In this document: positions 1-64,000 of the stretch, piece by piece | Position numbering within the stretch: position 1 is the stretch's first letter | Layout of the letters: each line of letters opens with the position of its first letter | From: Methylotenera sp. | Lineage (GTDB): Bacteria > Pseudomonadota > Gammaproteobacteria > Burkholderiales > Methylophilaceae | Assembly: GCA_013141075.1 (NCBI GenBank) | Contig: JABFRQ010000002.1 | Location: 124,001-188,000 of the forward strand | Reading direction: 5' to 3' | Length of the DNA: 64,000 bases | Notes under the pieces: generated by a model | Seen by the model: only the letters and a program-made list of their open reading frames with translations | Told to the model about the DNA's origin: nothing | Databases searched by the model: none | Translations under genes and position numbers: made by a program

Positions 1-2102
1 AGTTTAATAGCAGTGTGTTTAAGTTCAGGTTGCTTAGAGGTTTTATCAAAGCTTGGCGGCATCAGTGCATTTACACCTAAACCATGCATAAATTGGCTGC
101 CCCAGTGCATAGCAATAAAGGTTTGTGCGGGTTGCACTTCATCGCTCATTTGCACAGGTAGCACAAGGCTGCCACGCTTATTTTGCACTTTTACAATATC
201 GCCATTTTTTAAGTTGCGACGCATCATGTCGTTGGCGTGCATTTGTATGACAGGTTCTTCAGCATGGTTAAATAACTGCGCCACATTGCCTGTGCGGCTC
301 ATGCCATGCCATTGGTCGCGCAGGCGCCCTGTGAGCAAATGTAACGGATGGCGCGCATCGGTTTTATCGGCCGTGCCTTTATACACCGCGTTAATAAACT
401 GCGCTTTGCCGCCTGGCTTTTGAAAGATGCCATCACTGTAAAGGCGGGCTTTACCTGTTACTTCACCTTCTTTAAAAGGCCATTGTTGCGCGCCTTTTTC
501 GTTTAACAAAGTGTAGCTTAAACCTGTAATGTCTAAGTCGCGGCCACGTGTGGTTTCGCGGTGTTCATTGAAAATTTGTTCGGTGTTGGCATATGCAAAT
601 AAGCTGTTATTTTTCGCCAAACGTTTCTCTAAGCGCTGTGCAAAATCCACCATAATCGCCCAATCATGCCGCACTTCGGCAGGTGGTGACACAGCTGGAT
701 TCACACGGGTAATGCGCCGCTCTGAGTTGGTGACCGTGCCTTCTTTTTCTCCCCAAGTGCTGGCGGGTAGCAACACATCGGCATAAGCTGCAGTATCGGT
801 GTTATTAAATGCGTCTTGCACCACCACCAGCTCGGCATTATTCAAGGCTACTAACACGTTATTCAAGTCTGGCATGGAGTGTGCGGGGTTTGTGCAGGCA
901 ATCCAAATGGCTTTAATTTCACCTTCTTTTACCGCGTCAAACATCTCAACAGCGGTTTTCCCAGCATTCGCTGGCACACTTTCAACACCCCAAAGCTTAG
1001 CCACTTCGGCGCGGTGTTCGGCATTGGCTAAATCACGATGACCAGAAAGTAAATTCGCCATGCCGCCCACTTCGCGCCCGCCCATTGCATTAGGCTGACC
1101 TGTGAGTGAAAATGGCCCCGCACCCAACTTACCAATCTGCCCCGTAGCAAGGTGTAAGTTAATGAGTGCGGCGTTTTTATCGGTACCATGAATGCTTTGA
1201 TTCAATCCCATGCAATACATGCTTAAGCTGGGCCCTTTGCCAAACCATTTGGCGGCGGTGATAATGTCCGCTTCTTTAATACCGCAAATATCCGCCACCA
1301 TTTTGGGCGTATATTCGCGCACGGTGTCTTTTAGTGCCTCAAAACCGTTGGTATGCGCGTTTATGAAGGTCATATCTAGCAAACCTTCCCACAACATTAC
1401 ATGTAGCAAACCATTAAAAAGCGCAACATCGGTGCCTGGTAAAATGGCTAAATGTAAATCGGCCGCTTGCGCGGTGTCGGTGCGGCGCGGATCAACCACG
1501 ATGATTTTCAGATTGGGATTTTTGGCTTTGGCGTCTTCAATACGGCGATAAATAATCGGGTGCGCAAACGCGGTGTTGCTGCCAGCAATCAACAAGCAAT
1601 CGGTATGATCAATATCTTCATAACACGCTGGCGGCGCGTCAGCCCCCAGTGTGGCTTTGTAGCCAGCCACAGCAGAACTCATGCACAGGCGTGAGTTCGT
1701 ATCCACATTATTGGTGCCGATTAAACCCTTGGCGAGCTTGTTAAACACGTAATAATCTTCAGTAAGCAACTGCCCTGAAATGTAAAACGCCACGGAATCT
1801 GGCCCGTATTTTTCTATCGTTTGCGCGAATTTTTCAGCTAAATAATCTAAAGAATCATCCCATGAAACACGTTTGCGGGCGGCTTCACGCGATAGACGCA
1901 TTTCAGGGTAAAGCGCACGGTTATCCAACTTTGCGCTTAAATGCAAGGTTGATCCTTTGGTGCATAAACGCCCGAAATTTGCGGGGTGATTGGGGTCACC
2001 TTTTACGTGGATGATTTTGTCATTTTGTGACTCAATAATCACGCCGCAACCCACGCCACAGTAACAGCAGGTGCTTTTGGTTTCTTTAACTAAAGCGTTC
2101 AA
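1..2102 (-). CDS. nasA: Assimilatory nitrate reductase catalytic subunit, C-terminus cut by window edge
   Basis: This molybdopterin oxidoreductase reduces nitrate to nitrite in the cytoplasm. About 700 N-terminal codons are in the window, read as one open frame; the usual length is near 900, so the C-terminus lies outside. An N-terminal [4Fe-4S] cluster motif (CCYCGVGCGV, with a further Cys in RLCTKGS) is followed by molybdopterin-binding segments such as DTNSRLCMSSAV and VVDPRRTDTA. No ATG is available at the start. The best start is TTG at 2102, which overlaps the nirD stop (ATTGA), so translation is probably coupled. It is the last visible gene of the nirB-narK-kinase-nirD-nasA operon. The family call is firm. 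A ferredoxin- or NADH-dependent partner cannot be decided from here. Confidence 0.93.
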   Translation of the reverse strand, partial: MNALVKETKSTCCYCGVGCGVIIESQNDKIIHVKGDPNHPANFGRLCTKGSTLHLSAKLDNRALYPEMRLSREAARKRVSWDDSLDYLAEKFAQTIEKYGPDSVAFYISGQLLTEDYYVFNKLAKGLIGTNNVDTNSRLCMSSAVAGYKATLGADAPPACYEDIDHTDCLLIAGSNTAFAHPIIYRRIEDAKAKNPNLKIIVVDPRRTDTAQAADLHLAILPGTDVALFNGLLHVMLWEGLLDMTFINAHTNGFEALKDTVREYTPKMVADICGIKEADIITAAKWFGKGPSLSMYCMGLNQSIHGTDKNAALINLHLATGQIGKLGAGPFSLTGQPNAMGGREVGGMANLLSGHRDLANAEHRAEVAKLWGVESVPANAGKTAVEMFDAVKEGEIKAIWIACTNPAHSMPDLNNVLVALNNAELVVVQDAFNNTDTAAYADVLLPASTWGEKEGTVTNSERRITRVNPAVSPPAEVRHDWAIMVDFAQRLEKRLAKNNSLFAYANTEQIFNEHRETTRGRDLDITGLSYTLLNEKGAQQWPFKEGEVTGKARLYSDGIFQKPGGKAQFINAVYKGTADKTDARHPLHLLTGRLRDQWHGMSRTGNVAQLFNHAEEPVIQMHANDMMRRNLKNGDIVKVQNKRGSLVLPVQMSDEVQPAQTFIAMHWGSQFMHGLGVNALMPPSFDKTSKQPELKHTAIK

Positions 2103-2413
2103 TCTTTTAATTCCAAATACACAAAGCCATCTTCAATTTTAGTATTGAAACACGCTGTTTCACCGACATCTGGCGCTTCAGCTTTACCATCCACCAAACT
2201 GATTTTCCAACTATGTAGCGGGCAAGCCACTTTATCGCCATACACAATACCTTGCGATAAAGGCCCACCTTTGTGCGGGCAGGTATTGTTAATTGCGAAA
2301 ATGCGATCATCTTCGGTACGAAATACGCCGATTTCAACATTTTTTGAGCGTACCACGCGTGCACCAAGCTTAGGAATATCTTCAAACGGTGCTACTTTGA
2401 CCCAATTACTCAT
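2099..2413 (-). CDS. nirD: Nitrite reductase (NADH) small subunit, Rieske type
   Basis: This is the small subunit of the assimilatory NAD(P)H nitrite reductase, which works with NirB to reduce nitrite to ammonium. At 104 residues it has the usual NirD length. It keeps both Rieske cluster boxes, CPHKGG and CPLHSW, so it may bind a [2Fe-2S] cluster, whereas some NirD proteins have lost the ligands. It lies between the kinase/phosphatase fusion and nasA, and its TGA overlaps the nasA TTG start. The separation of nirD from nirB by two genes is less common than direct nirBD linkage, but all four genes are co-oriented and closely packed. Confidence 0.93.
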   Translation of the reverse strand: MSNWVKVAPFEDIPKLGARVVRSKNVEIGVFRTEDDRIFAINNTCPHKGGPLSQGIVYGDKVACPLHSWKISLVDGKAEAPDVGETACFNTKIEDGFVYLELKD

Positions 2414-2462
2414 GTGTTATTTCCTAAATTTAATTCTAAAAATTATCGATGTCACTGCGGCG

Positions 2463-4157
2463 CTACGAAACCACCAATAAATAAATCAACAATATATTCA
2501 AAATGAATGAAAAAATCGCTATCCATTGCCATTTAACTAAGTTTGCACGGGCAATTAACGGTGTGCGGGCAGGCGCCAATAGAGGCTTTAATTCGCCACG
2601 CTCTAGTGCTAGCAGCATTTCTTCTGCCGTTTCAAACCTTAATTTCAGGTCGCGCGAAATGGCTTTTAACACAATATTTTCTAACCATTGTGGAATATCT
2701 GGGCGGTAGCGTGTGAGCGGTGTTGGCTCACCAAATTTTGGGTGCTGAAACGGCTCAATTTCGCCATGCGGATATTTGCGTGTGAGTAAATGATAAAGCG
2801 TAACCCCTGCGGCATAAATATCACTTTGCGGCGTGGCGAGCTGGCCTTCAAATAATTCAGGGGCCATGAAGCTAGGCGTGCCAGGATTTTGCATGCCAGC
2901 AATGGCGCCTACGCCACTACTAAGTGCCACGCCTAAATCTAAAATGCGTAGCCGTTGGTCACTCGCCACATGCACATTGGCAGGTTTTATGTCTCTATGC
3001 ACAATGTTTAAACGGTGTAATGCTCCAATACCGCGCAGCATATCTTGCCCAATTTTTGCAGTGCCAGCCACGGTGAAATGATGGCCGCTATCTAGGCGTT
3101 GTTGCAAGGTTGCGCCTTCGTGCCAGCTCATAATGTAATAAAGCTTGCTGCGCTTTTCAACGGAAACTGGAAACACTTGTGGAACATATTGCGAAACCAC
3201 GCGCTTAGCCAGCCATTCTTCATTCAGCAAGCCGTTACAGCTCTCAATATCTGTGGCTAACAAAGGTTGCAAAGTTTTGAGCACGAAAAGTTGTTTGGTG
3301 CTGGTATGGCGCACTTTGTACAGCAAGCTAGCGCGTGATTCGTGCAGAATTTCAACCACTTCAAAGTCGTCAATAATTTCACCAATATTAAGTTTAACGG
3401 GCACGGCTAAATGTTTGCCGCCCGCCAATAATTCTGAAAGCGTATCTGCACCCAGCTGGGTGATTTTAACGGCAACCGCAGTGCTATTGTCTCGGCTACC
3501 AAGCGCTAAAGCAGCTTTGGTCAGGTGGTCGCACATCATTTGCGGGCTGTCATAAAGCCCTAATGTTTTATGAATTTCTTGCTCGCCTACTGCATCCCAT
3601 ACGCCGTCAGACATGAGCGCGAACACATCACCTGCTTGCAAATGGCCTTCCGCATAATCTACTTCTAAATGTCTATCTAAACCCACGGCGCGCTTCAATA
3701 CGTGGCGCATATCGGGTCTATCCCACACGTGATCGGTAGTGAGCTGTTTGAGAATACCGTCGCGCAACAAGTAGATACGCGTGTCGCCCACATGGGCTGA
3801 GTAATAACGCTGACCACGCAACAACAATAACGAGAGTGTAGTTGCCATGCCAGCCATATCGCGGTTGGCGCTGGCTTGTGAAATCACCCAGCGATTCGCT
3901 GCGGTAAGCACTTTATCTAGTGAAGCCAGTGGCTCCCAAGTATCAGGCGTGGCGTAATAATCGGCACTCACTGTGCGCACAGTCATTTCACTCGCCTCGC
4001 CACCGCCCGCATTGCCACTCACGCCATCAGCTACGGCAATGAGCGCACCCTTAATGCTGAGCTGTGCTTTGGCTGGCGTCACCACGCCTACGTAATCTTC
4101 GTTACGCGGGCGCGGCCCCGTGAGGCTGGATTGGCCTATTTCAAATTTAAGCGACAT
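2463..4157 (-). CDS. PP2C-type phosphatase fused to Ser/Thr protein kinase, membrane-anchored
   Basis: This 564-residue protein joins two opposing signalling domains. Residues 1-235 form a PP2C phosphatase: RNED at 18-21, ADGVSG at 43-48, GDTR at 124-127 and SDGVWD at 183-188 supply the metal-binding acidic residues. Residues 262-525 form a eukaryotic-type kinase with Lys294 (VLK), HRDIKPAN at 387-394, DLG at 407-409 in place of DFG, and APE at 432-434. A hydrophobic helix near 545-563 would anchor the C-terminus in the inner membrane. It sits 11 bp after the nitrate carrier gene, inside the nitrate operon. From memory, a similar kinase lies in the Pseudomonas nas cluster. Control of transport or reductase activity is an inference; the target is unknown. 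Confidence 0.88.
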   Translation of the reverse strand: MSLKFEIGQSSLTGPRPRNEDYVGVVTPAKAQLSIKGALIAVADGVSGNAGGGEASEMTVRTVSADYYATPDTWEPLASLDKVLTAANRWVISQASANRDMAGMATTLSLLLLRGQRYYSAHVGDTRIYLLRDGILKQLTTDHVWDRPDMRHVLKRAVGLDRHLEVDYAEGHLQAGDVFALMSDGVWDAVGEQEIHKTLGLYDSPQMMCDHLTKAALALGSRDNSTAVAVKITQLGADTLSELLAGGKHLAVPVKLNIGEIIDDFEVVEILHESRASLLYKVRHTSTKQLFVLKTLQPLLATDIESCNGLLNEEWLAKRVVSQYVPQVFPVSVEKRSKLYYIMSWHEGATLQQRLDSGHHFTVAGTAKIGQDMLRGIGALHRLNIVHRDIKPANVHVASDQRLRILDLGVALSSGVGAIAGMQNPGTPSFMAPELFEGQLATPQSDIYAAGVTLYHLLTRKYPHGEIEPFQHPKFGEPTPLTRYRPDIPQWLENIVLKAISRDLKLRFETAEEMLLALERGELKPLLAPARTPLIARANLVKWQWIAIFSFILNILLIYLLVVS

Positions 4158-4168
4158 GCTGATATTTT

Positions 4169-5380
4169 TTATACTTTAGCCGCCGTTACCATTGCTGAAC
4201 CCCAAGTAGTTCTCCAGCGTGTTTTAACGCCCATCAAACCTAGGGTCGCCACTACGGCTAAGCCTGCAAAAATGATTAAACCAATTTGGTAACTGCCTGT
4301 ATTTTGTTTAAAGTAGCCCAAGCTTGCCGCCAAGTAAAAGCCACCCACGCCGCCTGCCATGCCGACTAAACCTGTCATCACGCCGATTTCTTTTCTAAAT
4401 CGTTGTGGCACCAGCTGAAAAACCGCGCCGTTACCCATGCCTAAAATCGCCATGGTTGGAATGATAATAGCTAATGCTAGCTGGTAAGTTGGTTGACCAA
4501 AACTCATAATAAGCAACAAAATTGCCGCAATAATATACATGGTGAGCAACGTACGAACGCCACCGATGCGGTCTGCAATCATACCGCCGATTGGGCGTAC
4601 TAGCGAGCCTGCAAATACACAAGCTGCCGTGCAATAGCCTGCTTTTACTGCACCTAAGCTATATAAATCGTTAAAGTAAATAGTTAGCGATGAAGCCAAC
4701 CCCACAAAACCGCCAAAGGTGACGCTGTAAAAAAACATAAACCACCAAGCGTCTTTATCTTTCAAAATAGCCAGATATTGGCTAAGTGATTTTGCGGGTG
4801 GCGTATCTGGGCTGTCTTTCGCAAAGATTAAATATACAGCTAAGGCAATACCAAGTGGAATTAGGGCTAAACCAAATACGTTATTCCAACCATAAGCGAC
4901 CGCCAAGCTCGGCGCAAATAACGCCGCAAACACTGTACCTGAATTACCAGCACCCGCAATGCCCAACGCCGTGCCTTGATGCTCAGGCGGATACCAACGA
5001 CTAGCCAATGGTAGCGCAACCGCAAAGGCCGCACCCGCAAAGCCCAAACCTATACCTAACATCAAGGATTGTTGAAAATTCTCAATGCCGTGCAACCATG
5101 CAATCAACAAGCTCAAAATCACAATAATTTGCCCGATTAAGCCTGCCATTTTTGGTTTAATTTGATCCACCAAAACTCCCATGACAATACGCAATAATGC
5201 GCCTGCTAACACTGGGGTTGCTACCATCAAACCTTTTTGTGCTGGGGTGAGATGTAAGTCACCAGCCATTTGCACGGCTAGCGGACCAAGCAGCACCCAC
5301 ACCATAAAGCTTAAATCAAAATACAAAAACGCCGAAAATAACGTGGGTTTGTGCCCCGCTTGCCAAAAACTAGATTTCAT
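4169..5380 (-). CDS. narK: NNP-family nitrate/nitrite MFS transporter
   Basis: This is a 403-residue inner-membrane carrier with about twelve hydrophobic helices. It resembles the nitrate/nitrite porter (NNP) branch of the major facilitator superfamily. The glycine-rich nitrate signature appears as GIAGAGNSGT in the first half, with a second glycine-rich helix (GLVGMAGGVGG) in the second half. It is encoded between nirB and the kinase/phosphatase gene. Together with the ABC system upstream it gives the cell two inner-membrane nitrate routes; nitrite uptake or export is also possible. The symbol follows the family. NrtP or NasA-type names are used for the same proteins in other bacteria. Confidence 0.88.
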   Translation of the reverse strand: MKSSFWQAGHKPTLFSAFLYFDLSFMVWVLLGPLAVQMAGDLHLTPAQKGLMVATPVLAGALLRIVMGVLVDQIKPKMAGLIGQIIVILSLLIAWLHGIENFQQSLMLGIGLGFAGAAFAVALPLASRWYPPEHQGTALGIAGAGNSGTVFAALFAPSLAVAYGWNNVFGLALIPLGIALAVYLIFAKDSPDTPPAKSLSQYLAILKDKDAWWFMFFYSVTFGGFVGLASSLTIYFNDLYSLGAVKAGYCTAACVFAGSLVRPIGGMIADRIGGVRTLLTMYIIAAILLLIMSFGQPTYQLALAIIIPTMAILGMGNGAVFQLVPQRFRKEIGVMTGLVGMAGGVGGFYLAASLGYFKQNTGSYQIGLIIFAGLAVVATLGLMGVKTRWRTTWGSAMVTAAKV

Positions 5381-5406
5381 TTAAATTTCCTTAGATATTG
5401 ATTTTT

Positions 5407-5485
5407 TATGTAGGTCAGGGTTTAACCTGACTTTTCAGACTGTCTTACGCGATACCGCTTTGCATAAAGTCCGACCTACAACTGA
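5407..5485. repeat. Imperfect inverted repeat between nirB and the nitrate carrier
   Basis: The 121-bp gap between nirB and the carrier gene holds an imperfect inverted repeat. GTAGGTC near 5410 matches GACCTAC near 5475, and a smaller inner hairpin (GGTTTAACC) lies near 5420. It resembles the common extragenic palindromes of proteobacteria. In the nirB transcript it would form a stem-loop and could set the ratio of NirB to downstream products. No T-tract follows, so it is not a classic terminator. Confidence 0.5.
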
Positions 5486-5501
5486 AGAGTAAGGCTGGCT
5501 T

Positions 5502-7952
5502 TTAAACCTCTATCGTCTCAAACTGTTTCTGCAATGCACTACTTTTTACGCGCTCGCTCCAAGGCTCAACTGCGCCTTGCAAGGCATACAGCAAGCGCTC
5601 ATAAGCGGCTGTACGCCCTTCTGTATCTTCTAAAATGCGTCGCTTTACGTATTCCAACCCAACGCGCTCTATCCAATGCACAGTGCGGTCTAAATAACGG
5701 GCTTCTTCACGATAAATTTGGATGAATGCGCCTGAATATTCAATCACTTCATCGGCGGTTTTTACTTTGCATAAAAATTGCGCGGCTTCCGTTTTAATAC
5801 CACCGTTGCCACCTACGTATATCTCCCAGCCTGAATCTACGCCGATAATGCCTACATCTTTAATGCCAGATTCCGCGCAATTTCGTGGGCAGCCAGATAC
5901 GGCAAATTTCACTTTATGCGGCGCCCACATGTGGTCAAAGGCTTTTTCAATATCAATGCCTAATTGCGTAGAATTTTGCGTGCCGAAACGGCAAAACTCA
6001 GAGCCAACACAGGTTTTAACAGTACGAATGCTTTTGCCGTAAGCGTAACCTGAAGGCATGTCTAAATCTGCCCACATGCCGACTAAGTCTTCTTTTTTTA
6101 CACCGAGTAAGTCAATCCGTTGCCCGCCCGTGACTTTCACCATCGGCACTGCATATTTATCGGCCACATCGGCAATTTTGCGTAATTGGTCAGCCGTTGT
6201 TACGCCGCCGTACATTCGTGGAATAACCGAATACGTACCATCTTTTTGAATATTGGCATGTACGCGCTCGTTAATAAAACGCGATTGTGGGTCATCTTTG
6301 GCTTCATGCGGCCAAGTAGAAATGAGGTAGTAATTAAGTGCTGGCCTGCAAGTGGCGCAACCATTGGGTGTGCGCCAGCCCATGCCTTGCATCGCATCTG
6401 GAATATTTAAGTATTTATGCGTACGAATTTCTGCGCGAACTTCTTCATGATTTTTGTCTGAGCAACCACAGATTGCTTTGCTCGTTGATGGTGGCGCATA
6501 ACCACCACCCAAAGTAGAGGCCAAAATCTGCTCAACCAAACCCACGCATGAGCCACAACTAGAGCCAGCTTTGGTTTGTTTTTTAACATCGTCAATCGTA
6601 AATAAGCCTTGATCTTGAATAGCTTTTACGATGGTGCCTTTGCACACACCATTACAGCCGCACACTTCCATTTCATTGGTCATAGCCGCAGCTTTATCTT
6701 GGCCTTGATGGCCCGTATTACCAAGGGAATCTTGCCCAAACATGAGGGAATCGCGAATCTCGTGAATCGCCTTTCCGTCACGCAACATTTGAAAATACCA
6801 CGAACCATCCGCGGTATCGCCAAAAAGCACACTGCCAATGATTTTGTCATTTTTGATAACGAGCTTTTTGTAAACCCCGCCAACGGCATCGTGTAAAACA
6901 ATTTCTTCGCGACCATCTTCATCGTTAGACGCAAAATCACCTGCGCTGAATAAATCAATACCAGTGACTTTTAATTTAGTAGAAGTGACTGAGCCTTTAT
7001 ATAGCCCAATGCCAAAGTTGGCCAAATGGGTGGCGCACACTTTTGCCATTTCAAACAATGGCGCAACCAATCCATAAGAAACACCACGGTGAGCCACGCA
7101 CTCGCCCACTGCGTATACGCGCGGGTCATAGGTTTGCATGGTATCGTTCACCACAACGCCCTTGTCGCAGTAAATGCCTGCGGATTCAGCTAGGGCAAAA
7201 TTTGGGCGTATACCAACGGCTACTACTAATAAATCTGCGGCAATTTCTTGCCCATCACTAAAACGCACTGCTTTAACGCGGCTACGTCCATCTAGTCCTG
7301 GGGCATTGCCGATAATTTGTTCAGTATTTTTTTGTAATAAGAAATTTAAACCTTTGGCTTCAAGATTTTTTTGCAGCATTTTACCTGCGGTTTTATCAAG
7401 TTGTCGCTCTAACAACCACTCGTTTTTATGCACCACTGTGACTTCCATACCTTGAATTTTTAAACCATTAGCGGCTTCTAAACCCAATAAACCACCACCA
7501 ATTACCACCGCATGTTTATGCGTTTTAGCAGCTTCAATCATGTCGTTGGTATCTTTAATATCACGATAACCTAGTACGCCATCTAACTCTTTACCAGGAA
7601 TAGGTGGCATAAATGGCTTTGAGCCTGTCGCAATCAACAAACGATCATATTCCGCGCTAGTACCATCTTCGGCAGTCACCACGCGGTTTTTACGGTCAAT
7701 TTTATTGATACGTGCACTGGTGTAGAGCGTAATATTGTGCTCAGCGTACCACTCGCGCGTGTTCAATATAATGTCATCAATGGTTTGCTCATTTGCTAAT
7801 ACGGGCGATAGCATAATACGGTTGTAATTGGGGTAAGGCTCATCACCAAATACGGTGATGTCATAAATATCGGGGGCGATTTTGAGTAATTCTTCTACGG
7901 TACGCATGCCCGCCATGCCGTTACCAATCACCACGAGTTTCATTTTTTGCAT
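5502..7952 (-). CDS. nirB: Assimilatory nitrite reductase (NADH), large subunit
   Basis: This 816-residue flavo-siroheme enzyme reduces nitrite to ammonium with NAD(P)H in the cytoplasm. An N-terminal FAD/NAD domain begins with VVIGNGMAGMRT and has a second dinucleotide fold at AVVIGGGLLGLEAA. A BFD-like [2Fe-2S] region follows (CGCNGVC and CGSC), then a second degenerate Cys-containing segment (CGCSDK, CATC). The C-terminal part is a sulfite/nitrite reductase repeat whose siroheme/[4Fe-4S] ligands lie in CVGSEFC and SGCPRNC. Length and domain order are normal. It is the first gene of its transcript, 42 bp after a strong sigma-54 promoter match. A second ATG three codons in is an equally possible start. 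Confidence 0.95.
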   Translation of the reverse strand: MQKMKLVVIGNGMAGMRTVEELLKIAPDIYDITVFGDEPYPNYNRIMLSPVLANEQTIDDIILNTREWYAEHNITLYTSARINKIDRKNRVVTAEDGTSAEYDRLLIATGSKPFMPPIPGKELDGVLGYRDIKDTNDMIEAAKTHKHAVVIGGGLLGLEAANGLKIQGMEVTVVHKNEWLLERQLDKTAGKMLQKNLEAKGLNFLLQKNTEQIIGNAPGLDGRSRVKAVRFSDGQEIAADLLVVAVGIRPNFALAESAGIYCDKGVVVNDTMQTYDPRVYAVGECVAHRGVSYGLVAPLFEMAKVCATHLANFGIGLYKGSVTSTKLKVTGIDLFSAGDFASNDEDGREEIVLHDAVGGVYKKLVIKNDKIIGSVLFGDTADGSWYFQMLRDGKAIHEIRDSLMFGQDSLGNTGHQGQDKAAAMTNEMEVCGCNGVCKGTIVKAIQDQGLFTIDDVKKQTKAGSSCGSCVGLVEQILASTLGGGYAPPSTSKAICGCSDKNHEEVRAEIRTHKYLNIPDAMQGMGWRTPNGCATCRPALNYYLISTWPHEAKDDPQSRFINERVHANIQKDGTYSVIPRMYGGVTTADQLRKIADVADKYAVPMVKVTGGQRIDLLGVKKEDLVGMWADLDMPSGYAYGKSIRTVKTCVGSEFCRFGTQNSTQLGIDIEKAFDHMWAPHKVKFAVSGCPRNCAESGIKDVGIIGVDSGWEIYVGGNGGIKTEAAQFLCKVKTADEVIEYSGAFIQIYREEARYLDRTVHWIERVGLEYVKRRILEDTEGRTAAYERLLYALQGAVEPWSERVKSSALQKQFETIEV

Positions 7953-7993
7953 AAAATTGACTTAAGTTTTGTTAATACAGTTAAATAAGTATT

Positions 7994-8010
7994 GGCAATT
8001 ATCATGCCAA
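7994..8010 (-). promoter_or_regulatory. Sigma-54 promoter of the nirB operon
   Basis: Read on the minus strand the site is TTGGCATGATAATTGCC. It matches the -24/-12 consensus (TGGCAC-N5-TTGC) with the GG and GC exactly eleven bases apart. Transcription would start near 7982, leaving about 30 nt of leader before nirB. This is too short for an ANTAR hairpin pair plus terminator, so this operon appears to be controlled at initiation. Confidence 0.75.
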
Positions 8011-8074
8011 CTATAAATTCTGTTTAAATACAATAGATTGATTTAATGTTGCGATTACGCAGAGATAGTCCATG

Positions 8075-8121
8075 CGCACTATAAGTGCGTACGCACCGTA
8101 GGCATGAGCCAAAACGGTGCG
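8075..8121. promoter_or_regulatory. GCAC/GTGC dyads upstream of the nirB sigma-54 promoter (candidate activator sites)
   Basis: Two inverted repeats lie 65-110 bp upstream of the -24 element, where a sigma-54 activator would bind. The first is CGCACTATAAGTGCG at 8075-8089. The second has arms CGCACCGT (8092-8099) and ACGGTGCG (8114-8121) with a 14-bp loop. The half-sites GCAC/GTGC are those of NtrC, but the spacing is 5 or about 20 rather than the usual 7. The identity of the activator is therefore uncertain. No T-tract follows on the minus strand, so these are not obvious terminators for the porin gene. Confidence 0.5.
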
Positions 8122-8143
8122 CATCACAAATTGAAATGCTTAG

Positions 8144-9508
8144 CTAAAACGTGTACATGCCAGTAACCCAAAGTTTTTCTGTATCGCGAATGCGACCAGC
8201 ATTGTATTGGTCACCTTCTTTGAATTTTCCGTATTCGACCTTAGCCATCACATTGCTATTCACGTTATAAGTAGCAGCCACATTCCACTCTTTACCATAG
8301 TTGCTACCAGTACCACCTCCAACTTTAGCAAAATCTTTATCTGAATCTATAAAGTGATAGTCGGCAAAAAATAATAAATCATCTATACGATAGGTAGCGG
8401 TGATAAACGTATCTTGAATGCCATCTTTTGGTGTGGCTAAAAATTTATCTACCCAACCTTGAAACAAATGGTTGGTGCCAAACGGTGTTTGAAAAGCGTA
8501 TTTACCGTTATTGCTAGAAAGTTTTTCTTGGTCAACTCGCAGGTTAAACATATCCACACCCCAGCCTGCGCCTAGTCGGTAATAATGTGCGTCAATCCGC
8601 GCATCGCCACCTGAATAATCTGTTTGTTTGGCGAATTCTGCAGTATAAATGGCGCGGATATTCGGGCTAAATGGGTGCACGCCATCTAAACGCAACCCTA
8701 ATGTTTTGTTAGATTGGTTTGCTGCCGCATTGCCAGCACCAAACCAGCCGTTGCCAAAACCTAAGTCATCAAAGCGTGAAAAATAGCCGTATCCCGTAAT
8801 GCCTTCTGTGCCAGAAATATTGTATTTAGCATTCAAAATATCTAGCGCACCAGCCGTGCGGTAGCGCGTGTTAATTTGATTCACTGATTCAAAATGCGCG
8901 GCGTATAAATTAGTGTCAGGAATAGATTTATTGCTCACTGACACACCGTCAAACACTTGCATCACTTGGCGGAAACCAATATCTCCAATAAAGCGCACAT
9001 TATCTAAATTAGTCTGCTGACGACCTAAACGAACCCTTGTGTTTTTAATGCCTGTCCAATCTACATAAGCTTGGTTAATATTAGTGTGGTCGGGGTCTAC
9101 CACTTTAGCGTAGCCTAGTTTATCTGGCTGATTGGATGCGGCATTGATAGGCGTGAAGCTCGTGCCATCGTTAAAGTTGTCACCCAATTTAGTTACGTTA
9201 ATCAACTGCGCCGCAAAGCTAAAATTGTGAAAAGGTGAAGTTTGCCAGCCAATTAAGCTACGTAAAGTAAAGGCGTTGGCATCTTTTAATGGCACTGTGT
9301 TAAAAGGCGCTACACCATTGCCATCTTGCTGCACATTTTCATAGCGCAACCTAAAGCTAGTCATGGGTTTACCTTCTTTAATTGAATCAAAGAAAGTGTA
9401 CTCAGGCTCTGCAGAATCTTCTGCCAAAGCCGATTGCGTTAAACCTGCAAGTGCTAGCGCGGTACAAGCCATGATTAAATTTCGTTTAAATACTGTGTTT
9501 GATTTCAT
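8144..9508 (-). CDS. Outer-membrane beta-barrel porin, alginate-export-like, linked to nitrate uptake
   Basis: This 454-residue secreted protein has a signal peptide (about 29 residues, ending TQSALA) and alternating amphipathic strands. It ends in Phe (GMYTF), the usual last residue of an outer-membrane barrel. It resembles the alginate-export/OprD-like porins that carry a 'TSFRLRYENV' type first strand. It is encoded 50 bp after nrtD on the same strand, the end position of the ABC operon. The context suggests a pore that lets nitrate or another anion into the periplasm. The substrate is inferred only from gene position. Confidence 0.72.
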   Translation of the reverse strand: MKSNTVFKRNLIMACTALALAGLTQSALAEDSAEPEYTFFDSIKEGKPMTSFRLRYENVQQDGNGVAPFNTVPLKDANAFTLRSLIGWQTSPFHNFSFAAQLINVTKLGDNFNDGTSFTPINAASNQPDKLGYAKVVDPDHTNINQAYVDWTGIKNTRVRLGRQQTNLDNVRFIGDIGFRQVMQVFDGVSVSNKSIPDTNLYAAHFESVNQINTRYRTAGALDILNAKYNISGTEGITGYGYFSRFDDLGFGNGWFGAGNAAANQSNKTLGLRLDGVHPFSPNIRAIYTAEFAKQTDYSGGDARIDAHYYRLGAGWGVDMFNLRVDQEKLSSNNGKYAFQTPFGTNHLFQGWVDKFLATPKDGIQDTFITATYRIDDLLFFADYHFIDSDKDFAKVGGGTGSNYGKEWNVAATYNVNSNVMAKVEYGKFKEGDQYNAGRIRDTEKLWVTGMYTF

Positions 9509-9558
9509 GTTTATAATCCCTGTTTTAATAATTGTAATGATTTATATTTTTAAATTGG

Positions 9559-10362
9559 CTAAGCCGCTTTCTTCGCGTGCCTTTCATACAAAAAGCGCAA
9601 CACTTCACTACGTAAATGGTTGTAGGTTTTATCTTCAGCCAACGCCAATCGGTTACGCGGCTTGGCTAAATTAACTTCTAAAATCTCGCCAATTTCCGCA
9701 CTCGGCCCGTTGGTCATCATCACAATGCGGTCTGATAACAGAACAGCTTCGTCCACATCGTGCGTTACCATTACCGCTGTGCAGCCTGATTTCGCCATAA
9801 TTTTCATCAGCTCATCTTGCAAGGTAGCGCGTGTTAAAGCATCAAGTGCGCCAAATGGCTCATCAAGCAATAGTACTTTTGGTTCCATTGCCAGCGCCCG
9901 AGCAATGCCCACGCGTTGTTTCATACCGCCTGAAATTTCATTGGGTCGTTTATCAGTCGCGTGGGTTAATCCAACCAGCTCAAGCGCGGCATGGGTGCGA
10001 GCTGCTAACTGCGCTTTTGTTTCACTTTCAAACACACGCTCCACAGCTAAATACACGTTTTCAAAGCAAGTAAGCCAAGGCAATAAGGAGTGATTTTGAA
10101 ATACCACGGCACGCTCAGGGCCTGGCTTGTAAATTTCACGCCCTGCGCAAAATAAATGTCCACTGGTTGGTTCAAGCAAACCTGCAATCAAGTTAAGAAC
10201 AGTGGATTTCCCACAACCTGAGTGCCCAATAATGGAGACGAATTCACCTTCTTTAATATCTAAGTTGATATTGTTCAGCGCGTTAAAAATGCCTTTTTTA
10301 GTTACGAAAGACATATTCACGTTTTCAAGTTGTACATATCTTTCTTGTTGATGTTTTTCCAT
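9559..10362 (-). CDS. nrtD: Nitrate ABC transporter ATP-binding protein
   Basis: This 267-residue ATPase powers the nitrate/taurine-family importer. It shows Walker A GHSGCGKST, signature ISGGMKQRVGIARAL, Walker B VLLLDEPFGALDALT and the switch His in MVTHDVDEA. It lacks the C-terminal substrate-binding-like domain of NrtC, so it is of NrtD/SsuB type. It lies 9 bp after the permease gene, clearly in one operon. Assignment to nitrate rests on the neighbours, since close relatives carry sulfonates or taurine. Confidence 0.9.
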   Translation of the reverse strand: MEKHQQERYVQLENVNMSFVTKKGIFNALNNINLDIKEGEFVSIIGHSGCGKSTVLNLIAGLLEPTSGHLFCAGREIYKPGPERAVVFQNHSLLPWLTCFENVYLAVERVFESETKAQLAARTHAALELVGLTHATDKRPNEISGGMKQRVGIARALAMEPKVLLLDEPFGALDALTRATLQDELMKIMAKSGCTAVMVTHDVDEAVLLSDRIVMMTNGPSAEIGEILEVNLAKPRNRLALAEDKTYNHLRSEVLRFLYERHAKKAA

Positions 10363-10371
10363 GATGAATCC

Positions 10372-11301
10372 TTATTCGTAAGAGAATTTTTTAGCAATTA
10401 AAATGAGTACTTGCTCAAGCAATAAGCCCACAATCCCCACCACAAAAATCGCGATAATAATGTGTTCTACATTCAAGTTATTCCACTCATCCCACACCCA
10501 GAAGCCAATACCTACGCCACCTGTAAGCATTTCTGCTGCTACAATTACTAGCCATGCCACGCCGATAGAGAGCCGCACACCTGTCATCATGTAAGGCAAT
10601 ACACTGGGGAATAGAATTTTGGTAACGATTTTCCACTCACTTAAATTCAACACTTTGGCAACGTTCATATAGTCTTGCGGTACTTTGCTCACACCCACGG
10701 CAGTGTTGATAATCATTGGCCAAATCGCCGAGATAAAAATCACCCAAATTGAAGCTGGGTCAGCGGCCTTAAACACCAACAAGCCAATTGGCAACCAAGC
10801 CAATGGTGAAACTGGGCGAAGTAAGCTAATGACTGGCGCTGTCATGCGTGATAAAAACTCAAAGCGCCCAATCATAAAACCTAGCGGAATGCCTATCAGT
10901 GCTGCCAACCCAAAACCTAAAGCAACACGTTTGAGTGAAGCGAGAATGTTCCAGCCTATGCCTTGATCATTTGGCCCATTAGCATAAAATGGGTCACTAA
11001 ACAGCACCACAGCTTCTTTGAGCGTTGAAATTGGCCCTGGCAAGCCCTTGGTCAATTGCGCAATTAACGCCCAAATTGCAAACAGCAAACAAACGCCCAA
11101 AAATGGTGGAATTAGCCACTGAAAAAATGCTTTGCTTTGCATGCTAAATTGGCTTGGAATGGCTGGCGCAGGCTTGTTTGCGGCTTTGGCAGCTTCTGTG
11201 GCAATAGTTGCCGTTTTAATTAAATTGCTCAAATTTTTATCCAATCTTTTTGTATGCTTAATGGGTTTTGTCTGTACTTTGTTGATGCTGATTGTGCTCA
11301 T
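10372..11301 (-). CDS. nrtB: Nitrate ABC transporter permease
   Basis: This 309-residue inner-membrane permease is of the BPD_transp_1 family. After a cytoplasmic lead of about 60 residues come six to seven hydrophobic helices, with the ATPase-contact loop (EAA loop) in the region ALGFGLAALIGIPLGFMIG to AADPASIWVIF. It is encoded between the binding-protein gene and the ATPase gene. The 111-bp gap upstream of it contains a strong inverted repeat that may damp expression relative to nrtA, as is common after binding-protein genes. Confidence 0.9.
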   Translation of the reverse strand: MSTISINKVQTKPIKHTKRLDKNLSNLIKTATIATEAAKAANKPAPAIPSQFSMQSKAFFQWLIPPFLGVCLLFAIWALIAQLTKGLPGPISTLKEAVVLFSDPFYANGPNDQGIGWNILASLKRVALGFGLAALIGIPLGFMIGRFEFLSRMTAPVISLLRPVSPLAWLPIGLLVFKAADPASIWVIFISAIWPMIINTAVGVSKVPQDYMNVAKVLNLSEWKIVTKILFPSVLPYMMTGVRLSIGVAWLVIVAAEMLTGGVGIGFWVWDEWNNLNVEHIIIAIFVVGIVGLLLEQVLILIAKKFSYE

Positions 11302-11327
11302 GTTGTGCTCCTTTTATAAAGGTTTAT

Positions 11328-11391
11328 GGTAGGGGCGACGACTTCGTCGCGATGAAATGTGTCAATTCGCGACGAAGTCGTCGCTCCTACC
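11328..11391. repeat. Inverted repeat between nrtA and nrtB
   Basis: Two perfect arms except for one base, 11328-11351 and 11368-11391, flank a 16-bp loop. The core is CGACGACTTCGTCGCG. It is a typical extragenic palindrome placed between the binding-protein and permease genes. In RNA it would form a very stable hairpin without a T-tract, so it could stabilise the upstream nrtA message and lower downstream expression. Confidence 0.75.
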
Positions 11392-11412
11392 AAAACAATC
11401 ACCTTTGCTGAC

Positions 11413-12726
11413 TTAAGCCTTAATCTTAAAACTAGCAGCGTAGCCTGCTGGGTCTTTACCATCCCACACCACGCCATCCATCAACTTGCTGCTACGCATC
11501 GCGTCTTTAGGTACGTTAACCCCAACTTGGCTGGCGGCTTGGCTGTAAAGCTCAATCTGATTAACTTTTTTAGCTACGCCCAAATAATCAGGGTTAGTTT
11601 TCAACATGCCCCAGCGTTTGTGTTGCGTTAAGAACCACATGCCGTCAGACAAGTATGGAAACGGCACTTTGCCATCGTCATAAAACTTCATAAAGTTCGG
11701 GTCTTTCCATTTTTTGCCGTTGCCGTTGTCGTAATCACCTAAAAAGCGGCCTAAAATTACGTCTTTAGGCGCATTCACATAAGCTTTACCTGAAATCAAC
11801 TCAGCGACTTTTGCGCGGTTTGCGGTGGCATCTATGTATTTGCTGGCTTCTAAAATAGCCATCATCATGGCGCGCGCAGTATTCGGATTTTTCTCTACGA
11901 ATTCAGCAGTTGTACCCAATACTTTTTCTGGATGGTCTGCCCAAATATCTTGGGTGGTGGCTACCGTGTAGCCCACTTTGTCGTAAATCGCACGTGCATT
12001 CCACGGCTCACCTACACAGTAGCCATCCATATTGCCAATACGCATGTTGGCCACCATTTGCGGCGGTGGCACCACAATATTTTTCACATCTTTAACAGGG
12101 TCAATGCCGTTGGCAGCCAACCAATAGTTAAGCCACATAGCGTGCGTACCTGTGGGGAATGTTTGCGCAAACGTAAAATCGCGATTTTCATTTTCCATCA
12201 CGCGCTTTAAGCTTTTACCGTCTTTTACGCCTTTATCTTTTAGCTGATTAGATAAGGTAATGCCTTGGCCGTTATGGTTAAGCGTCATCAACACTGCCAT
12301 ATCTTTTTGCTTGCCGCCAATACCCATTTGCACGCCATACATCAAGCCGTACAACACATGCGCCGCGTGTAATTCACCATTCACCACCTTGTCGCGCACA
12401 CCCGCCCAGCTAGCCTCTTTGCTAGGAGTAATTTTGATGCCATATTTTTTATCAAAGCCCATTTCAGCCGCCACAATAATCGGCGCGCAATCTGTGAGAG
12501 GAATAAATCCAATTTTCACCTCGGTAATTTCAGGCGCATCTGACCCAGCTGCGTAAGCCATATTTCTAATTCCTTCTGGCACAATATTAAGCATTGCCGC
12601 TGCACCAAATGCACCAGCAATGGCTTGTTTAAAGAAGCCACGACGGCTGTTGCTAGCAGCATCTACGCTAGTAATAACGTCAATGACTTTTGACTCTGCT
12701 TGGCTACTAACTTCTTTATCACTCAT
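11413..12726 (-). CDS. nrtA: Nitrate ABC transporter substrate-binding protein, Tat-exported
   Basis: This 437-residue periplasmic binding protein is of the NrtA/CmpA family. The N-terminus carries a twin-arginine signal, SRRGFFKQ around residues 27-34 followed by a hydrophobic stretch, so it is folded before export. The mature part has the family's solute-binding pattern (IGFIPLTDCAPIIVAAEMG and NMDGYCVGEPWNAR). It is the first gene of the transporter operon and is preceded by an ANTAR-type antitermination leader. Bicarbonate or sulfonate binding is possible in the family, but the nas context favours nitrate. Confidence 0.92.
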   Translation of the reverse strand: MSDKEVSSQAESKVIDVITSVDAASNSRRGFFKQAIAGAFGAAAMLNIVPEGIRNMAYAAGSDAPEITEVKIGFIPLTDCAPIIVAAEMGFDKKYGIKITPSKEASWAGVRDKVVNGELHAAHVLYGLMYGVQMGIGGKQKDMAVLMTLNHNGQGITLSNQLKDKGVKDGKSLKRVMENENRDFTFAQTFPTGTHAMWLNYWLAANGIDPVKDVKNIVVPPPQMVANMRIGNMDGYCVGEPWNARAIYDKVGYTVATTQDIWADHPEKVLGTTAEFVEKNPNTARAMMMAILEASKYIDATANRAKVAELISGKAYVNAPKDVILGRFLGDYDNGNGKKWKDPNFMKFYDDGKVPFPYLSDGMWFLTQHKRWGMLKTNPDYLGVAKKVNQIELYSQAASQVGVNVPKDAMRSSKLMDGVVWDGKDPAGYAASFKIKA

Positions 12727-12768
12727 TTTTATCTCCTAAAAGTTCTAAACTATTGAAAAATTTAAACC

Positions 12769-12815
12769 AAAAAAAACGCCTTAATATGCAAGCTTTTGCT
12801 CACAACATTAAGACG
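12769..12815 (-). terminator. Leader terminator upstream of nrtA
   Basis: On the minus strand a long imperfect stem (12815 down to 12777) with an AAAA loop is followed by eight T residues (12776-12769). The 5' arm begins CGTCTTAAT and the 3' arm ends ATTAAGGCG, with a few G-U pairs inside. It lies 43 bp before the nrtA ATG and would stop transcription in the leader unless it is opened. Its 5' arm shares bases 12810-12815 with ANTAR hairpin P2, which gives the switch. Confidence 0.87.
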
Positions 12816-12852
12816 TCTTTGTCTTTACTGCTAAATGCCATCGTTGGCATTT
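12810..12852 (-). ncRNA. Two-hexaloop ANTAR antiterminator RNA (NasT-responsive leader)
   Basis: Two tandem stem-loops have the ANTAR-target pattern of six-base loops with A at position 1 and G at position 4. P1 (12852-12833) has a 7-bp stem AAATGCC/GGCATTT and loop AACGAT. P2 (12825-12810) has stem AAGAC/GTCTT and loop AAAGAC. P2 and the terminator share sequence, so P2 bound by an ANTAR protein excludes the terminator hairpin. The gene for the matching protein, nasT, lies 65 bp upstream. The two-hexaloop architecture for ANTAR regulators such as NasR, EutV and AmiR is established; its use here is a strong inference. Confidence 0.88.
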
Positions 12853-12887
12853 CTTAATTCCTACTTTGTTAATCTCGCCATTGAGAA

Positions 12888-12904
12888 AACAAATTTAATG
12901 CCAA
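12888..12904 (-). promoter_or_regulatory. Candidate sigma-54 promoter of the nrtA operon
   Basis: The minus-strand sequence TTGGCATTAAATTTGTT has a good -24 box (TGGCA), but the -12 box reads TTTGT instead of TTGC. The predicted start near 12876 would place the P1 hairpin about 24 nt into the transcript, a sensible layout for an antitermination leader. The match is imperfect, so a sigma-70 promoter or readthrough from nasT remains possible. Confidence 0.4.
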
Positions 12905-12916
12905 TCAAACCTAAAA

Positions 12917-13495
12917 CTAAACTATTAACATTTCAGCGGCCTCTACCAATTGTTTAGATAAATCTGCTAACTTCACTTTTCTCTGCATGGCCATGCTGCG
13001 CAACATGCTATATGCTTCATTTTCATCCAAGTTACGTTGCCGCATAAGCAAGCCTTTTGCACGTTCAATTACTTTTCGTTCATCTAACTTGGTGTTGGCT
13101 ATAGCTAACTCAGCACGCAAGTTTTTAAATTCTTCAAATCGTGCAATTGCCGCATCAATCACAGGCCTTAATCTTTCGCTAGGAATCGTCCCCACCACAT
13201 AAGCACTTACCCCAGCCTGCGTTGCCGCCTTAATTTTTTCTTTATCGCCATCATGTGAAAACATCACAATTGGCCTCTCGTCATGCATACTTATCACACA
13301 AATATTTTCTAAGGTATCGCGACTTGGTGAATCTACATCCATAATCACCACATCGGGTTGCAGCTCACGACATTTAGCATCTAAGGACACATCGTTTTTT
13401 ACATGTGCAATCACCTCAAACCCATTATCAATTAACAATTGCTTAAGCGGCTTACTACGCTTTAAATCATTATCAACAATCATTACTTTTAGCAT
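12917..13495 (-). CDS. nasT: ANTAR-domain response regulator, nitrate antiterminator
   Basis: This RNA-binding antiterminator of about 192 residues has a receiver-like domain (VMIVDND at the start, DVVIMDVDSP with the phospho-acceptor region, VMFSHDG) and a coiled linker. Its C-terminal ANTAR domain spans roughly the last 60 residues (ERKVIERAKGLLMRQRNLDENEAYSMLRSMAM). The frame stays open to a TTG at 13558, but that TTG lies inside the sigma-54 promoter. I therefore place the start at ATG 13495, which gives MLKVMIVDND. In known systems a nitrate sensor (NasS, NrtA-like) holds NasT back; no separate nasS is seen here, so the partner may lie elsewhere or be replaced. Confidence 0.9.
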   Translation of the reverse strand: MLKVMIVDNDLKRSKPLKQLLIDNGFEVIAHVKNDVSLDAKCRELQPDVVIMDVDSPSRDTLENICVISMHDERPIVMFSHDGDKEKIKAATQAGVSAYVVGTIPSERLRPVIDAAIARFEEFKNLRAELAIANTKLDERKVIERAKGLLMRQRNLDENEAYSMLRSMAMQRKVKLADLSKQLVEAAEMLIV

Positions 13496-13541
13496 AAAGG
13501 CTTTGAATCTACTTTTTAAAAATCTTGTATGATTAAGCATT

Positions 13542-13558
13542 AGCAATTGCCGTGCCAA
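13542..13558 (-). promoter_or_regulatory. Sigma-54 promoter of nasT
   Basis: The minus-strand sequence TTGGCACGGCAATTGCT is a near-perfect -24/-12 element (TGGCACG-N4-TTGCT). A start near 13530 leaves about 35 nt before the nasT ATG at 13495. An AT-rich stretch of about 80 bp separates it from the NtrC-like site, as expected where the DNA bends for activator contact. Confidence 0.88.
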
Positions 13559-13645
13559 GTTAATAATTATTAACTATCACATTGAATATATTGATATTTA
13601 CAACAATATATTAAAAAATATTATACATATTACGCGCATCACTTT

Positions 13646-13662
13646 TGCACAAATACGGTGCA
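13646..13662. promoter_or_regulatory. NtrC-type enhancer site upstream of nasT
   Basis: TGCACAAATACGGTGCA fits the NtrC dyad (GCAC-N7-GTGC, 17 bp in total) and lies about 90 bp upstream of the nasT -24 element. An adjoining half-site, GCACC at 13666-13670, may add a second weak site. Together with the sigma-54 promoter it implies control by nitrogen limitation. It could also serve the divergent protease gene, although no sigma-54 site is seen on that side. Confidence 0.72.
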
Positions 13663-13778
13663 GACGCACCACATAAACAGTTGTTTAATGCATGCCTTAC
13701 AAAAATTTCGTGAACTAAAGTTAGCGTCAATAAGTCATTATCTAAACATTTACAAACACTTACAATTTGGGGAGTTTT

Positions 13779-14801
13779 ATGCGCACCTTAAGTATTTCTT
13801 CAGCCACATTCCTAGCCCTGCTTGCGTCAATTCAACCTGCGTCTGCAATTGACCAACAAAAAATACTTGCGGCCTTACAAACCGTTGTCATGGTGCGTGG
13901 TTATAACGACACGGGCGGCTTAGCTTATGGCTCTGGCGTGATGGTGGGCGATAATAAAGTAATGACTAACTGCCATATTTTTCGCAGCACTAAGCAACCT
14001 TGGGTGGCGCGTGGTGAGGACACTTATAACATTGTGTCGGTGCAGGCCGATAGATGGCATGACTTATGTTTACTCACTACTTATGGAATCCCTTTTAAGC
14101 CAGCCAATATTGGTAAAGGTAGCGCACTAACACGCGGCCAAGAAGTGCTTTCAATTGGCCATTCTAACGGTGTTCCTGCTCCATTAACTTCAGCTGGTGT
14201 GATTAAATCTACCTATCAATTTGAAGATGAAAAAGTCATCCGTAGCAGCGCGCCTTTTAGAATGGGTGCCAGCGGCAGTGGTATTTTTGATACTGACGGC
14301 AATTTATTGGGTATCAACACATTTAAAACGCCTGGCAAGCCTGCGTACTTTTACTCATTGCCGATTGAATGGCTTGCCAACTTAGAAAAATTGCCCGTTG
14401 AAACCAAATTTCCCATTACGGGCAAAGCCTTTTGGGAAGAAGACGATGATAAAAAGCCATTTTTTATGCAAATTGCGATTCCAGAAATAAACCGAGATTG
14501 GCCAAAACTCGCGCAAGTTGCGCAAAAATGGATAGATGCTGACCCAAAAAATTCTGATGCTTGGTATGAATTAGGCATCGCACAAGAAAACCTGCATCAA
14601 TTAGCTGAAGCAAAAATTTCTTATCAAAAATCAGTAACGCTTGATGCTAGCAATGTAGATTCACTATTCAGGCTAGGCGCAATGGCCAAAGATGCAGGTG
14701 ATGTAGCTGGCATGCATGATGCCAATGTAGCCATTGCCAATGTGAATAAAGAATTGGCGCAAGAATATAGCAATATGCTGGGCTGCACCGTTGAATGCTA
14801 A
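13779..14801 (+). CDS. Secreted trypsin-like serine protease with C-terminal TPR repeats
   Basis: This 340-residue protein starts at ATG 13779 behind a strong GGGGAG box. Its signal peptide ends near residue 23 (PASA|ID). The protease fold shows the triad His66 (TNCHIF), Asp95 (WHDLCLL) and Ser164 (GASGSG), so catalysis looks intact. Residues about 240-325 hold two TPR-like helices pairs (DAWYELGIAQENLHQLAEAKISYQKSV is the first, then VDSLFRLG). The protein ends in a short Cys-containing tail. A periplasmic role in protein quality control or processing is an inference from its fold. It diverges from nasT, and the next gene downstream is another secreted protein of unknown role. Confidence 0.8.
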   Translation: MRTLSISSATFLALLASIQPASAIDQQKILAALQTVVMVRGYNDTGGLAYGSGVMVGDNKVMTNCHIFRSTKQPWVARGEDTYNIVSVQADRWHDLCLLTTYGIPFKPANIGKGSALTRGQEVLSIGHSNGVPAPLTSAGVIKSTYQFEDEKVIRSSAPFRMGASGSGIFDTDGNLLGINTFKTPGKPAYFYSLPIEWLANLEKLPVETKFPITGKAFWEEDDDKKPFFMQIAIPEINRDWPKLAQVAQKWIDADPKNSDAWYELGIAQENLHQLAEAKISYQKSVTLDASNVDSLFRLGAMAKDAGDVAGMHDANVAIANVNKELAQEYSNMLGCTVEC

Positions 14802-14886
14802 GCCCGCCTAGTTCGTCATGCTCCGAACGCGGGAATCTATTTTAAAGTTGCAAAGCGTAACCTTCACTCAAATCAGGAGATTTAAA

Positions 14887-15396
14887 ATTAAATACTTAAG
14901 CTTTTTAATCATGCTTTTTTCGCTATCCTATAGCGCAACCAGTAGCGCCGCCAATGCAGAATATTTAAAGATTTATTTGATGCAAGATAAAAAAATCATA
15001 TTAGAAAAAATAAATGGCGTAGATGATTTGGACAGATACGTAAAAGAAGTTGAAGTGAACATCAATAAAAAACTCGCTGAAATCACACCCGCTGCAACTT
15101 CTTGGGGGTTTTTGGTCATCGCCGTGCGTGATGATGGCAAAATAAAAGCCTGGCTAGACACCGACGACGCCGTACCGCCAGCGGTGGCAAGCGCTATGAT
15201 AAGCGTTGCTGAAAGCACAAAAGCATTTAACGTAAAAACTGGCGCAGCGATATTCGCACTCGGCTTTGGTGTAGATGGCGCGGATTTACCAATAGACAAA
15301 ATGCCCTTCCCAAACGAATGGAAAAAAGTGGCCAGTTGCGATAACGAAGACTGCAAAGAGAAAAATGCAGAAGAAATTGTGCTGAAATCTTGGTAA
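14887..15396 (+). CDS. Small secreted protein of unknown function, probable ATT start
   Basis: I do not recognise this family. The frame is open from ATG 14818, but that ATG lies in what looks like a repeat remnant and has no ribosome site. An AGGAGA box at 14875-14880 sits six bases before ATT 14887. Starting there gives a clean signal peptide (IKYLSFLIMLFSLSYSATSS, cleaved after AANA) and a mature protein of about 145 residues. Features seen are a Lys-rich N-terminal half, a hydrophobic middle (VPPAVASAMISVAES) and a Cys-x4-Cys pair near the end (SCDNEDC). An alternative is ATG 14911, which leaves a poor signal sequence. It probably forms an operon with the protease upstream. Confidence 0.6.
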   Translation: MKYLSFLIMLFSLSYSATSSAANAEYLKIYLMQDKKIILEKINGVDDLDRYVKEVEVNINKKLAEITPAATSWGFLVIAVRDDGKIKAWLDTDDAVPPAVASAMISVAESTKAFNVKTGAAIFALGFGVDGADLPIDKMPFPNEWKKVASCDNEDCKEKNAEEIVLKSW

Positions 15397-15422
15397 GCAT
15401 TAGCAAGATGGCTCATAAGTAC

Positions 15423-15491
15423 TGTCATTGCGAGCAAAGCGCGGCAATCTAAAGCAATATCGCAGATTGCCGCGCTTTGCTCGCAATGACA
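15423..15491. repeat. Perfect 28-bp inverted repeat
   Basis: The arms 15423-15450 and 15464-15491 are perfect inverted copies around a 13-bp loop. The core of the arm is TGCGAGCAAAGCGCGGCAAT. This is a widespread type of proteobacterial extragenic palindrome, and it could fold into a strong hairpin that closes the protease/secreted-protein transcript. No gene is seen from 15397 to 15632; the rest is the promoter region of the aminotransferase. Confidence 0.85.
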
Positions 15492-15632
15492 AACCTAACA
15501 TTATCTATGCGTGCTAACAATTTTTGCATCAGACATAATGGACGCCACACAAAGCATTCCTAAACCACGCATTTGTGCGTAAAATGTCGGCTATTCAATT
15601 ACCCGCAAAAATTTGTTTTAAGGAAGCATATT

Positions 15633-16856
15633 TTGTCATCTTCAGCAGCGCATCAAGCAGCCGTTTTATCTAAACGCGTGCAAGCCATTAAAGAATCTCC
15701 CACCCTTGCCATTACCGCAAAAGCGGGAAAATACAAGGCTGAAGGCCGCCCTATTATTGGCTTAGCGGCGGGCGAGCCAGATTTTGACACCCCGCAACAC
15801 ATTAAAGATGCGGCAAAAACAGCTATTGATAACGGCTTTACTAAATACACGCCTGTTGCGGGAATCCCTGGCCTTAAAAAAGCCATTGTGAATAAATTTA
15901 AAAATGAAAATGGCTTTGACTACGCATTAAATGAAGTCATCGTTGGCGTAGGCGGCAAGCAAACTATTTTTAACTTGTGCTTGGCCGTACTTAATAAGGG
16001 CGATGAAGTGATTATCCCCGCGCCTTATTGGGTGAGCTATGCGGATATTGCTTTGGTGGCAGAAGCCACACCTGTGATTATTCAATGTGGTATTGAGCAA
16101 GGCTTTAAGCTGCAACCCGCACAACTTGAAGCGGCCATTACGCCAAAAACCAAAATCTTTATGATTAACTCGCCATCTAACCCCACTGGCGCAGTGTATA
16201 GCTTAGCTGAACTCAAAGCTTTGGGCGAAGTGTTGCTTAAACACCCGCATGTATTGGTAGCCACGGATGATATGTACGAACACGTCAACCTAACGGGTGA
16301 TAAATTTTACAATATACTCAACGCCACACCAGCGCTAAAAGACCGCACCATTGTGCTTAACGGCGTTTCTAAAGCGTATTCTATGACAGGCTGGCGCATT
16401 GGTTATGCCGCAGGCCCCGCTTACATTATTAAAGCCATGGAGATTTTGCAAAGCCAATCTACCAGCAATGCCACTTCAATATCGCAAGTGGCCGCGCAAG
16501 CTGCGCTAGAAGGCTCGCAAGACTGCATTAAACCTATGGTAGCCGCATTCAAAGAGCGCCATAAATACGTGGTTGACCGCTTCAACAGTATGGCGGGTTT
16601 AAGCTGCCTAATGGCTGGCGGCGCGTTTTATGCATTTGCCGATGCACGCGGCGCCATTGCTAACTTACACAAAGCAGGCAAAATTAACGCCGCCACAGAT
16701 ATGGCCTTAGCCGAATACTTATTAGAACAATTTGATGTAGCCGTAGTGCCAGGCTCAGCCTTTGGCGCAGAAGGCTATTTCCGCATTTCATTCGCCACCA
16801 GCATGGAAAACCTGCAAAACGCCCTAGACAGAATTGAAAAGGCACTTAATATTTAA
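15633..16856 (+). CDS. aspC: Class I/II pyridoxal-phosphate aminotransferase (aspartate type)
   Basis: This 407-residue transaminase probably interconverts aspartate and oxaloacetate with 2-oxoglutarate/glutamate. The PLP lysine lies in NGVSKAYSMTGWRIGYAAG, and the substrate arginine region is FRISFATS near the C-terminus. The motif INSPSNPTGAVYS is typical of the class I gamma subgroup. The open frame reaches 15573, but the AAGGAAG box at 15619-15626 points to TTG 15633, giving MSSSAAHQAAVLSKRV, a normal N-terminus for the family. Prephenate aminotransferase activity occurs in the same subgroup and cannot be excluded. Confidence 0.85.
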   Translation: MSSSAAHQAAVLSKRVQAIKESPTLAITAKAGKYKAEGRPIIGLAAGEPDFDTPQHIKDAAKTAIDNGFTKYTPVAGIPGLKKAIVNKFKNENGFDYALNEVIVGVGGKQTIFNLCLAVLNKGDEVIIPAPYWVSYADIALVAEATPVIIQCGIEQGFKLQPAQLEAAITPKTKIFMINSPSNPTGAVYSLAELKALGEVLLKHPHVLVATDDMYEHVNLTGDKFYNILNATPALKDRTIVLNGVSKAYSMTGWRIGYAAGPAYIIKAMEILQSQSTSNATSISQVAAQAALEGSQDCIKPMVAAFKERHKYVVDRFNSMAGLSCLMAGGAFYAFADARGAIANLHKAGKINAATDMALAEYLLEQFDVAVVPGSAFGAEGYFRISFATSMENLQNALDRIEKALNI

Positions 16857-16864
16857 ACACTAGA

Positions 16865-16882
16865 TTTAAACATATGTTTAAA
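16865..16882. repeat. AT-rich perfect palindrome after the aminotransferase
   Basis: TTTAAACATATGTTTAAA is an 18-bp perfect palindrome 8 bp after the aminotransferase stop. It could form a weak stem at the transcript end. The stretch to tRNA-Asn otherwise shows no gene. Confidence 0.45.
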
Positions 16883-16983
16883 AAAGTGCGTTTTAGCATT
16901 GACCAAACCAGCCGAAGTCATTATTATCACGGCTTCACAAATTCAAGCCAAAAAACTTAACTTGTGAAGCAACACCCACCAAT

Positions 16984-17059
16984 TCCTCGATAGCTCAGTT
17001 GGTAGAGCAACGGACTGTTAATCCGTGTGTCCCTGGTTCGAGCCCAGGTCGAGGAGCCA
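16984..17059 (+). tRNA. tRNA-Asn (anticodon GTT)
   Basis: A complete cloverleaf is present. The acceptor stem pairs TCCTCGA with TCGAGGA, the D arm reads GCTCAGTTGGTAGAGC, and the anticodon arm is CGGAC-TGTTAA-TCCG with GTT at the anticodon. The T arm carries GGTTCGAGCC, and CCA is encoded. It is closely followed by a terminator. Confidence 0.97.
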
Positions 17060-17066
17060 GATATTT

Positions 17067-17100
17067 AAAGCCCTGCAGTGATGTGGGGCTTTTTCTTTTG
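17067..17100 (+). terminator. Terminator of tRNA-Asn
   Basis: The inverted repeat AAGCCC/GGGGCTT with a loop around GCAGTGATGT is followed by TTTTCTTTT. It begins 8 bp after the tRNA. A near-copy lies at 17738-17770 after the next gene. Confidence 0.8.
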
Positions 17101-17122
17101 TAGTTTTGTATAAATAAATGTT

Positions 17123-17143
17123 GGGGCGTTAGCTCAGCTGGTT
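17123..17143 (+). pseudogene. Truncated tRNA 5' end (remnant)
   Basis: GGGGCGTTAGCTCAGCTGG (plus TT) matches the acceptor 5' strand and D-arm of a tRNA and then stops. The sequence after it has no anticodon or T arm. The missing half was not found downstream to 20.1 kb. The break marks the left side of an accessory stretch and suggests loss of a second tRNA once located beside tRNA-Asn. Confidence 0.7.
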
Positions 17144-17169
17144 TCAACTAACATTAAGGAGCAATACCA

Positions 17170-17706
17170 GTGACCAATGCACAACGCAGAGCACTCAGCC
17201 GCATGGCTGAAATGAATTCAACAAGTAACAGCATTAAGCCTGAACCAACGCTTAGCAACGCGTTCTGCCCGCATGAGGCAGGCGCGTATTACCTTGTAGA
17301 GGTAGAAACCGTCGGCAAGGTTATCAACCTACTAGCCATGGAAATCGAACCGCCCGTTCGCACCTACACCATTGCCACCATACATTTTGAACAGGATGCC
17401 GATACTGGCAGATGGATTTGGTTTGATGGTAAAGAAAAGCTAAGCCCACGCAAAAACCAAGATAGCTGGCGCCTTGGCAGCAAAAAGTTATATGACGTGC
17501 GCGAAGAAGCCGAAGCTGAGCTTCAGCGCCAAATGCTCAAAAATGGTGACCGAGTGACCAAGGTACATGACCTGCCAGACAATGTGACTGAGTTGAAAAA
17601 GATTCGTAGCGCCCACCACCCAGACCGCAATAACCCTGATTCTGACCATGATCTCTATCAAGCAGTTATCGAGAAAATGGACAGGATGCGTGCGGTGAGT
17701 ATGTAA
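17170..17706 (+). CDS. Unknown protein with a J-domain-like tail (HPD motif)
   Basis: This 178-residue protein uses GTG 17170, eleven bases after an AAGGAG box. Residues about 25-130 have no motif I recognise but contain a conserved-looking aromatic segment (GRWIWFDGKEKLSPRKNQDSW). The last 45 residues resemble helices II-III of a DnaJ domain, with the HPD signature in RSAHHPDRNNPD. Helix I of a J domain is not evident, so this is a partial or divergent J module. It could couple a client to a DnaK-type chaperone, but that is a guess. It lies between two similar terminators and just after the broken tRNA, which suggests an acquired gene. Confidence 0.6.
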   Translation: MTNAQRRALSRMAEMNSTSNSIKPEPTLSNAFCPHEAGAYYLVEVETVGKVINLLAMEIEPPVRTYTIATIHFEQDADTGRWIWFDGKEKLSPRKNQDSWRLGSKKLYDVREEAEAELQRQMLKNGDRVTKVHDLPDNVTELKKIRSAHHPDRNNPDSDHDLYQAVIEKMDRMRAVSM

Positions 17707-17737
17707 GCTACACAAATGGTAAAGTGCCATGCAAATG

Positions 17738-17770
17738 AAAAAGCCCTGCAGAAATGTAGGGCTTTTTTTA
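17738..17770 (+). terminator. Rho-independent terminator after the J-tail gene
   Basis: Stem AAAAGCCCT/AGGGCTTTT with loop GCAGAAATGT is followed by a run of T. Its sequence resembles the tRNA-Asn terminator at 17067-17100 (shared AAGCCCTGCAG), which hints at a duplication that carried the gene between them. Confidence 0.85.
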
Positions 17771-17850
17771 TTTTCCGATTTCTATTGAAAATAAAAATAC
17801 CAACCCCATAGGATAAAGAACAATACCAACAATTTTCATAGGGGATAAAA

Positions 17851-19065
17851 ATGGCTACTATTGAGTATTTGGAAAATGAACGCATAAAACTGTGGGAGAA
17901 AATTGTTGAGCTTCAAGACTTGATTAAGAAAAAAACTTCAGATTATGAGCATGAGGCAAAGCAGGCGTCAAAAAAATGTTCTGAATATAAAAATAAATGT
18001 GAATCTAGTCAGAATGAAGCTAATCGCCTACTTGGAAAAGTACAGGAAGTATCTAATAGAATACAAGAATCTAAAGTCACTTCCCTTATAACAGAAATTG
18101 AAGTTTTCCATACGGAACTTGCTCCAAAAAAACAGGCAATAACTGAACAAGTAGTGGAACTTGAAAAGTTATTTGCAGACCATGATACATACGCAGAGCA
18201 ACTTCAAGAATTAGAAAGCATATCCACTTCAGCCGATGAGTCGTCAACAAAAATTGATGTTATCTTCAAACACCTTACATCAAGAAAAAAAGAAGTTGAC
18301 CAGCTGTATTTTGAGGTGTTTGGATATACTGAAACTGACGAAGCTACTGGTAAGAAGATAGAAGTTGCTGGATTGAAAAATGAGCTTGATAAAACTTACT
18401 CTGAACTAAAAGATAGATTTGAGAAGTTTTCATCTATTAAAAATCAAGAATTTAATGATACTTTAAATGGTTGGAAGGCTGAGTATTCAAGCACCCTTCA
18501 GAAGATAGAATCACTCTTGCCTAACGCATTAACTGCAGGTTTAAGCCACGCTCATTCAAAGAAAAAAGATGATGAAATAAAAGAAAGTTTAGAACTAGAC
18601 AAGATGTTTAAAAAGTATATTTATGGCTTATTAGCTATATCTCTTATACCTTTTGCAATAAGCATCTATATGCTTTTTCATGGTGTTTCATTAGAAGAAT
18701 CTATACTAAAAATGCCTCGATTAATATTATCTATAATTCCACTGTACATTCCTGTCTTATGGGTTGCAATTTCAACAAACAGAAAAATGAATTTATCTAA
18801 GCGACTTATTGAAGAATACACACACAAAGAAGTTCTAAGTAAAACATTTGAAGGGCTGTCTAAGCAAATTGAGGATATTAAAAATCCTAAGACTTCCGCA
18901 GATCTGAAAATAAAACTACTATCAATCATTTTAGATGTGAGTTCAGAAAACCCTGGAAAGCTTATATATGACTACAATAAATCAGACAATCCACTCATAG
19001 ATAAAATTCCAGGAATGCCAAAACTTGTCGAAATGCTAGAAAATAAGCCAAAAATTTCTGTATAG
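17851..19065 (+). CDS. Coiled-coil protein with two membrane helices, unknown function
   Basis: This 404-residue protein starts at ATG 17851 behind a GGGG-rich ribosome site. Residues 5-130 and 140-240 are highly charged and heptad-like (long Lys/Glu/Gln/Leu stretches), typical of coiled coils. Two hydrophobic helices follow at about 251-275 and 287-307, and the C-terminal 95 residues are again charged. No enzyme motif is visible. The gene is clearly richer in A and T than its neighbours and sits in the accessory stretch after the broken tRNA, both signs of transfer. Topology resembles membrane-tethered cytoplasmic scaffolds. A defence role is conceivable but unsupported. Confidence 0.65.
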   Translation: MATIEYLENERIKLWEKIVELQDLIKKKTSDYEHEAKQASKKCSEYKNKCESSQNEANRLLGKVQEVSNRIQESKVTSLITEIEVFHTELAPKKQAITEQVVELEKLFADHDTYAEQLQELESISTSADESSTKIDVIFKHLTSRKKEVDQLYFEVFGYTETDEATGKKIEVAGLKNELDKTYSELKDRFEKFSSIKNQEFNDTLNGWKAEYSSTLQKIESLLPNALTAGLSHAHSKKKDDEIKESLELDKMFKKYIYGLLAISLIPFAISIYMLFHGVSLEESILKMPRLILSIIPLYIPVLWVAISTNRKMNLSKRLIEEYTHKEVLSKTFEGLSKQIEDIKNPKTSADLKIKLLSIILDVSSENPGKLIYDYNKSDNPLIDKIPGMPKLVEMLENKPKISV

Positions 19066-19114
19066 CTACTCCGCTTACGGCGCATTACGTAAACTAATGC
19101 GCTCTACAAACCAA

Positions 19115-19167
19115 AAACACATGCTCCAGCACCCGCATGGATACTGCCTCGCAGGGCATATGTTTTT
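19115..19167. repeat. Dispersed palindromic repeat, copy A
   Basis: This copy contains the family core GCATGGATACTGCC followed by TCGCAGGGCAT. Its ends ATGCTCC and GGGCAT are roughly inverted. It is almost identical to copy B at 19921-19974, and the two lie in the same direction around the DUF5710/GIY-YIG gene pair. Confidence 0.88.
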
Positions 19168-19234
19168 AGCATTTATGCATACTGTTATATAATCCTACTC
19201 TCTAAAATTACCATACCAACACATTAGGACAAAA

Positions 19235-19552
19235 ATGATCGCAAGTAGCAACATTGCTTTAAAAGTACCTTTCAATGAAAAAGACCAAGCAAAGTCGTTA
19301 GGGGCGCGTTGGAATGCGGAGGCTAAGCAATGGTATGTGCCGCAGGGTGTGGAGGCTGCGCCTTTTGAAAAGTGGTTTACCGATGCAACCAATGCAGCGC
19401 CTACGCATGCTGCGTCTAAGCCTGCGACGAAAACTATGCCGCAAGCCAGTGCAGGTGCCGCCACGCAAAATACGCCTTTAGGCGATGATATTGATGCCAT
19501 TAACGCACGATTGCGCGATGCTTATGAAGCGTTTGATGGTGATGCGTTTTAA
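19235..19552 (+). CDS. DUF5710-domain small protein
   Basis: This 105-residue protein begins with a domain of the type called DUF5710 (residues 7-47). It shows the VPFNEKDQAKSLGARWN and QWYVP signature known from the tails of conjugative primases and antirestriction-like proteins. The rest is Ala/Thr-rich linker and a short acidic helix (DIDAINARLRDAYEAF). It is not part of a larger mobile-element enzyme here. Eight bases separate it from the GIY-YIG-like gene, so the two are likely co-translated. DNA or nucleotide binding is suggested by the domain's usual partners, but no function is proven. Confidence 0.75.
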   Translation: MIASSNIALKVPFNEKDQAKSLGARWNAEAKQWYVPQGVEAAPFEKWFTDATNAAPTHAASKPATKTMPQASAGAATQNTPLGDDIDAINARLRDAYEAFDGDAF

Positions 19553-19558
19553 TACCCA

Positions 19559-19885
19559 ATGGCGCGCCGCAAGCACCACAATGTGTATGTGATTGAGCTA
19601 TCAAAAGACGTGCTGTTTGAGGGTAAGTTTAAAAAATGCAACCCCAATTACATTACAGGCAAACCCTGCGTGTATGTTGGCATGACAGGTTTAGACCCCG
19701 ATGTGCGTTTTGATAAACATAAGGCGGGCATTCAATCTAACCGATACGTAATGCAATATGGCTTGCGCTTGCTGCCAGATTTGTATGAGGGCTTTAACCC
19801 CATGACGTATGAGGAAGCCGCAAGTATGGAAGTTGAAATTGGCATTGATTTACGCAGCGCGGGATTTGGCGTTTGGCAGGCTTAG
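19559..19885 (+). CDS. GIY-YIG-like nuclease domain protein
   Basis: This 108-residue single-domain protein resembles the GIY-YIG nuclease fold. The first strand is NVYVIEL, the second motif reads CVYVGMTGLDPDVRFDKHKAG, and a Glu that may bind the metal occurs later (SMEVEIGIDLR). The arginine expected in helix 1 may be Arg in DVRFDKH. The motif is degenerate, so cleavage activity is uncertain. It pairs with the DUF5710 gene, and both lie between two repeat copies as a small cassette. Repair or mobile-element functions are the usual roles of such domains. Confidence 0.65.
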   Translation: MARRKHHNVYVIELSKDVLFEGKFKKCNPNYITGKPCVYVGMTGLDPDVRFDKHKAGIQSNRYVMQYGLRLLPDLYEGFNPMTYEEAASMEVEIGIDLRSAGFGVWQA

Positions 19886-19920
19886 CGCGCGTAACGCATT
19901 GCGCAAATGAAAATAGCTTA

Positions 19921-19974
19921 CAAACACATGCCCCAGCACCCGCATGGATACTGCCTCGCAGGGCATATGTTTTT
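19921..19974. repeat. Dispersed palindromic repeat, copy B
   Basis: This copy is near-identical to copy A, with the same flanking AAACACATG and CATATGTTTTTA. It lies 36 bp after the GIY-YIG-like gene. From here to 20106 no gene is seen, only AT-rich DNA at the 3' end of the P-type ATPase gene. Confidence 0.88.
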
Positions 19975-20106
19975 AACTTACAAAATGCTCATTACTAAAA
20001 AATATAGCTTTAAATTTTAATAGCCAAATTCATAAACGTAACATTTTTATCCATTTAAGCATTTCAAGTAATTTCAAAGTCTAGATTTTAATCCGCCACA
20101 ATTCAC

Positions 20107-22419
20107 TTAATTGTCTAAATTTCTTAAACGCAAAGCATTGGTGATTACCGATACCGAGCTAAAACTCATGGCTAGCGCTGCTATCATTGGCGAGAGCAAC
20201 CAACCAGTAAACGGGTAAAGTACGCCTGCGGCTAGCGGCACGCCGAGTGAGTTGTAAACAAAAGCGAACGCAAGGTTTTGTTTCATATTGGCAACGGTTT
20301 GTTCTGAAATTGTTCTTGCTTGGGCAATGCCGCGTAAATCACCTTTTACCAAAGTCACTTGCGCACTATTCATGGCAACATCTGTGCCTGTGCCCATCGC
20401 TACGCCAACATCGGCTTTGGCTAAGGCTGGCGCATCGTTAATGCCGTCACCTGCCATCGCCACAACGCGGCTTTCACGTTGCAGTTTATCTACTAGCGCC
20501 AATTTATCAGCAGGTGTAATTTCACCATACACCTCATCAATACCTAGCTTGGCGGCAACCGCTTTTGCGGTGGTTAAGCCATCACCCGTTGCCATAATCA
20601 CCCGTATACCAAATGATTTAATTTTAGCCAAGGCTTCTACCGTACTGGGTTTAATGGGGTCAGATACCGCCAACAAGCCCGCCAACTGGCTATCAACGGC
20701 AAGTAGCATCACGCTAGCGCCTTCAACACGTAAAGCTTCAGCCTGCAATTTTATCGCTTCAATAGATACGCCTAGTTGCGCCATTAAGGCCGCGTTGCCA
20801 AGTGATAATTGCTTGCCTTCAACAATGCCGCGCACACCAATGCCAGTGCTTGATTCAAACGCTTTGGCTTTACTTAGCACTAAACCTCGTTCTAACGCGG
20901 CTGTAACAATGGCATGCGCTAACGGGTGCTCGCTGCCTTGATCAAGGCTAGCAGCTAAGTGCAATACTTCATTTTCACTATAACCTGCGGATGCAACTAC
21001 GCTATTAAAGCGTGGCTTGCCTTCGGTTAATGTGCCTGTTTTATCTACAATTAACGTATCAATTTTACGAAAATTCTCAATCGCCGCCGCATCACGAAAC
21101 AGCACGCCTTGCGTGGCGGCCTTGCCAGTAGCCACCATAATTGACATCGGCGTGGCCAGCCCAAGCGCACACGGGCAAGCAATAATAAGCACGGCAACAG
21201 CATTGATTAAGCCATACACCCAGCTTGGCTGTGGCCCAAAAAAACCCCAAGCAAAAAATGTAAGTAAGGCAACGCTCACAACTGTTAGCACAAAATAACC
21301 TGCTACCTGGTCTGCCATGCGCTGCATTGGCGCTCGTGAGCGCTGTGCTTGCACCACCATTTGCACAATGTTGGCCAACACTGTTTGCGAGCCAACTTTT
21401 TCTGTGCGCATCACCAGCGCGCCAGTGGTGTTAAGCGTTGCGCCGATTAACTTATCGCCCATGCGTTTGGTCACAGGCACTGGCTCGCCAGTGAGCATAG
21501 ATTCATCCACCGCGCTGCTACCCTCAATCACCACGCCATCAACAGGCACTTTTTCACCTGGTCGCACACGTAGCATATCACCCACATGCACATGCGTTAG
21601 TGGAATATCTTCCTCAAGGCCATCAGCATCGATACGCCGCGCTGTTTTGGGTGCTAAACCCAGCAAAGATTTAATTGCCGCAGAAGTTTGCGAACGCGCT
21701 TTAAGCTCTAAAATTTGACCAAGCAAAGTGAGAGAAATAATCACCGCAGCCGCCTCAAAGTAAACTGAAACGCGCCCCATAGACATAAATGACGCAGGAA
21801 AAACACTAGGCGCAACAGTCGCCACAACGCTGTAAACAAAGGCTGCTGAAGTGCCAAGCCCAATCAAAGTCCACATATTTGGGCTGCGGTTAATAATAGA
21901 ATGCACGCCGCGCTGAAAAAACGGCCAGCCTGCCCACAGCACAATTGGTAGCGTAAGTACTAGCTCAATCCAACTTTGTGTTGCCATTTCAAACCATTGT
22001 AAACGGTGGCCTAGCATCGCTAAAACAGTCACAATCACCGTTAAAGGCAAGGTCCAAATAAACCGCTGTTTAAAATCAACTAACTCTGGGTTTTCACCTT
22101 CTTCGAGGGTCGGCATTTCAGGCTCTAACGCCATGCCGCATTTTGGGCAAGCGCCTGCGTGATTTTGCCGCACTTCTGGGTGCATCGGGCAGGTGTAAAC
22201 CAAGCCAACGCTATTAATTGGCTTGGTTGCTACTGCTGCGGGAGTTTTATACGCCAATGAATATTTGGCGGGATTATCAATAAATTTGGCTTTGCACCCT
22301 GCACTGCAAAAATAAATAGATTTGCCTTCATGTTGTGAAATATGAGGCGATTGCTCGGTGACCACCATGCCGCATACAGGGTCTATTAGTGCGCACAATT
22401 CTGTATGGTGCATGTTCAT
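20107..22419 (-). CDS. copA: Copper-type P1B ATPase with YHS and heavy-metal-binding N-terminus
   Basis: This 770-residue inner-membrane pump exports monovalent copper or a similar soft metal. The order is a YHS domain (DPVCGM at 13-18, ending near 53), then a CPMHP...CPKCGM heavy-metal-binding motif (77-96), then eight membrane helices. The transmembrane metal site is CPC (415-417), the phosphorylated Asp459 is in DKTGT, the TGE loop is at 310-312 and GDGIND lies in the nucleotide domain. It lacks a classic GMxCxxC domain, so it belongs to the YHS-type group. It is the last gene of a minus-strand run; its neighbours are small envelope proteins. Silver or cytochrome-oxidase copper delivery are alternatives. 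Confidence 0.9.
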
Positions 22420-22451
22420 TTAACTGACCATCTCAAATTTGGCAATTTGTG

Positions 22452-22868
22452 CTAATTACGGCGTTTCCCTTTACGATTATCACGATGCTCATCTCTACGA
22501 TCATCATGCTCATTATATTCACCATGGCGCTCGCGATATTGCGGCACGTATTCATTGTTGTACCAATTATCTTGCACAAAATAAACGCGCTCGCCACACG
22601 CGTTATATTTATAACAATGTTTACGCCAATTTTTGGCATGACCTGGTGGCACACGCATATAAATTGGCTCACGCTCAACATATACGCGCTCAACCACTCT
22701 TGGTTGTCGGTAAATCACTCGCGGCTGAGGATAAGGATAATCTCCAATATCGATTCGACCATAAAACCCTGGCTGACCAACACTCACTGAAACGCCAACA
22801 TCGGCAGCAATTGCTGCTTTGGTAAAACCACAAGCGATTATCGCAGCTGCTATTAGCAATTTTTTCAT
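22452..22868 (-). CDS. Secreted charged protein of unknown function
   Basis: This protein of 138 residues starts at ATG 22868, thirteen bases after an AAGGAG box; an upstream frame extension to 22895 is ignored because the ribosome site lies inside it. The signal peptide MKKLLIAAAIIACGFTKAAI is cleaved near AAIA|AD. The mature protein has a Pro/Tyr/Arg-rich stretch (RVIYRQPRVVERVYVEREPI), two Cys (HCYKYNACG) that may form a disulfide, and a very charged Asp/Arg/His tail. Short proteins of this shape are common in betaproteobacterial envelopes, but no function is known to me. Confidence 0.7.
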   Translation of the reverse strand: MKKLLIAAAIIACGFTKAAIAADVGVSVSVGQPGFYGRIDIGDYPYPQPRVIYRQPRVVERVYVEREPIYMRVPPGHAKNWRKHCYKYNACGERVYFVQDNWYNNEYVPQYRERHGEYNEHDDRRDEHRDNRKGKRRN

Positions 22869-22906
22869 GTTAAAACTCCTTAAACTCTTACGCATTTTCG
22901 AATAAT

Positions 22907-23527
22907 TCAGTTACTCACAGTATCGCCTTTGTTGCTTTCAGAATTTTCAGATTTTTCTCCAACCCCTCCTCTAGCGACCTCTAGCGCTTTAACAGCGGCT
23001 TCTTTAGTCGCTTCTACAGCTTTTTTCGCAGCATCTCTAGCTGTTTCCGCACCATTTTTAGCCATTTCCTTAGCTGCCAGCAATGTCTTGCGAGTAGTTT
23101 CTTTAGTCGCTTTTAATGCATTTTTAGCAGCATATTCTGCTGCACGTGCCGCTTCTTTGGTTGCTGCTGTAGCCTTTCTGGTCGCCTCTACAGTTTTTTT
23201 AACGGCAACTTTTGCGGCCAACTCAGCCGTTCGCGCCGCCTCTTTAGCAGCCTCAGCGGTTTCTTTAGTAGCCTCTTTCACAGATTGTTCAGCTTTATCT
23301 AAAGCCTGTTCTGCTGCATCGGCCGCTTTGCGCGTGGCCTCTTTAGCTTCATCTGCGGCTAATTTCGCACCATTTTCAGCACGCTGCACTGCAGTTTCAC
23401 TAGTATTAGCAGCGGGCTTAGCTGTTTCAACAGACTTTTCGATTGATTCGCCTACTGACTTATCTTCAGCCTGAGCCCCCATACATACAAACAGTGCAGA
23501 TAAAATTATCCATTTTTGTAAAGTCAT
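22907..23527 (-). CDS. Exported Ala/Lys-rich helical repeat protein (LEA/apolipoprotein-like)
   Basis: This 206-residue protein has a signal peptide (cleaved near QAEDKS) and then about 150 residues made almost only of Ala, Lys, Glu and Thr. They fall in an 11-residue-like pattern such as AAKEAARTAELAAKVAVKK. Such patterns form long amphipathic helices and occur in late-embryogenesis-abundant and apolipoprotein-like proteins that protect membranes or proteins under stress. There are no Cys or catalytic motifs. It lies 38 bp before the secreted charged protein gene and within a group of stress-type envelope genes. Composition bias makes distant homology calls unreliable. Confidence 0.65.
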   Translation of the reverse strand: MTLQKWIILSALFVCMGAQAEDKSVGESIEKSVETAKPAANTSETAVQRAENGAKLAADEAKEATRKAADAAEQALDKAEQSVKEATKETAEAAKEAARTAELAAKVAVKKTVEATRKATAATKEAARAAEYAAKNALKATKETTRKTLLAAKEMAKNGAETARDAAKKAVEATKEAAVKALEVARGGVGEKSENSESNKGDTVSN

Positions 23528-23561
23528 TACGTATTCTCCGTGTTGAACTTTTAACCCACGC

Positions 23562-23771
23562 CTATCGCAAATCAGTTTTACAAGTATTTATGCCTAATAA
23601 TCTATAAGCTGGGCAAAAGCTAAATAACCCTGTAGCCATTACAACCAAGCCTAGCCAGCCCCAAACGCCAATAACGCCTTGCAGCATAAGGCCTATCAAG
23701 ACAAAGCCAATTATGATTCTTAAAATACGATCTAAACCGCCAACATTTACCTTCATCTTCTTCATCATCAA
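23562..23771 (-). CDS. DUF2892 small membrane protein
   Basis: This 69-residue protein matches the DUF2892 pattern: N-terminal NVGGLDRILRIIIG, two hydrophobic helices and the tail FSFCPAYRLLGINTC. The family is often fused to, or beside, rhodaneses (as in YgaP). An AAAGGAG box lies four bases before tandem ATGs at 23771 and 23768. It is 5 bp after the YqjK-like gene and likely in the same transcript. Confidence 0.85.
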   Translation of the reverse strand: MMMKKMKVNVGGLDRILRIIIGFVLIGLMLQGVIGVWGWLGLVVMATGLFSFCPAYRLLGINTCKTDLR

Positions 23772-23776
23772 CTCCT

Positions 23777-24100
23777 TTAATATTTAGAGGCTTCGTTAGA
23801 TAAAAATTTGCTGCGTATTTTTCGCGCAATCTGCCAAGCTGCCAAGCTTCTACCCAGCCATTTTCCTAGCCATAAGCCAGAATAATTAGATCTAAATATC
23901 GTTAATAAAGCGGCGCCACCGCCCGCCAACCAAAGCGGGTGGCGCTTCACATAACGCACCATATTTAACCCTTTATCAGCCATATCCAGCGGCTTGCGCC
24001 AAGTATTAGCAATTTGCGCTAGTGCAACCCTTTGCGCTGCTGCTTCAGCAATTAAGCGTTCGCGTCTTTGTGCCAAACGGTGGAGTTTTTTGTTCATCAT
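23777..24100 (-). CDS. YqjK-like membrane protein
   Basis: This 107-residue protein has an N-terminal basic helix (KKLHRLAQRRERLIAEAAAQR) followed by a weak hydrophobic segment near 55-70 (WLAGGGAALLTIF). It lies directly after the YqjE-like and YqjD-like genes, the same order as yqjD-yqjE-yqjK in enterobacteria. The sequence is divergent, so the call leans on gene order. Confidence 0.65.
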   Translation of the reverse strand: MMNKKLHRLAQRRERLIAEAAAQRVALAQIANTWRKPLDMADKGLNMVRYVKRHPLWLAGGGAALLTIFRSNYSGLWLGKWLGRSLAAWQIARKIRSKFLSNEASKY

Positions 24101-24108
24101 TGATTGAT

Positions 24109-24501
24109 TTAGCGAGAATCTAACTCATTTTTATCTTTAAGCAGCTCTAATAAACTTGCTAAAAATAACTTTGGTTTTGATTTAACAGTATGTTTGGCAA
24201 AACCAAATGCAATAAGGCTCGTTAGCAGAAAAAATAGCGCAAGCAAGCCCAACGCTAATAAGCGATAAGACTCCCAAAATGCAACCACAATAAAAATGGC
24301 CGCCAACACCAACCCAGCCACTAAGCAAAACAAAGCAATAATATACAAGCTAACTATTGTAATTAAATGCGTTCTGTCTTCTTCTAAATCTGTAGATAAC
24401 AGCTCTAACCTTGTATGCGCCACGCTAACCAGCGTGCTTGCAAGCGCGCCCAGCGACTCTAGCAAGCTTTTGCTTGCACCTGAACTATCGTCAGTCATCA
24501 A
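24109..24501 (-). CDS. YqjE-type phage-holin-like membrane protein
   Basis: This 130-residue protein has two long hydrophobic helices (about 45-75 and 80-105) and the N-terminal pattern SLLESLGALASTLVSVAHTRLELLSTDLEEDR. This pattern marks the phage_holin_3_6/YqjE family. Despite the family name there is no sign of a prophage here. It sits 7 bp after the YqjD-like gene. In enterobacteria these genes respond to stress and stationary phase. Confidence 0.82.
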   Translation of the reverse strand: MMTDDSSGASKSLLESLGALASTLVSVAHTRLELLSTDLEEDRTHLITIVSLYIIALFCLVAGLVLAAIFIVVAFWESYRLLALGLLALFFLLTSLIAFGFAKHTVKSKPKLFLASLLELLKDKNELDSR

Positions 24502-24508
24502 ACGCTAA

Positions 24509-24823
24509 CTAACGTCGACCAATAAGCAAACCTACTACCAAGCCCACACTGGCAGCTAAACCAGCAGATTTCCATGGGTTTTCATGCACATACACATCGG
24601 TGGCTTTTGCGGCTTCTTTAGTTTTAGCAACAAGTGCAATTTGCGCATCAGCCATGCTGGCTTTAGCTGCTTGCAGTGATTTTTCAGCTTTAGCTCTGAC
24701 CTCTGCTATTTTCTCACCACCTTGGTTGGCTGTGGCTTTAAGCAAGGCTTCAGCATCTGCTACCACTACTTTAAAGTCGTTAACTAATTGCTCTTTGCTT
24801 ACTTCATTTGATAATATGTCCAT
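24509..24823 (-). CDS. ElaB/YqjD-family membrane-anchored ribosome-binding protein
   Basis: This 104-residue protein has a helical charged N-terminus and the family end ENPWKSAGLAASVGLVVGLLIGRR, a single C-terminal membrane anchor. In E. coli YqjD and ElaB tether ribosomes to the membrane in stationary phase; the same role here is inference. It is the first gene of the YqjD-YqjE-YqjK-DUF2892 run and has its own leader, in which TTTAATATTCTTG is tandemly repeated (about 24835-24861). Confidence 0.87.
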   Translation of the reverse strand: MDILSNEVSKEQLVNDFKVVVADAEALLKATANQGGEKIAEVRAKAEKSLQAAKASMADAQIALVAKTKEAAKATDVYVHENPWKSAGLAASVGLVVGLLIGRR

Positions 24824-24912
24824 GATATTTCTCCTTTTAATATTCTTGTTTAATATTCTTGTTATGTCGTTTCTACTGCATTAACTCAATATAAATCAAC
24901 AACAAAACGCTA

Positions 24913-25344
24913 TTAAACCATCGTAAAACTTTGCGCATAATCTGGCGTAATTGGCCGAATAATTAGCCGCAAACAGTGCCTGCCAAAATCTTCTACCTCA
25001 TTAAAAAACAGCGCACACGCAATGTGTACACCGCTTAAGCCGACCAATTCAAACTGGTAACCTATGTGTGACAAAAAGCGTAAATTTGGGTTAATCATGC
25101 CGCGCTGCATTAACGCAGTTTCTGCAAATTGCGGAAAAATCGCAGAAATATGCTGCCAAGTCAACTTACTAGGCTCACAATCTAATAGCGTAGCCGCGGC
25201 TTTGTTGCATTCGCATATCGTGCCATTATCATCAAGTGTAAGCACCGCCGTCGCTCTTTCACTGGGGCAAATGCAACTATTGACGTTTAAGTTAGCTGGG
25301 CGGGTTTTTACCTGCTCAAACTGCAAAACATTAGTGGTTTTCAT
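24913..25344 (-). CDS. PAS-domain sensor-like protein without output domain
   Basis: This 143-residue protein has one PAS-like fold (residues about 30-115: TAVLTLDDNGTICECNKAAATLLDC is the core start) and no kinase, cyclase or HTH. A Cys pair (CICPS) lies just before the domain and could bind a ligand or metal. Its ATGA start overlaps the stop of the DUF2934 gene, so the two are translationally coupled. Stand-alone PAS proteins may act as partners for a kinase, and the FixL-like kinase gene is divergently transcribed 650 bp away. Confidence 0.7.
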   Translation of the reverse strand: MKTTNVLQFEQVKTRPANLNVNSCICPSERATAVLTLDDNGTICECNKAAATLLDCEPSKLTWQHISAIFPQFAETALMQRGMINPNLRFLSHIGYQFELVGLSGVHIACALFFNEVEDFGRHCLRLIIRPITPDYAQSFTMV

Positions 25345-25589
25345 TTGCGCACCTCAGCCTCTGCGGCCAACCAATCGTCCATTTCGTGGCCTGGCTCAAA
25401 CCCACGTGCTTCTGCTTTGTAATAAGCGCACACTGCCACAAGGCAAACATCATCTTCAATTTTTAAGGGCTTTTTAGCCTGAACTCTAGGCCTAGGCTTA
25501 ACCGCTGAAACCTTGGCTTTAGATTCAACACCATACACAGGAATAGGATTGTTGACGTTAATCTGTGATACTTTTGACAATTGCATCAT
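25341..25589 (-). CDS. DUF2934-family small protein
   Basis: This 82-residue protein ends with the DUF2934 motif, a short helix pair AYYKAEARGFEPGHEMDDWLAAEAEV. The N-terminal half is basic and Pro/Val-rich. The family is common in stress and phosphate-limited gene sets of beta- and gammaproteobacteria, with no known reaction. It overlaps the PAS-protein gene by four bases. Confidence 0.78.
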   Translation of the reverse strand: MMQLSKVSQINVNNPIPVYGVESKAKVSAVKPRPRVQAKKPLKIEDDVCLVAVCAYYKAEARGFEPGHEMDDWLAAEAEVRK

Positions 25590-25621
25590 GCACTCTCCTC
25601 ACTCTCTAACATGGGAAAAAG

Positions 25622-25683
25622 TCGGCGACATTTTAAGTCTAGGGAGATGACTGCAACTAACTGTTGCTAGTGTTTGTCGCCGA
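25622..25683. promoter_or_regulatory. Inverted repeat in the DUF2934 upstream region
   Basis: TCGGCGACA at 25622-25630 and TGTCGCCGA at 25675-25683 are perfect 9-bp inverted copies 44 bp apart, just upstream of the DUF2934 gene. They could be a double operator or a long-range stem in the leader. The rest of the 408-bp gap to the FixL-like gene holds repeat copy C and no gene. Confidence 0.45.
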
Positions 25684-25779
25684 TGCAAGCAATCTACTGA
25701 ATACAACACTTTAAGTAAATTCGTGCTAGCACGTAAGGGCAAGCCCTTATATGCTTAGCTTTATGCACAGCTTAAAGCA

Positions 25780-25828
25780 ACAGGCCTGCGAGCCGCTCTG
25801 GTATTGCCTCGCAGGGCAGTGCTTTTTG
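25780..25828. repeat. Dispersed palindromic repeat, copy C
   Basis: This copy has GCCTGCGAGCCGCTC followed by TATTGCCTCGCAGGGCAGT. It shares the right half of the family (GCCTCGCAGGGCA) while the left half resembles the palindrome at 37517-37558. Confidence 0.75.
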
Positions 25829-25997
25829 CTCGTGTGTTTTTGGCATATTCACTTAACGTAACTAAGTGTGTTTAACTAGATATTTTAAACAATTTAAGTT
25901 TTAAGCAGCTTGGTTTTGAGCTAAATTAGATTGATAGACAAGCACTTTCTTTTTAACTAGACTGCACTTATTGATTTAATATTTTGGTGAAATCTCT

Positions 25998-27116
25998 TTG
26001 ACCAAACCACTTGAAAGCTTAAGTTTTCAAACACTGTTTGACGTTGCAGCAGATGCCATGCTGTTAGCGGATAATCTCGGTCGTGTTATTCAGGCGAATC
26101 ATGCTGCATTGCAATTATTGGGTTACACCGAGGCAACGCTTTGTGGGCAGCAAGTTGAGGCGCTCATGCCTGCCAGATTTCGCGAACGTCATCATCATTA
26201 CCGCGATAATTTTACTAAAAACCCTGAAAAACGTGCAATGGGTAATGGCAGCAACCTGCTTATACTCACGCAAAATGGTAAGGAAATAGCGGTAGATATT
26301 AGTTTAAGTCCGATTCAATCAAAGGGAAATCAATACATTTTAATCACGTTTTACAACGCGAAAGATATTGCCGACCAAAAAAACCTAGAAAAAATCATTC
26401 AAACACAGCGCACTGAAACTGAATCTATTTTCAAACAACAAGTGGCAGCTCGCACGGCTTCTGCCATCGCGCACGAATTGAATCAGCCTTTAGCGGCTAT
26501 TTCAGCTTATAGTGAGGTGGCTTTACACGCGCTACGTAATGCGAATGCTGACCCTGAAAAATTAAAACGTGCGCTTGAAGGCTGCGTAACCCAAGCGCAA
26601 CGCGCTGGCACAAGTTTGCATGAGTTACTGGCTTTTTTACAGCAAGGCGAGTTAATTACAGCGCCGTTTAATCTTAACGAAATTGTCAATGTCGCCTTAA
26701 ATATTGCCAAAGGTGACGGCTATAAAGAGTTTCAGCCTATACTTCAATTAGAGCAAAACATGCCAGAGGTGTTAGGTAACCGCATTCAAGTGCAAAAAGT
26801 GCTGGTCAATTTACTCAGAAATGCTGTGGAAGCCATGCGTGGCGCGGGTGTGCCAGCTTCTGCCATTACCATTACGGTGCGCACTAACGCAGACATAGGC
26901 ATGGCGCATGTCACAGTGCAAGATAACGGGCCTGGCATCAGCCAAGACATGGTTAAACGTATATTTGAGCCATTTTTCACAACTAAACCTACAGGCATTG
27001 GTATGGGGCTTGCCATAAGCCGCGCGCTTATTGAGGCTAACAGCGGCCAACTTTGGCTAGATGCAAGCCGTGAAACTGGCGCTACTTTTCACTTTACATT
27101 ACCCTTTGCACCATAA
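25998..27116 (+). CDS. FixL/DctS-like PAS sensor histidine kinase
   Basis: This 372-residue cytoplasmic kinase starts at TTG 25998. A PAS domain spans residues 8-125 and contains FRERHHHYRDNF, a stretch aligned with the region of the FixL haem histidine. Haem binding is possible but this motif also occurs in haem-free PAS domains. HisKA carries the phospho-His in AHELNQPLAAISAY (about 155). The ATPase part has LLRNAVEAM, DNGPGI and FFTTKPTGIGMGLAIS. Its response regulator follows 13 bp downstream. Oxygen or redox sensing is the family's usual role; the signal here is unknown. Confidence 0.85.
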   Translation: MTKPLESLSFQTLFDVAADAMLLADNLGRVIQANHAALQLLGYTEATLCGQQVEALMPARFRERHHHYRDNFTKNPEKRAMGNGSNLLILTQNGKEIAVDISLSPIQSKGNQYILITFYNAKDIADQKNLEKIIQTQRTETESIFKQQVAARTASAIAHELNQPLAAISAYSEVALHALRNANADPEKLKRALEGCVTQAQRAGTSLHELLAFLQQGELITAPFNLNEIVNVALNIAKGDGYKEFQPILQLEQNMPEVLGNRIQVQKVLVNLLRNAVEAMRGAGVPASAITITVRTNADIGMAHVTVQDNGPGISQDMVKRIFEPFFTTKPTGIGMGLAISRALIEANSGQLWLDASRETGATFHFTLPFAP

Positions 27117-27129
27117 GGTCATTTACACC

Positions 27130-27741
27130 ATGAGCTTGACTGAAACTACCGTTTTTATTATTGATGACGATGCCGCAATTCGTGATGCCTTATCGCTGAT
27201 GATAGAGCAAGAAGATATTGCTGTACAAACTTTTGAATCTGCAGAAGCTTTTCTCAATGCTTATCAAACTGGGTGTCGTGGCTGCGCGATTATAGACATC
27301 CGTATGCCTAGCATGAATGGCATGGAGCTGCATGAAGCGCTTTTAGCGCGCCGTATTTTGCTACCCGTGATTTTCCTCACTGGGCATGGCGATATTGCGA
27401 TGAGTGTAAAAGCGATTAAGGCTGGCGCAGTAGATTTTTTAACTAAACCTGTCACACGTGAAAAGTTGATAAGCTCAGTGCGCGTAGCCATTATGCAATC
27501 TGAAAGAGTACTGTCAGAAAACGCCCACCATCAAGAAGCCGCAACGCGCCTTGCAGAAATCACAGACCGCGAACGCGATGTAATGTTACTCGCCGTGCAA
27601 GGCCACTCTAATAAAGACATAGCGCGTCAACTAGGCATTAGCCACCGCACAGTGGAAATTCACAAATCAAAAATTATGCACAAAACAGGCGCAATTAACT
27701 TGCTAGACCTCGCCCGCATCGTGCATGAAGGCAATTCATAA
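27130..27741 (+). CDS. FixJ-family response regulator with LuxR-type HTH
   Basis: This 203-residue regulator starts at ATG 27130, since the open frame upstream overlaps the kinase gene. The receiver domain has the acidic pair IIDDD, phospho-Asp in CAIIDIRMP, Thr in LTGHGD and Lys in LTKPV. The C-terminal HTH is LuxR/FixJ-type (LTDRERDVMLL is close to the usual LTxRExEVL, with HSNKDIARQLGISHRTVEIHKSKIM as the helices). It likely controls the nitroreductase, universal stress and metallo-beta-lactamase genes that follow; that target set is an inference from gene order. Confidence 0.9.
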   Translation: MSLTETTVFIIDDDAAIRDALSLMIEQEDIAVQTFESAEAFLNAYQTGCRGCAIIDIRMPSMNGMELHEALLARRILLPVIFLTGHGDIAMSVKAIKAGAVDFLTKPVTREKLISSVRVAIMQSERVLSENAHHQEAATRLAEITDRERDVMLLAVQGHSNKDIARQLGISHRTVEIHKSKIMHKTGAINLLDLARIVHEGNS

Positions 27742-27822
27742 AAACGCGTTAAGTTGCTAGGCTTTTGTGCTGCTTGTATTTTTAGCGACTTGTACAAAAC
27801 CTAGCGAATAAAAACATGTACT

Positions 27823-27850
27823 CGTCATTCCCGCCTGCGCGGGAATGACG
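27823..27850. repeat. Extragenic palindrome after fixJ-like gene
   Basis: CGTCATTCCCGC and GCGGGAATGACG are perfect arms around a 4-bp loop. This is a very common proteobacterial intergenic palindrome. A degraded piece of the same type appears at about 14812-14840. The 300-bp gap to the nitroreductase holds no gene. Confidence 0.8.
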
Positions 27851-28013
27851 GTCGGAGAATGCTTTTAATGATAATAGTTTAATTTTTCGTTTTGTGCAAA
27901 GCGATAATTTTGTGAGAAATACACTTCTTCTAATACCACCATCTTCTAACATCACCCCTCAATATACGTGTTCACGCGGATTACTTCACTACTCAATTAT
28001 TGTTACTGTGTAT

Positions 28014-28035
28014 CATCAATATCACCTAGTTGATG
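28014..28035. promoter_or_regulatory. CATCAA/TTGATG inverted repeat before the nitroreductase
   Basis: CATCAA at 28014-28019 and TTGATG at 28030-28035 flank 10 bp just before the start codon. It resembles an FNR half-site pair but with the wrong spacing and direction. It might be the operator for the FixJ-like protein or another regulator. Confidence 0.35.
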
Positions 28036-28042
28036 GAACTTG

Positions 28043-28645
28043 ATGATGTCACTGCCTAAAGCTGAAATGACTATTTTTGAAACCATGCTGGCAAGGCGCT
28101 CTGTGCGCCGCTATAAGGCGCGCAAGGTAGATAGAACAAGCATTAACATTTTATTAGAGGCTGCCGTGCGTGCACCTACCGCCACGCATCAAGAGCCTTG
28201 GGCATTCGTCATTATTCAAGATAAACAGCTTTTACAAAATTTGTCAGATCAAGCAAAACCATCTTTTCTATCTGAAGTTGGCCAAAATAGTGCAGCGCAT
28301 ATAGGTCAAGCTTACGATGCTGAAAATTTTCATATTTTTTACAATGCGGGTACGCTCATTTTAATATGCGGCAAAACCACAGCGCCTTTATATGCCGCAG
28401 ATTGCTGGCTTGCCGCAGAAAACTTAATGCTAGCCGCCTGTGCAATGGGCTTGGGTACTTGTGTAATTGGCAGCGCTTTAAGCACGTTAAACACGCCAGA
28501 AACTAAAGTGCTGCTCAATATTCCAGAGCGTTTTTGCGTTGTAGCCCCGATTGTTGTTGGTTATCCAGATGATGCAATTGCGCCAGTTTTGCGGAAAAAC
28601 CCGATTGTTTTAGCAAATATACCTGCAGCAACCATTACCAGTTAA
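28043..28645 (+). CDS. Nitroreductase-family flavoprotein
   Basis: This protein of about 200 residues has the nitroreductase FMN fold: ARRSVRRYKARKV at the N-terminus, AAVRAPTATHQEPWAFVII, and the C-terminal pattern ACAMGLGTCVIGSA. Such enzymes use NAD(P)H to reduce nitro compounds, quinones or flavins; the substrate cannot be read here. Tandem ATGs at 28043 and 28046 are both possible starts, and a later ATG at 28073 would remove a few residues. It is followed 18 bp later by a universal stress protein gene, probably one transcript. Confidence 0.85.
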   Translation: MMSLPKAEMTIFETMLARRSVRRYKARKVDRTSINILLEAAVRAPTATHQEPWAFVIIQDKQLLQNLSDQAKPSFLSEVGQNSAAHIGQAYDAENFHIFYNAGTLILICGKTTAPLYAADCWLAAENLMLAACAMGLGTCVIGSALSTLNTPETKVLLNIPERFCVVAPIVVGYPDDAIAPVLRKNPIVLANIPAATITS

Positions 28646-28663
28646 CTTGAGAGGTATTTTAAT

Positions 28664-29110
28664 ATGTACAAACAAATTTTATGCCCTGTAGATGGTAGCG
28701 AAACCGCCAAGCGCGGTATGCTTGAAGCCATCCAACTTGCAAAAAAGTTAAATGCCAAATTACGTTTTATTCACGTCGTTGATGTTTATCTGCCAATCAT
28801 GGATGCCACTGGAGACTTCAATATGGTTTACATAGATGACATTTTGCGCATCAACGGCAAAAAAGTTCTACAAAATGCAGAAGAAGCTGCAGCCGATGCT
28901 GGCGTAATGGCAGACTCCGTGATGCTTGAAGCCAACAGCAGCCGCATCTCCAAACTGGTGGTTAAGCAAGCAACAGAATGGCCAGCAGATTTAATTGTAA
29001 TGGGCACACATGGCCTACGCGGTATTGAGCGCTTGGTGATGGGCAGCGATGCCGAAACTGTCGTGCGTAACAGCCCCGTGCCTGTGTTGCTGGTAAAGGC
29101 CAAAATTTAA
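28664..29110 (+). CDS. Universal stress protein (UspA family)
   Basis: This 148-residue single-domain Usp begins YKQILCPVDGSETAKRGMLEA and carries the nucleotide-binding motif GTHGLRGIERLVMGSDAETVVRNSPVPVLLV, typical of the ATP-binding subgroup. It is in a run with the nitroreductase and the beta-CASP protein. Its ribosome site GAGAGG lies nine bases before the ATG. Confidence 0.93.
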   Translation: MYKQILCPVDGSETAKRGMLEAIQLAKKLNAKLRFIHVVDVYLPIMDATGDFNMVYIDDILRINGKKVLQNAEEAAADAGVMADSVMLEANSSRISKLVVKQATEWPADLIVMGTHGLRGIERLVMGSDAETVVRNSPVPVLLVKAKI

Positions 29111-29135
29111 CTTAACGTCACGCTTAAGGATTAAA

Positions 29136-30512
29136 ATGAAACTCACATTTCTTGGTGCAACGGGCACGGTAACAGGCTCAAAATATTTGCTTACTTGTGA
29201 CACTAAAACAGGTGAAGAAATACGTATCATGGTTGACTGCGGCCTATTTCAAGGCCTTAAACAATTGCGGCTAAGAAACTGGGCGGCGTTACCAATCAAC
29301 CCCAAAGAAGTGCACGCGATGATACTCACACACGCGCACATTGACCACAGCGGCTACTTACCACTATTAGTAAAAAATGGTTTTTCTGGCAAAGTGTATT
29401 GCACCGAAGCCACGCGTGATTTATGTGAGGTTTTGTTGCTAGATTCGGCCTATTTACAAGAAGAAGAGGCTAAATATGCCAACAAAGGCGGCTTCTCAAA
29501 ACACAGCCCAGCATTGCCGCTTTATACACAAGAAGACGCGCAAAAAGCAATTGCGCTACTTACGCCAGTCGCTTATGAGCAAGAAATCAACTTGGGTGAT
29601 GGCTTAACAGCAAGGCTTGCGCCTAGCGGGCATATACTTGGTGCGGCTTTTGTGCGCATTCAAGACCATAAAACTTCAATACTTTTTTCTGGCGATATTG
29701 GCCGACCTAACGACATTTTAATGAAAGCACCCGTGCGCATCAAACAGGCCGATTACTTGGTGCTTGAGTCTACTTACGGCAATCGCTTACATGAAAAAAC
29801 CGACCCGAAAATAAAACTTGCTGAAATCATCAATCAAACGGTTAATCGTAAAGGCGTTGTGCTTATTCCCGTATTTGCGGTGGGCCGCGCGCAAGAGCTG
29901 CTTTATTATATTCATCTGTTAAAAGCTTCAGGCGCAATTGCAAACAACACGCCCGTTTATCTTAATAGCCCAATGGCGGTAGATGCAACCGCGATATTTA
30001 ATCATTTTAAAAATGAACATCGGCTAACGCCAGAGCAAAGCCACGCCTTATGTCACACGGCGCATATCGTTAATAATGTTGAAGAATCTAAGCGATTGAA
30101 TAACACCAAAGGCCCTATGATTATTCTATCTGCAAGCGGCATGGCGACTGGCGGGCGTGTTGTGCATCATTTAAAAGCCTTTGCGCCAGACCCCAAAAAC
30201 ACTATTTTATTTGTAGGATTTCAAGCCGCAGGAACGCGCGGCGCGGCCATGTTAGAAGGCGCTGACAGCGTTAAAATTCATGGGGAATACGTGCCAGTAC
30301 GCGCCAATGTTGAATATGTGCCCAATTTATCGGCACATGCAGATTATGCTGAAATCATTAGCTGGTTAGGCGGCTTTGAACGCGCCCCTAAAAAAACCTT
30401 CATTACCCATGGCGAGCCTATTGCGGCCGATGCCATGCGCCTGCATGTTGAAGAACAATTACACTGGCAAACAATTGTGCCAGATTATCTTGAAACCGTA
30501 AATTTAGACTAA
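29136..30512 (+). CDS. Metallo-beta-lactamase/beta-CASP exonuclease-like RNA processing protein
   Basis: This 458-residue protein is of the CPSF73/Ysh1-like group found in many bacteria. The metal site is THAHIDHSG (about residue 66), more ligands lie in PSGHILGAAF and FSGDIGR, and the beta-CASP part has STYGNR and the terminal THGEP. Bacterial members are thought to act on RNA; the substrate is not established. It sits 25 bp after the stress protein gene. In many bacteria homologues lie with universal stress and nitroreductase genes under FixJ/FNR-type control, so the association here is notable. Confidence 0.88.
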   Translation: MKLTFLGATGTVTGSKYLLTCDTKTGEEIRIMVDCGLFQGLKQLRLRNWAALPINPKEVHAMILTHAHIDHSGYLPLLVKNGFSGKVYCTEATRDLCEVLLLDSAYLQEEEAKYANKGGFSKHSPALPLYTQEDAQKAIALLTPVAYEQEINLGDGLTARLAPSGHILGAAFVRIQDHKTSILFSGDIGRPNDILMKAPVRIKQADYLVLESTYGNRLHEKTDPKIKLAEIINQTVNRKGVVLIPVFAVGRAQELLYYIHLLKASGAIANNTPVYLNSPMAVDATAIFNHFKNEHRLTPEQSHALCHTAHIVNNVEESKRLNNTKGPMIILSASGMATGGRVVHHLKAFAPDPKNTILFVGFQAAGTRGAAMLEGADSVKIHGEYVPVRANVEYVPNLSAHADYAEIISWLGGFERAPKKTFITHGEPIAADAMRLHVEEQLHWQTIVPDYLETVNLD

Positions 30513-30551
30513 TAATTTTCATGCGAATACGCAGCATATAATGTGCTAGAT

Positions 30552-30600
30552 AAAAACACTGCCCTGCGAGCAAGCATCTATGCGGTTCCCAGAGCATTAT
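30552..30600. repeat. Dispersed palindromic repeat, copy D
   Basis: ACTGCCCTGCGAGCAAGCATCT and then ATGCGGTTCC form the family pattern in reverse orientation. It lies in the 118-bp convergent gap between the beta-CASP gene and nnrD. Confidence 0.75.
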
Positions 30601-30630
30601 TTGTAAGTAGCTAAAAATTGACGTTTAAAT

Positions 30631-31506
30631 TCACGTTTTATGGCGTAGCGTATTCATCACCTTGCGTGCTTCTAAAATCACCTCTGACGCCGTCAAACCA
30701 ACTGGCCCCACACCATTTTCAACCAGCGCATCAGCTGCTGCGCCATGCACATAAACACCTAATTTTGCCGCGTCTAGCCCACTTAAACCTTGCGCCATTA
30801 AGCTACCAATAATGCCGCTAAGTACATCACCAGTGCCGCCGCTGGCAAGCCCAACATTACCCGTAGTATTGATAAACCAATTACCATCGTGATGCGCACA
30901 AACCGTGTCAGCACCTTTTAATACGCAAGTTGCATGCAATGATTTAGCTAAGTTAAGCGCACTTGCAATACGATTTTGTTGAATATTATCGCTGTGAGTA
31001 GCGAGTAATCTAGCGGCCTCGCCCGCATGTGGCGTGATAACAGTTTCAGCCGTGCGCTTGTAAACCGCGTTGGCTAAATGTGCGTGGCTGGCGATTAAAT
31101 TAAGCGCATCAGCATCCAACAAAATGGGAATGTTTTTCGCAAGCCAACTTTCTAGCAATTTAATGGCAGGCTCTGATTGCCCAAGTCCAGGGCCAATCAC
31201 AACGCAATCAAGCTGCGTTAATTGCGTAATTGCAGTCAGTGAACGCAGCATAATTTCTGGCTGGTAAATATCAACACTAGGTGCGTCATCACATAACATG
31301 GCTGCATACACGCGGCCTGCCCCACAATGCAACGCCGCCCGAGCGGCCAGAAAAACCGCGCCTACCATGCCAGTAGCACCGCCAATAATTGCCACACTGC
31401 CAAACACGCCTTTGTGCGCATCACTATTACGTAACGGCAAAACAGCTTGAAATAAGCTTTGCACGAGTAGGTTTGAATTGATTAGCTCAGTTTTAATGAT
31501 GCGCAT
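30631..31506 (-). CDS. nnrD: ADP-dependent NAD(P)H-hydrate dehydratase
   Basis: This 291-residue enzyme dehydrates the damaged hydrated form of NAD(P)H. It belongs to the YjeF C-terminal (carbohydrate kinase-like) family: GSVAIIGGATGMVGAVFLAARAALHCGAGRV at the N-terminus, LDADALNLI, TPHAGEAARLL and the final nucleotide site GTGDVLSGIIGSL. The epimerase (NnrE) domain is not fused, so that activity is elsewhere. It is a single gene on the minus strand, convergent with the beta-CASP gene. Confidence 0.92.
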   Translation of the reverse strand: MRIIKTELINSNLLVQSLFQAVLPLRNSDAHKGVFGSVAIIGGATGMVGAVFLAARAALHCGAGRVYAAMLCDDAPSVDIYQPEIMLRSLTAITQLTQLDCVVIGPGLGQSEPAIKLLESWLAKNIPILLDADALNLIASHAHLANAVYKRTAETVITPHAGEAARLLATHSDNIQQNRIASALNLAKSLHATCVLKGADTVCAHHDGNWFINTTGNVGLASGGTGDVLSGIIGSLMAQGLSGLDAAKLGVYVHGAAADALVENGVGPVGLTASEVILEARKVMNTLRHKT

Positions 31507-31529
31507 CCTTAATTAAAAATATTCACTAA

Positions 31530-31668
31530 GGGTATCACTAATAATTCAAATTTCTAAGTAAAACAAGGCGCGAGAAAAAATAATGACGCGATATATACAT
31601 GATATATAAGGAGTTATTTTTGTGAGCAACGCAGTGTTGCGACGAAAGTTGAATTATTAGAGGTGCCC
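31530..31668. mobile_element. MITE-like element with 25-bp terminal inverted repeats
   Basis: Ends 31530-31554 and 31644-31668 are inverted copies with about four mismatches. The shared inner part is CTAATAATTCAA. Both ends carry GGG/CCC and are flanked by TAA on the left and right, consistent with a 3-bp target duplication. The 139-bp element holds no coding frame. I know similar short elements from betaproteobacteria but cannot name the transposase. The remaining bases of this gap (31507-31750) show no gene. Confidence 0.7.
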
Positions 31669-31750
31669 TAAATTGCAAATCGGCTGCTAAGTGCTTGTTA
31701 ATAGCAGATTGTAGCGATAATATAGCTAAACATTAGCGCTAGGAGGCGTT

Positions 31751-32092
31751 GTGAATATTCATACTGGCGAAATTTACGGCAAACAAACTGCGGCAAAGTT
31801 TGTAATGTACAACGTGCTGAAAGTCAGCAAAGCCAATAGCGCTAGCCCAGAAGTTGTTACGCTACAAAATATTGATAACCCGCTCAGCTTATTTGAAACT
31901 ACCGCACAAAAACTTGCCAGCTCAGGCTATATTCGCATCAGCCAAACGCCTTACATTGACTTGCAAGCCACCACACCAAAAAAACGCAAAGCCGCACGCA
32001 AACCAACGCGCTGCCCACTCACTTTTGACTTTTTAGAAGACCGCGCCGATAGCCAGCGCCCTGCACCTATACTACCTGATTTATTTAGCTAG
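31751..32092 (+). CDS. Unknown small basic protein
   Basis: I do not recognise this 113-residue protein. It starts with GTG 31751 behind a very good AGGAGG box. It has no signal peptide or membrane helix. The C-terminal third is Lys/Arg-rich (TPKKRKAARKPTR) and ends with an acidic-proline tail (FLEDRADSQRP). It stands alone between a MITE-like element and the convergent ridA gene. A nucleic-acid-binding role is possible from the basic patch but is a guess. Confidence 0.55.
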   Translation: MNIHTGEIYGKQTAAKFVMYNVLKVSKANSASPEVVTLQNIDNPLSLFETTAQKLASSGYIRISQTPYIDLQATTPKKRKAARKPTRCPLTFDFLEDRADSQRPAPILPDLFS

Positions 32093-32114
32093 TTTTTAAA
32101 CTTTAAAATCTAGA

Positions 32115-32489
32115 TTACTTTAGCGATACAATCGCTTCGATTTCCACTAAAACATCACGCGGCAATTTAGCCACTTGCACAGTTGAACGTGCTGGGGTGT
32201 GCGTACCAAAAGTATCGCCATATACTTTATTCATGGCCACAAAATCATCTAGATTTTTTAAAAAAACGGTAGTTTTAACCACTTTATTTAAGCCAGCACC
32301 TGCGGCTTCAATCACGGCCTTTAGATTGGCTAATACTTGCGTAGTTTGCACGGTAATGTCGCCTTCAAGCAAAGTGCCATCCGCACGAAGTGGAATTTGG
32401 CCTGACGTGAAGAGCAAATCGCCCACTACCATAGCTTGTGAATATGGGCCGATAGCAGCTGGGGCGTTGGGGGTTTGAATGACTTTCAT
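32115..32489 (-). CDS. ridA: RidA/YjgF-family enamine/imine deaminase
   Basis: This 124-residue protein is of the RidA family: YSQAMVVGDLLFTSGQIPL at the start, the catalytic Arg in TPARSTVQVAKLP, and EIEAIVSL at the end. RidA hydrolyses reactive imines such as 2-aminoacrylate and iminopyruvate. It follows alr by 10 bp, in a dadA-alr-ridA operon. There it could drain the imine product released by DadA. Confidence 0.93.
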   Translation of the reverse strand: MKVIQTPNAPAAIGPYSQAMVVGDLLFTSGQIPLRADGTLLEGDITVQTTQVLANLKAVIEAAGAGLNKVVKTTVFLKNLDDFVAMNKVYGDTFGTHTPARSTVQVAKLPRDVLVEIEAIVSLK

Positions 32490-32499
32490 TTGAGTGCCT

Positions 32500-33597
32500 T
32501 TATTTATAATCAGAATATTTAAATTGTACGCGTTTCACATTACAAAACAATTCATACGCAATGGTGCCTGCGGCTCTTGCCACGTCGTTGGCGGCTACTT
32601 GGTCGCCCCACAATTCAACATGCGAGCCAATCTTCGTTTGTGGAATATCAGTTAATTCTACAAATAACATATCCATAGAAATGCGGCCTATTAGGCGTGT
32701 CATCACGCCATCTACTGCGGCTGGTGCTCCATTACTGGCGCTTCTAGGGTAGCCATCGGCATAACCGCAAGCCACCACGCCAACAACCGTGTCACGCGCG
32801 GCTGTGAATATGCTGCCGTAGCCGATAGATTCGCCCTTTTTAACATGGCGAATTGAAATAATTTTTGAAGTTAATTGCATTACAGCACGTAGTTTTGACG
32901 TAGCCGCCATTAAGGGATCAGCACCATACAACATAATACCAGGGCGCGACCAGCTCGCTTTGGCTTGCGGCCAGCCTAAAATCGCGGCTGAGTTGGCTAG
33001 GCTAATTTCAGCGGCACCCGTTTCTAAAATGTCTAAAATTCCTAAACCAATAATCGTTTTTTGAAAAACTGAAATTTGTTGTAGGGTATGTTCAGAACTT
33101 AAATTATCCGCATTGGCAAAATGGCTCATCAATACTATTTTTTCTACATTTATATGCCCTGCAAGCCTCATAAATGCTTGTGCATAGTCAACTGGCGAGA
33201 AACCCACGCGATGCATGCCGCTATCCATTTTCAGCCAAACTTGTACAGGTTTTGCGAGTTTTGCAGCTAATAAAAACGCTATTTGCCATTCTGCATGCAC
33301 CACAATCCACAAATCATTGGCGACAGTTTCAGGCAATTCTGCCGCTTCAAAAAAGCCTTCTAGCAACAAAATTGGGGTTTTAATGCCAGCTTCGCGTAGT
33401 TGCAAAGCTTCTTCTAAACATGCCACGGCAAAGCCATCTGCCTCGTTGGCAATGGCTTGTGCGCACTGCACGGCGCCATGCCCGTACGCGTTGGCTTTAA
33501 TCACTGCCAGCGATTTTCCGCCGTGCATTTGCTTGGCAACGCGGTAATTATGGCGAAACGCATCTAAGCGAATGTGGGCAATGGCTGGACGAGACAT
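32500..33597 (-). CDS. alr: Alanine racemase
   Basis: This 365-residue PLP enzyme interconverts L- and D-alanine. The PLP-binding Lys is in AVIKANAYGHG near the N-terminus, and the other catalytic Tyr lies in SIGYGSIFTAARD. Other family motifs are GYADGYPR, IGRISMDM and CNVKRV. It lies between dadA and ridA, so it is the catabolic racemase (DadX type) as judged by context. No other racemase is in this window, so a cell-wall role cannot be excluded. Confidence 0.93.
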   Translation of the reverse strand: MSRPAIAHIRLDAFRHNYRVAKQMHGGKSLAVIKANAYGHGAVQCAQAIANEADGFAVACLEEALQLREAGIKTPILLLEGFFEAAELPETVANDLWIVVHAEWQIAFLLAAKLAKPVQVWLKMDSGMHRVGFSPVDYAQAFMRLAGHINVEKIVLMSHFANADNLSSEHTLQQISVFQKTIIGLGILDILETGAAEISLANSAAILGWPQAKASWSRPGIMLYGADPLMAATSKLRAVMQLTSKIISIRHVKKGESIGYGSIFTAARDTVVGVVACGYADGYPRSASNGAPAAVDGVMTRLIGRISMDMLFVELTDIPQTKIGSHVELWGDQVAANDVARAAGTIAYELFCNVKRVQFKYSDYK

Positions 33598-33624
33598 TTT
33601 TATAATTTTAGTAATATTTTAATT

Positions 33625-34965
33625 TTACGAGATTTTATGAGCATGGCTGGAAGCCCCATGGATACTGGCTTGCAGGGCATCTCTTTTAATAGGCTTATTG
33701 TACCGCGTAATGGCAAAATCTTCACTTTGAATTGCAGGTTTCTCGTTCGCCACTAAATCAGCCAATACTTGTGCGGAGCCGCATGCCATCGTCCAGCCCA
33801 GCGTGCCGTGGCCTGTGTTGAGCCATACGTTATTATAGGCGCTCGATGCTTGACCAATAATCGGTGTGCCATCTGGCGTCATGGGGCGTAAACCTGTCCA
33901 AAATAAAGCTTTAGATACGTCGCCACCGTTAGGAAATAAGCCATTCAACACCATTTCAAGTGTTTCACGTCGGCGCGGGTTGAGGCTTAAATCAAAACCC
34001 GCTAACTCTGCCATGCCGCCTACCCTAATTCTGTCGTCAAAGCGCGTAATCGCCACTTTGTAAGTTTCATCCATCACGGTAGAAATTGGCGCGGCGGCGC
34101 TGTTAATCACAGGCACAGTGAGCGAATAGCCTTTTACGGGATACACAGGGATTTGCAAGCCTAACCCCAGCATTAGTTCGCGCGAGTAGCTACCAAGCGC
34201 CACTACATATTGGTCGGCTTGTAACGTTTCTTTGCCAGCATCGGTGATAATTTCTACGCCATTAAGCTTGCCATTTGCAGTGAGTAAACGCTCAATTTTT
34301 ACATTATGCATAAATTTAACGCCCAACTTTTGTGCTTCAATGGCTAAATTAGTGGTAAACAATTGGCAATCGCCAGTTTCATCATGCGGCAAGCGTAAGC
34401 CGCCTAACAGCTTGTCTTTCACAGTTGCCAACGCTGGCTCTGCGCGCACGCAACCGTCGGGGTCTAAATGCTCGAACGGCACGCCTAAGCGCGATAACAC
34501 GGCAATGTCTTTAGCTTCAGCATCCAGCTGTTTTTGCGTGCGAAATACTTGCAATGTGCCCTGTGTGCGACCTTCATAGGCAATGCCTGTGTTAGTGCGC
34601 AATTCATCTAAGCAGTCGCGGCTATATTCTGCCAGCCGCACCATGCGCTCTTTGTTAATGCTGTATCTGGCCGTGGTGCAATTGCGCAATAATTGCATGG
34701 TCCATTGCAGCTGCCACAGCGTAAAATCTGGCTTAACGGCCAGCGGAGAATGCCGCTGAAGCAGCCATTTAAGCGCCTTAGCAGGCACACCAGGCGCAGC
34801 CCATGGCGCAGAATAACCAGGGGATACTTGCCCTGCATTAGCAAAGCTGGTTTCTAAACCTACGGCTGGCTGGCGGTCAATTACTGTGACTTCAAAACCC
34901 TTTTGTGCCAAGTAATACGCGCTTGTTACGCCAATTACGCCTGAACCTAAAATTAGCACTTTCAT
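33625..34965 (-). CDS. dadA: D-amino acid dehydrogenase
   Basis: This 446-residue FAD enzyme oxidises D-alanine and related D-amino acids to 2-oxo acids and ammonium, feeding electrons to the quinone pool at the inner membrane. It has the N-terminal dinucleotide fold [21 protein letters not shown] and the C-terminal [14 protein letters not shown] region. The GTG just before the ATG is ignored; ATG 34965 follows an AGAGG box. The last 18 or so codons (from about [12 protein letters not shown]) are not DadA-like. They are a copy of the dispersed palindromic repeat, which has replaced or extended the natural end. Confidence 0.92.
33637..33690. repeat. Dispersed palindromic repeat, copy E, inside the dadA 3' end
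   Basis: The core CCCCATGGATACTGGC and TTGCAGGGCAT is in the 3' coding end of dadA. In frame on the minus strand it encodes the residues [14 protein letters not shown]. The copy gives the gene its stop codon region, so the natural C-terminus may have been changed. Confidence 0.8.
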
Positions 34966-35143
34966 CACAACCTCTTGTTTTTATGCTTATGAAGTATTAA
35001 ACATATTTTATGGGCTATTTACGCAAATAAAATCTAAATTTTTAATTTATTTAATATAAATAGTCTAATTTATTTAAATTTATAGTTGTTATTCACTTAA
35101 TTTTAGACACATAATAGTTTTTACAAAAATTAAAGAAAAAAAT

Positions 35144-35638
35144 ATGCGAATCCGTACCCATGCCGTGCGCGAGCTTGACCGTATTGACCATAAAATTTTA
35201 GCCGTGTTACAAGAAAATGCGCGCATCCCCATTACCGAGCTGGCCGAGCGCGTCGGCTTGTCTATCACCCCTTGTGGTGAACGCGTCAAAAACTTAGAAA
35301 AAGAAGGCGTTATTTTAGGCTATCACGCTCGGCTAGACCCGCACTCGTTGGGCTTAGGGCTACTGGTATTTGTAGAACTCAAGCTCTCCACAAAATCTGG
35401 CGCGATATTCAGCAAATTTAAACAAGAAATTTTAAAGCTGCCTAGCGTACTGGAATGCCATTTAGTTTCTGGCGACTTTGACTACTTAATTAAAGCAAGA
35501 ATCGCGCAAATGTCCGACTACCGCACCTTATTGGGCGACATTTTGTTATCACTGCCTGGCGCACAAGAATCACGCAGTTATATTGTGATGGAAGAAGTTA
35601 AAGAAGGCTTTGCTTTACCGTTAGCTGAGGCTGATTAG
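35144..35638 (+). CDS. Lrp/AsnC-family regulator, divergent from dadA
   Basis: This 164-residue regulator has an N-terminal winged HTH (LDRIDHKILAVLQENARIPITELAERVGLSITPCGERVKNLE) and a C-terminal RAM ligand-binding domain (YLIKARIAQMSDYRTLLG). Divergent transcription from dadA-alr-ridA points to alanine-responsive control of that operon, as in DadR of other bacteria. The 178-bp divergent gap is very AT-rich, as Lrp sites often are. Ligand identity is inferred. Confidence 0.88.
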   Translation: MRIRTHAVRELDRIDHKILAVLQENARIPITELAERVGLSITPCGERVKNLEKEGVILGYHARLDPHSLGLGLLVFVELKLSTKSGAIFSKFKQEILKLPSVLECHLVSGDFDYLIKARIAQMSDYRTLLGDILLSLPGAQESRSYIVMEEVKEGFALPLAEAD

Positions 35639-35677
35639 TTAAACCAAACGCCTCTTGGCGCAATCGGTGCAAACTAT

Positions 35678-35716
35678 AAAAAAAAGCCCGCAACACAGCT
35701 AGCGGCATTGCGGGCT
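35678..35716 (-). terminator. Minus-strand terminator in a gap between two plus-strand genes
   Basis: On the minus strand, stem AGCCCGCAA/TTGCGGGCT (35716-35685) is followed by eight T (35685-35678). On the plus strand the downstream bases are not T-rich, so it works in the minus direction only. No minus-strand gene is seen upstream of it in the 35717-36046 gap, so it probably ends a small RNA or an antisense transcript. Confidence 0.75.
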
Positions 35717-35826
35717 AAAGGGAGCGATAATTTGGAGATTTACGCTTAGTTTGAATATAAGCAAATAAGATGCCCGCAAACTAACCTTAATAAAATCAAC
35801 GTGTTAATAGAGTTATTGAATAAATA

Positions 35827-35880
35827 ATTGGTTTATATCAACCATTTTCTGGTTGTTACAACCATTTTTTACAACCAATT
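35827..35880. promoter_or_regulatory. AACCA-motif array and palindrome upstream of the aldehyde dehydrogenase
   Basis: A perfect palindrome TGGTTGTTACAACCA (35850-35864) is surrounded by half-sites ATTGGTT, TCAACCATT and ACAACCAAT within about 50 bp. It lies 170 bp upstream of the aldehyde dehydrogenase ATG. The TGGT...ACCA form is common for GntR-family operators. No GntR gene is in the window. Confidence 0.5.
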
Positions 35881-36046
35881 TCTATAAGCAGATAGTTGTT
35901 TACGTGAATAAAAATGAGCGTATTTTTTTAATGCTATACTTTTATGCACTAAAAAATTCATACTAAACTGGCTAGGCTGTCTAAATAAGCTATGTCGTAT
36001 AGCGTTTTTACAGCGATCTTATTGATACTTTATATTTGAGACCAAA

Positions 36047-37480
36047 ATGAAAAATATCCAAACGCAATTACTCATTAACGGTAACTTTGTTCAAGGCGAA
36101 GGCGCACCAATAAGCGTGCTAAACCCTGCCACTGGCGCGGAGATTACGCAGGTGGCAGAAGCTTCAATACAACAAGTAGAAGCGGCTGTGAGCGCCGCAG
36201 CAACAGCTTTTAAAACTTGGAAGAAAACTACGCCGCGAGACCGTGCGACCATGTTGCTCAAGCTTGCCGATGCTATTGAAAATGACGCCGTAGGCTTTGC
36301 CGAGCTTGAATCGCTGAACTGCGGCAAGCCTTATTTGGCGGCGCTTAACGATGAAATTCCAGCCGTGGCGGACGTGTTTCGCTTTTTTGCGGGCGCAATA
36401 CGCAACATGACAGGTTCGCTGGCAGGTGAATATTTAAGCGGCCACACCAGCATGATTCGGCGTGATCCGCTTGGCGTGGTTGCAAGTATTGCACCGTGGA
36501 ATTATCCGTTGATGATGGCCGCTTGGAAGCTAGCACCTGCTTTGGCTGCAGGCAATACCGTAGTATTAAAACCAAGCGAAATGACCCCACTGACTACGCT
36601 TAAATTGGCACACTTGGTTGCTGAAATTTTCCCAGCTGGCGTGGTGAATATTATTAACGGGCGTGGTGAATCTGTAGGTGCACCGATGATTTCGCAGCCG
36701 CAAGTGCAGATGATTTCAATTACGGGCGATATTTCTACGGGTCAAAAAATTATGGTAGTGGCCGCTAAAGGCGTGAAACGCACGCACTTAGAGCTGGGCG
36801 GCAAAGCACCCGTGATTGTGTTTGATGATGCTGATATTGCCGCCGTGGTTGAAGGCGTGCGCACCTTCGGCTTTTATAACGCAGGGCAAGATTGCACCGC
36901 CGCTTGCCGCATTTACGCAAGTAAAAAAATCTACGAGAAATTAGTGGCAGATCTCTCTTTAGCCGTTGCTAGCATTAAAACTGGCGAGCAAAAAATGGCT
37001 GGTGTAGAAATGGGGCCATTGATTTCTGCAAGGCAGCGCGAGCGCGTGGCTGGCTTTGTAGAGCGCGCTACCGCACAAAAACATATTGAGATAACCACTG
37101 GCGGAAAAATACTGGCTGGTAATGGCTTTTTCTACGCGCCAACCATTGTTGCGGGCGCATTACAAACCGATGAAATTGTGCAAAAAGAAGTATTTGGCCC
37201 TGTGGTTTCAATCACGCGTTTTGATGATGAAGAACAAGTAGTGACTTGGGCCAATGAATCAGAATACGGCTTGGCAAGCTCGGTGTGGACAACAGATGTG
37301 TCACGCGCAATGCGGGTTTCTAGCGAGCTGCAATATGGCTGCACTTGGGTGAACACACACTTTATGCTGGTCAGTGAAATGCCTCACGGCGGCATGAAAA
37401 AATCGGGCTATGGCAAAGATATGTCGATGTATGCGATTGAAGATTACAGCGCCGTACGGCACGTAATGGTAAAGCTTTGA
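36047..37480 (+). CDS. Aldehyde dehydrogenase, gamma-aminobutyraldehyde (PatD) type
   Basis: This 477-residue NAD enzyme resembles the PatD group that oxidises 4-aminobutanal from putrescine to GABA. The NAD site includes [30 protein letters not shown], the catalytic Glu is in [11 protein letters not shown] and the catalytic Cys in GQDCTAACR. Length is normal. It lies alone, with a repeat palindrome after it and a polyamine-binding protein pseudogene convergent. A broader amino-aldehyde range is likely, and betaine aldehyde cannot be excluded. Confidence 0.85.
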
Positions 37481-37516
37481 AGCAACTTTTCATTAAAAAC
37501 TGCTCGAGAAAAAAAC

Positions 37517-37558
37517 ACTGCCCTGAGAGCCGCTCTAGGAGCGGCTCTCAGGGCAGTA
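37517..37558. repeat. Near-perfect palindrome related to the dispersed repeat family
   Basis: Arms ACTGCCCTGAGAGCCGCTC and GAGCGGCTCTCAGGGCAGT are perfect inverted copies with a 4-bp loop. It shares the CTGCCCTG end with the family and the CCGCTC part with copy C. It sits between the aldehyde dehydrogenase and the convergent pseudogene and may act as a transcript end for both sides. Confidence 0.82.
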
Positions 37559-37592
37559 CTAAAGAGTTCATGCGTTACAAGCTGCAATATAA

Positions 37593-38720
37593 CTAATTTC
37601 CAGCTTTAAATTTTTCAAACGTATCTGCTCTAATTTTAGCCATTTTGCTATCTAACGTTTTTGGTGCGGTTAGCCTACTAAAATCTTCGGGCGCTAAAAA
37701 TATTGATCGATCATTTTTCATAGACTCATCAATTAAAGGCTTGGCAGCTTTATTTGGAGTAGCATACTTAGAAGCATTGCTAATATCAGCTTGTACTTGT
37801 GGTCTAAGTATGTAGTTAATAAACAAGTGTGCATTATTCGGATGTTTTGCACCAGCGGGAATCGCCATGCTGTCCATAAATAGCAAGGATCCTGTTTTAG
37901 GAAATATTGGTGCAATATTTTGCCCACCACCTTTTTTATTCGCAATAGTACGTGCACGGTAAAATTCACCGCCGTATCCAATGGCGACACAGGTCGATTT
38001 ATCAGTCATATTTTCAGCTTGGGCTACCGAAGTTATAGTTTTGATATCTGGTCGCACTTTTTTAAGCATATCACCTACAGCAGCATAATCGGCGGCATTA
38101 TTGCTATAAGCAGGCTTGCCCAAGTAGTTAAGTGCGATTGGCATAATATCTGCAGATGAATCTAAATACATAATGCCGCATGATTTCAACTTGGCAGTAT
38201 AGATAGGGTTAAACACTAATTCCCAAAAATTTTGTGGCATAGGCGTTTTACCTAAGGCTTTGATTACTTTATCAACATCTACGCCTATAGTAGTGTAACC
38301 CCACGCCCAGCCTACTAGGTAAGCATTATTGGGGTCAGCATTTTTCATTTTGACTAAAATTTCTGGGTCGAGATTATTAAAATTAGGTAATTTATTTTTG
38401 TCTAGTTTTTGCAATAAGCCGCCATCAATTTGCGATTTAGCCCAATCTTAAGACGGCATGACGACATCGTAACCAGATTTTTTAGAGCGCAATTTTTCGT
38501 CTAACGTTTCGTTGTCTTCATAAGTGTCATAACGTACTTTAATGCCAGTTTCTTTTTCAAAATTAGCAATGGTGTCTGGCGCTATATAATCTACCCAGTT
38601 ATATACATTTAGTACTTTTTCTTCAATTTTTGATTCAGCTTTGGCTTGACTTAAGCCTACAAAACCTACATTCATGGCAATACCTAACAATGAGGCTAAA
38701 ACAATTTTCTTATCTACCAA
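37593..38720 (-). pseudogene. potF: Polyamine ABC transporter substrate-binding protein with an in-frame stop
   Basis: Two frames that are in register, 38720-38448 and 38447-37593, together make one PotF/SpuD-type periplasmic binding protein of about 375 residues. A signal peptide ends near SQAKA, and the mature start EKVLNVYNWVDYI is typical. A single TAA at 38450-38448 (after YDVVMPS) interrupts the gene, and the following residues DWAKSQIDGG continue the family pattern. It starts with TTG 38720 behind AAGGAG. No permease or ATPase gene lies beside it. It is a pseudogene unless the stop is suppressed or is a sequence error. Confidence 0.85.
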
Positions 38721-38968
38721 CGTAAATCTCCTTAGTTTTTTCTGTTTATTTTTAACAACTATAAAGAAATATGCAAAAGCTGTGCCAAAGATGACTTGCT
38801 AAAAAAATAAAGTAGCTCTATAGCAAAAAACCCAGCGAGGCGCATGAAATGATCATCTGTATGGCTTAAATTAGGTTAGATTACAGTGAGTTATTGTCAG
38901 TTTTTGGCCAAAACTGTTCAGGAATCAACAGCTACCAACTGGGTAGAGGAAAAGCCAACCCGAACGAC

Positions 38969-41179
38969 TTAAAGATTGATTTTTTTGTTAAAAAAGGCGT
39001 GTACTTTATCGTGTGCAATTGGCTTACTGATTAGGTAACCTTGAATTTCATCGCAGCCTAATTCTCTTAAAAAGGCGAGCTGTTCTTTTGTTTCTATACC
39101 TTCGCTAACCACGCGTAACTTTAGCGCATGGGCTAGGTTAATAATTGCCGTTACAATTTCCGCGTCATCATTATTGGTAAGCATGTCGTTAATAAAACTT
39201 TTATCGATTTTAAGCGCATCAATAGGCAGGCGTCTTAATTGACCAAGGTTAGAATGCCCAGTACCAAAATCATCAATATACATATGCAATTGAAGCCTGC
39301 GTAAGGACTCTAAAATCTGCATGGTCATTTCTGGGTCTTCCATGGTGGCACTTTCGGTAATCTCCACATGCAACATTGAAGGCTCCATGCCAGTAGAATG
39401 AAGAATTTCAACGATGTCGCTTACCAATGACAAATCATTAAACTGCCTTGGTGAAATATTCACGGCTACGGCTGGCGGATTAAGCCCAGCCTCATTCCAC
39501 CTAACCCATTGCTCACAAGCTTCCCGAATTACAAATCGCCCGATGGGTACAATTAAGCCAGTTTCTTCAGCGATTGGGATAAATTTGTCTGGGTTAGTCA
39601 ATACGCCAGTGTTGGTTAACCAGCGCACGAGGGCTTCTAAACCAACCACTTTATTGGTGCTCAAATCCACTTTTGGTTGATACATGAGCAGTAACTCACC
39701 TTTTTCTAACGCTTGCCTCAGGCCATTTTCAAGCAATAATTGCTCATGCGCATAAACATTCATCTCTTCACTAAAGTATTCAAAGCCACTGCGCTTGCTT
39801 TTGGCTTGATACATGGCTAAATCGGCTTGCCTGAGTAAGGCATTTGCATCGACCGCATCATTCGGGTAAACACTAATACCGATACTGGCGCCCACACTAT
39901 AGCGCCTATCGTTAATATCAAATGGCTCTGAAATCATTTTGATAATTTTTCGCGCTAAATTACTGGCGGCATTATTGATTGGCGGATGCGTATAGACCAC
40001 AGCAAATTCATCGCCACCAAGTCGCGCTACAAAGTCATCTGCACGCAAAATATTATTTAAACGATTAGCAATAATTTTTAGTACCGCATCGCCTACTTCA
40101 TGTCCTTCAGAATCATTGATTTTTTTAAATCGGTCTAAGTCAATGAACAGCAAATACACCTGATATTTTTGCCGCTGCGCTTGCGCTAAGCTGTGCAATA
40201 AGAAATCTTGAAAATATGTGCGATTTGGTAAGGTCGTAAGCGGATCATGATTAGCTAGCTTATTTAAGGCAACTTCGGCATGATGGCGCTCAGAAAACGC
40301 CGAAGCCACAAATAAACCACCTAAGGTTAATGGTATAAACCCAACTTTTAGGGTGAATAACGCTTGCGTATAAAGCTCAGAGTTAATTTGATCAAAGCTA
40401 AGCGCCAAGGTTATTAGCGCGACAACCGCAGCCAAAAAAATCACGCTATGGGTAATAATGTTTCTGAACCTAATGGCTGCCCACAACACAAAAACCAATA
40501 GCATAAAAATAATAATTTCCGATGTGCCTAACAAATAGCCATAGTGTTTTGTTAGCCACGCTGTAGCGACTATTCCTACGAAAATTGCCGCTAATTCTAG
40601 TTTATCTAACCTAGATAAATAAAATTTTTGGTATGAGTACAAAGAAAAAAGTAAGGGGATTGTGAGATACGCTATTACCAGCTCATTAAACCACCATAAC
40701 GTTATGCCTTGCACTAGATTATTCCAGCTCACAAAACCATAAGCATGAATACTTAAAACTGTAGCTAAAGTGTGCACAGCGCAAGCTAGTGGCACTGCAA
40801 TAAACGCAAAAACTGCAACAATGGATACTTGATTGATATTGTTTACAAAGTTGGTAGATAATCTTAGAAAAAATCGAAAGACAAAAGCAGCTGCAGCGGT
40901 ACTAATCGCTAGCATTAAGGCCAAATCCCAAGGCATTTTCAGTAAATGAAAACACATAGACCCAACAGCCGCGCCGAATATGCCTACTAGACCATACCTA
41001 ACAGCAACGGCCGCCGCAAGTGCTACTGCTGGCAGCTCAAATAATAAATCTACACCAATATACGGCGCCAGCCATGAGCCCAAATAAGCGATGGCGAAAT
41101 AAACGAATCCTATTACCCCAGACTGAGCAACAAAAGGCTTTGCTTGCTCGGCTGTAGGTATTCTGATTCTTAAACTCAT
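38969..41179 (-). CDS. MASE1-GGDEF-EAL c-di-GMP signalling protein
   Basis: This 736-residue inner-membrane protein has a MASE1 sensor of about eight helices (15-290), a GGDEF domain (305-465) and an EAL domain (475-725). GGDEF at 388-392 is intact and the inhibitory site RADD lies five residues before it (379-382), so it can probably make and sense c-di-GMP. The EAL motif (EALVRW, 515-520) and the later metal-binding residues (NISPRQF, DDFGTGHSN) are also intact. It can act as cyclase, phosphodiesterase or both. The 250-bp gap to the pseudogene has no gene. It may be linked to polyamine signals by neighbourhood only. Confidence 0.92.
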   Translation of the reverse strand: MSLRIRIPTAEQAKPFVAQSGVIGFVYFAIAYLGSWLAPYIGVDLLFELPAVALAAAVAVRYGLVGIFGAAVGSMCFHLLKMPWDLALMLAISTAAAAFVFRFFLRLSTNFVNNINQVSIVAVFAFIAVPLACAVHTLATVLSIHAYGFVSWNNLVQGITLWWFNELVIAYLTIPLLFSLYSYQKFYLSRLDKLELAAIFVGIVATAWLTKHYGYLLGTSEIIIFMLLVFVLWAAIRFRNIITHSVIFLAAVVALITLALSFDQINSELYTQALFTLKVGFIPLTLGGLFVASAFSERHHAEVALNKLANHDPLTTLPNRTYFQDFLLHSLAQAQRQKYQVYLLFIDLDRFKKINDSEGHEVGDAVLKIIANRLNNILRADDFVARLGGDEFAVVYTHPPINNAASNLARKIIKMISEPFDINDRRYSVGASIGISVYPNDAVDANALLRQADLAMYQAKSKRSGFEYFSEEMNVYAHEQLLLENGLRQALEKGELLLMYQPKVDLSTNKVVGLEALVRWLTNTGVLTNPDKFIPIAEETGLIVPIGRFVIREACEQWVRWNEAGLNPPAVAVNISPRQFNDLSLVSDIVEILHSTGMEPSMLHVEITESATMEDPEMTMQILESLRRLQLHMYIDDFGTGHSNLGQLRRLPIDALKIDKSFINDMLTNNDDAEIVTAIINLAHALKLRVVSEGIETKEQLAFLRELGCDEIQGYLISKPIAHDKVHAFFNKKINL

Positions 41180-41307
41180 TGATTAACTCTCAACATTTTT
41201 GTATTAGGGTGATTTCAATTTTGAAGTGCAATAAACATTATTTTACGTACATTATCGTATTGTACTGAGTAAAATAGAGGCATTTACAGCCTCAACAAAA
41301 ATTAACA

Positions 41308-41865
41308 CTAAAACGTAGGCGGGCTGCATGAACTTACCAATGTGCACACTTCACTACCGACATTGCGAAAACGATGCGGCAGGCGGCTGTTAAAGTAATA
41401 AGCATCTCCAGCACCCAACACACGCGTTTGCTCGCCCACCGTGACTTCTAGCCGCCCAGAGAGTATCACTGCGCCCTCTTCACCCTCATGTTGTAACATG
41501 ATTAAGCCCGTATCCGCGCCTACTTCATAGCTTTCATACAAAATTTGCAACGCATGGCCAGCCTTGGCAGAGCCTATTTGCCGATACGAAATGCCTGCGC
41601 CACCGCTAATTTCAGTGAGTGATTCGGCGCGATAAAACACCTCACTTTTCATGCCAGGCAATTCATCAGAAAAAAACTCAGCAAGTGTCATAGGAATACC
41701 AGCCAATATGCGTTTAAGCGCGCTCACCGATGGGCTAGTATTGCCCGATTCTATGAGCGAAATAGTTGCATTTGCTACGCCTGCTTTTTTTGCCAAGGCC
41801 CGTTGCGAAAGTTGATGCCTTAAACGAACGATTCTTAACCTTGCACCTACATCGATATCCATCAA
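41308..41865 (-). CDS. puuR: PuuR-like XRE regulator with cupin domain
   Basis: This 185-residue repressor has an N-terminal XRE HTH (LRIVRLRHQLSQRALAKKAGVANATISLIESG) and a C-terminal cupin (GADTGLIMLQHEGEEGAVILSGRLEV and GDAYYFNSRLPHRFRN). The pair and the location, divergent from polyamine-type catabolic genes, fit PuuR, which releases DNA when putrescine binds. The start is one of two tandem ATGs, 41865 or 41862. A candidate operator (AAGTGTTTA repeats) lies in the 166-bp divergent gap. Confidence 0.85.
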   Translation of the reverse strand: MMDIDVGARLRIVRLRHQLSQRALAKKAGVANATISLIESGNTSPSVSALKRILAGIPMTLAEFFSDELPGMKSEVFYRAESLTEISGGAGISYRQIGSAKAGHALQILYESYEVGADTGLIMLQHEGEEGAVILSGRLEVTVGEQTRVLGAGDAYYFNSRLPHRFRNVGSEVCTLVSSCSPPTF

Positions 41866-41883
41866 TTTTCCTGTTAACTTTGC

Positions 41884-41991
41884 AAGTGTTTAAAGTGTTA
41901 AATATACAATAACATTGATAAATTTAATACTATTAAAATCAATTAGTTGACTATTTTAAAAACCAGCCTTGACACGCAATGCTAAACACTT
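41884..41991. promoter_or_regulatory. AAGTGTTTA repeats and sigma-70 promoter in the puuR divergent region
   Basis: AAGTGTTTA (41884-41892) and AAGTGTTA (41893-41900) are direct copies, and TAAACACTT (41983-41991) is the inverted copy. The last lies just after the -35 box TTGACA (41969-41974) of the aminotransferase promoter, with a -10 near TAATGAT. A repressor on both could loop or block both promoters. The protein that binds is presumably the PuuR-like regulator. Confidence 0.55.
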
Positions 41992-42040
41992 AATGATATG
42001 TCTTAAGAAATATCAAGAATAAGTATTTAGGATGCAAACT

Positions 42041-43444
42041 ATGTCAAACTCGGACTACATAAAACTGCCGAATCTCAGCAATTACTGGGTGCCATTTACG
42101 GCTAATCGGCAGTTTAAAGCAATGCCTAGGCTTTTTAAAGCGGCCAAAGGCAACTATTACACAACTATTGATGACCGCGAAATTTTAGATGGCACTGCAG
42201 GCTTATGGTGCACACCTGCTGGTCATGGTCGCGAAGAAATCGCTAGCGCCGTTGGCAAACAATTGCTCACGCTTGATTATGCCCCTGCTTTTCAAAGTAG
42301 TCACCCATTAGCATTTGAAGCAGCAAACCGCGTGGCAGAGTATATGCCTGCTGGTTTGGATAGAATATTTTTCACTAATTCAGGCTCAGAATCTGCCGAC
42401 ACAGCGTTAAAAATCGCACTGGCATATCATCGCGTATGTGGTAACCCATTAAGAAACAAGTTAATAGGCCGCGAGCGCGGTTACCACGGTGTGAATTTTG
42501 GTGGCATTGCCGTGGGTGGCATTGCAGGTAATCGCAAGGCATTTGGCAATGGCTTGGCGGGCGTTGACCATATTCGCCACCCGCTTGATATTGCAAAAAA
42601 CGCCTTCACCAAAGGCGTGCCTGAAGATGGCGGCATAGCGCTAGCAAATGAATTCGAACAACGTATTCTTACATTACATGACCCCTCTACTATCGCCGCG
42701 CTCATTGTAGAACCCATGCAAGGCTCGGCTGGCGTGATTATTCCACCAACTGGTTATTTAAAACGATTACGCGAAATTTGCGACAAATACGGTATTTTGC
42801 TGATTTTTGATGAAGTGATTACAGGTTTTGGGCGTTTGGGCACCAAATGGGGTGCAGATTATTTTGGTGTGACGCCAGACATTTTAACTTGCGCTAAAGG
42901 ACTAACCAACGGCGTGGTGCCGATGGGCGCGGTGGCAGTAAAGCGTGAAATTTACGATGCGTTCATGGAAAAATCCCCCGCGGGCGCCATTGAATTGCCA
43001 CATGGCTACACGTATAGCGCTATACCCATTGCCTGCGCGGCGGCCATTGCTACCTTAGATATTTTTTCTACTGAACAACTAGAAAACCGCGCCGCAGGTT
43101 TAAGTGCTTATTTTGAGCAAGCCGCACACAGCTTAAAGGGTTTGCCGATGGTAAAAGACATTCGCAACATAGGATTAGTTGCTGGCATTGAGTTTGAGCC
43201 GATTGCAGGCAAAGCTGGCGCGTTTGCATTCGCCACCTATTTAAAATGTTACGAACTAGGCTTGCATGTGCGCTACACAGGCGACATTATTGCCATTTCG
43301 CCGCCACTCACCATAGAAAAACTCGAGATAGACCGTATTTTTAACACTTTGGCGGATGCGATTAAATTTGTCGCAAGTCAAGGCGAAGCAGGTTTAAATG
43401 CAAGCAATTATCTTAAAAATGAACAACAATGGGCTGAACAATAA
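42041..43444 (+). CDS. Omega-amino acid/polyamine aminotransferase (class III)
   Basis: This class-III PLP transaminase of 467 residues is similar to beta-alanine/omega-amino acid:pyruvate and putrescine (SpuC-type) aminotransferases. NYWVPFTANRQFKAMPRLF at the start is a hallmark of this group, the PLP Asp is in FDEVITGFGRLG and the PLP Lys in CAKGLTNG. The AGGA box eight bases before ATG 42041 favours that start over ATG 42032. It is the first gene of a three-gene run with the semialdehyde dehydrogenase and the ligase. The amino donor may be beta-alanine, GABA or an intermediate of polyamine breakdown. Confidence 0.88.
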   Translation: MSNSDYIKLPNLSNYWVPFTANRQFKAMPRLFKAAKGNYYTTIDDREILDGTAGLWCTPAGHGREEIASAVGKQLLTLDYAPAFQSSHPLAFEAANRVAEYMPAGLDRIFFTNSGSESADTALKIALAYHRVCGNPLRNKLIGRERGYHGVNFGGIAVGGIAGNRKAFGNGLAGVDHIRHPLDIAKNAFTKGVPEDGGIALANEFEQRILTLHDPSTIAALIVEPMQGSAGVIIPPTGYLKRLREICDKYGILLIFDEVITGFGRLGTKWGADYFGVTPDILTCAKGLTNGVVPMGAVAVKREIYDAFMEKSPAGAIELPHGYTYSAIPIACAAAIATLDIFSTEQLENRAAGLSAYFEQAAHSLKGLPMVKDIRNIGLVAGIEFEPIAGKAGAFAFATYLKCYELGLHVRYTGDIIAISPPLTIEKLEIDRIFNTLADAIKFVASQGEAGLNASNYLKNEQQWAEQ

Positions 43445-43490
43445 ATGCCCTGCAACCCGCATGGATATTGGCTTGCAGAGCATGCCTTTA
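43444..43490. repeat. Dispersed palindromic repeat, copy G
   Basis: ATGCCCTGCAACCCGCATGG followed by ATATTGGCTTGCAGAGCATGCC. It begins at the last base of the aminotransferase stop codon and fills most of the 70-bp gap in the operon, so its hairpin is present in the message. Confidence 0.88.
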
Positions 43491-43514
43491 ACACAATAAA
43501 TCGGAGTAAATCAC

Positions 43515-45011
43515 ATGAACAAAATTGGTCACTACATAAACGGCAAACACATTGCAGGCACCAGCGCCAGACTTGGCGATGTGTATAACCCCGCCACTGG
43601 CGAGGTTTCTGGGCAAATCACTATGGCAACTGCGACTGAAACCGAAGCTGCTATTGCTGCCGCTCAAGCCGCTTTTCCTGCTTGGTCTGCTACACCAGCC
43701 TTACGCCGCGCACGCATAATGTTCAAATTTAAAGCATTGCTCGATGAACACGCGAATGATTTAGCCAAAGCAATTTCGCTTGAGCATGGCAAAACAATTT
43801 CTGATGCACGTGGTGAAGTCACGCGCGGTATTGAAGTGGTGGAATTTAGCTGCGGCATGCCACATTTAATGAAAGGCGACTTTAACGATAACGTTGGTAC
43901 AGGCATTGATACTTATAGCATGCACCAACCATTGGGCGTGGTGGCGGGTATTACGCCATTCAACTTTCCGATTATGGTACCGCTATGGATGATTCCCATG
44001 GCCTTGGCGACTGGCAATACTTTTGTGCTAAAACCTTCTGAAAAAACGCCTAGCGCAAGCTTAATGATTGCCGATTTATTAGCGCAAGCTGGCCTGCCAG
44101 CAGGCGTATTTAACTTGGTGAATGGTGATAAAGAAGCCGTAGATGTGCTACTAAGCGACAAGCGCGTGCAAGCCATTAGTTTTGTTGGCTCAACGCCGAT
44201 TGCTGAATATATTTACAGCACAGGCACCAAAAACGGCAAACGCGTACAAGCTTTAGGCGGCGCAAAAAATCACCTTGTTGTGATGCCAGATGCCGACCTA
44301 GACCAAGTCGCCGACGCCTTAATCGGCGCGGGTTACGGCTCAGCTGGTGAGCGTTGCATGGCGATTTCAGTAGCAGTGACAGTAGGTGATGTAGCCGACA
44401 AATTAGTAAAAAAAATCAAAGCAAAAGTGAAAACTATCACAATAGACCAAGGCTTAAATGAGAAAGCTGATATGGGTCCATTAGTGACACCACAGCACTT
44501 TGCAAAGGTTAAAGAATACGTAGATTTAGGCGTGACTGAGGGCGCAAACTTAGTGATTGATGGTCGCGGATATTCACACAAAGGCCATGAAAAAGGATTT
44601 TTCTTAGCGCCTTGCTTATTTGATAACGTAACCAAAAACATGCGAATTTACAAAGAAGAAATTTTTGGCCCAGTATTAGCCATTGTGCGCGCTGAGAATT
44701 TTGAAGAGGCGCTGCAATTGGTCAATGACCATGAGTTTGGCAACGGCACGGCTATTTTCACCCGCGATGGCGAAGCGGCGCGCGAATTCACCAACCGCGT
44801 ACAAGTTGGTATGGTCGGTGTGAACGTAGCGATTCCTGTGCCGATTGCCTTTCACAGCTTTGGCGGATGGAAACGCTCACTCTTTGGCGACCACCACATT
44901 TACGGCATGGAAGGTGTACGTTTTTACACACGCCTAAAAACAACAACTTCACGTTGGCCTACAACCGCTAAAAATATGGGTTCAGAATTCGTAATGCCGA
45001 CGATGAAATAA
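43515..45011 (+). CDS. mmsA: CoA-acylating (methyl)malonate-semialdehyde dehydrogenase
   Basis: This 498-residue aldehyde dehydrogenase makes acyl-CoA from (methyl)malonate semialdehyde with NAD and CoA. Marks are [50 protein letters not shown] and the catalytic Cys in [13 protein letters not shown]. In this operon the preceding transaminase would turn beta-alanine into malonate semialdehyde, which this enzyme would convert to acetyl-CoA. Valine breakdown is the alternative, but no other valine genes are seen. Confidence 0.9.
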
Positions 45012-45041
45012 CTATATCCAATTAATACAAAAGATAAAAAT

Positions 45042-46394
45042 ATGACATCTTTAAATCATGTTGCTGAGTTAATTAAACAAAATAAAATCACTGAAGTGGA
45101 ATGCGTGTTCCCTACTATCAATGCCACATTGCGTGGCAAGGTGATGCGTGCGCATGACTTTGCCGATGGCAAAGAGTTGCGCATTGCCAGAGCGGTGATT
45201 TTACAAACAATCAATGGCGAATATTGCGATGAGCATGTCATCGGCGCTACCGATAACGACACCATACTTAAGCCTGATTACAGCACATTTAAAATATTGC
45301 CTTGGCAGCCACAGCGCGCGTGGGTGCTGCATGACTGCATGAATTTTGATGGCAGCCCGTCAGAACATGCGCCGCGTAATGTACTTAAAAAAGTATTAGC
45401 GCAATACGAAATTCTTGGTTTAAAACCAGTAGTAGCGCCTGAAATTGAGTTTTATTTGTTTAAACGCGATGGTCAAGAAGCGGCAGGTTTTACGCCCCCC
45501 AGCATGCGTGGCGGCAGTATCGAACTAGAACGTCAAATGGGCTACAGCCTAAATTCTACCGCTGAAATGCGTGATTTTTGGCAAGCCCTGCAAGCCGCTT
45601 TTGATGCGCTAGAAATCCGCACCGATACTTGGCTGCATGAAATGGCGCCTAATCAGTTTGAAATCAATCTACTGCACGGTGATGCGCTAAAACTAGCCGA
45701 TGACGTGGTGCTGTTTAAACACACCTTGCGTGAAATCGCCGCCCAACACGGCTTAAATGCTGTGTTTATGGCAAAACCTCTCGCCGATTATGATGGCAGT
45801 TCGATGCATTTACACCAAAGTATTGTCGATGCCAAAGGCCAAAATATCTTTAGCGATGCCACTAGTGAAAACATGGGTAAAGCCACGCCAAATTTTTACG
45901 CTTACATTGCAGGTCTGCAAAATTACATGGCCGACTTAATGCCATTTATGGCGCCCTACTTTAACTCTTGGCGCCGCTATGCGCCTGGCACACAAGCGCC
46001 TGTAAACCTGCAATGGGGGCATGATAACCGCACCATTGGCTTGCGTGTACCGCATTCTAACGCTGCTGCACGTCGTGTAGAAAATCGCTTTGCTGGCAGT
46101 GACGCTAACCCCTATTTGGTAATGGCGGCTTCGCTCGCTTGCGGCTTGCGCGGCATGCAAGAAAAACTTACCCCTACCACCCCCGTGGATGATAAAGATG
46201 GTTATGAATTTCCACGTGAAATTGCAATCGGTTTAGAAAGTGCGATTACGCAACTAAAACAGAGTAAACATGCACGTGAAATATTTGGTGATGCCTTTAT
46301 AGATGCCTTCTGCAATGTTAAAGAAATTGAGCTAGCTCACTTTATGTATGAAGTGAGTAGCTGGGATAGACGCTATTTGGCTTTGCAAGTCTAA
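45042..46394 (+). CDS. puuA: Glutamine-synthetase-family gamma-glutamylpolyamine synthetase
   Basis: This 450-residue ATP-dependent ligase resembles PuuA, which joins glutamate to putrescine. It has the GS fold: EIEFYLFKRDG near 140, a catalytic region with APNQFEINLLHGDAL and AKPLADYDGSSMHLHQS, and a late ENRFAGSDANPYLVMAASL. It lacks the adenylylation loop of GlnA. With the regulator and the two preceding enzymes it makes a polyamine/beta-alanine catabolic unit. A puuB oxidase and puuD hydrolase are not in this window. Confidence 0.87.
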   Translation: MTSLNHVAELIKQNKITEVECVFPTINATLRGKVMRAHDFADGKELRIARAVILQTINGEYCDEHVIGATDNDTILKPDYSTFKILPWQPQRAWVLHDCMNFDGSPSEHAPRNVLKKVLAQYEILGLKPVVAPEIEFYLFKRDGQEAAGFTPPSMRGGSIELERQMGYSLNSTAEMRDFWQALQAAFDALEIRTDTWLHEMAPNQFEINLLHGDALKLADDVVLFKHTLREIAAQHGLNAVFMAKPLADYDGSSMHLHQSIVDAKGQNIFSDATSENMGKATPNFYAYIAGLQNYMADLMPFMAPYFNSWRRYAPGTQAPVNLQWGHDNRTIGLRVPHSNAAARRVENRFAGSDANPYLVMAASLACGLRGMQEKLTPTTPVDDKDGYEFPREIAIGLESAITQLKQSKHAREIFGDAFIDAFCNVKEIELAHFMYEVSSWDRRYLALQV

Positions 46395-46425
46395 ATGTGA
46401 TGCATAAGCATTGAGTTTGATGTGC

Positions 46426-47364
46426 CTAATTTTTAAACCATGTCCGTTGCTGGCTAGCATTAAGAAAAGTCCAAGCAACAAAGCGGCTTTTCTTTTGCCC
46501 TTGCGACATTTCTATGGTTTTCACTTGATGGGCATTCACAAGTTTTAGCACCCGATAAACGCTCGGCAGATTCGCTGCTTTTGAAATTAACGTAGTAAAC
46601 CATAAGCATTGCGTTGAAATCTGCGCACTTTCTTGCACCATACGGCACACAAAAGCTTCTTCACCACCTTCACAATGTAACTCAGCCGCTTGCCCACCAA
46701 AGTTTAATACGGGTGATTTTGATTTATTGCGTTTATCTTTACCTAGATTCTGCCACTTACGCTGCGAGCCAGCATTTGCTTCATCTAAAGAGCCATGAAA
46801 AGGCGGGTTGCACATAGTTAAATCAAACCGCTCTTCTTGCTCTATAACTCCCGTAAAAATAGCGAGTGGTGAAGCCTGCAAACGTAGGTCAATTGAGGAT
46901 GATAGGCTATTAGCCTCTATAATTGCTCGCCCATTGGCGATAGAAACTGGGTCAATGTCAGCACCCACAAAATGCCAACCATATTCGCGGTTGCCAATAA
47001 GCGGATAAATAATATTAGCACCCACGCCAATATCTAATACGCGAACAATCTCACCCTGGGGAATCACGCCATTATTGGTAGACGCCAATAAATCCGCCAA
47101 GTAATGTAGGTAATCTGCACGGCCTGGAATGGGCGGGCAAAGATACTGCGGAGGGATATTCCACTCTAAAATGTTATAAAACTGCTTGAGCAAGGTCTGA
47201 TTAAGCGCTTTCACCGCCAGTGGATTAGAAAAATCGATTGAAGCGTCGTTATAAGCATTCAACTTAACGAAGCCGCCTAACGTCGGATTAACTTGGACAA
47301 GCCCGTCAAAATCATATCGGCTTCGATGCTTATTTCTAGGGTGTAAATTAGATTTTTCTACCAA
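46426..47364 (-). CDS. rlmF: 23S rRNA (adenine-1618 N6)-methyltransferase
   Basis: This 312-residue SAM-dependent methyltransferase of the RlmF family modifies A1618 of 23S rRNA. It begins [17 protein letters not shown], a family mark, has the SAM site [16 protein letters not shown] and the catalytic motif CNPPFHGS (N6-adenine type NPPF). It is convergent with puuA, 31 bp apart. Confidence 0.92.
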
Positions 47365-47369
47365 AATTT

Positions 47370-47561
47370 TTGCTGCTTAATGTACGTATTTCACCATATC
47401 GTATATCAAGTAGCCAGTCAACTTTGTTGGCTAAGGCAAACATACGCAAAATTCAGGGCATTACACTACGCGAAGAGTTAGCGCGAGCGATATTACCTGC
47501 TCTTAGAGAGGGTAATCCAAGGTCTGATTCTAGTCGCTTCATTACAGCAGCAGTGGGATAA
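47370..47561 (+). other. Possible gene remnant with a ribbon-helix-helix-like end
   Basis: A 63-codon frame ends ITLREELARAILPALREG then SDSSRFITAAVG, which looks like the C-terminal part of a ribbon-helix-helix DNA-binding protein. There is no good ribosome site, and the first 28 residues look random, so this is probably a decayed tail. A strong terminator follows 16 bp later, as expected at a gene end. The rest of 47365-47729 has no other gene. Confidence 0.25.
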
Positions 47562-47577
47562 TTCAATATAAACAACT

Positions 47578-47601
47578 AAAGCCCACTATTGTGGGCTTTT
47601 T
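47578..47601. terminator. Bidirectional terminator
   Basis: AAAGCCCAC TATT GTGGGCTTT is followed by TT and preceded by an A-rich stretch. It can stop transcripts from either side, including readthrough from tRNA-Pro on the minus strand. Confidence 0.85.
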
Positions 47602-47729
47602 AATTATGGCTCGTTGAACCGAAACTTTGAGATTATCCCAATGACAGAAAAAGTTATCCCGAATGTTATCCCGAAAGCAAAAAAGCCACTTTTCAGTGGC
47701 TTAGTCTTTTTACAACTCATTGATTTTAT

Positions 47730-47806
47730 TGGTCGGGACAGCAAGATTCGAACTTGCGACCCCATGCCCCCCAGGCATGTACGCTACCAGGCTGCGCTAT
47801 GCCCCG
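47730..47806 (-). tRNA. tRNA-Pro (anticodon GGG)
   Basis: On the minus strand the acceptor stem pairs CGGGGCA with TGTCCCG. The anticodon arm CATGC/GCATG encloses loop CTGGGGG with anticodon GGG, the T arm is GTTCGAATC and CCA is encoded. Its place after the MerR-family gene is the usual betaproteobacterial order pheT-ihfA-merR-tRNA-Pro. Confidence 0.96.
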
Positions 47807-47917
47807 AACCGATGTTATAAAAGCCACTATGAACAAGTCGCTAATAACAAGTTGGTATTATAGCGCAAAAGGGGAAACGCTTTAAAAAAGCACTACGAAT
47901 AAATATTAAGAAATAGC

Positions 47918-48340
47918 CTAACCAGCTTGAGTGGCTGGGCGTAGTAACTGGAGTATTTCTAGTAGCTCTGCTTTGGCTAGCGCAAAATCAAAGCCTTGAT
48001 TAAGCGATTCGTCATTTTGGCTATCATTGACTAATGCCGAATGCACTACGTTAACTTTTACTTCGCTGTTATTCGATTCATCTAAACGGTGGCGAGCACC
48101 GCTAATAGTAAAACCTTGCTCATAAAGCAACTCTCTAATGCGACGAATCAATAGCACTTCATGATGCTGATAGTAACGGCGATTACCACGACGTTTAACG
48201 GGCTTAAGCTGTGTAAACTCTTGCTCCCAATACCTGAGTACATGCGGCTTAACGCCGCAAAGCTCACTCACTTCGCCAATGGTAAAGTAGCGCTTTGCTG
48301 GAATTGGCGGTAATTGCAATTTTGTAATTAACTCACTCAT
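47918..48340 (-). CDS. MerR-family regulator in the pheT-ihfA locus
   Basis: This 140-residue protein has a MerR HTH (YFTIGEVSELCGVKPHVLRYWEQEFTQLKPVKRRGNRRYYQHHEV) and a short dimer helix, with no Cys cluster for metals. It is 45 bp after ihfA. The gene is conserved in this position across betaproteobacteria, but its targets are unknown to me. Confidence 0.88.
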   Translation of the reverse strand: MSELITKLQLPPIPAKRYFTIGEVSELCGVKPHVLRYWEQEFTQLKPVKRRGNRRYYQHHEVLLIRRIRELLYEQGFTISGARHRLDESNNSEVKVNVVHSALVNDSQNDESLNQGFDFALAKAELLEILQLLRPATQAG

Positions 48341-48385
48341 AGTTTTTTGCTGGGTTAGTTATGTTTAATTTAAAATAGCATCACG

Positions 48386-48679
48386 TTAGTTAGCGTAATG
48401 CGCTTCTACCTTGCTTTTTAATTTCTGGCTAGCGTGAAAAGTCACTACTCGACGCGCAGTAATGGGTATCTCTTCACCAGTTTTTGGGTTGCGTCCAGGA
48501 CGTTCTGATTTTTTACGCAACTCAAAGTTGCCAAACCCTGATAATTTCACGCTATCCCCTGCTTCTAACGCGATGCGCACTTCTTCAAAAAATGCTTCCA
48601 CCATGTCTTTTGCTTCGCGCTTATTTAACCCAACTTGCTCGTAAAGCAAATCAGCAAGCTCGGCTTTTGTTAATGTCAT
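48386..48679 (-). CDS. ihfA: Integration host factor subunit alpha
   Basis: This 97-residue DNA-bending protein is a HU/IHF-family subunit. It has the dimer core and the DNA-inserting arm with [13 protein letters not shown] chose ATG 48679, eleven bases after GGGAG, which gives the standard [12 protein letters not shown] start; the frame extends six codons further upstream. As usual it is downstream of pheT. IHF would be needed to bend DNA at the sigma-54 promoters in this window. Confidence 0.95.
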
Positions 48680-48803
48680 ACACTGCTCCCATTTCATTTT
48701 CAGCTTTTAAAGCTTTTTTAATGTATTAATTATTTATTCTCAACGGATGATTTCTAGTCAACCATTACTAGAAATTAAATATCTAATCATACTGATTAAT
48801 TAT

Positions 48804-51158
48804 TTAATTTCTAAGTATTGCGCCAAATTTATTTGTTAATAATTGTAGCAGATTTGAAATGGCCGTGTCGGCATCATTATCAGTTAATGATTTTTGAGTA
48901 TCGTGCATAAGTACTGATAATGCAAGGCTTTTTTTGTTTTCTGCGACACCTTGACCTTGATACAAATCAAACAATCCCACCTCAGCTATTAACGGTATAT
49001 TGGCATTTTTGATAACAGATAACACCAAATTTACTGCAATATTTTCGTCCATAACCACCGCCAAATCACGGCGTATAGGCAATAATTTTGAAACTTCTTG
49101 GTAGCGTGGTAATTCACGATTCAATATTGCATTTGCATCTAATTCAAATAAATACGCACTTTTGGTTAAATTGTAATGTTGCTGCCATTTCGGGTGCAAT
49201 TTTCCCAACCAGCCAATCGCTACACCATTAAGCAGAATACGCGCAGTCTGACCAGGGTGTAACGTAACATGCTCAGCCTTTTCATACACTGCTGGCGCAC
49301 CTATTAGGGCATCTACGTGGGCTTTTACTGCAAAGAAATCGATGTCTGCGCTATCAGTGCCCCATTGCTCTGGCATTGCGCTACCATAAGCCAAGCCTGA
49401 AATACGCGTAATTTCTGTAAACGCATCTGCTTCTTTAAAGTAAGTCGCGCCGATTTCAAACAAAAATGCTCGGTCTTGTTTTCGATTCAAGTTATAAGTA
49501 AGCGTATCAAGCAACCCACCCCAAAGGCTGGTGCGCATTACGCTCAAGTTACTGGCTATCGGGTTCTGTAGCTTGATAGGTGTTGCATTGCCCAGTAAAT
49601 CACGCTCCCAGCTTTCATCCACAAAGCTGTAATTCACCACTTCTTGATAGCCCTTAGCCACCAAAGAATCACGCAATTTATTTAAATGACACTTAGTTTC
49701 AGGTGCATCAAGCATGCTGAGCGCAGCTACTGGCGGCGTGGCTGGAATATGGTCATAACCATGCAAGCGCGCAACTTCTTCAATCAAATCTTCTTCTATG
49801 GCAATATCAAAACGGTAGCTTGGCGGCGTTACTGTAAACACGCCATCCGAAGCTATAAACGCAAAGCCTAGCTGTGTAAGTAATTGTGCCACTTTATCTT
49901 GCGCAAACGGAATGCCTAACACTGAAATCAAGCGAGCCATTCTCAGTTTAACTGGATTACGCGTTGGCAATACTCCAACCACTTCAGTGACTTCACCTGC
50001 TTTTCCTCCGCAGATTTGTTTGATAAGAGCTGTTGCATACTCAAGCGCATTGCGTGTGTTGCCAAAATCTACCCCGCGCTCGAATCGATACGATGAATCG
50101 GTGCTCAAGCCCAATCTACGCGCCTTACCAGCAATCGCAAATGGCGCAAAAAATGCGCTTTCTAAGAAAATATCAGTCGTAGTATCATCAACTGAGCTGG
50201 GTTTTCCGCCCATAATGCCTGCCAACGCAAGCACGCCGTTGGCGTCGCTAATGACTAAATCATCGGTTTTTAATTGCACTATTGCATCATTAAGTAAAAC
50301 TAATGATTCTTGTGCTTTTGCAAAACGCACATTGATATCGCCGTTCAATTTTGCTGCATCAAATGCGTGCATGGGCTGACCCAGCGCGAGTAATACATAG
50401 TTTGTTACATCCACAATCGCGCTGATGCTGCGCAAACCGCTACGCTCTAGACGTTTCACCATCCAAAGCGGTGTTGCAGCCCGTGCATTTACGCCACGTA
50501 TTAAGCGGCCACAATAGCGCGGACAAGCAGCTTGCTCATTTACAAGCACATTTTTAGTCGCTTGCATTTCAGCCGCTACTGGCGAAATCACTTCAAAGCT
50601 AGTTGATGCGCCAGTAATGGCTGCCACATCGCGCGCAATACCAGTGAGACTCAAGCAGTCACTACGGTTCGGCGTGAGTTTAAGTGTGAGTAAATTATCA
50701 TCTAAATCTAAATGCTCACGAATATTTTGTCCAACAATTGCATCACTCTCTAACTCTAGCAACCCCGCTGCCTCAGCACTAATACCAAGCTCTTTTGAAG
50801 AACACATCATGCCGAATGACTCTACACCACGCACCTTAGCTTGTTTGATAGAAATGCCTGGCAACTCCGCACCCACCATCGCGCAAGGGGCAATCAAACA
50901 AGCACGCGCATTACTCGCGCCACACACAATTTGTAAAGGCTTAACTAGGCCAACGTCAACCATACACACTTGCAAACGGTCAGCATCAGGATGCTTTTCA
51001 ACGGATAATATTTTTGCCACTACCACTTTATTAAAGCTTGCCGCCACGGGCTGCGAGTCTTCAACCTCAAGCCCAGCCATGGTCAAGGCGTGGCTGAGCG
51101 CGTGACTATCTAAATCTGTATTAACAAGACTGCGTAACCAATTTTCTGAAAACTGCAT
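48804..51158 (-). CDS. pheT: Phenylalanyl-tRNA synthetase beta subunit
   Basis: This 784-residue subunit pairs with PheS to charge tRNA-Phe. It shows the full long form: a tRNA-binding EMAP-like domain (about 40-150), B3/B4 and B5 domains, the catalytic-like core with EEDLIEEVARLHGYDHIP, and the C-terminal ferredoxin-fold anticodon-binding domain ending PIRRDLAVVMDENI and later. It lies 41 bp after pheS on the same strand. Confidence 0.97.
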   Translation of the reverse strand: MQFSENWLRSLVNTDLDSHALSHALTMAGLEVEDSQPVAASFNKVVVAKILSVEKHPDADRLQVCMVDVGLVKPLQIVCGASNARACLIAPCAMVGAELPGISIKQAKVRGVESFGMMCSSKELGISAEAAGLLELESDAIVGQNIREHLDLDDNLLTLKLTPNRSDCLSLTGIARDVAAITGASTSFEVISPVAAEMQATKNVLVNEQAACPRYCGRLIRGVNARAATPLWMVKRLERSGLRSISAIVDVTNYVLLALGQPMHAFDAAKLNGDINVRFAKAQESLVLLNDAIVQLKTDDLVISDANGVLALAGIMGGKPSSVDDTTTDIFLESAFFAPFAIAGKARRLGLSTDSSYRFERGVDFGNTRNALEYATALIKQICGGKAGEVTEVVGVLPTRNPVKLRMARLISVLGIPFAQDKVAQLLTQLGFAFIASDGVFTVTPPSYRFDIAIEEDLIEEVARLHGYDHIPATPPVAALSMLDAPETKCHLNKLRDSLVAKGYQEVVNYSFVDESWERDLLGNATPIKLQNPIASNLSVMRTSLWGGLLDTLTYNLNRKQDRAFLFEIGATYFKEADAFTEITRISGLAYGSAMPEQWGTDSADIDFFAVKAHVDALIGAPAVYEKAEHVTLHPGQTARILLNGVAIGWLGKLHPKWQQHYNLTKSAYLFELDANAILNRELPRYQEVSKLLPIRRDLAVVMDENIAVNLVLSVIKNANIPLIAEVGLFDLYQGQGVAENKKSLALSVLMHDTQKSLTDNDADTAISNLLQLLTNKFGAILRN

Positions 51159-51199
51159 AATGCTTTTATGACCTTAATTTAGGTTTGTGTAGGTTTTTA

Positions 51200-52219
<1,020 letters not shown>

Positions 52220-52302
52220 TTATTTTTAAAGTGACTTGATATTATATGAATTACGACAATGCATCATACTGAGTTGTTTTGTTTAAGTGCATAATTTTAC
52301 AG

Positions 52303-52331
52303 CAAAAAAAAGAGGCCGAAGCCTCTTTTTT
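52303..52331. terminator. Terminator between rplT and pheS
   Basis: AGAGGC CGAA GCCTCT with A and T runs on either side forms a bidirectional rho-independent terminator. It lies 29 bp after the rplT stop and about 100 bp before pheS. It closes the infC-rpmI-rplT unit and makes separate promoter control of pheS likely. Confidence 0.9.
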
Positions 52332-52359
52332 TACTTATTTTTCACAATAAGTGATGGGA

Positions 52360-52719
52360 TTAAACTGCCAATGCTTTTTTTGCCATTTCAACAAATTGTG
52401 CAAATGCTGCTTTATCAAATACAGCTAAATCAGCCAATACTTTACGATCTACTTCAACGGCCGCTATTTTCAAGCCATTCATGAAGCGGCTGTAAGTTAA
52501 ACCTAACTCACGTGCGCCAGCATTGATACGTGCAATCCACAATGTACGGAATTGACGTTTCTTTTGACGACGGTCACGGTAAGCATATTGACCAGCCTTC
52601 ATTACCGCCTGCTTAGCAACGCGGTAAACGTTTTTACGACGACCGCGGTAACCCTTAGCGGCTTTTAATACTTTTTTGTGTCTTGCGCGAGCGATGACAC
52701 CACGTTTTACTCTAGGCAT
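52360..52719 (-). CDS. rplT: 50S ribosomal protein L20
   Basis: This 119-residue protein has the L20 pattern: [38 protein letters not shown] at the start and [11 protein letters not shown] near the middle. It is 10 bp after rpmI. L20 represses its own operon in other bacteria. Confidence 0.98.
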
Positions 52720-52729
52720 ATCGGTCTCC

Positions 52730-52927
52730 TTATCGTGTTGGCATCATTGCGCGAACGCGTTTGACGTCTGTTGGTGAAATGATCGCCGTGCCGCGTAATT
52801 TACGCTTTTGCTTAGTGGTCTTTTTTGTTAGGATATGGCGTAGATGTGAATGCGTACGTTTAATCTTACCATTACCCAAGAATTTGAAGCGCTTTTTTGC
52901 ACCACTCTTGGTTTTCATTTTTGGCAT
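52730..52927 (-). CDS. rpmI: 50S ribosomal protein L35
   Basis: This 65-residue protein starts [23 protein letters not shown] and is typical of L35. It begins nine bases after an AAGGAG box. The 158-bp leader before it is structured. Confidence 0.98.
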
Positions 52928-52952
52928 TTTGTTCTCCTTGAACTTAAATTAT

Positions 52953-53021
52953 GAGTGCTTAGGCATGCCGTTAAGCCGTATCACTCGGGATCTTTTAGCA
53001 ACACTTGCCAGCAAAGCTGGC
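52953..53021 (-). promoter_or_regulatory. Structured infC-rpmI leader, candidate L20 autoregulatory site
   Basis: In the infC-rpmI gap the minus-strand RNA can form GAGTG/CACTC plus GCTTA/TAAGC stems (52986 to 52953), and just before it a GCCAGC TTT GCTGGC hairpin (53021-53007). In E. coli L20 binds RNA upstream of rpmI and controls translation. The structure here is suggestive but shows no proven L20 motif. Confidence 0.4.
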
Positions 53022-53085
53022 TTAGTGGCGCTTATCAGTTTTACCTGACTACTTTTTACAACAAAAACAATACAACTAAAATCAC

Positions 53086-53607
53086 TTAATTCTTTTTAGG
53101 AGGTCCTAAAACCATCACCATTTGGCGGCCTTCCATTTTTGGAAACTGCTCGACCACTGCCACTTCTTTTGTATCTGCTTCTACACGTCTTAACAAGGCT
53201 AGCCCAAATTCTTGGTGGGTAATCTCGCGACCCCTGAAGCGTAGCGTGATTTTTGCTTTATCACCGTCTTGTATAAAACGAATAATATTACGTACTTTAA
53301 TCGCGTAATCGCCATCATCAGTACCTGGGCGAAATTTAATTTCTTTCACTTGCACTTGTTTTTGCTTGAGCTTAACTTCGTGCTGTTTTTTACTTTCGGC
53401 ATATTTAAATTTGCCGTAATCCATCAACCTACACACAGGTGGCACTGCATTAGGCGCGATTTCTACTAAATCAATATCAGCTTCTTCTGCTTTTGCAAAA
53501 GCTTCACGCAAACTCATAATACCTAGCGGCTCGCCTTCAATGCCTACTAAACGTACTTCCGAACCAGTAATATCACCGTTAATTCGGGTTTCTTTATCCT
53601 GTGCTAT
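53086..53607 (-). CDS. infC: Translation initiation factor IF-3 with an ATA start
   Basis: This is IF-3, 173 residues if started at ATA 53607, eight bases after GGAG. The protein then begins [13 protein letters not shown]. An in-frame ATG further inside (53517) would cut off about 30 residues that are clearly IF-3-like ([18 protein letters not shown]). There is no ATG, GTG or TTG between the preceding in-frame stop and this point. IF-3 genes are known for rare starts that IF-3 itself rejects, a feedback loop. The rest has the family marks [21 protein letters not shown] and [10 protein letters not shown]. It lies between thrS and rpmI in the standard order. Confidence 0.93.
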
Positions 53608-53665
53608 ATCAAATTCTCCAAATAGTTAAGCCGTGCTTCGTCAGAAATATCCCAAATATTGGGAG

Positions 53666-55573
53666 CTAAACCTTAGTTTCAACTTCTGCTTTCAAGCGAG
53701 CTATTAGCTCTGCAATCGGCATAGAACCTAGGTCTTCACCTTTTCTGGTACGCACGGCTACATGTCCTGCTTGCATTTCACGCTCACCTGCAACTAGCAA
53801 GTAAGGCATTTTCTGCATCGAATGTTCGCGTATTTTATAGGTAATCTTCTCATTTCTCAAGTCATTTTCAACTCTGAAGCCATTTTTCTTCAACGTTTCA
53901 ACTACTTGGCGCACATAATCTGCCTGACCTTCTGAAATATTGAGTACCATTGCTTGCACGGGCGCCAACCAAAGCGGCATTGCGCCTGCGTAATTTTCAA
54001 TCAAAATACCTATGAAACGCTCCATAGAACCAACAATGGCGCGGTGCAACATGACTGGGCGCTTGCGCGAATTATCTTCTGCCACGTATTCTGCGCCTAG
54101 GCGTTCAGGCAAATTCGGATCTAGTTGAATGGTGCCGCATTGCCACATACGCCCTAAGCTATCTTTAAGCGTGAATTCAATTTTCGGACCGTAAAATGCG
54201 CCCTCGCCTGGCTGATATTCAAAATCTAAATTATTTAATTTAAGTGCATTAGCGAGTGAGGTTTCTGCTTTATCCCAATCCGCATCAGTACCGATGCGCT
54301 TTTCAGGGCGGGTTGAGAGTTTTACCAACACATCTTTAAAACCAAAATCACTATAAGCTTTGTAGAGCATTTTAATAAAGTCAGCGACTTCTGCTTCTAC
54401 TTGCTCTTCAGTACAAAAAATATGCGCATCGTCCTGGGTAAAACCACGCACTCGCATTAGGCCGTGTAGTGCACCAGACGGCTCGTTACGGTGACAAGAG
54501 CCAAACTCAGCCAAGCGCAAAGGCAAATCGCGATAACTATGCAAGCTACTGTTAAAAATCTGCACGTGGCCAGGGCAGTTCATTGGCTTTACTGCGTAAT
54601 CGCGGCTTTCTGATGAAGTGACAAACATGCCTTCGCGATAATTCTCCCAATGGCCAGATTTCTCCCACAAGGTTCTATCCATAATAGTCGGCGTGCGCAC
54701 TTCTTGGTAGTTGTAATCCACAAACATTTTGCGCATGTATTGCTCAACTTCTTGCCAAAGACTCCAGCCGCGCGGGTGCCAAAACACCATACCTGGGGCA
54801 TCGTCTTGCATGTGGTATAAATCCAGTTGCTTGCCGAGTTTGCGGTGGTCGCGTTTTTCAGCTTCTTCTAGCTGAAATAAATAGGCTTCCAATTCTTCTT
54901 TATTGCGCCAAGCGGTGCCGTACACGCGTTGCAACATCTCGTTATTGCTGTCACCGCGCCAGTACGCACCTGCTAGCTTCATCAATTTAAAGGCTTTTAA
55001 CTTGCCTGTATTTGGCACGTGTGGGCCGCGGCAAAGATCGGTAAAGTTGCCTTCTGTATAAAGTGAAACCTCTTCACCTGCTGGAATTGAGCCGATGATT
55101 TCAGCTTTATAATCCTCGCCAATGCCTTTAAAGTAAGCAATTGCCTCATCACGTGGCAACACTTTGCGTGTGACTTGCTCATCTTTCTTGGCAAGCTCAG
55201 CCATTTTCTTTTCAATGGCGATTAAATCTTCAGGCGTAAATGCGCGCTTGTATGAAAAATCGTAAAAGAAGCCATTTTCAATTACAGGGCCAATAGTGAC
55301 TTGCGCTTCAGGAAAAAGCTCTTTTACCGCGTAAGCCAGCAAATGCGCGGCTGAATGACGAATCACGTCTAAACCATCGTCACTTTTATCGGTAATAATA
55401 GCTAGTTCTGCATTTTGCGAAATCAAGTAAGAGGTATCCACCAACACACCATTCACCTTGCCTGCCAACGCTGCCTTAGCGAGACCTGCGCCAATATTCA
55501 TGGCAACATCAGCCACTGTTACGGGCGCATCAAAACTACGTTCAGAGCCATCTGGCAAGCGGATTACTGGCAT
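53666..55573 (-). CDS. thrS: Threonyl-tRNA synthetase
   Basis: This 635-residue class II synthetase has a TGS domain, an editing domain with [16 protein letters not shown], catalytic motifs ([31 protein letters not shown], and [20 protein letters not shown]) and the anticodon-binding domain. I chose ATG 55573 ([10 protein letters not shown], the usual start) rather than the frame start ten codons upstream. Its leader has a terminator-like hairpin ending about 20 bases before the start. Confidence 0.97.
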
Positions 55574-55597
55574 ATCGTTTCTCTCTAAAACAATAAA

Positions 55598-55616
55598 AGC
55601 CACAAAAAATGTGGCT
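55598..55616 (-). terminator. Terminator-like hairpin in the thrS leader
   Basis: On the minus strand AGCCACA TTTTT TGTGGCT is followed by TTTTATTGTTTT, a rho-independent-like structure, about 25 bases upstream of the thrS ATG. It lies between the only promoter space and the gene, so it could be an attenuator or an operator-like stem for autoregulation. It is not a transcript end of a known upstream gene, because the upstream gene is divergent. Confidence 0.6.
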
Positions 55617-55760
55617 CATCAACTAACTAAAAAATCACCTAGGCGCAATTATCGCATATCGCGCCCTATCACTGCAATTTCATCATAAAAATTAGCATTT
55701 ACGTAAGACTATTACTTAATTGTTCGCGCAATTGTGCTTGCTGTGGCAAAATCCATATTG

Positions 55761-56981
55761 ATGAAAAATATTAGCCTAAAATCGAATCAGTGCATTGCAA
55801 CCTGCCCCGCCTGCGGCTTGCTTTGTGACGATATATTGCTTGAAAATAATCAAAATGTAATTAAAGTGATGGCGAATGGTTGCGCAAAGAGCATCCCGTT
55901 TTTCGAGCAAAAATTGAATGATGCTACGCCCCGAATTGCTGGCGAACCTGCAACCTTGGCGCAAGCCTTGGCTAGAGCAGCGCAAATACTAAAACAAGCA
56001 CAGCAACCGTTATTTACTGGCTTAAGCACCGATGTTGCAGGCTTTCGCGCCATTTATAATCTTGCGCAAAAAACCAGTGGCATTCATCAGCAAAACATGC
56101 AACACATGAATGCCGCCAGCACAGCGCGCAATATAAGGGTATTGCAAAGCACCGGCTGGCAAACGACAACGCTAACGGAAGTGAAAAATCGCGCAGATGT
56201 GATTGTGTGCATAGGCAGTGATATTGTGTCGCATAATCCACGTTTTTTTGAGCGTTTTGTCGATGTCGACGGCATGTTTATTTCTGCCAAAAATCGTCAG
56301 CTAATTGTGTTAGGTGAATCTAAAAATAATGGTGTGATTAAAAGCGATGCTCTGGAGGCCGCATGGATACTGCCTTGCAGGGCAGATGATTTACCCTCGG
56401 TAACCATTGCGCTACGTGCATTAGTGGCGGGTAAACCACTAAAAGCTACAGAAGTTGCGGGCATTAAGGTAAGTGATTTACAAAGTGTTGCTGACAAACT
56501 AAAAGCTGCAAAATATGCAGTTCTAGCATGGGTGTCAAAGGATTTTGATTATCCACACGCAGAACTCACCATTCAAAACATTACTGAAACGGTAGCAATT
56601 TTAAATCAAACAACCCGCGCAGCTGGCTTAGCCCTAGGCGGTAGCGATGGTGATACCAGCGCAAATAACGCTAATACTTGGCTCAGCGGCTTTGCATTAA
56701 ATAATGATACGATTGAGCATGATTGTGTGGTTTGGGTGAATAGTTTTAATGCAGAAAAATTGCCACCAAATACAGATAAACCGCTTATTGTGTTAGGCAA
56801 TACAAACTGCCAATTTGAAACCACGCCAGATGTATTTATCCCAACAGCTAAGCCAGGCTTGGATTGTAGCGGTACCCTGTTTCGGGTGGATTCATCTGTA
56901 ATATTGCCGTTGAAAAAATTACGTGAGAATAATTTGCCCACTTTGAGTGAAGTGGTGAGCGGAATTGAGGCATTGCTATGA
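55761..56981 (+). CDS. fhcB: Formyltransferase/hydrolase complex subunit B
   Basis: This 406-residue protein is the FhcB subunit, related to the molybdopterin subunit of formylmethanofuran dehydrogenase but used for formyl hydrolysis in methylotrophs. The N-terminal Cys set CIATCPACGLLC would bind an iron-sulfur cluster. I start at ATG 55761. Around residues 196-210 the sequence (ALEAAWILPCRADDLP) is encoded by a copy of the dispersed repeat. FhcB overlaps fhcA by four bases (ATGA). In methylotrophs this complex hydrolyses formyl-methanofuran (or its analogue) to formate. The divergent neighbour is thrS. Confidence 0.92.
   Translation: MKNISLKSNQCIATCPACGLLCDDILLENNQNVIKVMANGCAKSIPFFEQKLNDATPRIAGEPATLAQALARAAQILKQAQQPLFTGLSTDVAGFRAIYNLAQKTSGIHQQNMQHMNAASTARNIRVLQSTGWQTTTLTEVKNRADVIVCIGSDIVSHNPRFFERFVDVDGMFISAKNRQLIVLGESKNNGVIKSDALEAAWILPCRADDLPSVTIALRALVAGKPLKATEVAGIKVSDLQSVADKLKAAKYAVLAWVSKDFDYPHAELTIQNITETVAILNQTTRAAGLALGGSDGDTSANNANTWLSGFALNNDTIEHDCVVWVNSFNAEKLPPNTDKPLIVLGNTNCQFETTPDVFIPTAKPGLDCSGTLFRVDSSVILPLKKLRENNLPTLSEVVSGIEALL
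56348..56388. repeat. Dispersed palindromic repeat, copy H, inside fhcB
   Basis: GCCGCATGGATACTGCCTTG and CAGGGCAGA match copy A at 26 of 29 bases. It lies in frame in the fhcB coding region and encodes ALEAAWILPCRADD. Confidence 0.85.
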
Positions 56982-58645
56982 TTACGCTCCTCAAAAACGG
57001 CAAACTTTACGACCCCGCGCACAATAAAGACGGCGTGGTTGAAGATATTTACATCCGCAATGGGCATATAATTGCCAAGCCAATCAGCGCCGAAAAAATC
57101 AATCAAACTTTTGACTTAACAGGCAAAGTGGTCATGGCGGGCGCGATTGATATGCACAGCCATATTGGCGGTGGCAAAGTGAATATTGCGCGCATGATGT
57201 TGCCAGAATTTCAAGAAACGCGTGGTTACAGCGAGCCTGAAGCGCATATTTGTACGCCAAATTGTTCACACAATGCCACACCCAATACCACCGATACTGG
57301 CTTTCGCTACATCGAAATGGGCTACACCGCCGCGTTTGAGCCAGCGATTATGCCAATTAACGCCCGCCAAGCGCACCTAGAGATGGCCGACACGCCAATG
57401 ATAGACAAAGGTGGATACGCCATGTTGGGCAATGATGATTACTTTTTGCGCTTGTTAAGTAGCGGTGCTGACCAAAAAGCCATTAACGATTACGTGGCTT
57501 GGACTTTGCACGCTACGCAAGCCATTGGCATAAAAGTGGTGAACCCTGGCGGCATTTCTGCGTTTAAATTTAACCAACGTCGACTCAATTTAGATGAAAA
57601 TAATGTGCATTATCAAGTCACGCCACGTGATATTTTAAAAAGCCTCAGCCGCGCGGTAAATGAGCTGGGCATTGCCAAGCCGCTGCATGTGCATTGCAAT
57701 AACTTAGGTGCAGCAGGTAACTTTCAAACCACTTTAGACACCATGGGCGCATCAGATGGCTTGCCGATGCACCTCACGCACGTTCAATTTCACAGCTACG
57801 GTACGGAAGGTGATAAAAAGTTTTCATCCGCTGCCGCGCAAATTGCCGAAGCATTAAATAAAAACAAGCATATCACCGCCGATGTTGGGCAAATTTTGTT
57901 TGGTCAAACTGTCACAACATCAGGCGACAGCATGATGCAGCACTTGAACGCCCGCCACGCCAACCCAAAAAAATCGGTGATTATGGATATTGAATGCGAT
58001 GCAGGCTGTGGCGTGGTACCGTTTAAATATCGCGACCAAAATTACGTAAACGCGCTGCAATGGGCTATAGGCTTAGAGCTATTTTTGAGCGTGGAAGACC
58101 CGTGGCGCATCTTTTTAACCACCGACCACCCAAACGGCGCGCCATTCACCAGCTACCCACATTTAATCCGCTTGCTGATGGACAAATCTTTCAGAAATGA
58201 GGCCTTCGCCAAGCTCAATTTAGACGCGCAAGCAATGAGTAACTTAACCAGTTTAAACCGCGAATACAGCTTATATGAAATCGCCATTATGACCCGCGCA
58301 GGCGCAGCCAAGCTCATCGGCCTGAATAATTGCGGGCATTTAGGTGCTGGTGCGCAAGCTGATATTACCGTTTATACTGATAATCCAGACCGTGAAGCGA
58401 TGTTTGCTAAACCAGATTACGTATTTAAAAATGGCGAATTGGTCGTAAAAGATGGCAAAGTGGTTAAAGTAGTTTGGGGTGCAACGCATGTAGTTAAGCC
58501 TGCGTTTGATATTGCTGTAGAAGTAGATTTAAAAAAATACTTCGACAAATATCATACAATTCAACTAGATAACTATAAAATTAACAACAATGAAATTCAT
58601 GACAACGGTCGTGGAAAAATAGTCACTCACAGCAAAGGAGAGTAA
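56978..58645 (+). CDS. fhcA: Formyltransferase/hydrolase complex subunit A
   Basis: This 555-residue subunit has the amidohydrolase fold and is the hydrolase that releases formate from the formylated carrier. Metal ligands are visible at His60 and His62 (DMHSHIGGG); later segments include LHVHCNNLG, THVQFHSYG and the Asp/His in TTDHPNGAPF. The binuclear zinc site appears complete. A gene for a flavin-binding protein follows one base after its stop. Confidence 0.95.
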   Translation: MITLLKNGKLYDPAHNKDGVVEDIYIRNGHIIAKPISAEKINQTFDLTGKVVMAGAIDMHSHIGGGKVNIARMMLPEFQETRGYSEPEAHICTPNCSHNATPNTTDTGFRYIEMGYTAAFEPAIMPINARQAHLEMADTPMIDKGGYAMLGNDDYFLRLLSSGADQKAINDYVAWTLHATQAIGIKVVNPGGISAFKFNQRRLNLDENNVHYQVTPRDILKSLSRAVNELGIAKPLHVHCNNLGAAGNFQTTLDTMGASDGLPMHLTHVQFHSYGTEGDKKFSSAAAQIAEALNKNKHITADVGQILFGQTVTTSGDSMMQHLNARHANPKKSVIMDIECDAGCGVVPFKYRDQNYVNALQWAIGLELFLSVEDPWRIFLTTDHPNGAPFTSYPHLIRLLMDKSFRNEAFAKLNLDAQAMSNLTSLNREYSLYEIAIMTRAGAAKLIGLNNCGHLGAGAQADITVYTDNPDREAMFAKPDYVFKNGELVVKDGKVVKVVWGATHVVKPAFDIAVEVDLKKYFDKYHTIQLDNYKINNNEIHDNGRGKIVTHSKGE

Positions 58646-58646
58646 A

Positions 58647-59306
58647 TTGAGCATTTATTACGGCAAAGAACAACGCGCTTTGCAGGCGCAATTTGGTACC
58701 GAAAAAATGGCTGAGCGCATCGAGCAATTAGCCAGCCATAATGAGTTTAACGATGATGCCAAAGGTTTTATTGAGCACAGCGAAATGTTCTTTTTAACCA
58801 CAATTGATGACAAAGGGCGCCCGACCGTTTCATACAAAGGTGGCGACATAGGCTTTGTGAAAGTACTTGATGCTAATACACTAATATTTCCAAGTTACGA
58901 TGGCAACGGCATGTTTTTAAGCATGGGCAACATTATTGGCAATGCGCAAATCGGCATGTTATTTATCTCGTTCGAGCGCCCACATCGCATTCGCGTGCAA
59001 GGCACAGCGAGCATTTCGCAAGATCCAGAATTTCTGGCACATTACAAAGAAGCTGACTTTGTGGTGACAGTTAAGCTAGAAGAATTGTGGCAAAACTGCC
59101 CAAGATACATTCCAAAATATGAAAAAATACGCGATTCACGCTATGTTCCACGCGCAGATTGCGATACACCTCTGGCTGAGTGGAAGCGCGTTGATTTGCT
59201 ACAAGACGTGCTAGCACCCGCAGATTTAGCCAAAGCACAGGCCAAAGGCACTATAGACATTATGGAATGGGTGGGCAAAATTCAGGCAGGCGCGGATGAC
59301 GCTTAA
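58647..59306 (+). CDS. Pyridoxamine-phosphate-oxidase-like flavin-binding protein inserted in the fhc operon
   Basis: This 219-residue protein starts at TTG 58647, behind AAAGGAGAG. It has the PPOX split-barrel pattern: MFFLTTIDDKGRPTVSYKGGDIGFVKV, a middle IGMLFISFERPHRIRVQGTASI, and a C-terminal Cys-containing segment (NCPRYIPKYEKI). FMN or F420-like cofactor binding is the family norm. It is not one of the four known Fhc subunits, yet it lies between fhcA and fhcD with 1-bp and 6-bp gaps, so it is co-expressed. Its role may be in carrier biosynthesis, redox protection or an unrelated reaction. Confidence 0.82.
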   Translation: MSIYYGKEQRALQAQFGTEKMAERIEQLASHNEFNDDAKGFIEHSEMFFLTTIDDKGRPTVSYKGGDIGFVKVLDANTLIFPSYDGNGMFLSMGNIIGNAQIGMLFISFERPHRIRVQGTASISQDPEFLAHYKEADFVVTVKLEELWQNCPRYIPKYEKIRDSRYVPRADCDTPLAEWKRVDLLQDVLAPADLAKAQAKGTIDIMEWVGKIQAGADDA

Positions 59307-59312
59307 AGCTTT

Positions 59313-60209
59313 ATGTTATTAAACGGTATTGCCATTGACGACACCTTCGCCGAAGCATTCAACATGCGGGCGACGCGCATTATTATCACTGCGCTTAACC
59401 TAAAATGGGCATACCACGCCGCCAACGCAATGACAGGCTTTGCCACCAGTGTAATTGGCTGCGGCGTTGAAGCTGGTATTGAGCGCGAATTATCAGCAGA
59501 TGAAACGCCCGATGGCCGCGCTGGCATAAGCGTACTAATGTTTGCAATGGGTAGCAAAGTACTCATGCAACAGCTCGAGACGCGTATGGGGCAATGCATA
59601 CTCACCTGCCCTACCGCAGCCGCGTTTGCTGGAATTGACGCTGAAGACCAAATTAGCTTAGGCAAGCATTTACGCTATTTTGGTGATGGCTACCAAACAT
59701 CTAAACTCATCAGCGGAAAAAGATATTGGCGTATACCAGTGATGGATGGCGAGTTTCTCGTGCAAGAAACCACTGGCATGGTGCGCGCGATTGGTGGCGG
59801 TAACTTTTTGATTCTAGCTACCTCACAAACAGCCGCCTTAAATGCCGCCGAAGTTGCCATTGAGGCCATGAAACAAGTGCCGAATGTCATCATGCCTTTC
59901 CCAGGTGGCGTGGTGCGTAGTGGCTCAAAAGTCGGCAGTAAATACCCAAAAATGTTCGCCTCAACTAACGACGCATTTTGCCCAACTTTAAAAGGTTTGG
60001 TGAAGACTGAACTCAGTGATGAAATTGAAAGCGTAATGGAGATTGTGATTGATGGCTTAAACTTTGAAGACATCGCGCTATCAATGAAAGTTGGCATAAA
60101 AGCCATTTGCAGCTTGGGTGTAAGTAGCGGCGTAAAACGCATTTCTGCGGGTAATTATGGTGGGAAACTTGGCCCGCACCATTTTAAATTGCATGAGATT
60201 TTAAAATGA
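59313..60209 (+). CDS. fhcD: Formylmethanofuran:tetrahydromethanopterin formyltransferase
   Basis: This 298-residue enzyme moves the formyl group between tetrahydromethanopterin and methanofuran (or its analogue). It matches the Ftr/FhcD family: DDTFAEAFNMRATRIIITA at the start, GCGVEAGIERELSADETPDGRAG, and the end ISAGNYGGKLGPHHFKL. Length is normal. It overlaps fhcC by four bases. Confidence 0.96.
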   Translation: MLLNGIAIDDTFAEAFNMRATRIIITALNLKWAYHAANAMTGFATSVIGCGVEAGIERELSADETPDGRAGISVLMFAMGSKVLMQQLETRMGQCILTCPTAAAFAGIDAEDQISLGKHLRYFGDGYQTSKLISGKRYWRIPVMDGEFLVQETTGMVRAIGGGNFLILATSQTAALNAAEVAIEAMKQVPNVIMPFPGGVVRSGSKVGSKYPKMFASTNDAFCPTLKGLVKTELSDEIESVMEIVIDGLNFEDIALSMKVGIKAICSLGVSSGVKRISAGNYGGKLGPHHFKLHEILK

Positions 60210-60871
60210 CAGCGCTCACATTTACACTGAAAAAAAATCCACCTTTTAAAGTGAATTGTAGCAATCTTACGCCCAATAAATTGGCTGGATTATCCATTGA
60301 AAAAATTCAAGAAATCACTTTAAATAATAACAATAACGTCATTGATTTATTTGAAATTAAAGGCTCTGATTATGAAAACATTATCTTCAAAAACAGTAAC
60401 GAACAATTAGATTATATTGGCCACAAAATGACACGCGGGCAAGTGACAATTGAAGGCAATTGCGGAGACTTTTTAGGCGCAAATATGCAAGGCGGCACAA
60501 TTATTTGCCACGGCAATGCTCACGATAGAGTTGGTGACTTAATGCGCCGCGGGTTAATTTTGGTTGAGGGAAATTCTGGCGATTATTGTGGTAGCCGCAT
60601 GATTGCAGGCACCATAGGCATTTATGGTAAAGTTGGGAAATACGTTGGCTTCTCTATGAAACGTGGCTCAATTTTATTAAAAACCCCAGCTGAGTTGCAC
60701 GCTACTCTTCAAAATTGCGGCGCACACACACTACCATTTTTATCATTATTATTAAGCTCATTTAAACCATTTTCCACTTCATTTAACAAAGTTAAATCTA
60801 ATCGAATTCAACGCTATGCGGGCGATTTAGCATGTAATGGTAATGGCGAAATTTTAATCATTTTAGATTAA
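60206..60871 (+). CDS. fhcC: Formyltransferase/hydrolase complex subunit C
   Basis: This 221-residue subunit has the beta-helix repeat of the FwdC/GltB-like domain: GNCGDFLGANMQGGTIICHGNAHDRVG and GNSGDYCGSRMIAGTIGIYG. It completes the FhcABCD complex. The A/T-rich tail after residue 180 and an unusual Ser-rich stretch (LLLSSFKPFSTSFNK) suggest a relaxed C-terminus. No terminator is evident in the 71 bp before trhO. Confidence 0.95.
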   Translation: MTALTFTLKKNPPFKVNCSNLTPNKLAGLSIEKIQEITLNNNNNVIDLFEIKGSDYENIIFKNSNEQLDYIGHKMTRGQVTIEGNCGDFLGANMQGGTIICHGNAHDRVGDLMRRGLILVEGNSGDYCGSRMIAGTIGIYGKVGKYVGFSMKRGSILLKTPAELHATLQNCGAHTLPFLSLLLSSFKPFSTSFNKVKSNRIQRYAGDLACNGNGEILIILD

Positions 60872-60942
60872 CTTTGGCTTATAGTTTTCGCTTATAGAAT
60901 GCAAGTGTTAAAATGGCACTTTTACCCTAACTAGCTTGCTTC

Positions 60943-61899
60943 ATGTCCAACACAAACCCTACTAAAACCCCTACGTTTCTAACAGCTGCGCTATATAAAT
61001 TTGTTAGCCTGCCAAATTACACTGCCCTGCAAGCGCCTATCCATGCGGCTTGCGAGGCACATTGTATCAAAGGCACTCTGCTGCTGGCTTCAGAAGGCAT
61101 TAACGGCACCATCGCTGGTTTGCCTGAAAACGTTCAAAGCGTACTCAAATTTTTGCGTACTGACGCGCTATTTGAAGGCCGTTTTGCCGATTTAGAGCAT
61201 AAAGAATCATTTGCTTCTGAGCATCCGTTTTACCGCATGAAAGTGAAACTGAAAAAAGAAATCGTCACTTTGGGTGTACCAGGCGTAAGCCCAACCAACA
61301 AAGTGGGCACTTATGTAAAAGCTGAAGATTGGAATACACTTATCAGCGACCCTGAGGTTTTTTTGATTGATACGCGTAACGATTATGAAGTGGATATTGG
61401 CACATTTAAAGGTGCGATTGACCCTAAAACGACGACATTTCGCGAGTTTCCTGCGTTCATTAAAAACAATTTTGATAAAACCAAACACAAAAAAGTCGCC
61501 ATGTTTTGCACAGGCGGTATTCGCTGCGAAAAAGCTTCGTCATACATGATGGATCAAGGTTTTGAAGAAGTTTTTCACCTGCAAGGCGGCATTTTAAAAT
61601 ACCTAGAAACCGTACCTGAAGCACAAAGTATGTGGCAAGGTGAATGTTTTGTATTTGACCAACGCGTGGCGGTTAAGCACAATTTAGAGGTTGGCGAATT
61701 TGACCAATGCTATGCCTGTCGCCATCCGCTTTCACCAACAGAAATGCAAAGTGTAGAGTATACACCTGGCATTTCATGCCCTTATTGCTACAATAAAATC
61801 TCCGAAGAAAAACGCGCCCGCTTAACTGAACGCCAAAAACAAGTCATTTTAGCCAAGCAACGCGGTGAAGTTCACATTGGTGAAAAACAAAAAAAATAA
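60943..61899 (+). CDS. trhO: tRNA uridine hydroxylase of the rhodanese family
   Basis: This 318-residue protein is TrhO/YceA, which forms 5-hydroxyuridine in tRNA wobble positions. It has an N-terminal acylphosphatase-like domain with [10 protein letters not shown], a rhodanese domain with the active Cys in [16 protein letters not shown] and a C-terminal Cys-rich end ([13 protein letters not shown]) that may bind zinc. The stretch [13 protein letters not shown] near residue 30 is encoded by a copy of the dispersed repeat. A gene of unknown role follows with a 1-bp overlap. Confidence 0.92.
61020..61062. repeat. Dispersed palindromic repeat, copy I, inside trhO
   Basis: CTGCCCTGCAAGCGCCTATC and CATGCGG match the reverse complement of the family core (TGCCCTGCGAG...TATCCATGCGG). 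It lies in frame near the start of trhO. Confidence 0.75.
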
Positions 61900-62555
61900 T
61901 GGATACAGCACGTGAAAAAGAAGCTATTAATGCTTATTTAAAGCTATTGCAAGCCAAGGGCGTACCGAGTGGCATGCTTTACAAACGCGCATTATTTTTA
62001 GATAAATTAAGTTTATATATTGCCGAAAAGGCACTAAATCGTGACTTATTTAGCCAAGCTTTGGATGATGTAATTAGCACTTTTTCTTCTGAAGATTGGC
62101 ACGAAGATTTAAATACAGCCCGCGAATTTTACCCATTTTGGGTAAAAAACATGAAAGCCATTGCAGCATTCAGCGTCAATTACAGTATTGAAACTGCTTC
62201 AGTTCAGTGGAAGCCTGTAGCCACTACGTTAAAATCATTAACGGAAAGTATACTCACAACACAATTTGAAACCGCCGAAAACATAGCGTTAACTGCTTAT
62301 GCTAGGGCTTTAAGTAATGGAGGGGCAGAACTGAAGCTTGTGAATACCTGCATTACACTAGCCAAAATAATTTTGATGCGGCTTAAAGATGCGCCAATCA
62401 AAAACATCAAGTCTTACCGCATTGCTACAGACCTCACCTTACCGCTATTTAATATGCCAGAAAACAAACATTTATTTTTAATCGTAGTACGTGAATTTTA
62501 TAATTTCTGGTCTGGCGACCCAGATGCAGCAAGCAAGGTTCTAAAATTGGTTTAA
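61899..62555 (+). CDS. Unknown helical protein
   Basis: I do not recognise this 218-residue protein. The ATG overlaps the trhO stop by one base (TAATG), so it is translationally coupled. It looks all-helical, with no signal peptide, membrane helix or catalytic motif. Noticeable features are a Trp/Phe-rich segment (DLNTAREFYPFWVKN), many Leu/Lys, and an FYNFWSGDP end. Conservation or function cannot be judged from here. Confidence 0.7.
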   Translation: MDTAREKEAINAYLKLLQAKGVPSGMLYKRALFLDKLSLYIAEKALNRDLFSQALDDVISTFSSEDWHEDLNTAREFYPFWVKNMKAIAAFSVNYSIETASVQWKPVATTLKSLTESILTTQFETAENIALTAYARALSNGGAELKLVNTCITLAKIILMRLKDAPIKNIKSYRIATDLTLPLFNMPENKHLFLIVVREFYNFWSGDPDAASKVLKLV

Positions 62556-62608
62556 TTTACAACGGATGTATTAAAGCTAATCTAACCAACACCATCAACT
62601 ACAAACTA

Positions 62609-63853
62609 TTACTTGCGCCCTAGCAAAATAAAGCTGTCAACAAGCCCTTTACCCTTTACATCCACACTCAATTTTTCAGAAAATATAAATGCATCTTGAA
62701 GTAGTTGCTGCGTTTCTTGCGTGACCTGAATGGCGTTAGATTTACCAGTACTTTCCATGCGGCTAGCTAAATTCACTGTGTCACCCCATAAATCATAACT
62801 AAACTTAGTACTGCCTATCACGCCAGCAACTACTGGCCCAGTATGAATGCCGATACGCATATTAAGATCTACGCCCGTATTCACAGCAACCTCTTGCAAT
62901 GCGCCGTTCATTTCTAGCGCCATGGCGGCAATGCGGTGCGCATGGTTTGCACACAATTCAGGCGCGCCAGAAATCACCATATAAGCGTCACCTATGGTTT
63001 TAATTTTCTCCACTTGATATTTTTCTGCCAGATAATCAAACCTTAAAAACACTTGCGACAATAAATCAATCAACTGCGTTGGCGACATTTTTTCAGACAA
63101 TTGCGTGAAGTTAATTAAATCTGCAAACATTACAGTAACAGCATCATAATGGTCGGCAATGCGCATGTCGTTGTCTTTTAGGCGTGTAGCAATTGCGGCA
63201 GGTAGAATATTAAGCAATAACTTTTCTGAGCGCGCTTGCTCAAGCGCTAATGATGCCATTACGCGCTCTTTTTGCGCCTGAAAATATCGCAAAACACCAT
63301 ACAATATTGAAGCCGTGCCGGTAATATTCATCAAGAAAAAAGCATCTTTTACATTGTTAGGAATCGGCATCGCATTGCCAGCAAAATAATGATTAAGCTT
63401 CCACGACATTAAAGCCAGGCTAATAAACAGCATAAACCAAGGCGTAGACTGCCGCGTACCCAATATCATTAACGCACCAACAGGTGATAAAATTGCCCAA
63501 ATCGCCACGCCGCTAGAAGCTGCAAAGCCGCCAATCGCCCATTGCATAAAAAATGGCATCACAAGTAACATTACAAGCTGGGTAAAGGTAAAGTATTCAA
63601 AGCGCTTAAAGCGGTAAAATAAGAACAAACTTACATAAGAAATGACTAAGTAAAAGTAAGGTACAGCGGCAATGACTTCATAACCTTCGCCAAGATTTGA
63701 TAGTGTAAATATCCAAAAAATACATACTAGGCTTTCAGCTAGCACTAAAAAAGATAGGATGGATTTACCCAATGCAGCAGGCGTAGGATCTGAAAACCTA
63801 CGCCAAAACTGGCGTGTTAATATGGACGAGGTAGGTGCTAAACTTTCTGACAT
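62609..63853 (-). CDS. Membrane-bound class III adenylate cyclase
   Basis: This 414-residue protein has six N-terminal hydrophobic helices (about 30-200) and a C-terminal class III cyclase domain. The first metal Asp lies in VMFADLINFTQLSEKM, the second in IKTIGDAYMVISG and the transition-state Asn/Arg in LWGDTVNLASRMES. The substrate-specifying Lys (KTIGD) and Asp fit ATP over GTP. Its role in cAMP signalling is inferred from family. It is on the minus strand and starts about 130 bp before the window's last gene start. Confidence 0.92.
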   Translation of the reverse strand: MSESLAPTSSILTRQFWRRFSDPTPAALGKSILSFLVLAESLVCIFWIFTLSNLGEGYEVIAAVPYFYLVISYVSLFLFYRFKRFEYFTFTQLVMLLVMPFFMQWAIGGFAASSGVAIWAILSPVGALMILGTRQSTPWFMLFISLALMSWKLNHYFAGNAMPIPNNVKDAFFLMNITGTASILYGVLRYFQAQKERVMASLALEQARSEKLLLNILPAAIATRLKDNDMRIADHYDAVTVMFADLINFTQLSEKMSPTQLIDLLSQVFLRFDYLAEKYQVEKIKTIGDAYMVISGAPELCANHAHRIAAMALEMNGALQEVAVNTGVDLNMRIGIHTGPVVAGVIGSTKFSYDLWGDTVNLASRMESTGKSNAIQVTQETQQLLQDAFIFSEKLSVDVKGKGLVDSFILLGRK

Positions 63854-63982
63854 GGTTTGATATTAGTGTATTCTATTTTTACGAAAATTGTACAAATGCA
63901 CTATAGCTTAAAAATGGTGTAATTTCCGCCTTATTTCATTAGCTTGATTAACTTTTTTAACGCATTTTTTAACTAAAAGAAT

Positions 63983-64000
63983 ATGAGTCTCGCTTATTAC
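63983..64000 (+). CDS. Start of a downstream gene, cut by window edge
   Basis: ATG 63983 follows an AAAAGA stretch and opens the frame MSLAYY, which leaves the window. The product cannot be named from six residues. The bases 63854-63982 otherwise hold only the promoter space between this gene and the cyclase. Confidence 0.3.

Follow-up and report, generated by a model that had tools for sequence, protein, structure and literature searches.

The 64-kb window, i.e. the whole stretch of Methylotenera DNA that was analysed, contains nine sites that an earlier note had assigned to one family of palindromic repeats. The sites and the genes they touch are listed below with the scores of covariance model R1, which was built on 39 repeat copies, including five from the window (the training-set copies below) and three lying inside genes (L008, L012, and L033).

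19118..19166, + strand: intergenic repeat copy lying about 50 nt behind the ORF at 17851-19065 (67.7 bits, match 19108; training set)
19925..19973, + strand: repeat copy between convergent genes (66.8 bits, match 19915; training set)
25778..25826, + strand: repeat copy with a variant loop, intergenic (divergent according to the ORF caller), positive in the terminator scan (50.9 bits, match 25768; training set)
30552..30600, - strand: repeat copy between the convergent genes 29136-30512 (+) and 30631-31506 (-) (53.8 bits, match 30542; training set)
33639..33687, + strand: repeat copy coinciding with the C-terminal codons of dadA (41.7 bits, match 33630; outside the training set)
33625..34968, - strand: dadA-like gene (FAD-dependent oxidoreductase; Pfam DAO, 4.2e-81), the end of which runs into the repeat
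37511..37559, - strand: subfamily copy with a 20-bp stem and a different loop and T-run, between convergent genes (40.1 bits, match 37501; outside the training set)
43442..43490, + strand: repeat copy directly behind the stop codon of an aminotransferase gene (43444) (68.9 bits, match 43432; training set)
56344..56392, + strand: repeat copy in fhcB, in frame (SDALEAAWILPCRADDL) (53.6 bits, match 56334; outside the training set)
55734..56981, + strand: ORF called fhcB in the earlier note (homologues L001 and L002, 68 and 63% identical, respectively)
61015..61063, - strand: weak repeat-like segment in the N-terminal region of trhO (25.0 bits, match 61005; E 0.0004 for 100 kb)
60943..61899, + strand: trhO-like gene with UPF0176_N and rhodanese matches (Pfam)

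R1 finds eight of the nine reported sites at E 1.2e-8 or better, including the three outside its training set (56334, 33630, and 37501), and these eight are clear members of the proposed family. The fhcB ORF gave no Pfam match at E <= 0.001. The statement that all nine sites share a core was right as to the family and the positions and loose in its wording: the exact 14-mer GCATGGATACTGCC occurs only three times in the window (19135, 19942, and 56361). With up to three mismatches, it occurs 11 times versus 5.8 expected (a number reached by 2 of 100 shuffles), and GCAGGGCA likewise occurs 11 times versus 3.3 expected (0 of 100 shuffles).

Anatomy and distribution of the repeat family

The 39 copies align without gaps and define a 49-nt imperfect palindrome with a stem of up to 20 bp, a conserved 11-nt loop (GCATGGATAYT) that is among the best-kept parts of the unit, an A-run on the 5' flank, and a T-run on the 3' flank. 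None of the six reading frames of the consensus contains a stop codon. CGAG is seen near the stem of some copies. In a compensatory-change test, paired cells in the stem amounted to 74.0% versus 72.4% in shuffled alignments (27 of 500 shuffles as high), a weak signal, the covariation score was 0.120 versus 0.104 (40/500), and the number of pairs changed on both sides was 8 versus 9.4 (468/500); slid versions of the stem pair at 30-41% only, and for compensatory base changes the result is near that of the shuffles. The repeat in the window matches no Rfam family, and a second element, of 57 nt, matched none at the gathering score in 18 of 30 loci. No report of REP repeats in Methylophilaceae was found in the open PMC literature.

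A genome-wide profile search, a step proposed in the earlier note, scored 150 candidates with R1 and returned 149, from which at least 144 distinct sites were identified in the assembly, i.e. 25 in a tandem array and at least 119 dispersed, of which at least 88 score 40 bits or more. This list is incomplete, since it contains only seven of the nine window sites and misses 61005 and 37501. The dispersed palindromic repeat family is real. Its distribution among relatives is patchy: in the genus, R1 matches 26 of 52 genomes at E <= 0.01, the number of matches per genome ranging from 1 to at least 98 in a search whose filters lose some weak ones, and in the family, matches at E <= 1e-4 were obtained in 38 of 187 genomes, representing 5 of 24 genera. 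One distant relative (G032) gave no R1 match in the gap behind the aminotransferase gene.

Placement outside genes

Placement was determined for 87 sites that score at least 40 bits, using gene calls from a simple ORF caller by which one or more genes were missed. Thirty-four sites lie between tandem genes, 33 between convergent genes, 12 inside genes, and 4 between divergent genes, and 4 are unclassed. The repeat avoids coding sequences (12/87 sites in ORFs versus a coding density of 0.86), and among the 67 sites between tandem or convergent genes, 52 have a stop codon within 60 nt. With respect to the gene upstream, 15 copies are sense and 19 antisense (P 0.61). This lack of strand preference makes it extremely improbable that the repeat is a sense-strand RNA element of 3' UTRs, e.g. 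with a protein-binding loop containing GGA, even though the conservation of the loop would suit such an element.

Among 77 intergenic copies, T-runs (at least four in six) follow 59 on one strand and 60 on the other, and 76 have one on at least one side, compared with 26% of random intergenic 12-mers. The 77-copy intergenic set has the make-up of intrinsic terminators (a stable GC stem, then a T-run, behind genes), with variation among single copies. The copy at 37511..37559 folds at -42.3 kcal/mol (z -7.2) and is the first row of the terminator scan; two other tested window copies fold moderately (z -2.0 and -1.4), and the fhcB and trhO copies fold no better than shuffles. The scan, which accepts loops of 3-8 only, picks up only some of the copies; 43442 and the fhcB and trhO copies are among those it does not flag. 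From these sequence features, we infer that most copies are probably bidirectional intrinsic terminators behind genes.

The repeat resembles intrinsic (Rho-independent) terminators in its GC-rich stem, T-run, and proximity to stop codons, but differs from them in that a single sequence family, its loop conserved, is used more than 100 times and also occurs inside genes. Ordinary terminators that became alike by convergence or homogenisation and were never mobile would account for this anatomy and position; nevertheless, such an origin is unlikely, because the 11-nt loop is conserved though terminator loops need not be, 26 of 52 genus genomes have no match, and copies occur inside ORFs, one of which has gained 11-15 residues relative to seven of eight relatives.

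Copies inside genes

The 12 strong copies inside ORFs lie in glnE, polA, mutL, hscA, fhcB, and other genes, and 9 of them use one and the same of the six frames (P 1.3e-5 before multiplying by 6). Together with the six open frames of the consensus, this bears out the earlier suggestion that a coding-compatible repeat has entered conserved genes. The hairpins of in-gene copies are weaker than the others (-14.2/-13.6 versus -20.0/-21.1 kcal/mol, P 0.010 and 0.0004).

Fourteen repeat-bearing genes, with sites picked by score, were compared with those of relatives, and 12 genes by base identity (mutL, polA, and a trpE-neighbour gene were left out), scored over 39 bases against the best-fitting of 66 family members with 9 bases of slack. 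The segments in these 12 genes agree with a family member at 31-36 of 39 bases in this genome, whereas the orthologues mostly agree at 16-25; the random null has a mean of 18.4, an sd of 1.8, and a maximum of 39, the last probably because one sample coincided with a repeat copy. When the best single member was taken over 69 columns, 27-35 of the 39 core bases agreed in the 13 genes other than hscA, with 27 in trhO.

Protein lengths divide these genes. Net insertions are present in glnE (+5/+6 residues versus four of four relatives) and in a murU-like gene (+11 to +15 versus seven of eight), and versus most relatives also in polA, which is longer than in four of five. Length is unchanged against all compared relatives in a sensor kinase gene, hscA, htpG, mtnA, aroE, and a SAM-methyltransferase gene. 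Among these, aroE, htpG, and mtnA are weaker cases, in which native length and conserved residues are kept.

The earlier note had described the copies in dadA, fhcB, and trhO as in frame. This holds for the sequence, and the three cases differ in kind. The fhcB copy is internal and agrees with a family member at 34/39 bases, versus 19/39 in two outgroup genes; fhcB has the same length in 22 of 31 relatives, and 12-19 residues are missing at the place of the repeat in 3 of 31, so that an old insertion is possible there. The trhO segment is length-neutral (29 of 29 relatives) and, though weak in R1 score, is supported as a member by base comparison (33/39, versus 17-25 in 29 relatives). The only other high value (30/39) is that of L001, a locus that carries the repeat. 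In dadA, the copy forms a C-terminal tail, and the tails that follow a conserved RY differ and are variable among 18 relatives; judged from sequence, the reading frame of dadA extends into a repeat that lies 3' of the gene.

The earlier note had reasoned that coding matches common to relatives lacking the repeat would indicate chance similarity, and the fhcB and trhO values do not follow such a pattern. That the in-gene matches generally reflect chance similarity of native sequence is very unlikely. Native length and conserved residues are kept in trhO, aroE, htpG, and mtnA, and trhO scores only 25 bits, all of which would suit chance similarity; set against this are the low identity of most orthologues, the net insertions in the murU-like gene and glnE, and the 26 genus genomes without a match at E <= 0.01, though the filters lose weak matches. 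For copies that score at least 40 bits, chance similarity is largely refuted; single weak cases may be of this kind.

In-gene copies of kept length look as if native sequence had been overwritten. No contiguous conversion patches emerged from a run-length test (P 0.05-0.85), in which the hscA sequences were compared out of register because the hscA match is one base shorter. Length-neutral copies and the result of the run-length test would also fit a DNA uptake or binding signal that is selected at many places and was reached in genes by substitutions, but such a signal is highly improbable, since all six occurrences of CATGGATA in the 64-kb window fall inside the nine sites, with no free-standing core, and the similarity spans about 39-49 nt.

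Known repeat systems and the spread of the family

Among known systems, Rickettsia palindromic elements (RPEs) are described in the available text of PMC2229807 as 105-146 bp long and inserted in 19 reading frames, with an active guanylate kinase carrying one. The Methylotenera repeat is like them in being palindromic and in lying both between genes and in frame within conserved protein genes; it differs, as far as that text describes RPEs, in being 49 nt long, betaproteobacterial, terminator-like, and often length-neutral. REPs with GTAG or CGTC tags are, in the accessible part of PMC3733652, 20-40-bp palindromes of high copy number that lie mostly behind genes and in the gaps between convergent ones, some of them inside ORFs, including those of DNA polymerase I and repair genes. 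The present repeat is likewise short, palindromic, of high copy number, and mainly behind genes, but the consensus of 39 copies has no GTAG or CGTC end tag, and no RAYT was found in the genome. Enterobacterial RU-1/2/3 and NEMIS are similar as small non-autonomous open-frame repeats fused in genes (PMC2759123 and PMC2229807, in the portions available); the RU units are longer (103-168 bp), and terminator-like placement, as in Methylotenera, is not described for RU or NEMIS in those portions.

The search for a RAYT-type transposase, likewise suggested earlier, gave a divided result. Neither this genome, which is about 90% complete, nor G033, with its 76 repeat matches, has a PF01797 match; PF01797 is found in 30 of 52 genus genomes. 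It is commoner in genomes with the repeat (21/26 versus 9/26, P 0.0017; among genomes of 2 Mb or more, 16/21 versus 6/16, P 0.023; rank correlation 0.38), none of these values being corrected for kinship. With the threshold set at 20 or more repeat matches, no significant association is seen (6/8 versus 24/44, P 0.44). Of 20 RAYT-type loci examined in relatives, out of 76 listed, one has an R1 copy, and the RAYT at that locus has a different palindrome. Given the association, a RAYT-type transposase of relatives may possibly have copied the repeat. The description of the family as an 'active element' was not borne out: no target duplication, recent copy, or repeat-linked transposase was seen.

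The array of 25 weak copies is integron-like, with an integron integrase nearby (G000:C5:22914, 476 bits). An integron was rejected as the spreader of the repeat, the association being all that links them: integrases over the cut-off are present in 30 of 52 genus genomes, including the complete repeat-free genomes G002, G003, G008, and G009.

A purely selfish REP/MITE-type element, moved by RAYT or another transposase and without a terminator role, has a substantial but less than even chance of being the right reading. The behind-gene placement would then mark harmless spots, as in known REPs (PMC3733652, available part), and the patchy distribution, very uneven copy number, and PF01797 association agree with it. 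Strong stems and T-runs at 76 of 77 intergenic copies, however, exceed what placement needs, and the missing PF01797 matches here and in G033, the single copy at 20 RAYT-type loci, and the P of 0.44 at the 20-match threshold count against it.

We consider it likely that this is a repeat family of the REP/RPE kind, consisting mostly of terminators, that was spread by copying and has some copies in ORFs; what is directly observed is the sequence family itself, with its copy number, placement, and in-gene copies. The copying process probably belongs to the past. Most copies would act as bidirectional terminators through a hairpin of up to 20 bp and a T-run on either strand, and a minority would have landed in ORFs and persisted there, since every frame of the consensus is free of stop codons, mostly at tolerant positions at which the repeat encodes an alanine-rich peptide (HALRANIHAARRA). 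Some in-gene copies would be net insertions; others may have replaced native sequence at equal length, the simplest route being short-patch template switching or conversion with a repeat copy as the donor. The stronger proposal, that the repeat acts as a short-patch 'sequence editor' overwriting partly similar native stretches at unchanged length and frame, is tentative and rather doubtful; its targets would be trhO, htpG, hscA, the sensor kinase gene, mtnA, and perhaps fhcB, and its route template switching between repeat copies and genes with small shared matches.

In-frame repeats in conserved genes have already been described in Rickettsia and some REP-rich bacteria. To these is added a betaproteobacterial family that is terminator-like outside genes and forms protein segments inside them. 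If the length-neutral copies are replacements, a non-coding repeat could rewrite protein sequence without insertions or deletions.

The repeat family and its distribution

In an ungapped alignment of 39 copies, the first repeat is a 49-nt imperfect palindrome consisting of an A-run, a stem of up to 20 bp, an 11-nt loop (GCATGGATAYT) and a T-run, with stem arms approximating ATGCCCTGCRAGCC and GGCTYGCAGRGCAT. For an idealised consensus the predicted fold has -39.6 kcal/mol (z -9.5), and two intergenic main-loop copies folded alongside it are weaker (-16.9 and -16.7 kcal/mol). Pattern searches, a covariance model built from the 39 copies (R1) and comparison with relatives were used as checks. 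At least nine related sites sharing a 14-mer had been proposed in the window; of the nine listed, eight are clear R1 matches, five of which belong to the training set of the model, whereas the trhO site scores only 25.0 bits and is favoured as a member by the comparison with relatives. The 14-mer is exact at three sites only, but GCAGGGCA is in excess (11 occurrences versus 3.3 expected). Copies of a subfamily with a different loop were found at 37511-37559 and at four further loci (L182, L188, L190, and L193). Some have near-perfect stems and, adjoining the T-run or A-run, CGAG/CTCG, which may be an end tag of older date. Two more long perfect or near-perfect palindromes, of different sequence and with arms of 28-29 bp, are present at 15423-15491 and 11324-11395.

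In the source assembly (2.48 Mb, 11 contigs, 90% complete), R1 gave 149 matches among the best 150 candidates scored, corresponding to at least 144 distinct sites, i.e. 25 in a tandem array and at least 119 dispersed; such genome-wide counts are lower bounds, the window copy at 37501 being absent among the matches listed. Within the genus Methylotenera, a member of the Methylophilaceae, 26 of the 52 genomes, the source included, contain matches and 26 do not (E <= 0.01). The source genome (G000) and G032 have at least 98 each, followed by G044 (97), G033 (76), G031 (72), G020 (67), G013 (64), and G019 (22), and the remaining 18 have 1-14. Across the family, with the best 27 candidates scored per listed genome, 38 of 187 genomes match, spread over 5 of 24 genera (E <= 1e-4). 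The same pair of copies, with its near flanks, occurs in opposite orientation at G000:C1:1-3900 (L004) and C1:55500-59700 (L003), which points to either a duplicated segment or a repeat in the assembly.

Copies between genes

Placement was analysed in 74 source-genome stretches around copies, using ORFs from a simple codon-usage caller. The 87 sites scoring at least 40 bits comprise 34 tandem, 33 convergent, and 4 divergent placements, 12 in ORFs and 4 unplaced. For comparison, the window itself has 29 gaps of 60 nt or more: 20 are tandem, 6 are divergent, and 3 are convergent. For 52 of the 67 copies placed between tandem or convergent genes, a stop codon lies within 60 nt (median, 23), these distances being approximate because the caller overlooked at least one gene (17851-19065). 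Among 77 intergenic copies of any score, 59 have a T-run on one strand, 60 have one on the opposite strand, and 76 have at least one, compared with 26% of random intergenic 12-mers. Copies show no strand bias with respect to the gene upstream: 15 are sense and 19 antisense. Judged by sequence, the intergenic copies have the anatomy of bidirectional intrinsic terminators. A simple terminator scan of the window, limited to loops of 3-8 nt and thus unsuited to the main loop, ranked 37516-37558 first, detected partial stems at 25800, 30559, 19145, and 19952, and flagged neither 43442 nor the fhcB and trhO copies.

The gap 3' of the aminotransferase gene, which holds the 43442 copy, contains no R1 match in G032, and its flanking proteins are ~89% identical between the two genomes; this would fit gain or loss of the copy. 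No RAYT was found in the 90% complete source assembly by searching for PF01797. Within the genus, genomes that contain the repeat carry this domain more often (21/26) than those without it (9/26). Of 20 RAYT-type loci from relatives, 1 has a first-repeat copy, beside a RAYT that has a different palindrome of its own. The RAYT-like ORF at L307 (G044:C86), which likewise has a palindrome distinct from the first repeat, adjoins a first-repeat copy and what we take to be an attC-like site.

Copies inside genes

Nineteen in-ORF copies were listed in the source genome, 12 of them scoring at least 40 bits. Pfam assignment covers four window proteins (the fhcB product had no Pfam match), and the other identities come from the sequences: the genes are presumably glnE, a glutathione-transferase-like gene, a sensor kinase, a gene adjoining trpE/pabB, polA (linker), a murU-like nucleotidyltransferase, hscA, mutL (linker), an oxidoreductase, fhcB, and dadA, together with a long unnamed ORF (L012). 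Lower-scoring copies lie in what we take to be mtnA, a SAM-methyltransferase gene, trpE, htpG, aroE, and trhO, and in one short ORF (L036). All six frames of the consensus are open, and one frame, reading approximately HALRANIHAARRA, serves 9 of the 12 strong in-gene copies (P 1.3e-5, x6 for frame choice). Hairpins of in-gene copies are weaker than those of intergenic copies.

The lengths of 14 genes were compared with orthologues of eight congeners. Net gains were found in glnE (+5/+6 residues versus 4/4 orthologues) and the murU-like gene (+11 to +15 residues versus 7/8, the eighth having another long insert in the same position), and polA is longer than 4/5 orthologues. The murU-like gene of G033 (L204) carries a different in-frame insert of ~35 residues where the source genome has the repeat, and this position looks like a permissive site taken by unrelated inserts. 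Length is the same for hscA (5/5), htpG (4/4), mtnA (4/4), aroE (3/3), the methyltransferase (4/4), and the sensor kinase (4/4, two of these orthologues having repeat-like sequence themselves); trpE differs by 0 or +1 and the glutathione-transferase-like gene by +4, -19, and +1. The repeat lies in variable regions of mutL and the trpE-neighbour gene, and the oxidoreductase C-terminus was compared without a right-hand anchor.

When the 39-nt core was compared with the best of 66 intergenic family members, identity was 31-36/39 in 12 source-genome genes and mostly 16-25 in orthologues. Since some relatives give intermediate values (fhcB: L001, 35, and G032, 31; kinase: G019, 31, and G041, 27; trhO: L001, 30; mtnA: G013, 30; oxidoreductase: G037, 28; methyltransferase: G019, 27; trpE: 20-27), shared ancestry of these in-gene copies is suggested. 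Their presence in independent assemblies argues against misassembly. The boldest reading left standing, that the first repeat overwrites native gene sequence at unchanged length, is in our judgement rather doubtful; a contiguous-patch test neither favours it nor rules it out.

The fhcB copy reported in the earlier note is genuine and old, being common to L001 (an fhcB homologue locus) and G032; in G019 (L002) it is present but broken by a second element. The gene has the same length in 22 of 31 relatives, two in which the second element is nested are +19, three are +4, and one is -2. The repeat copy may be an old insertion, because three distant relatives are shorter than the source (by 12, 19, and 19). 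The repeat does form the end of the dadA ORF, as the earlier note claimed. Compared with 18 relatives, dadA is conserved through the RY motif and variable beyond. In G032, the gene ends at the RY motif and a hairpin-like sequence is visible by eye downstream. Given where conservation ends and the G032 arrangement, the likeliest reading is that the ORF runs into a repeat lying 3' of the gene. For trhO, length is the same in 29/29 relatives. By sequence comparison, its repeat likeness is native in part, as core identity is 17-25 in these 29 and averages 18 for random sequence, yet the source genome (33) and L001 (30) stand apart.

Associated elements and known kinds of repeat

The second element is 57 nt long (19 codons), has two hairpins by eye, and occurs at L226/L271, L216/L269, L002/L273, L270, and L298, the source genome's own copy being L272 (G000:C11:223655-223713). 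It had no Rfam match at the gathering score. A 98-base query containing it matched 29 of the 52 genus genomes, some only in the first-repeat part. At four loci in three relatives, it is nested in first-repeat-like sequence after CTGCAA or TTGCAA. The copy in glnE of G023 resembles a clean insertion of 19 codons that keeps the frame. L200 (G000:C5:10500-19000), which has no open frame of 300 codons, and G000:C8:2774-17147 consist of A/C-rich tandem units of ~306 nt with weak first-repeat copies and ends that we take to be attC-like; an integron integrase (G000:C5:22914-23876) lies near such units.

Excerpts of published accounts describe REPs both inside and behind genes (PMC3733652), RPEs in 19 reading frames (PMC2229807), and enterobacterial repeat units with open frames (PMC2759123). 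In these respects, the first repeat resembles REPs in having copies both within and 3' of genes, RPEs in entering reading frames, and the enterobacterial units in its open frames. No paper on this Methylotenera family was found in the open PMC library, judging by titles and abstract starts, and given these precedents we take the family to be a new form of a kind of repeat already known.
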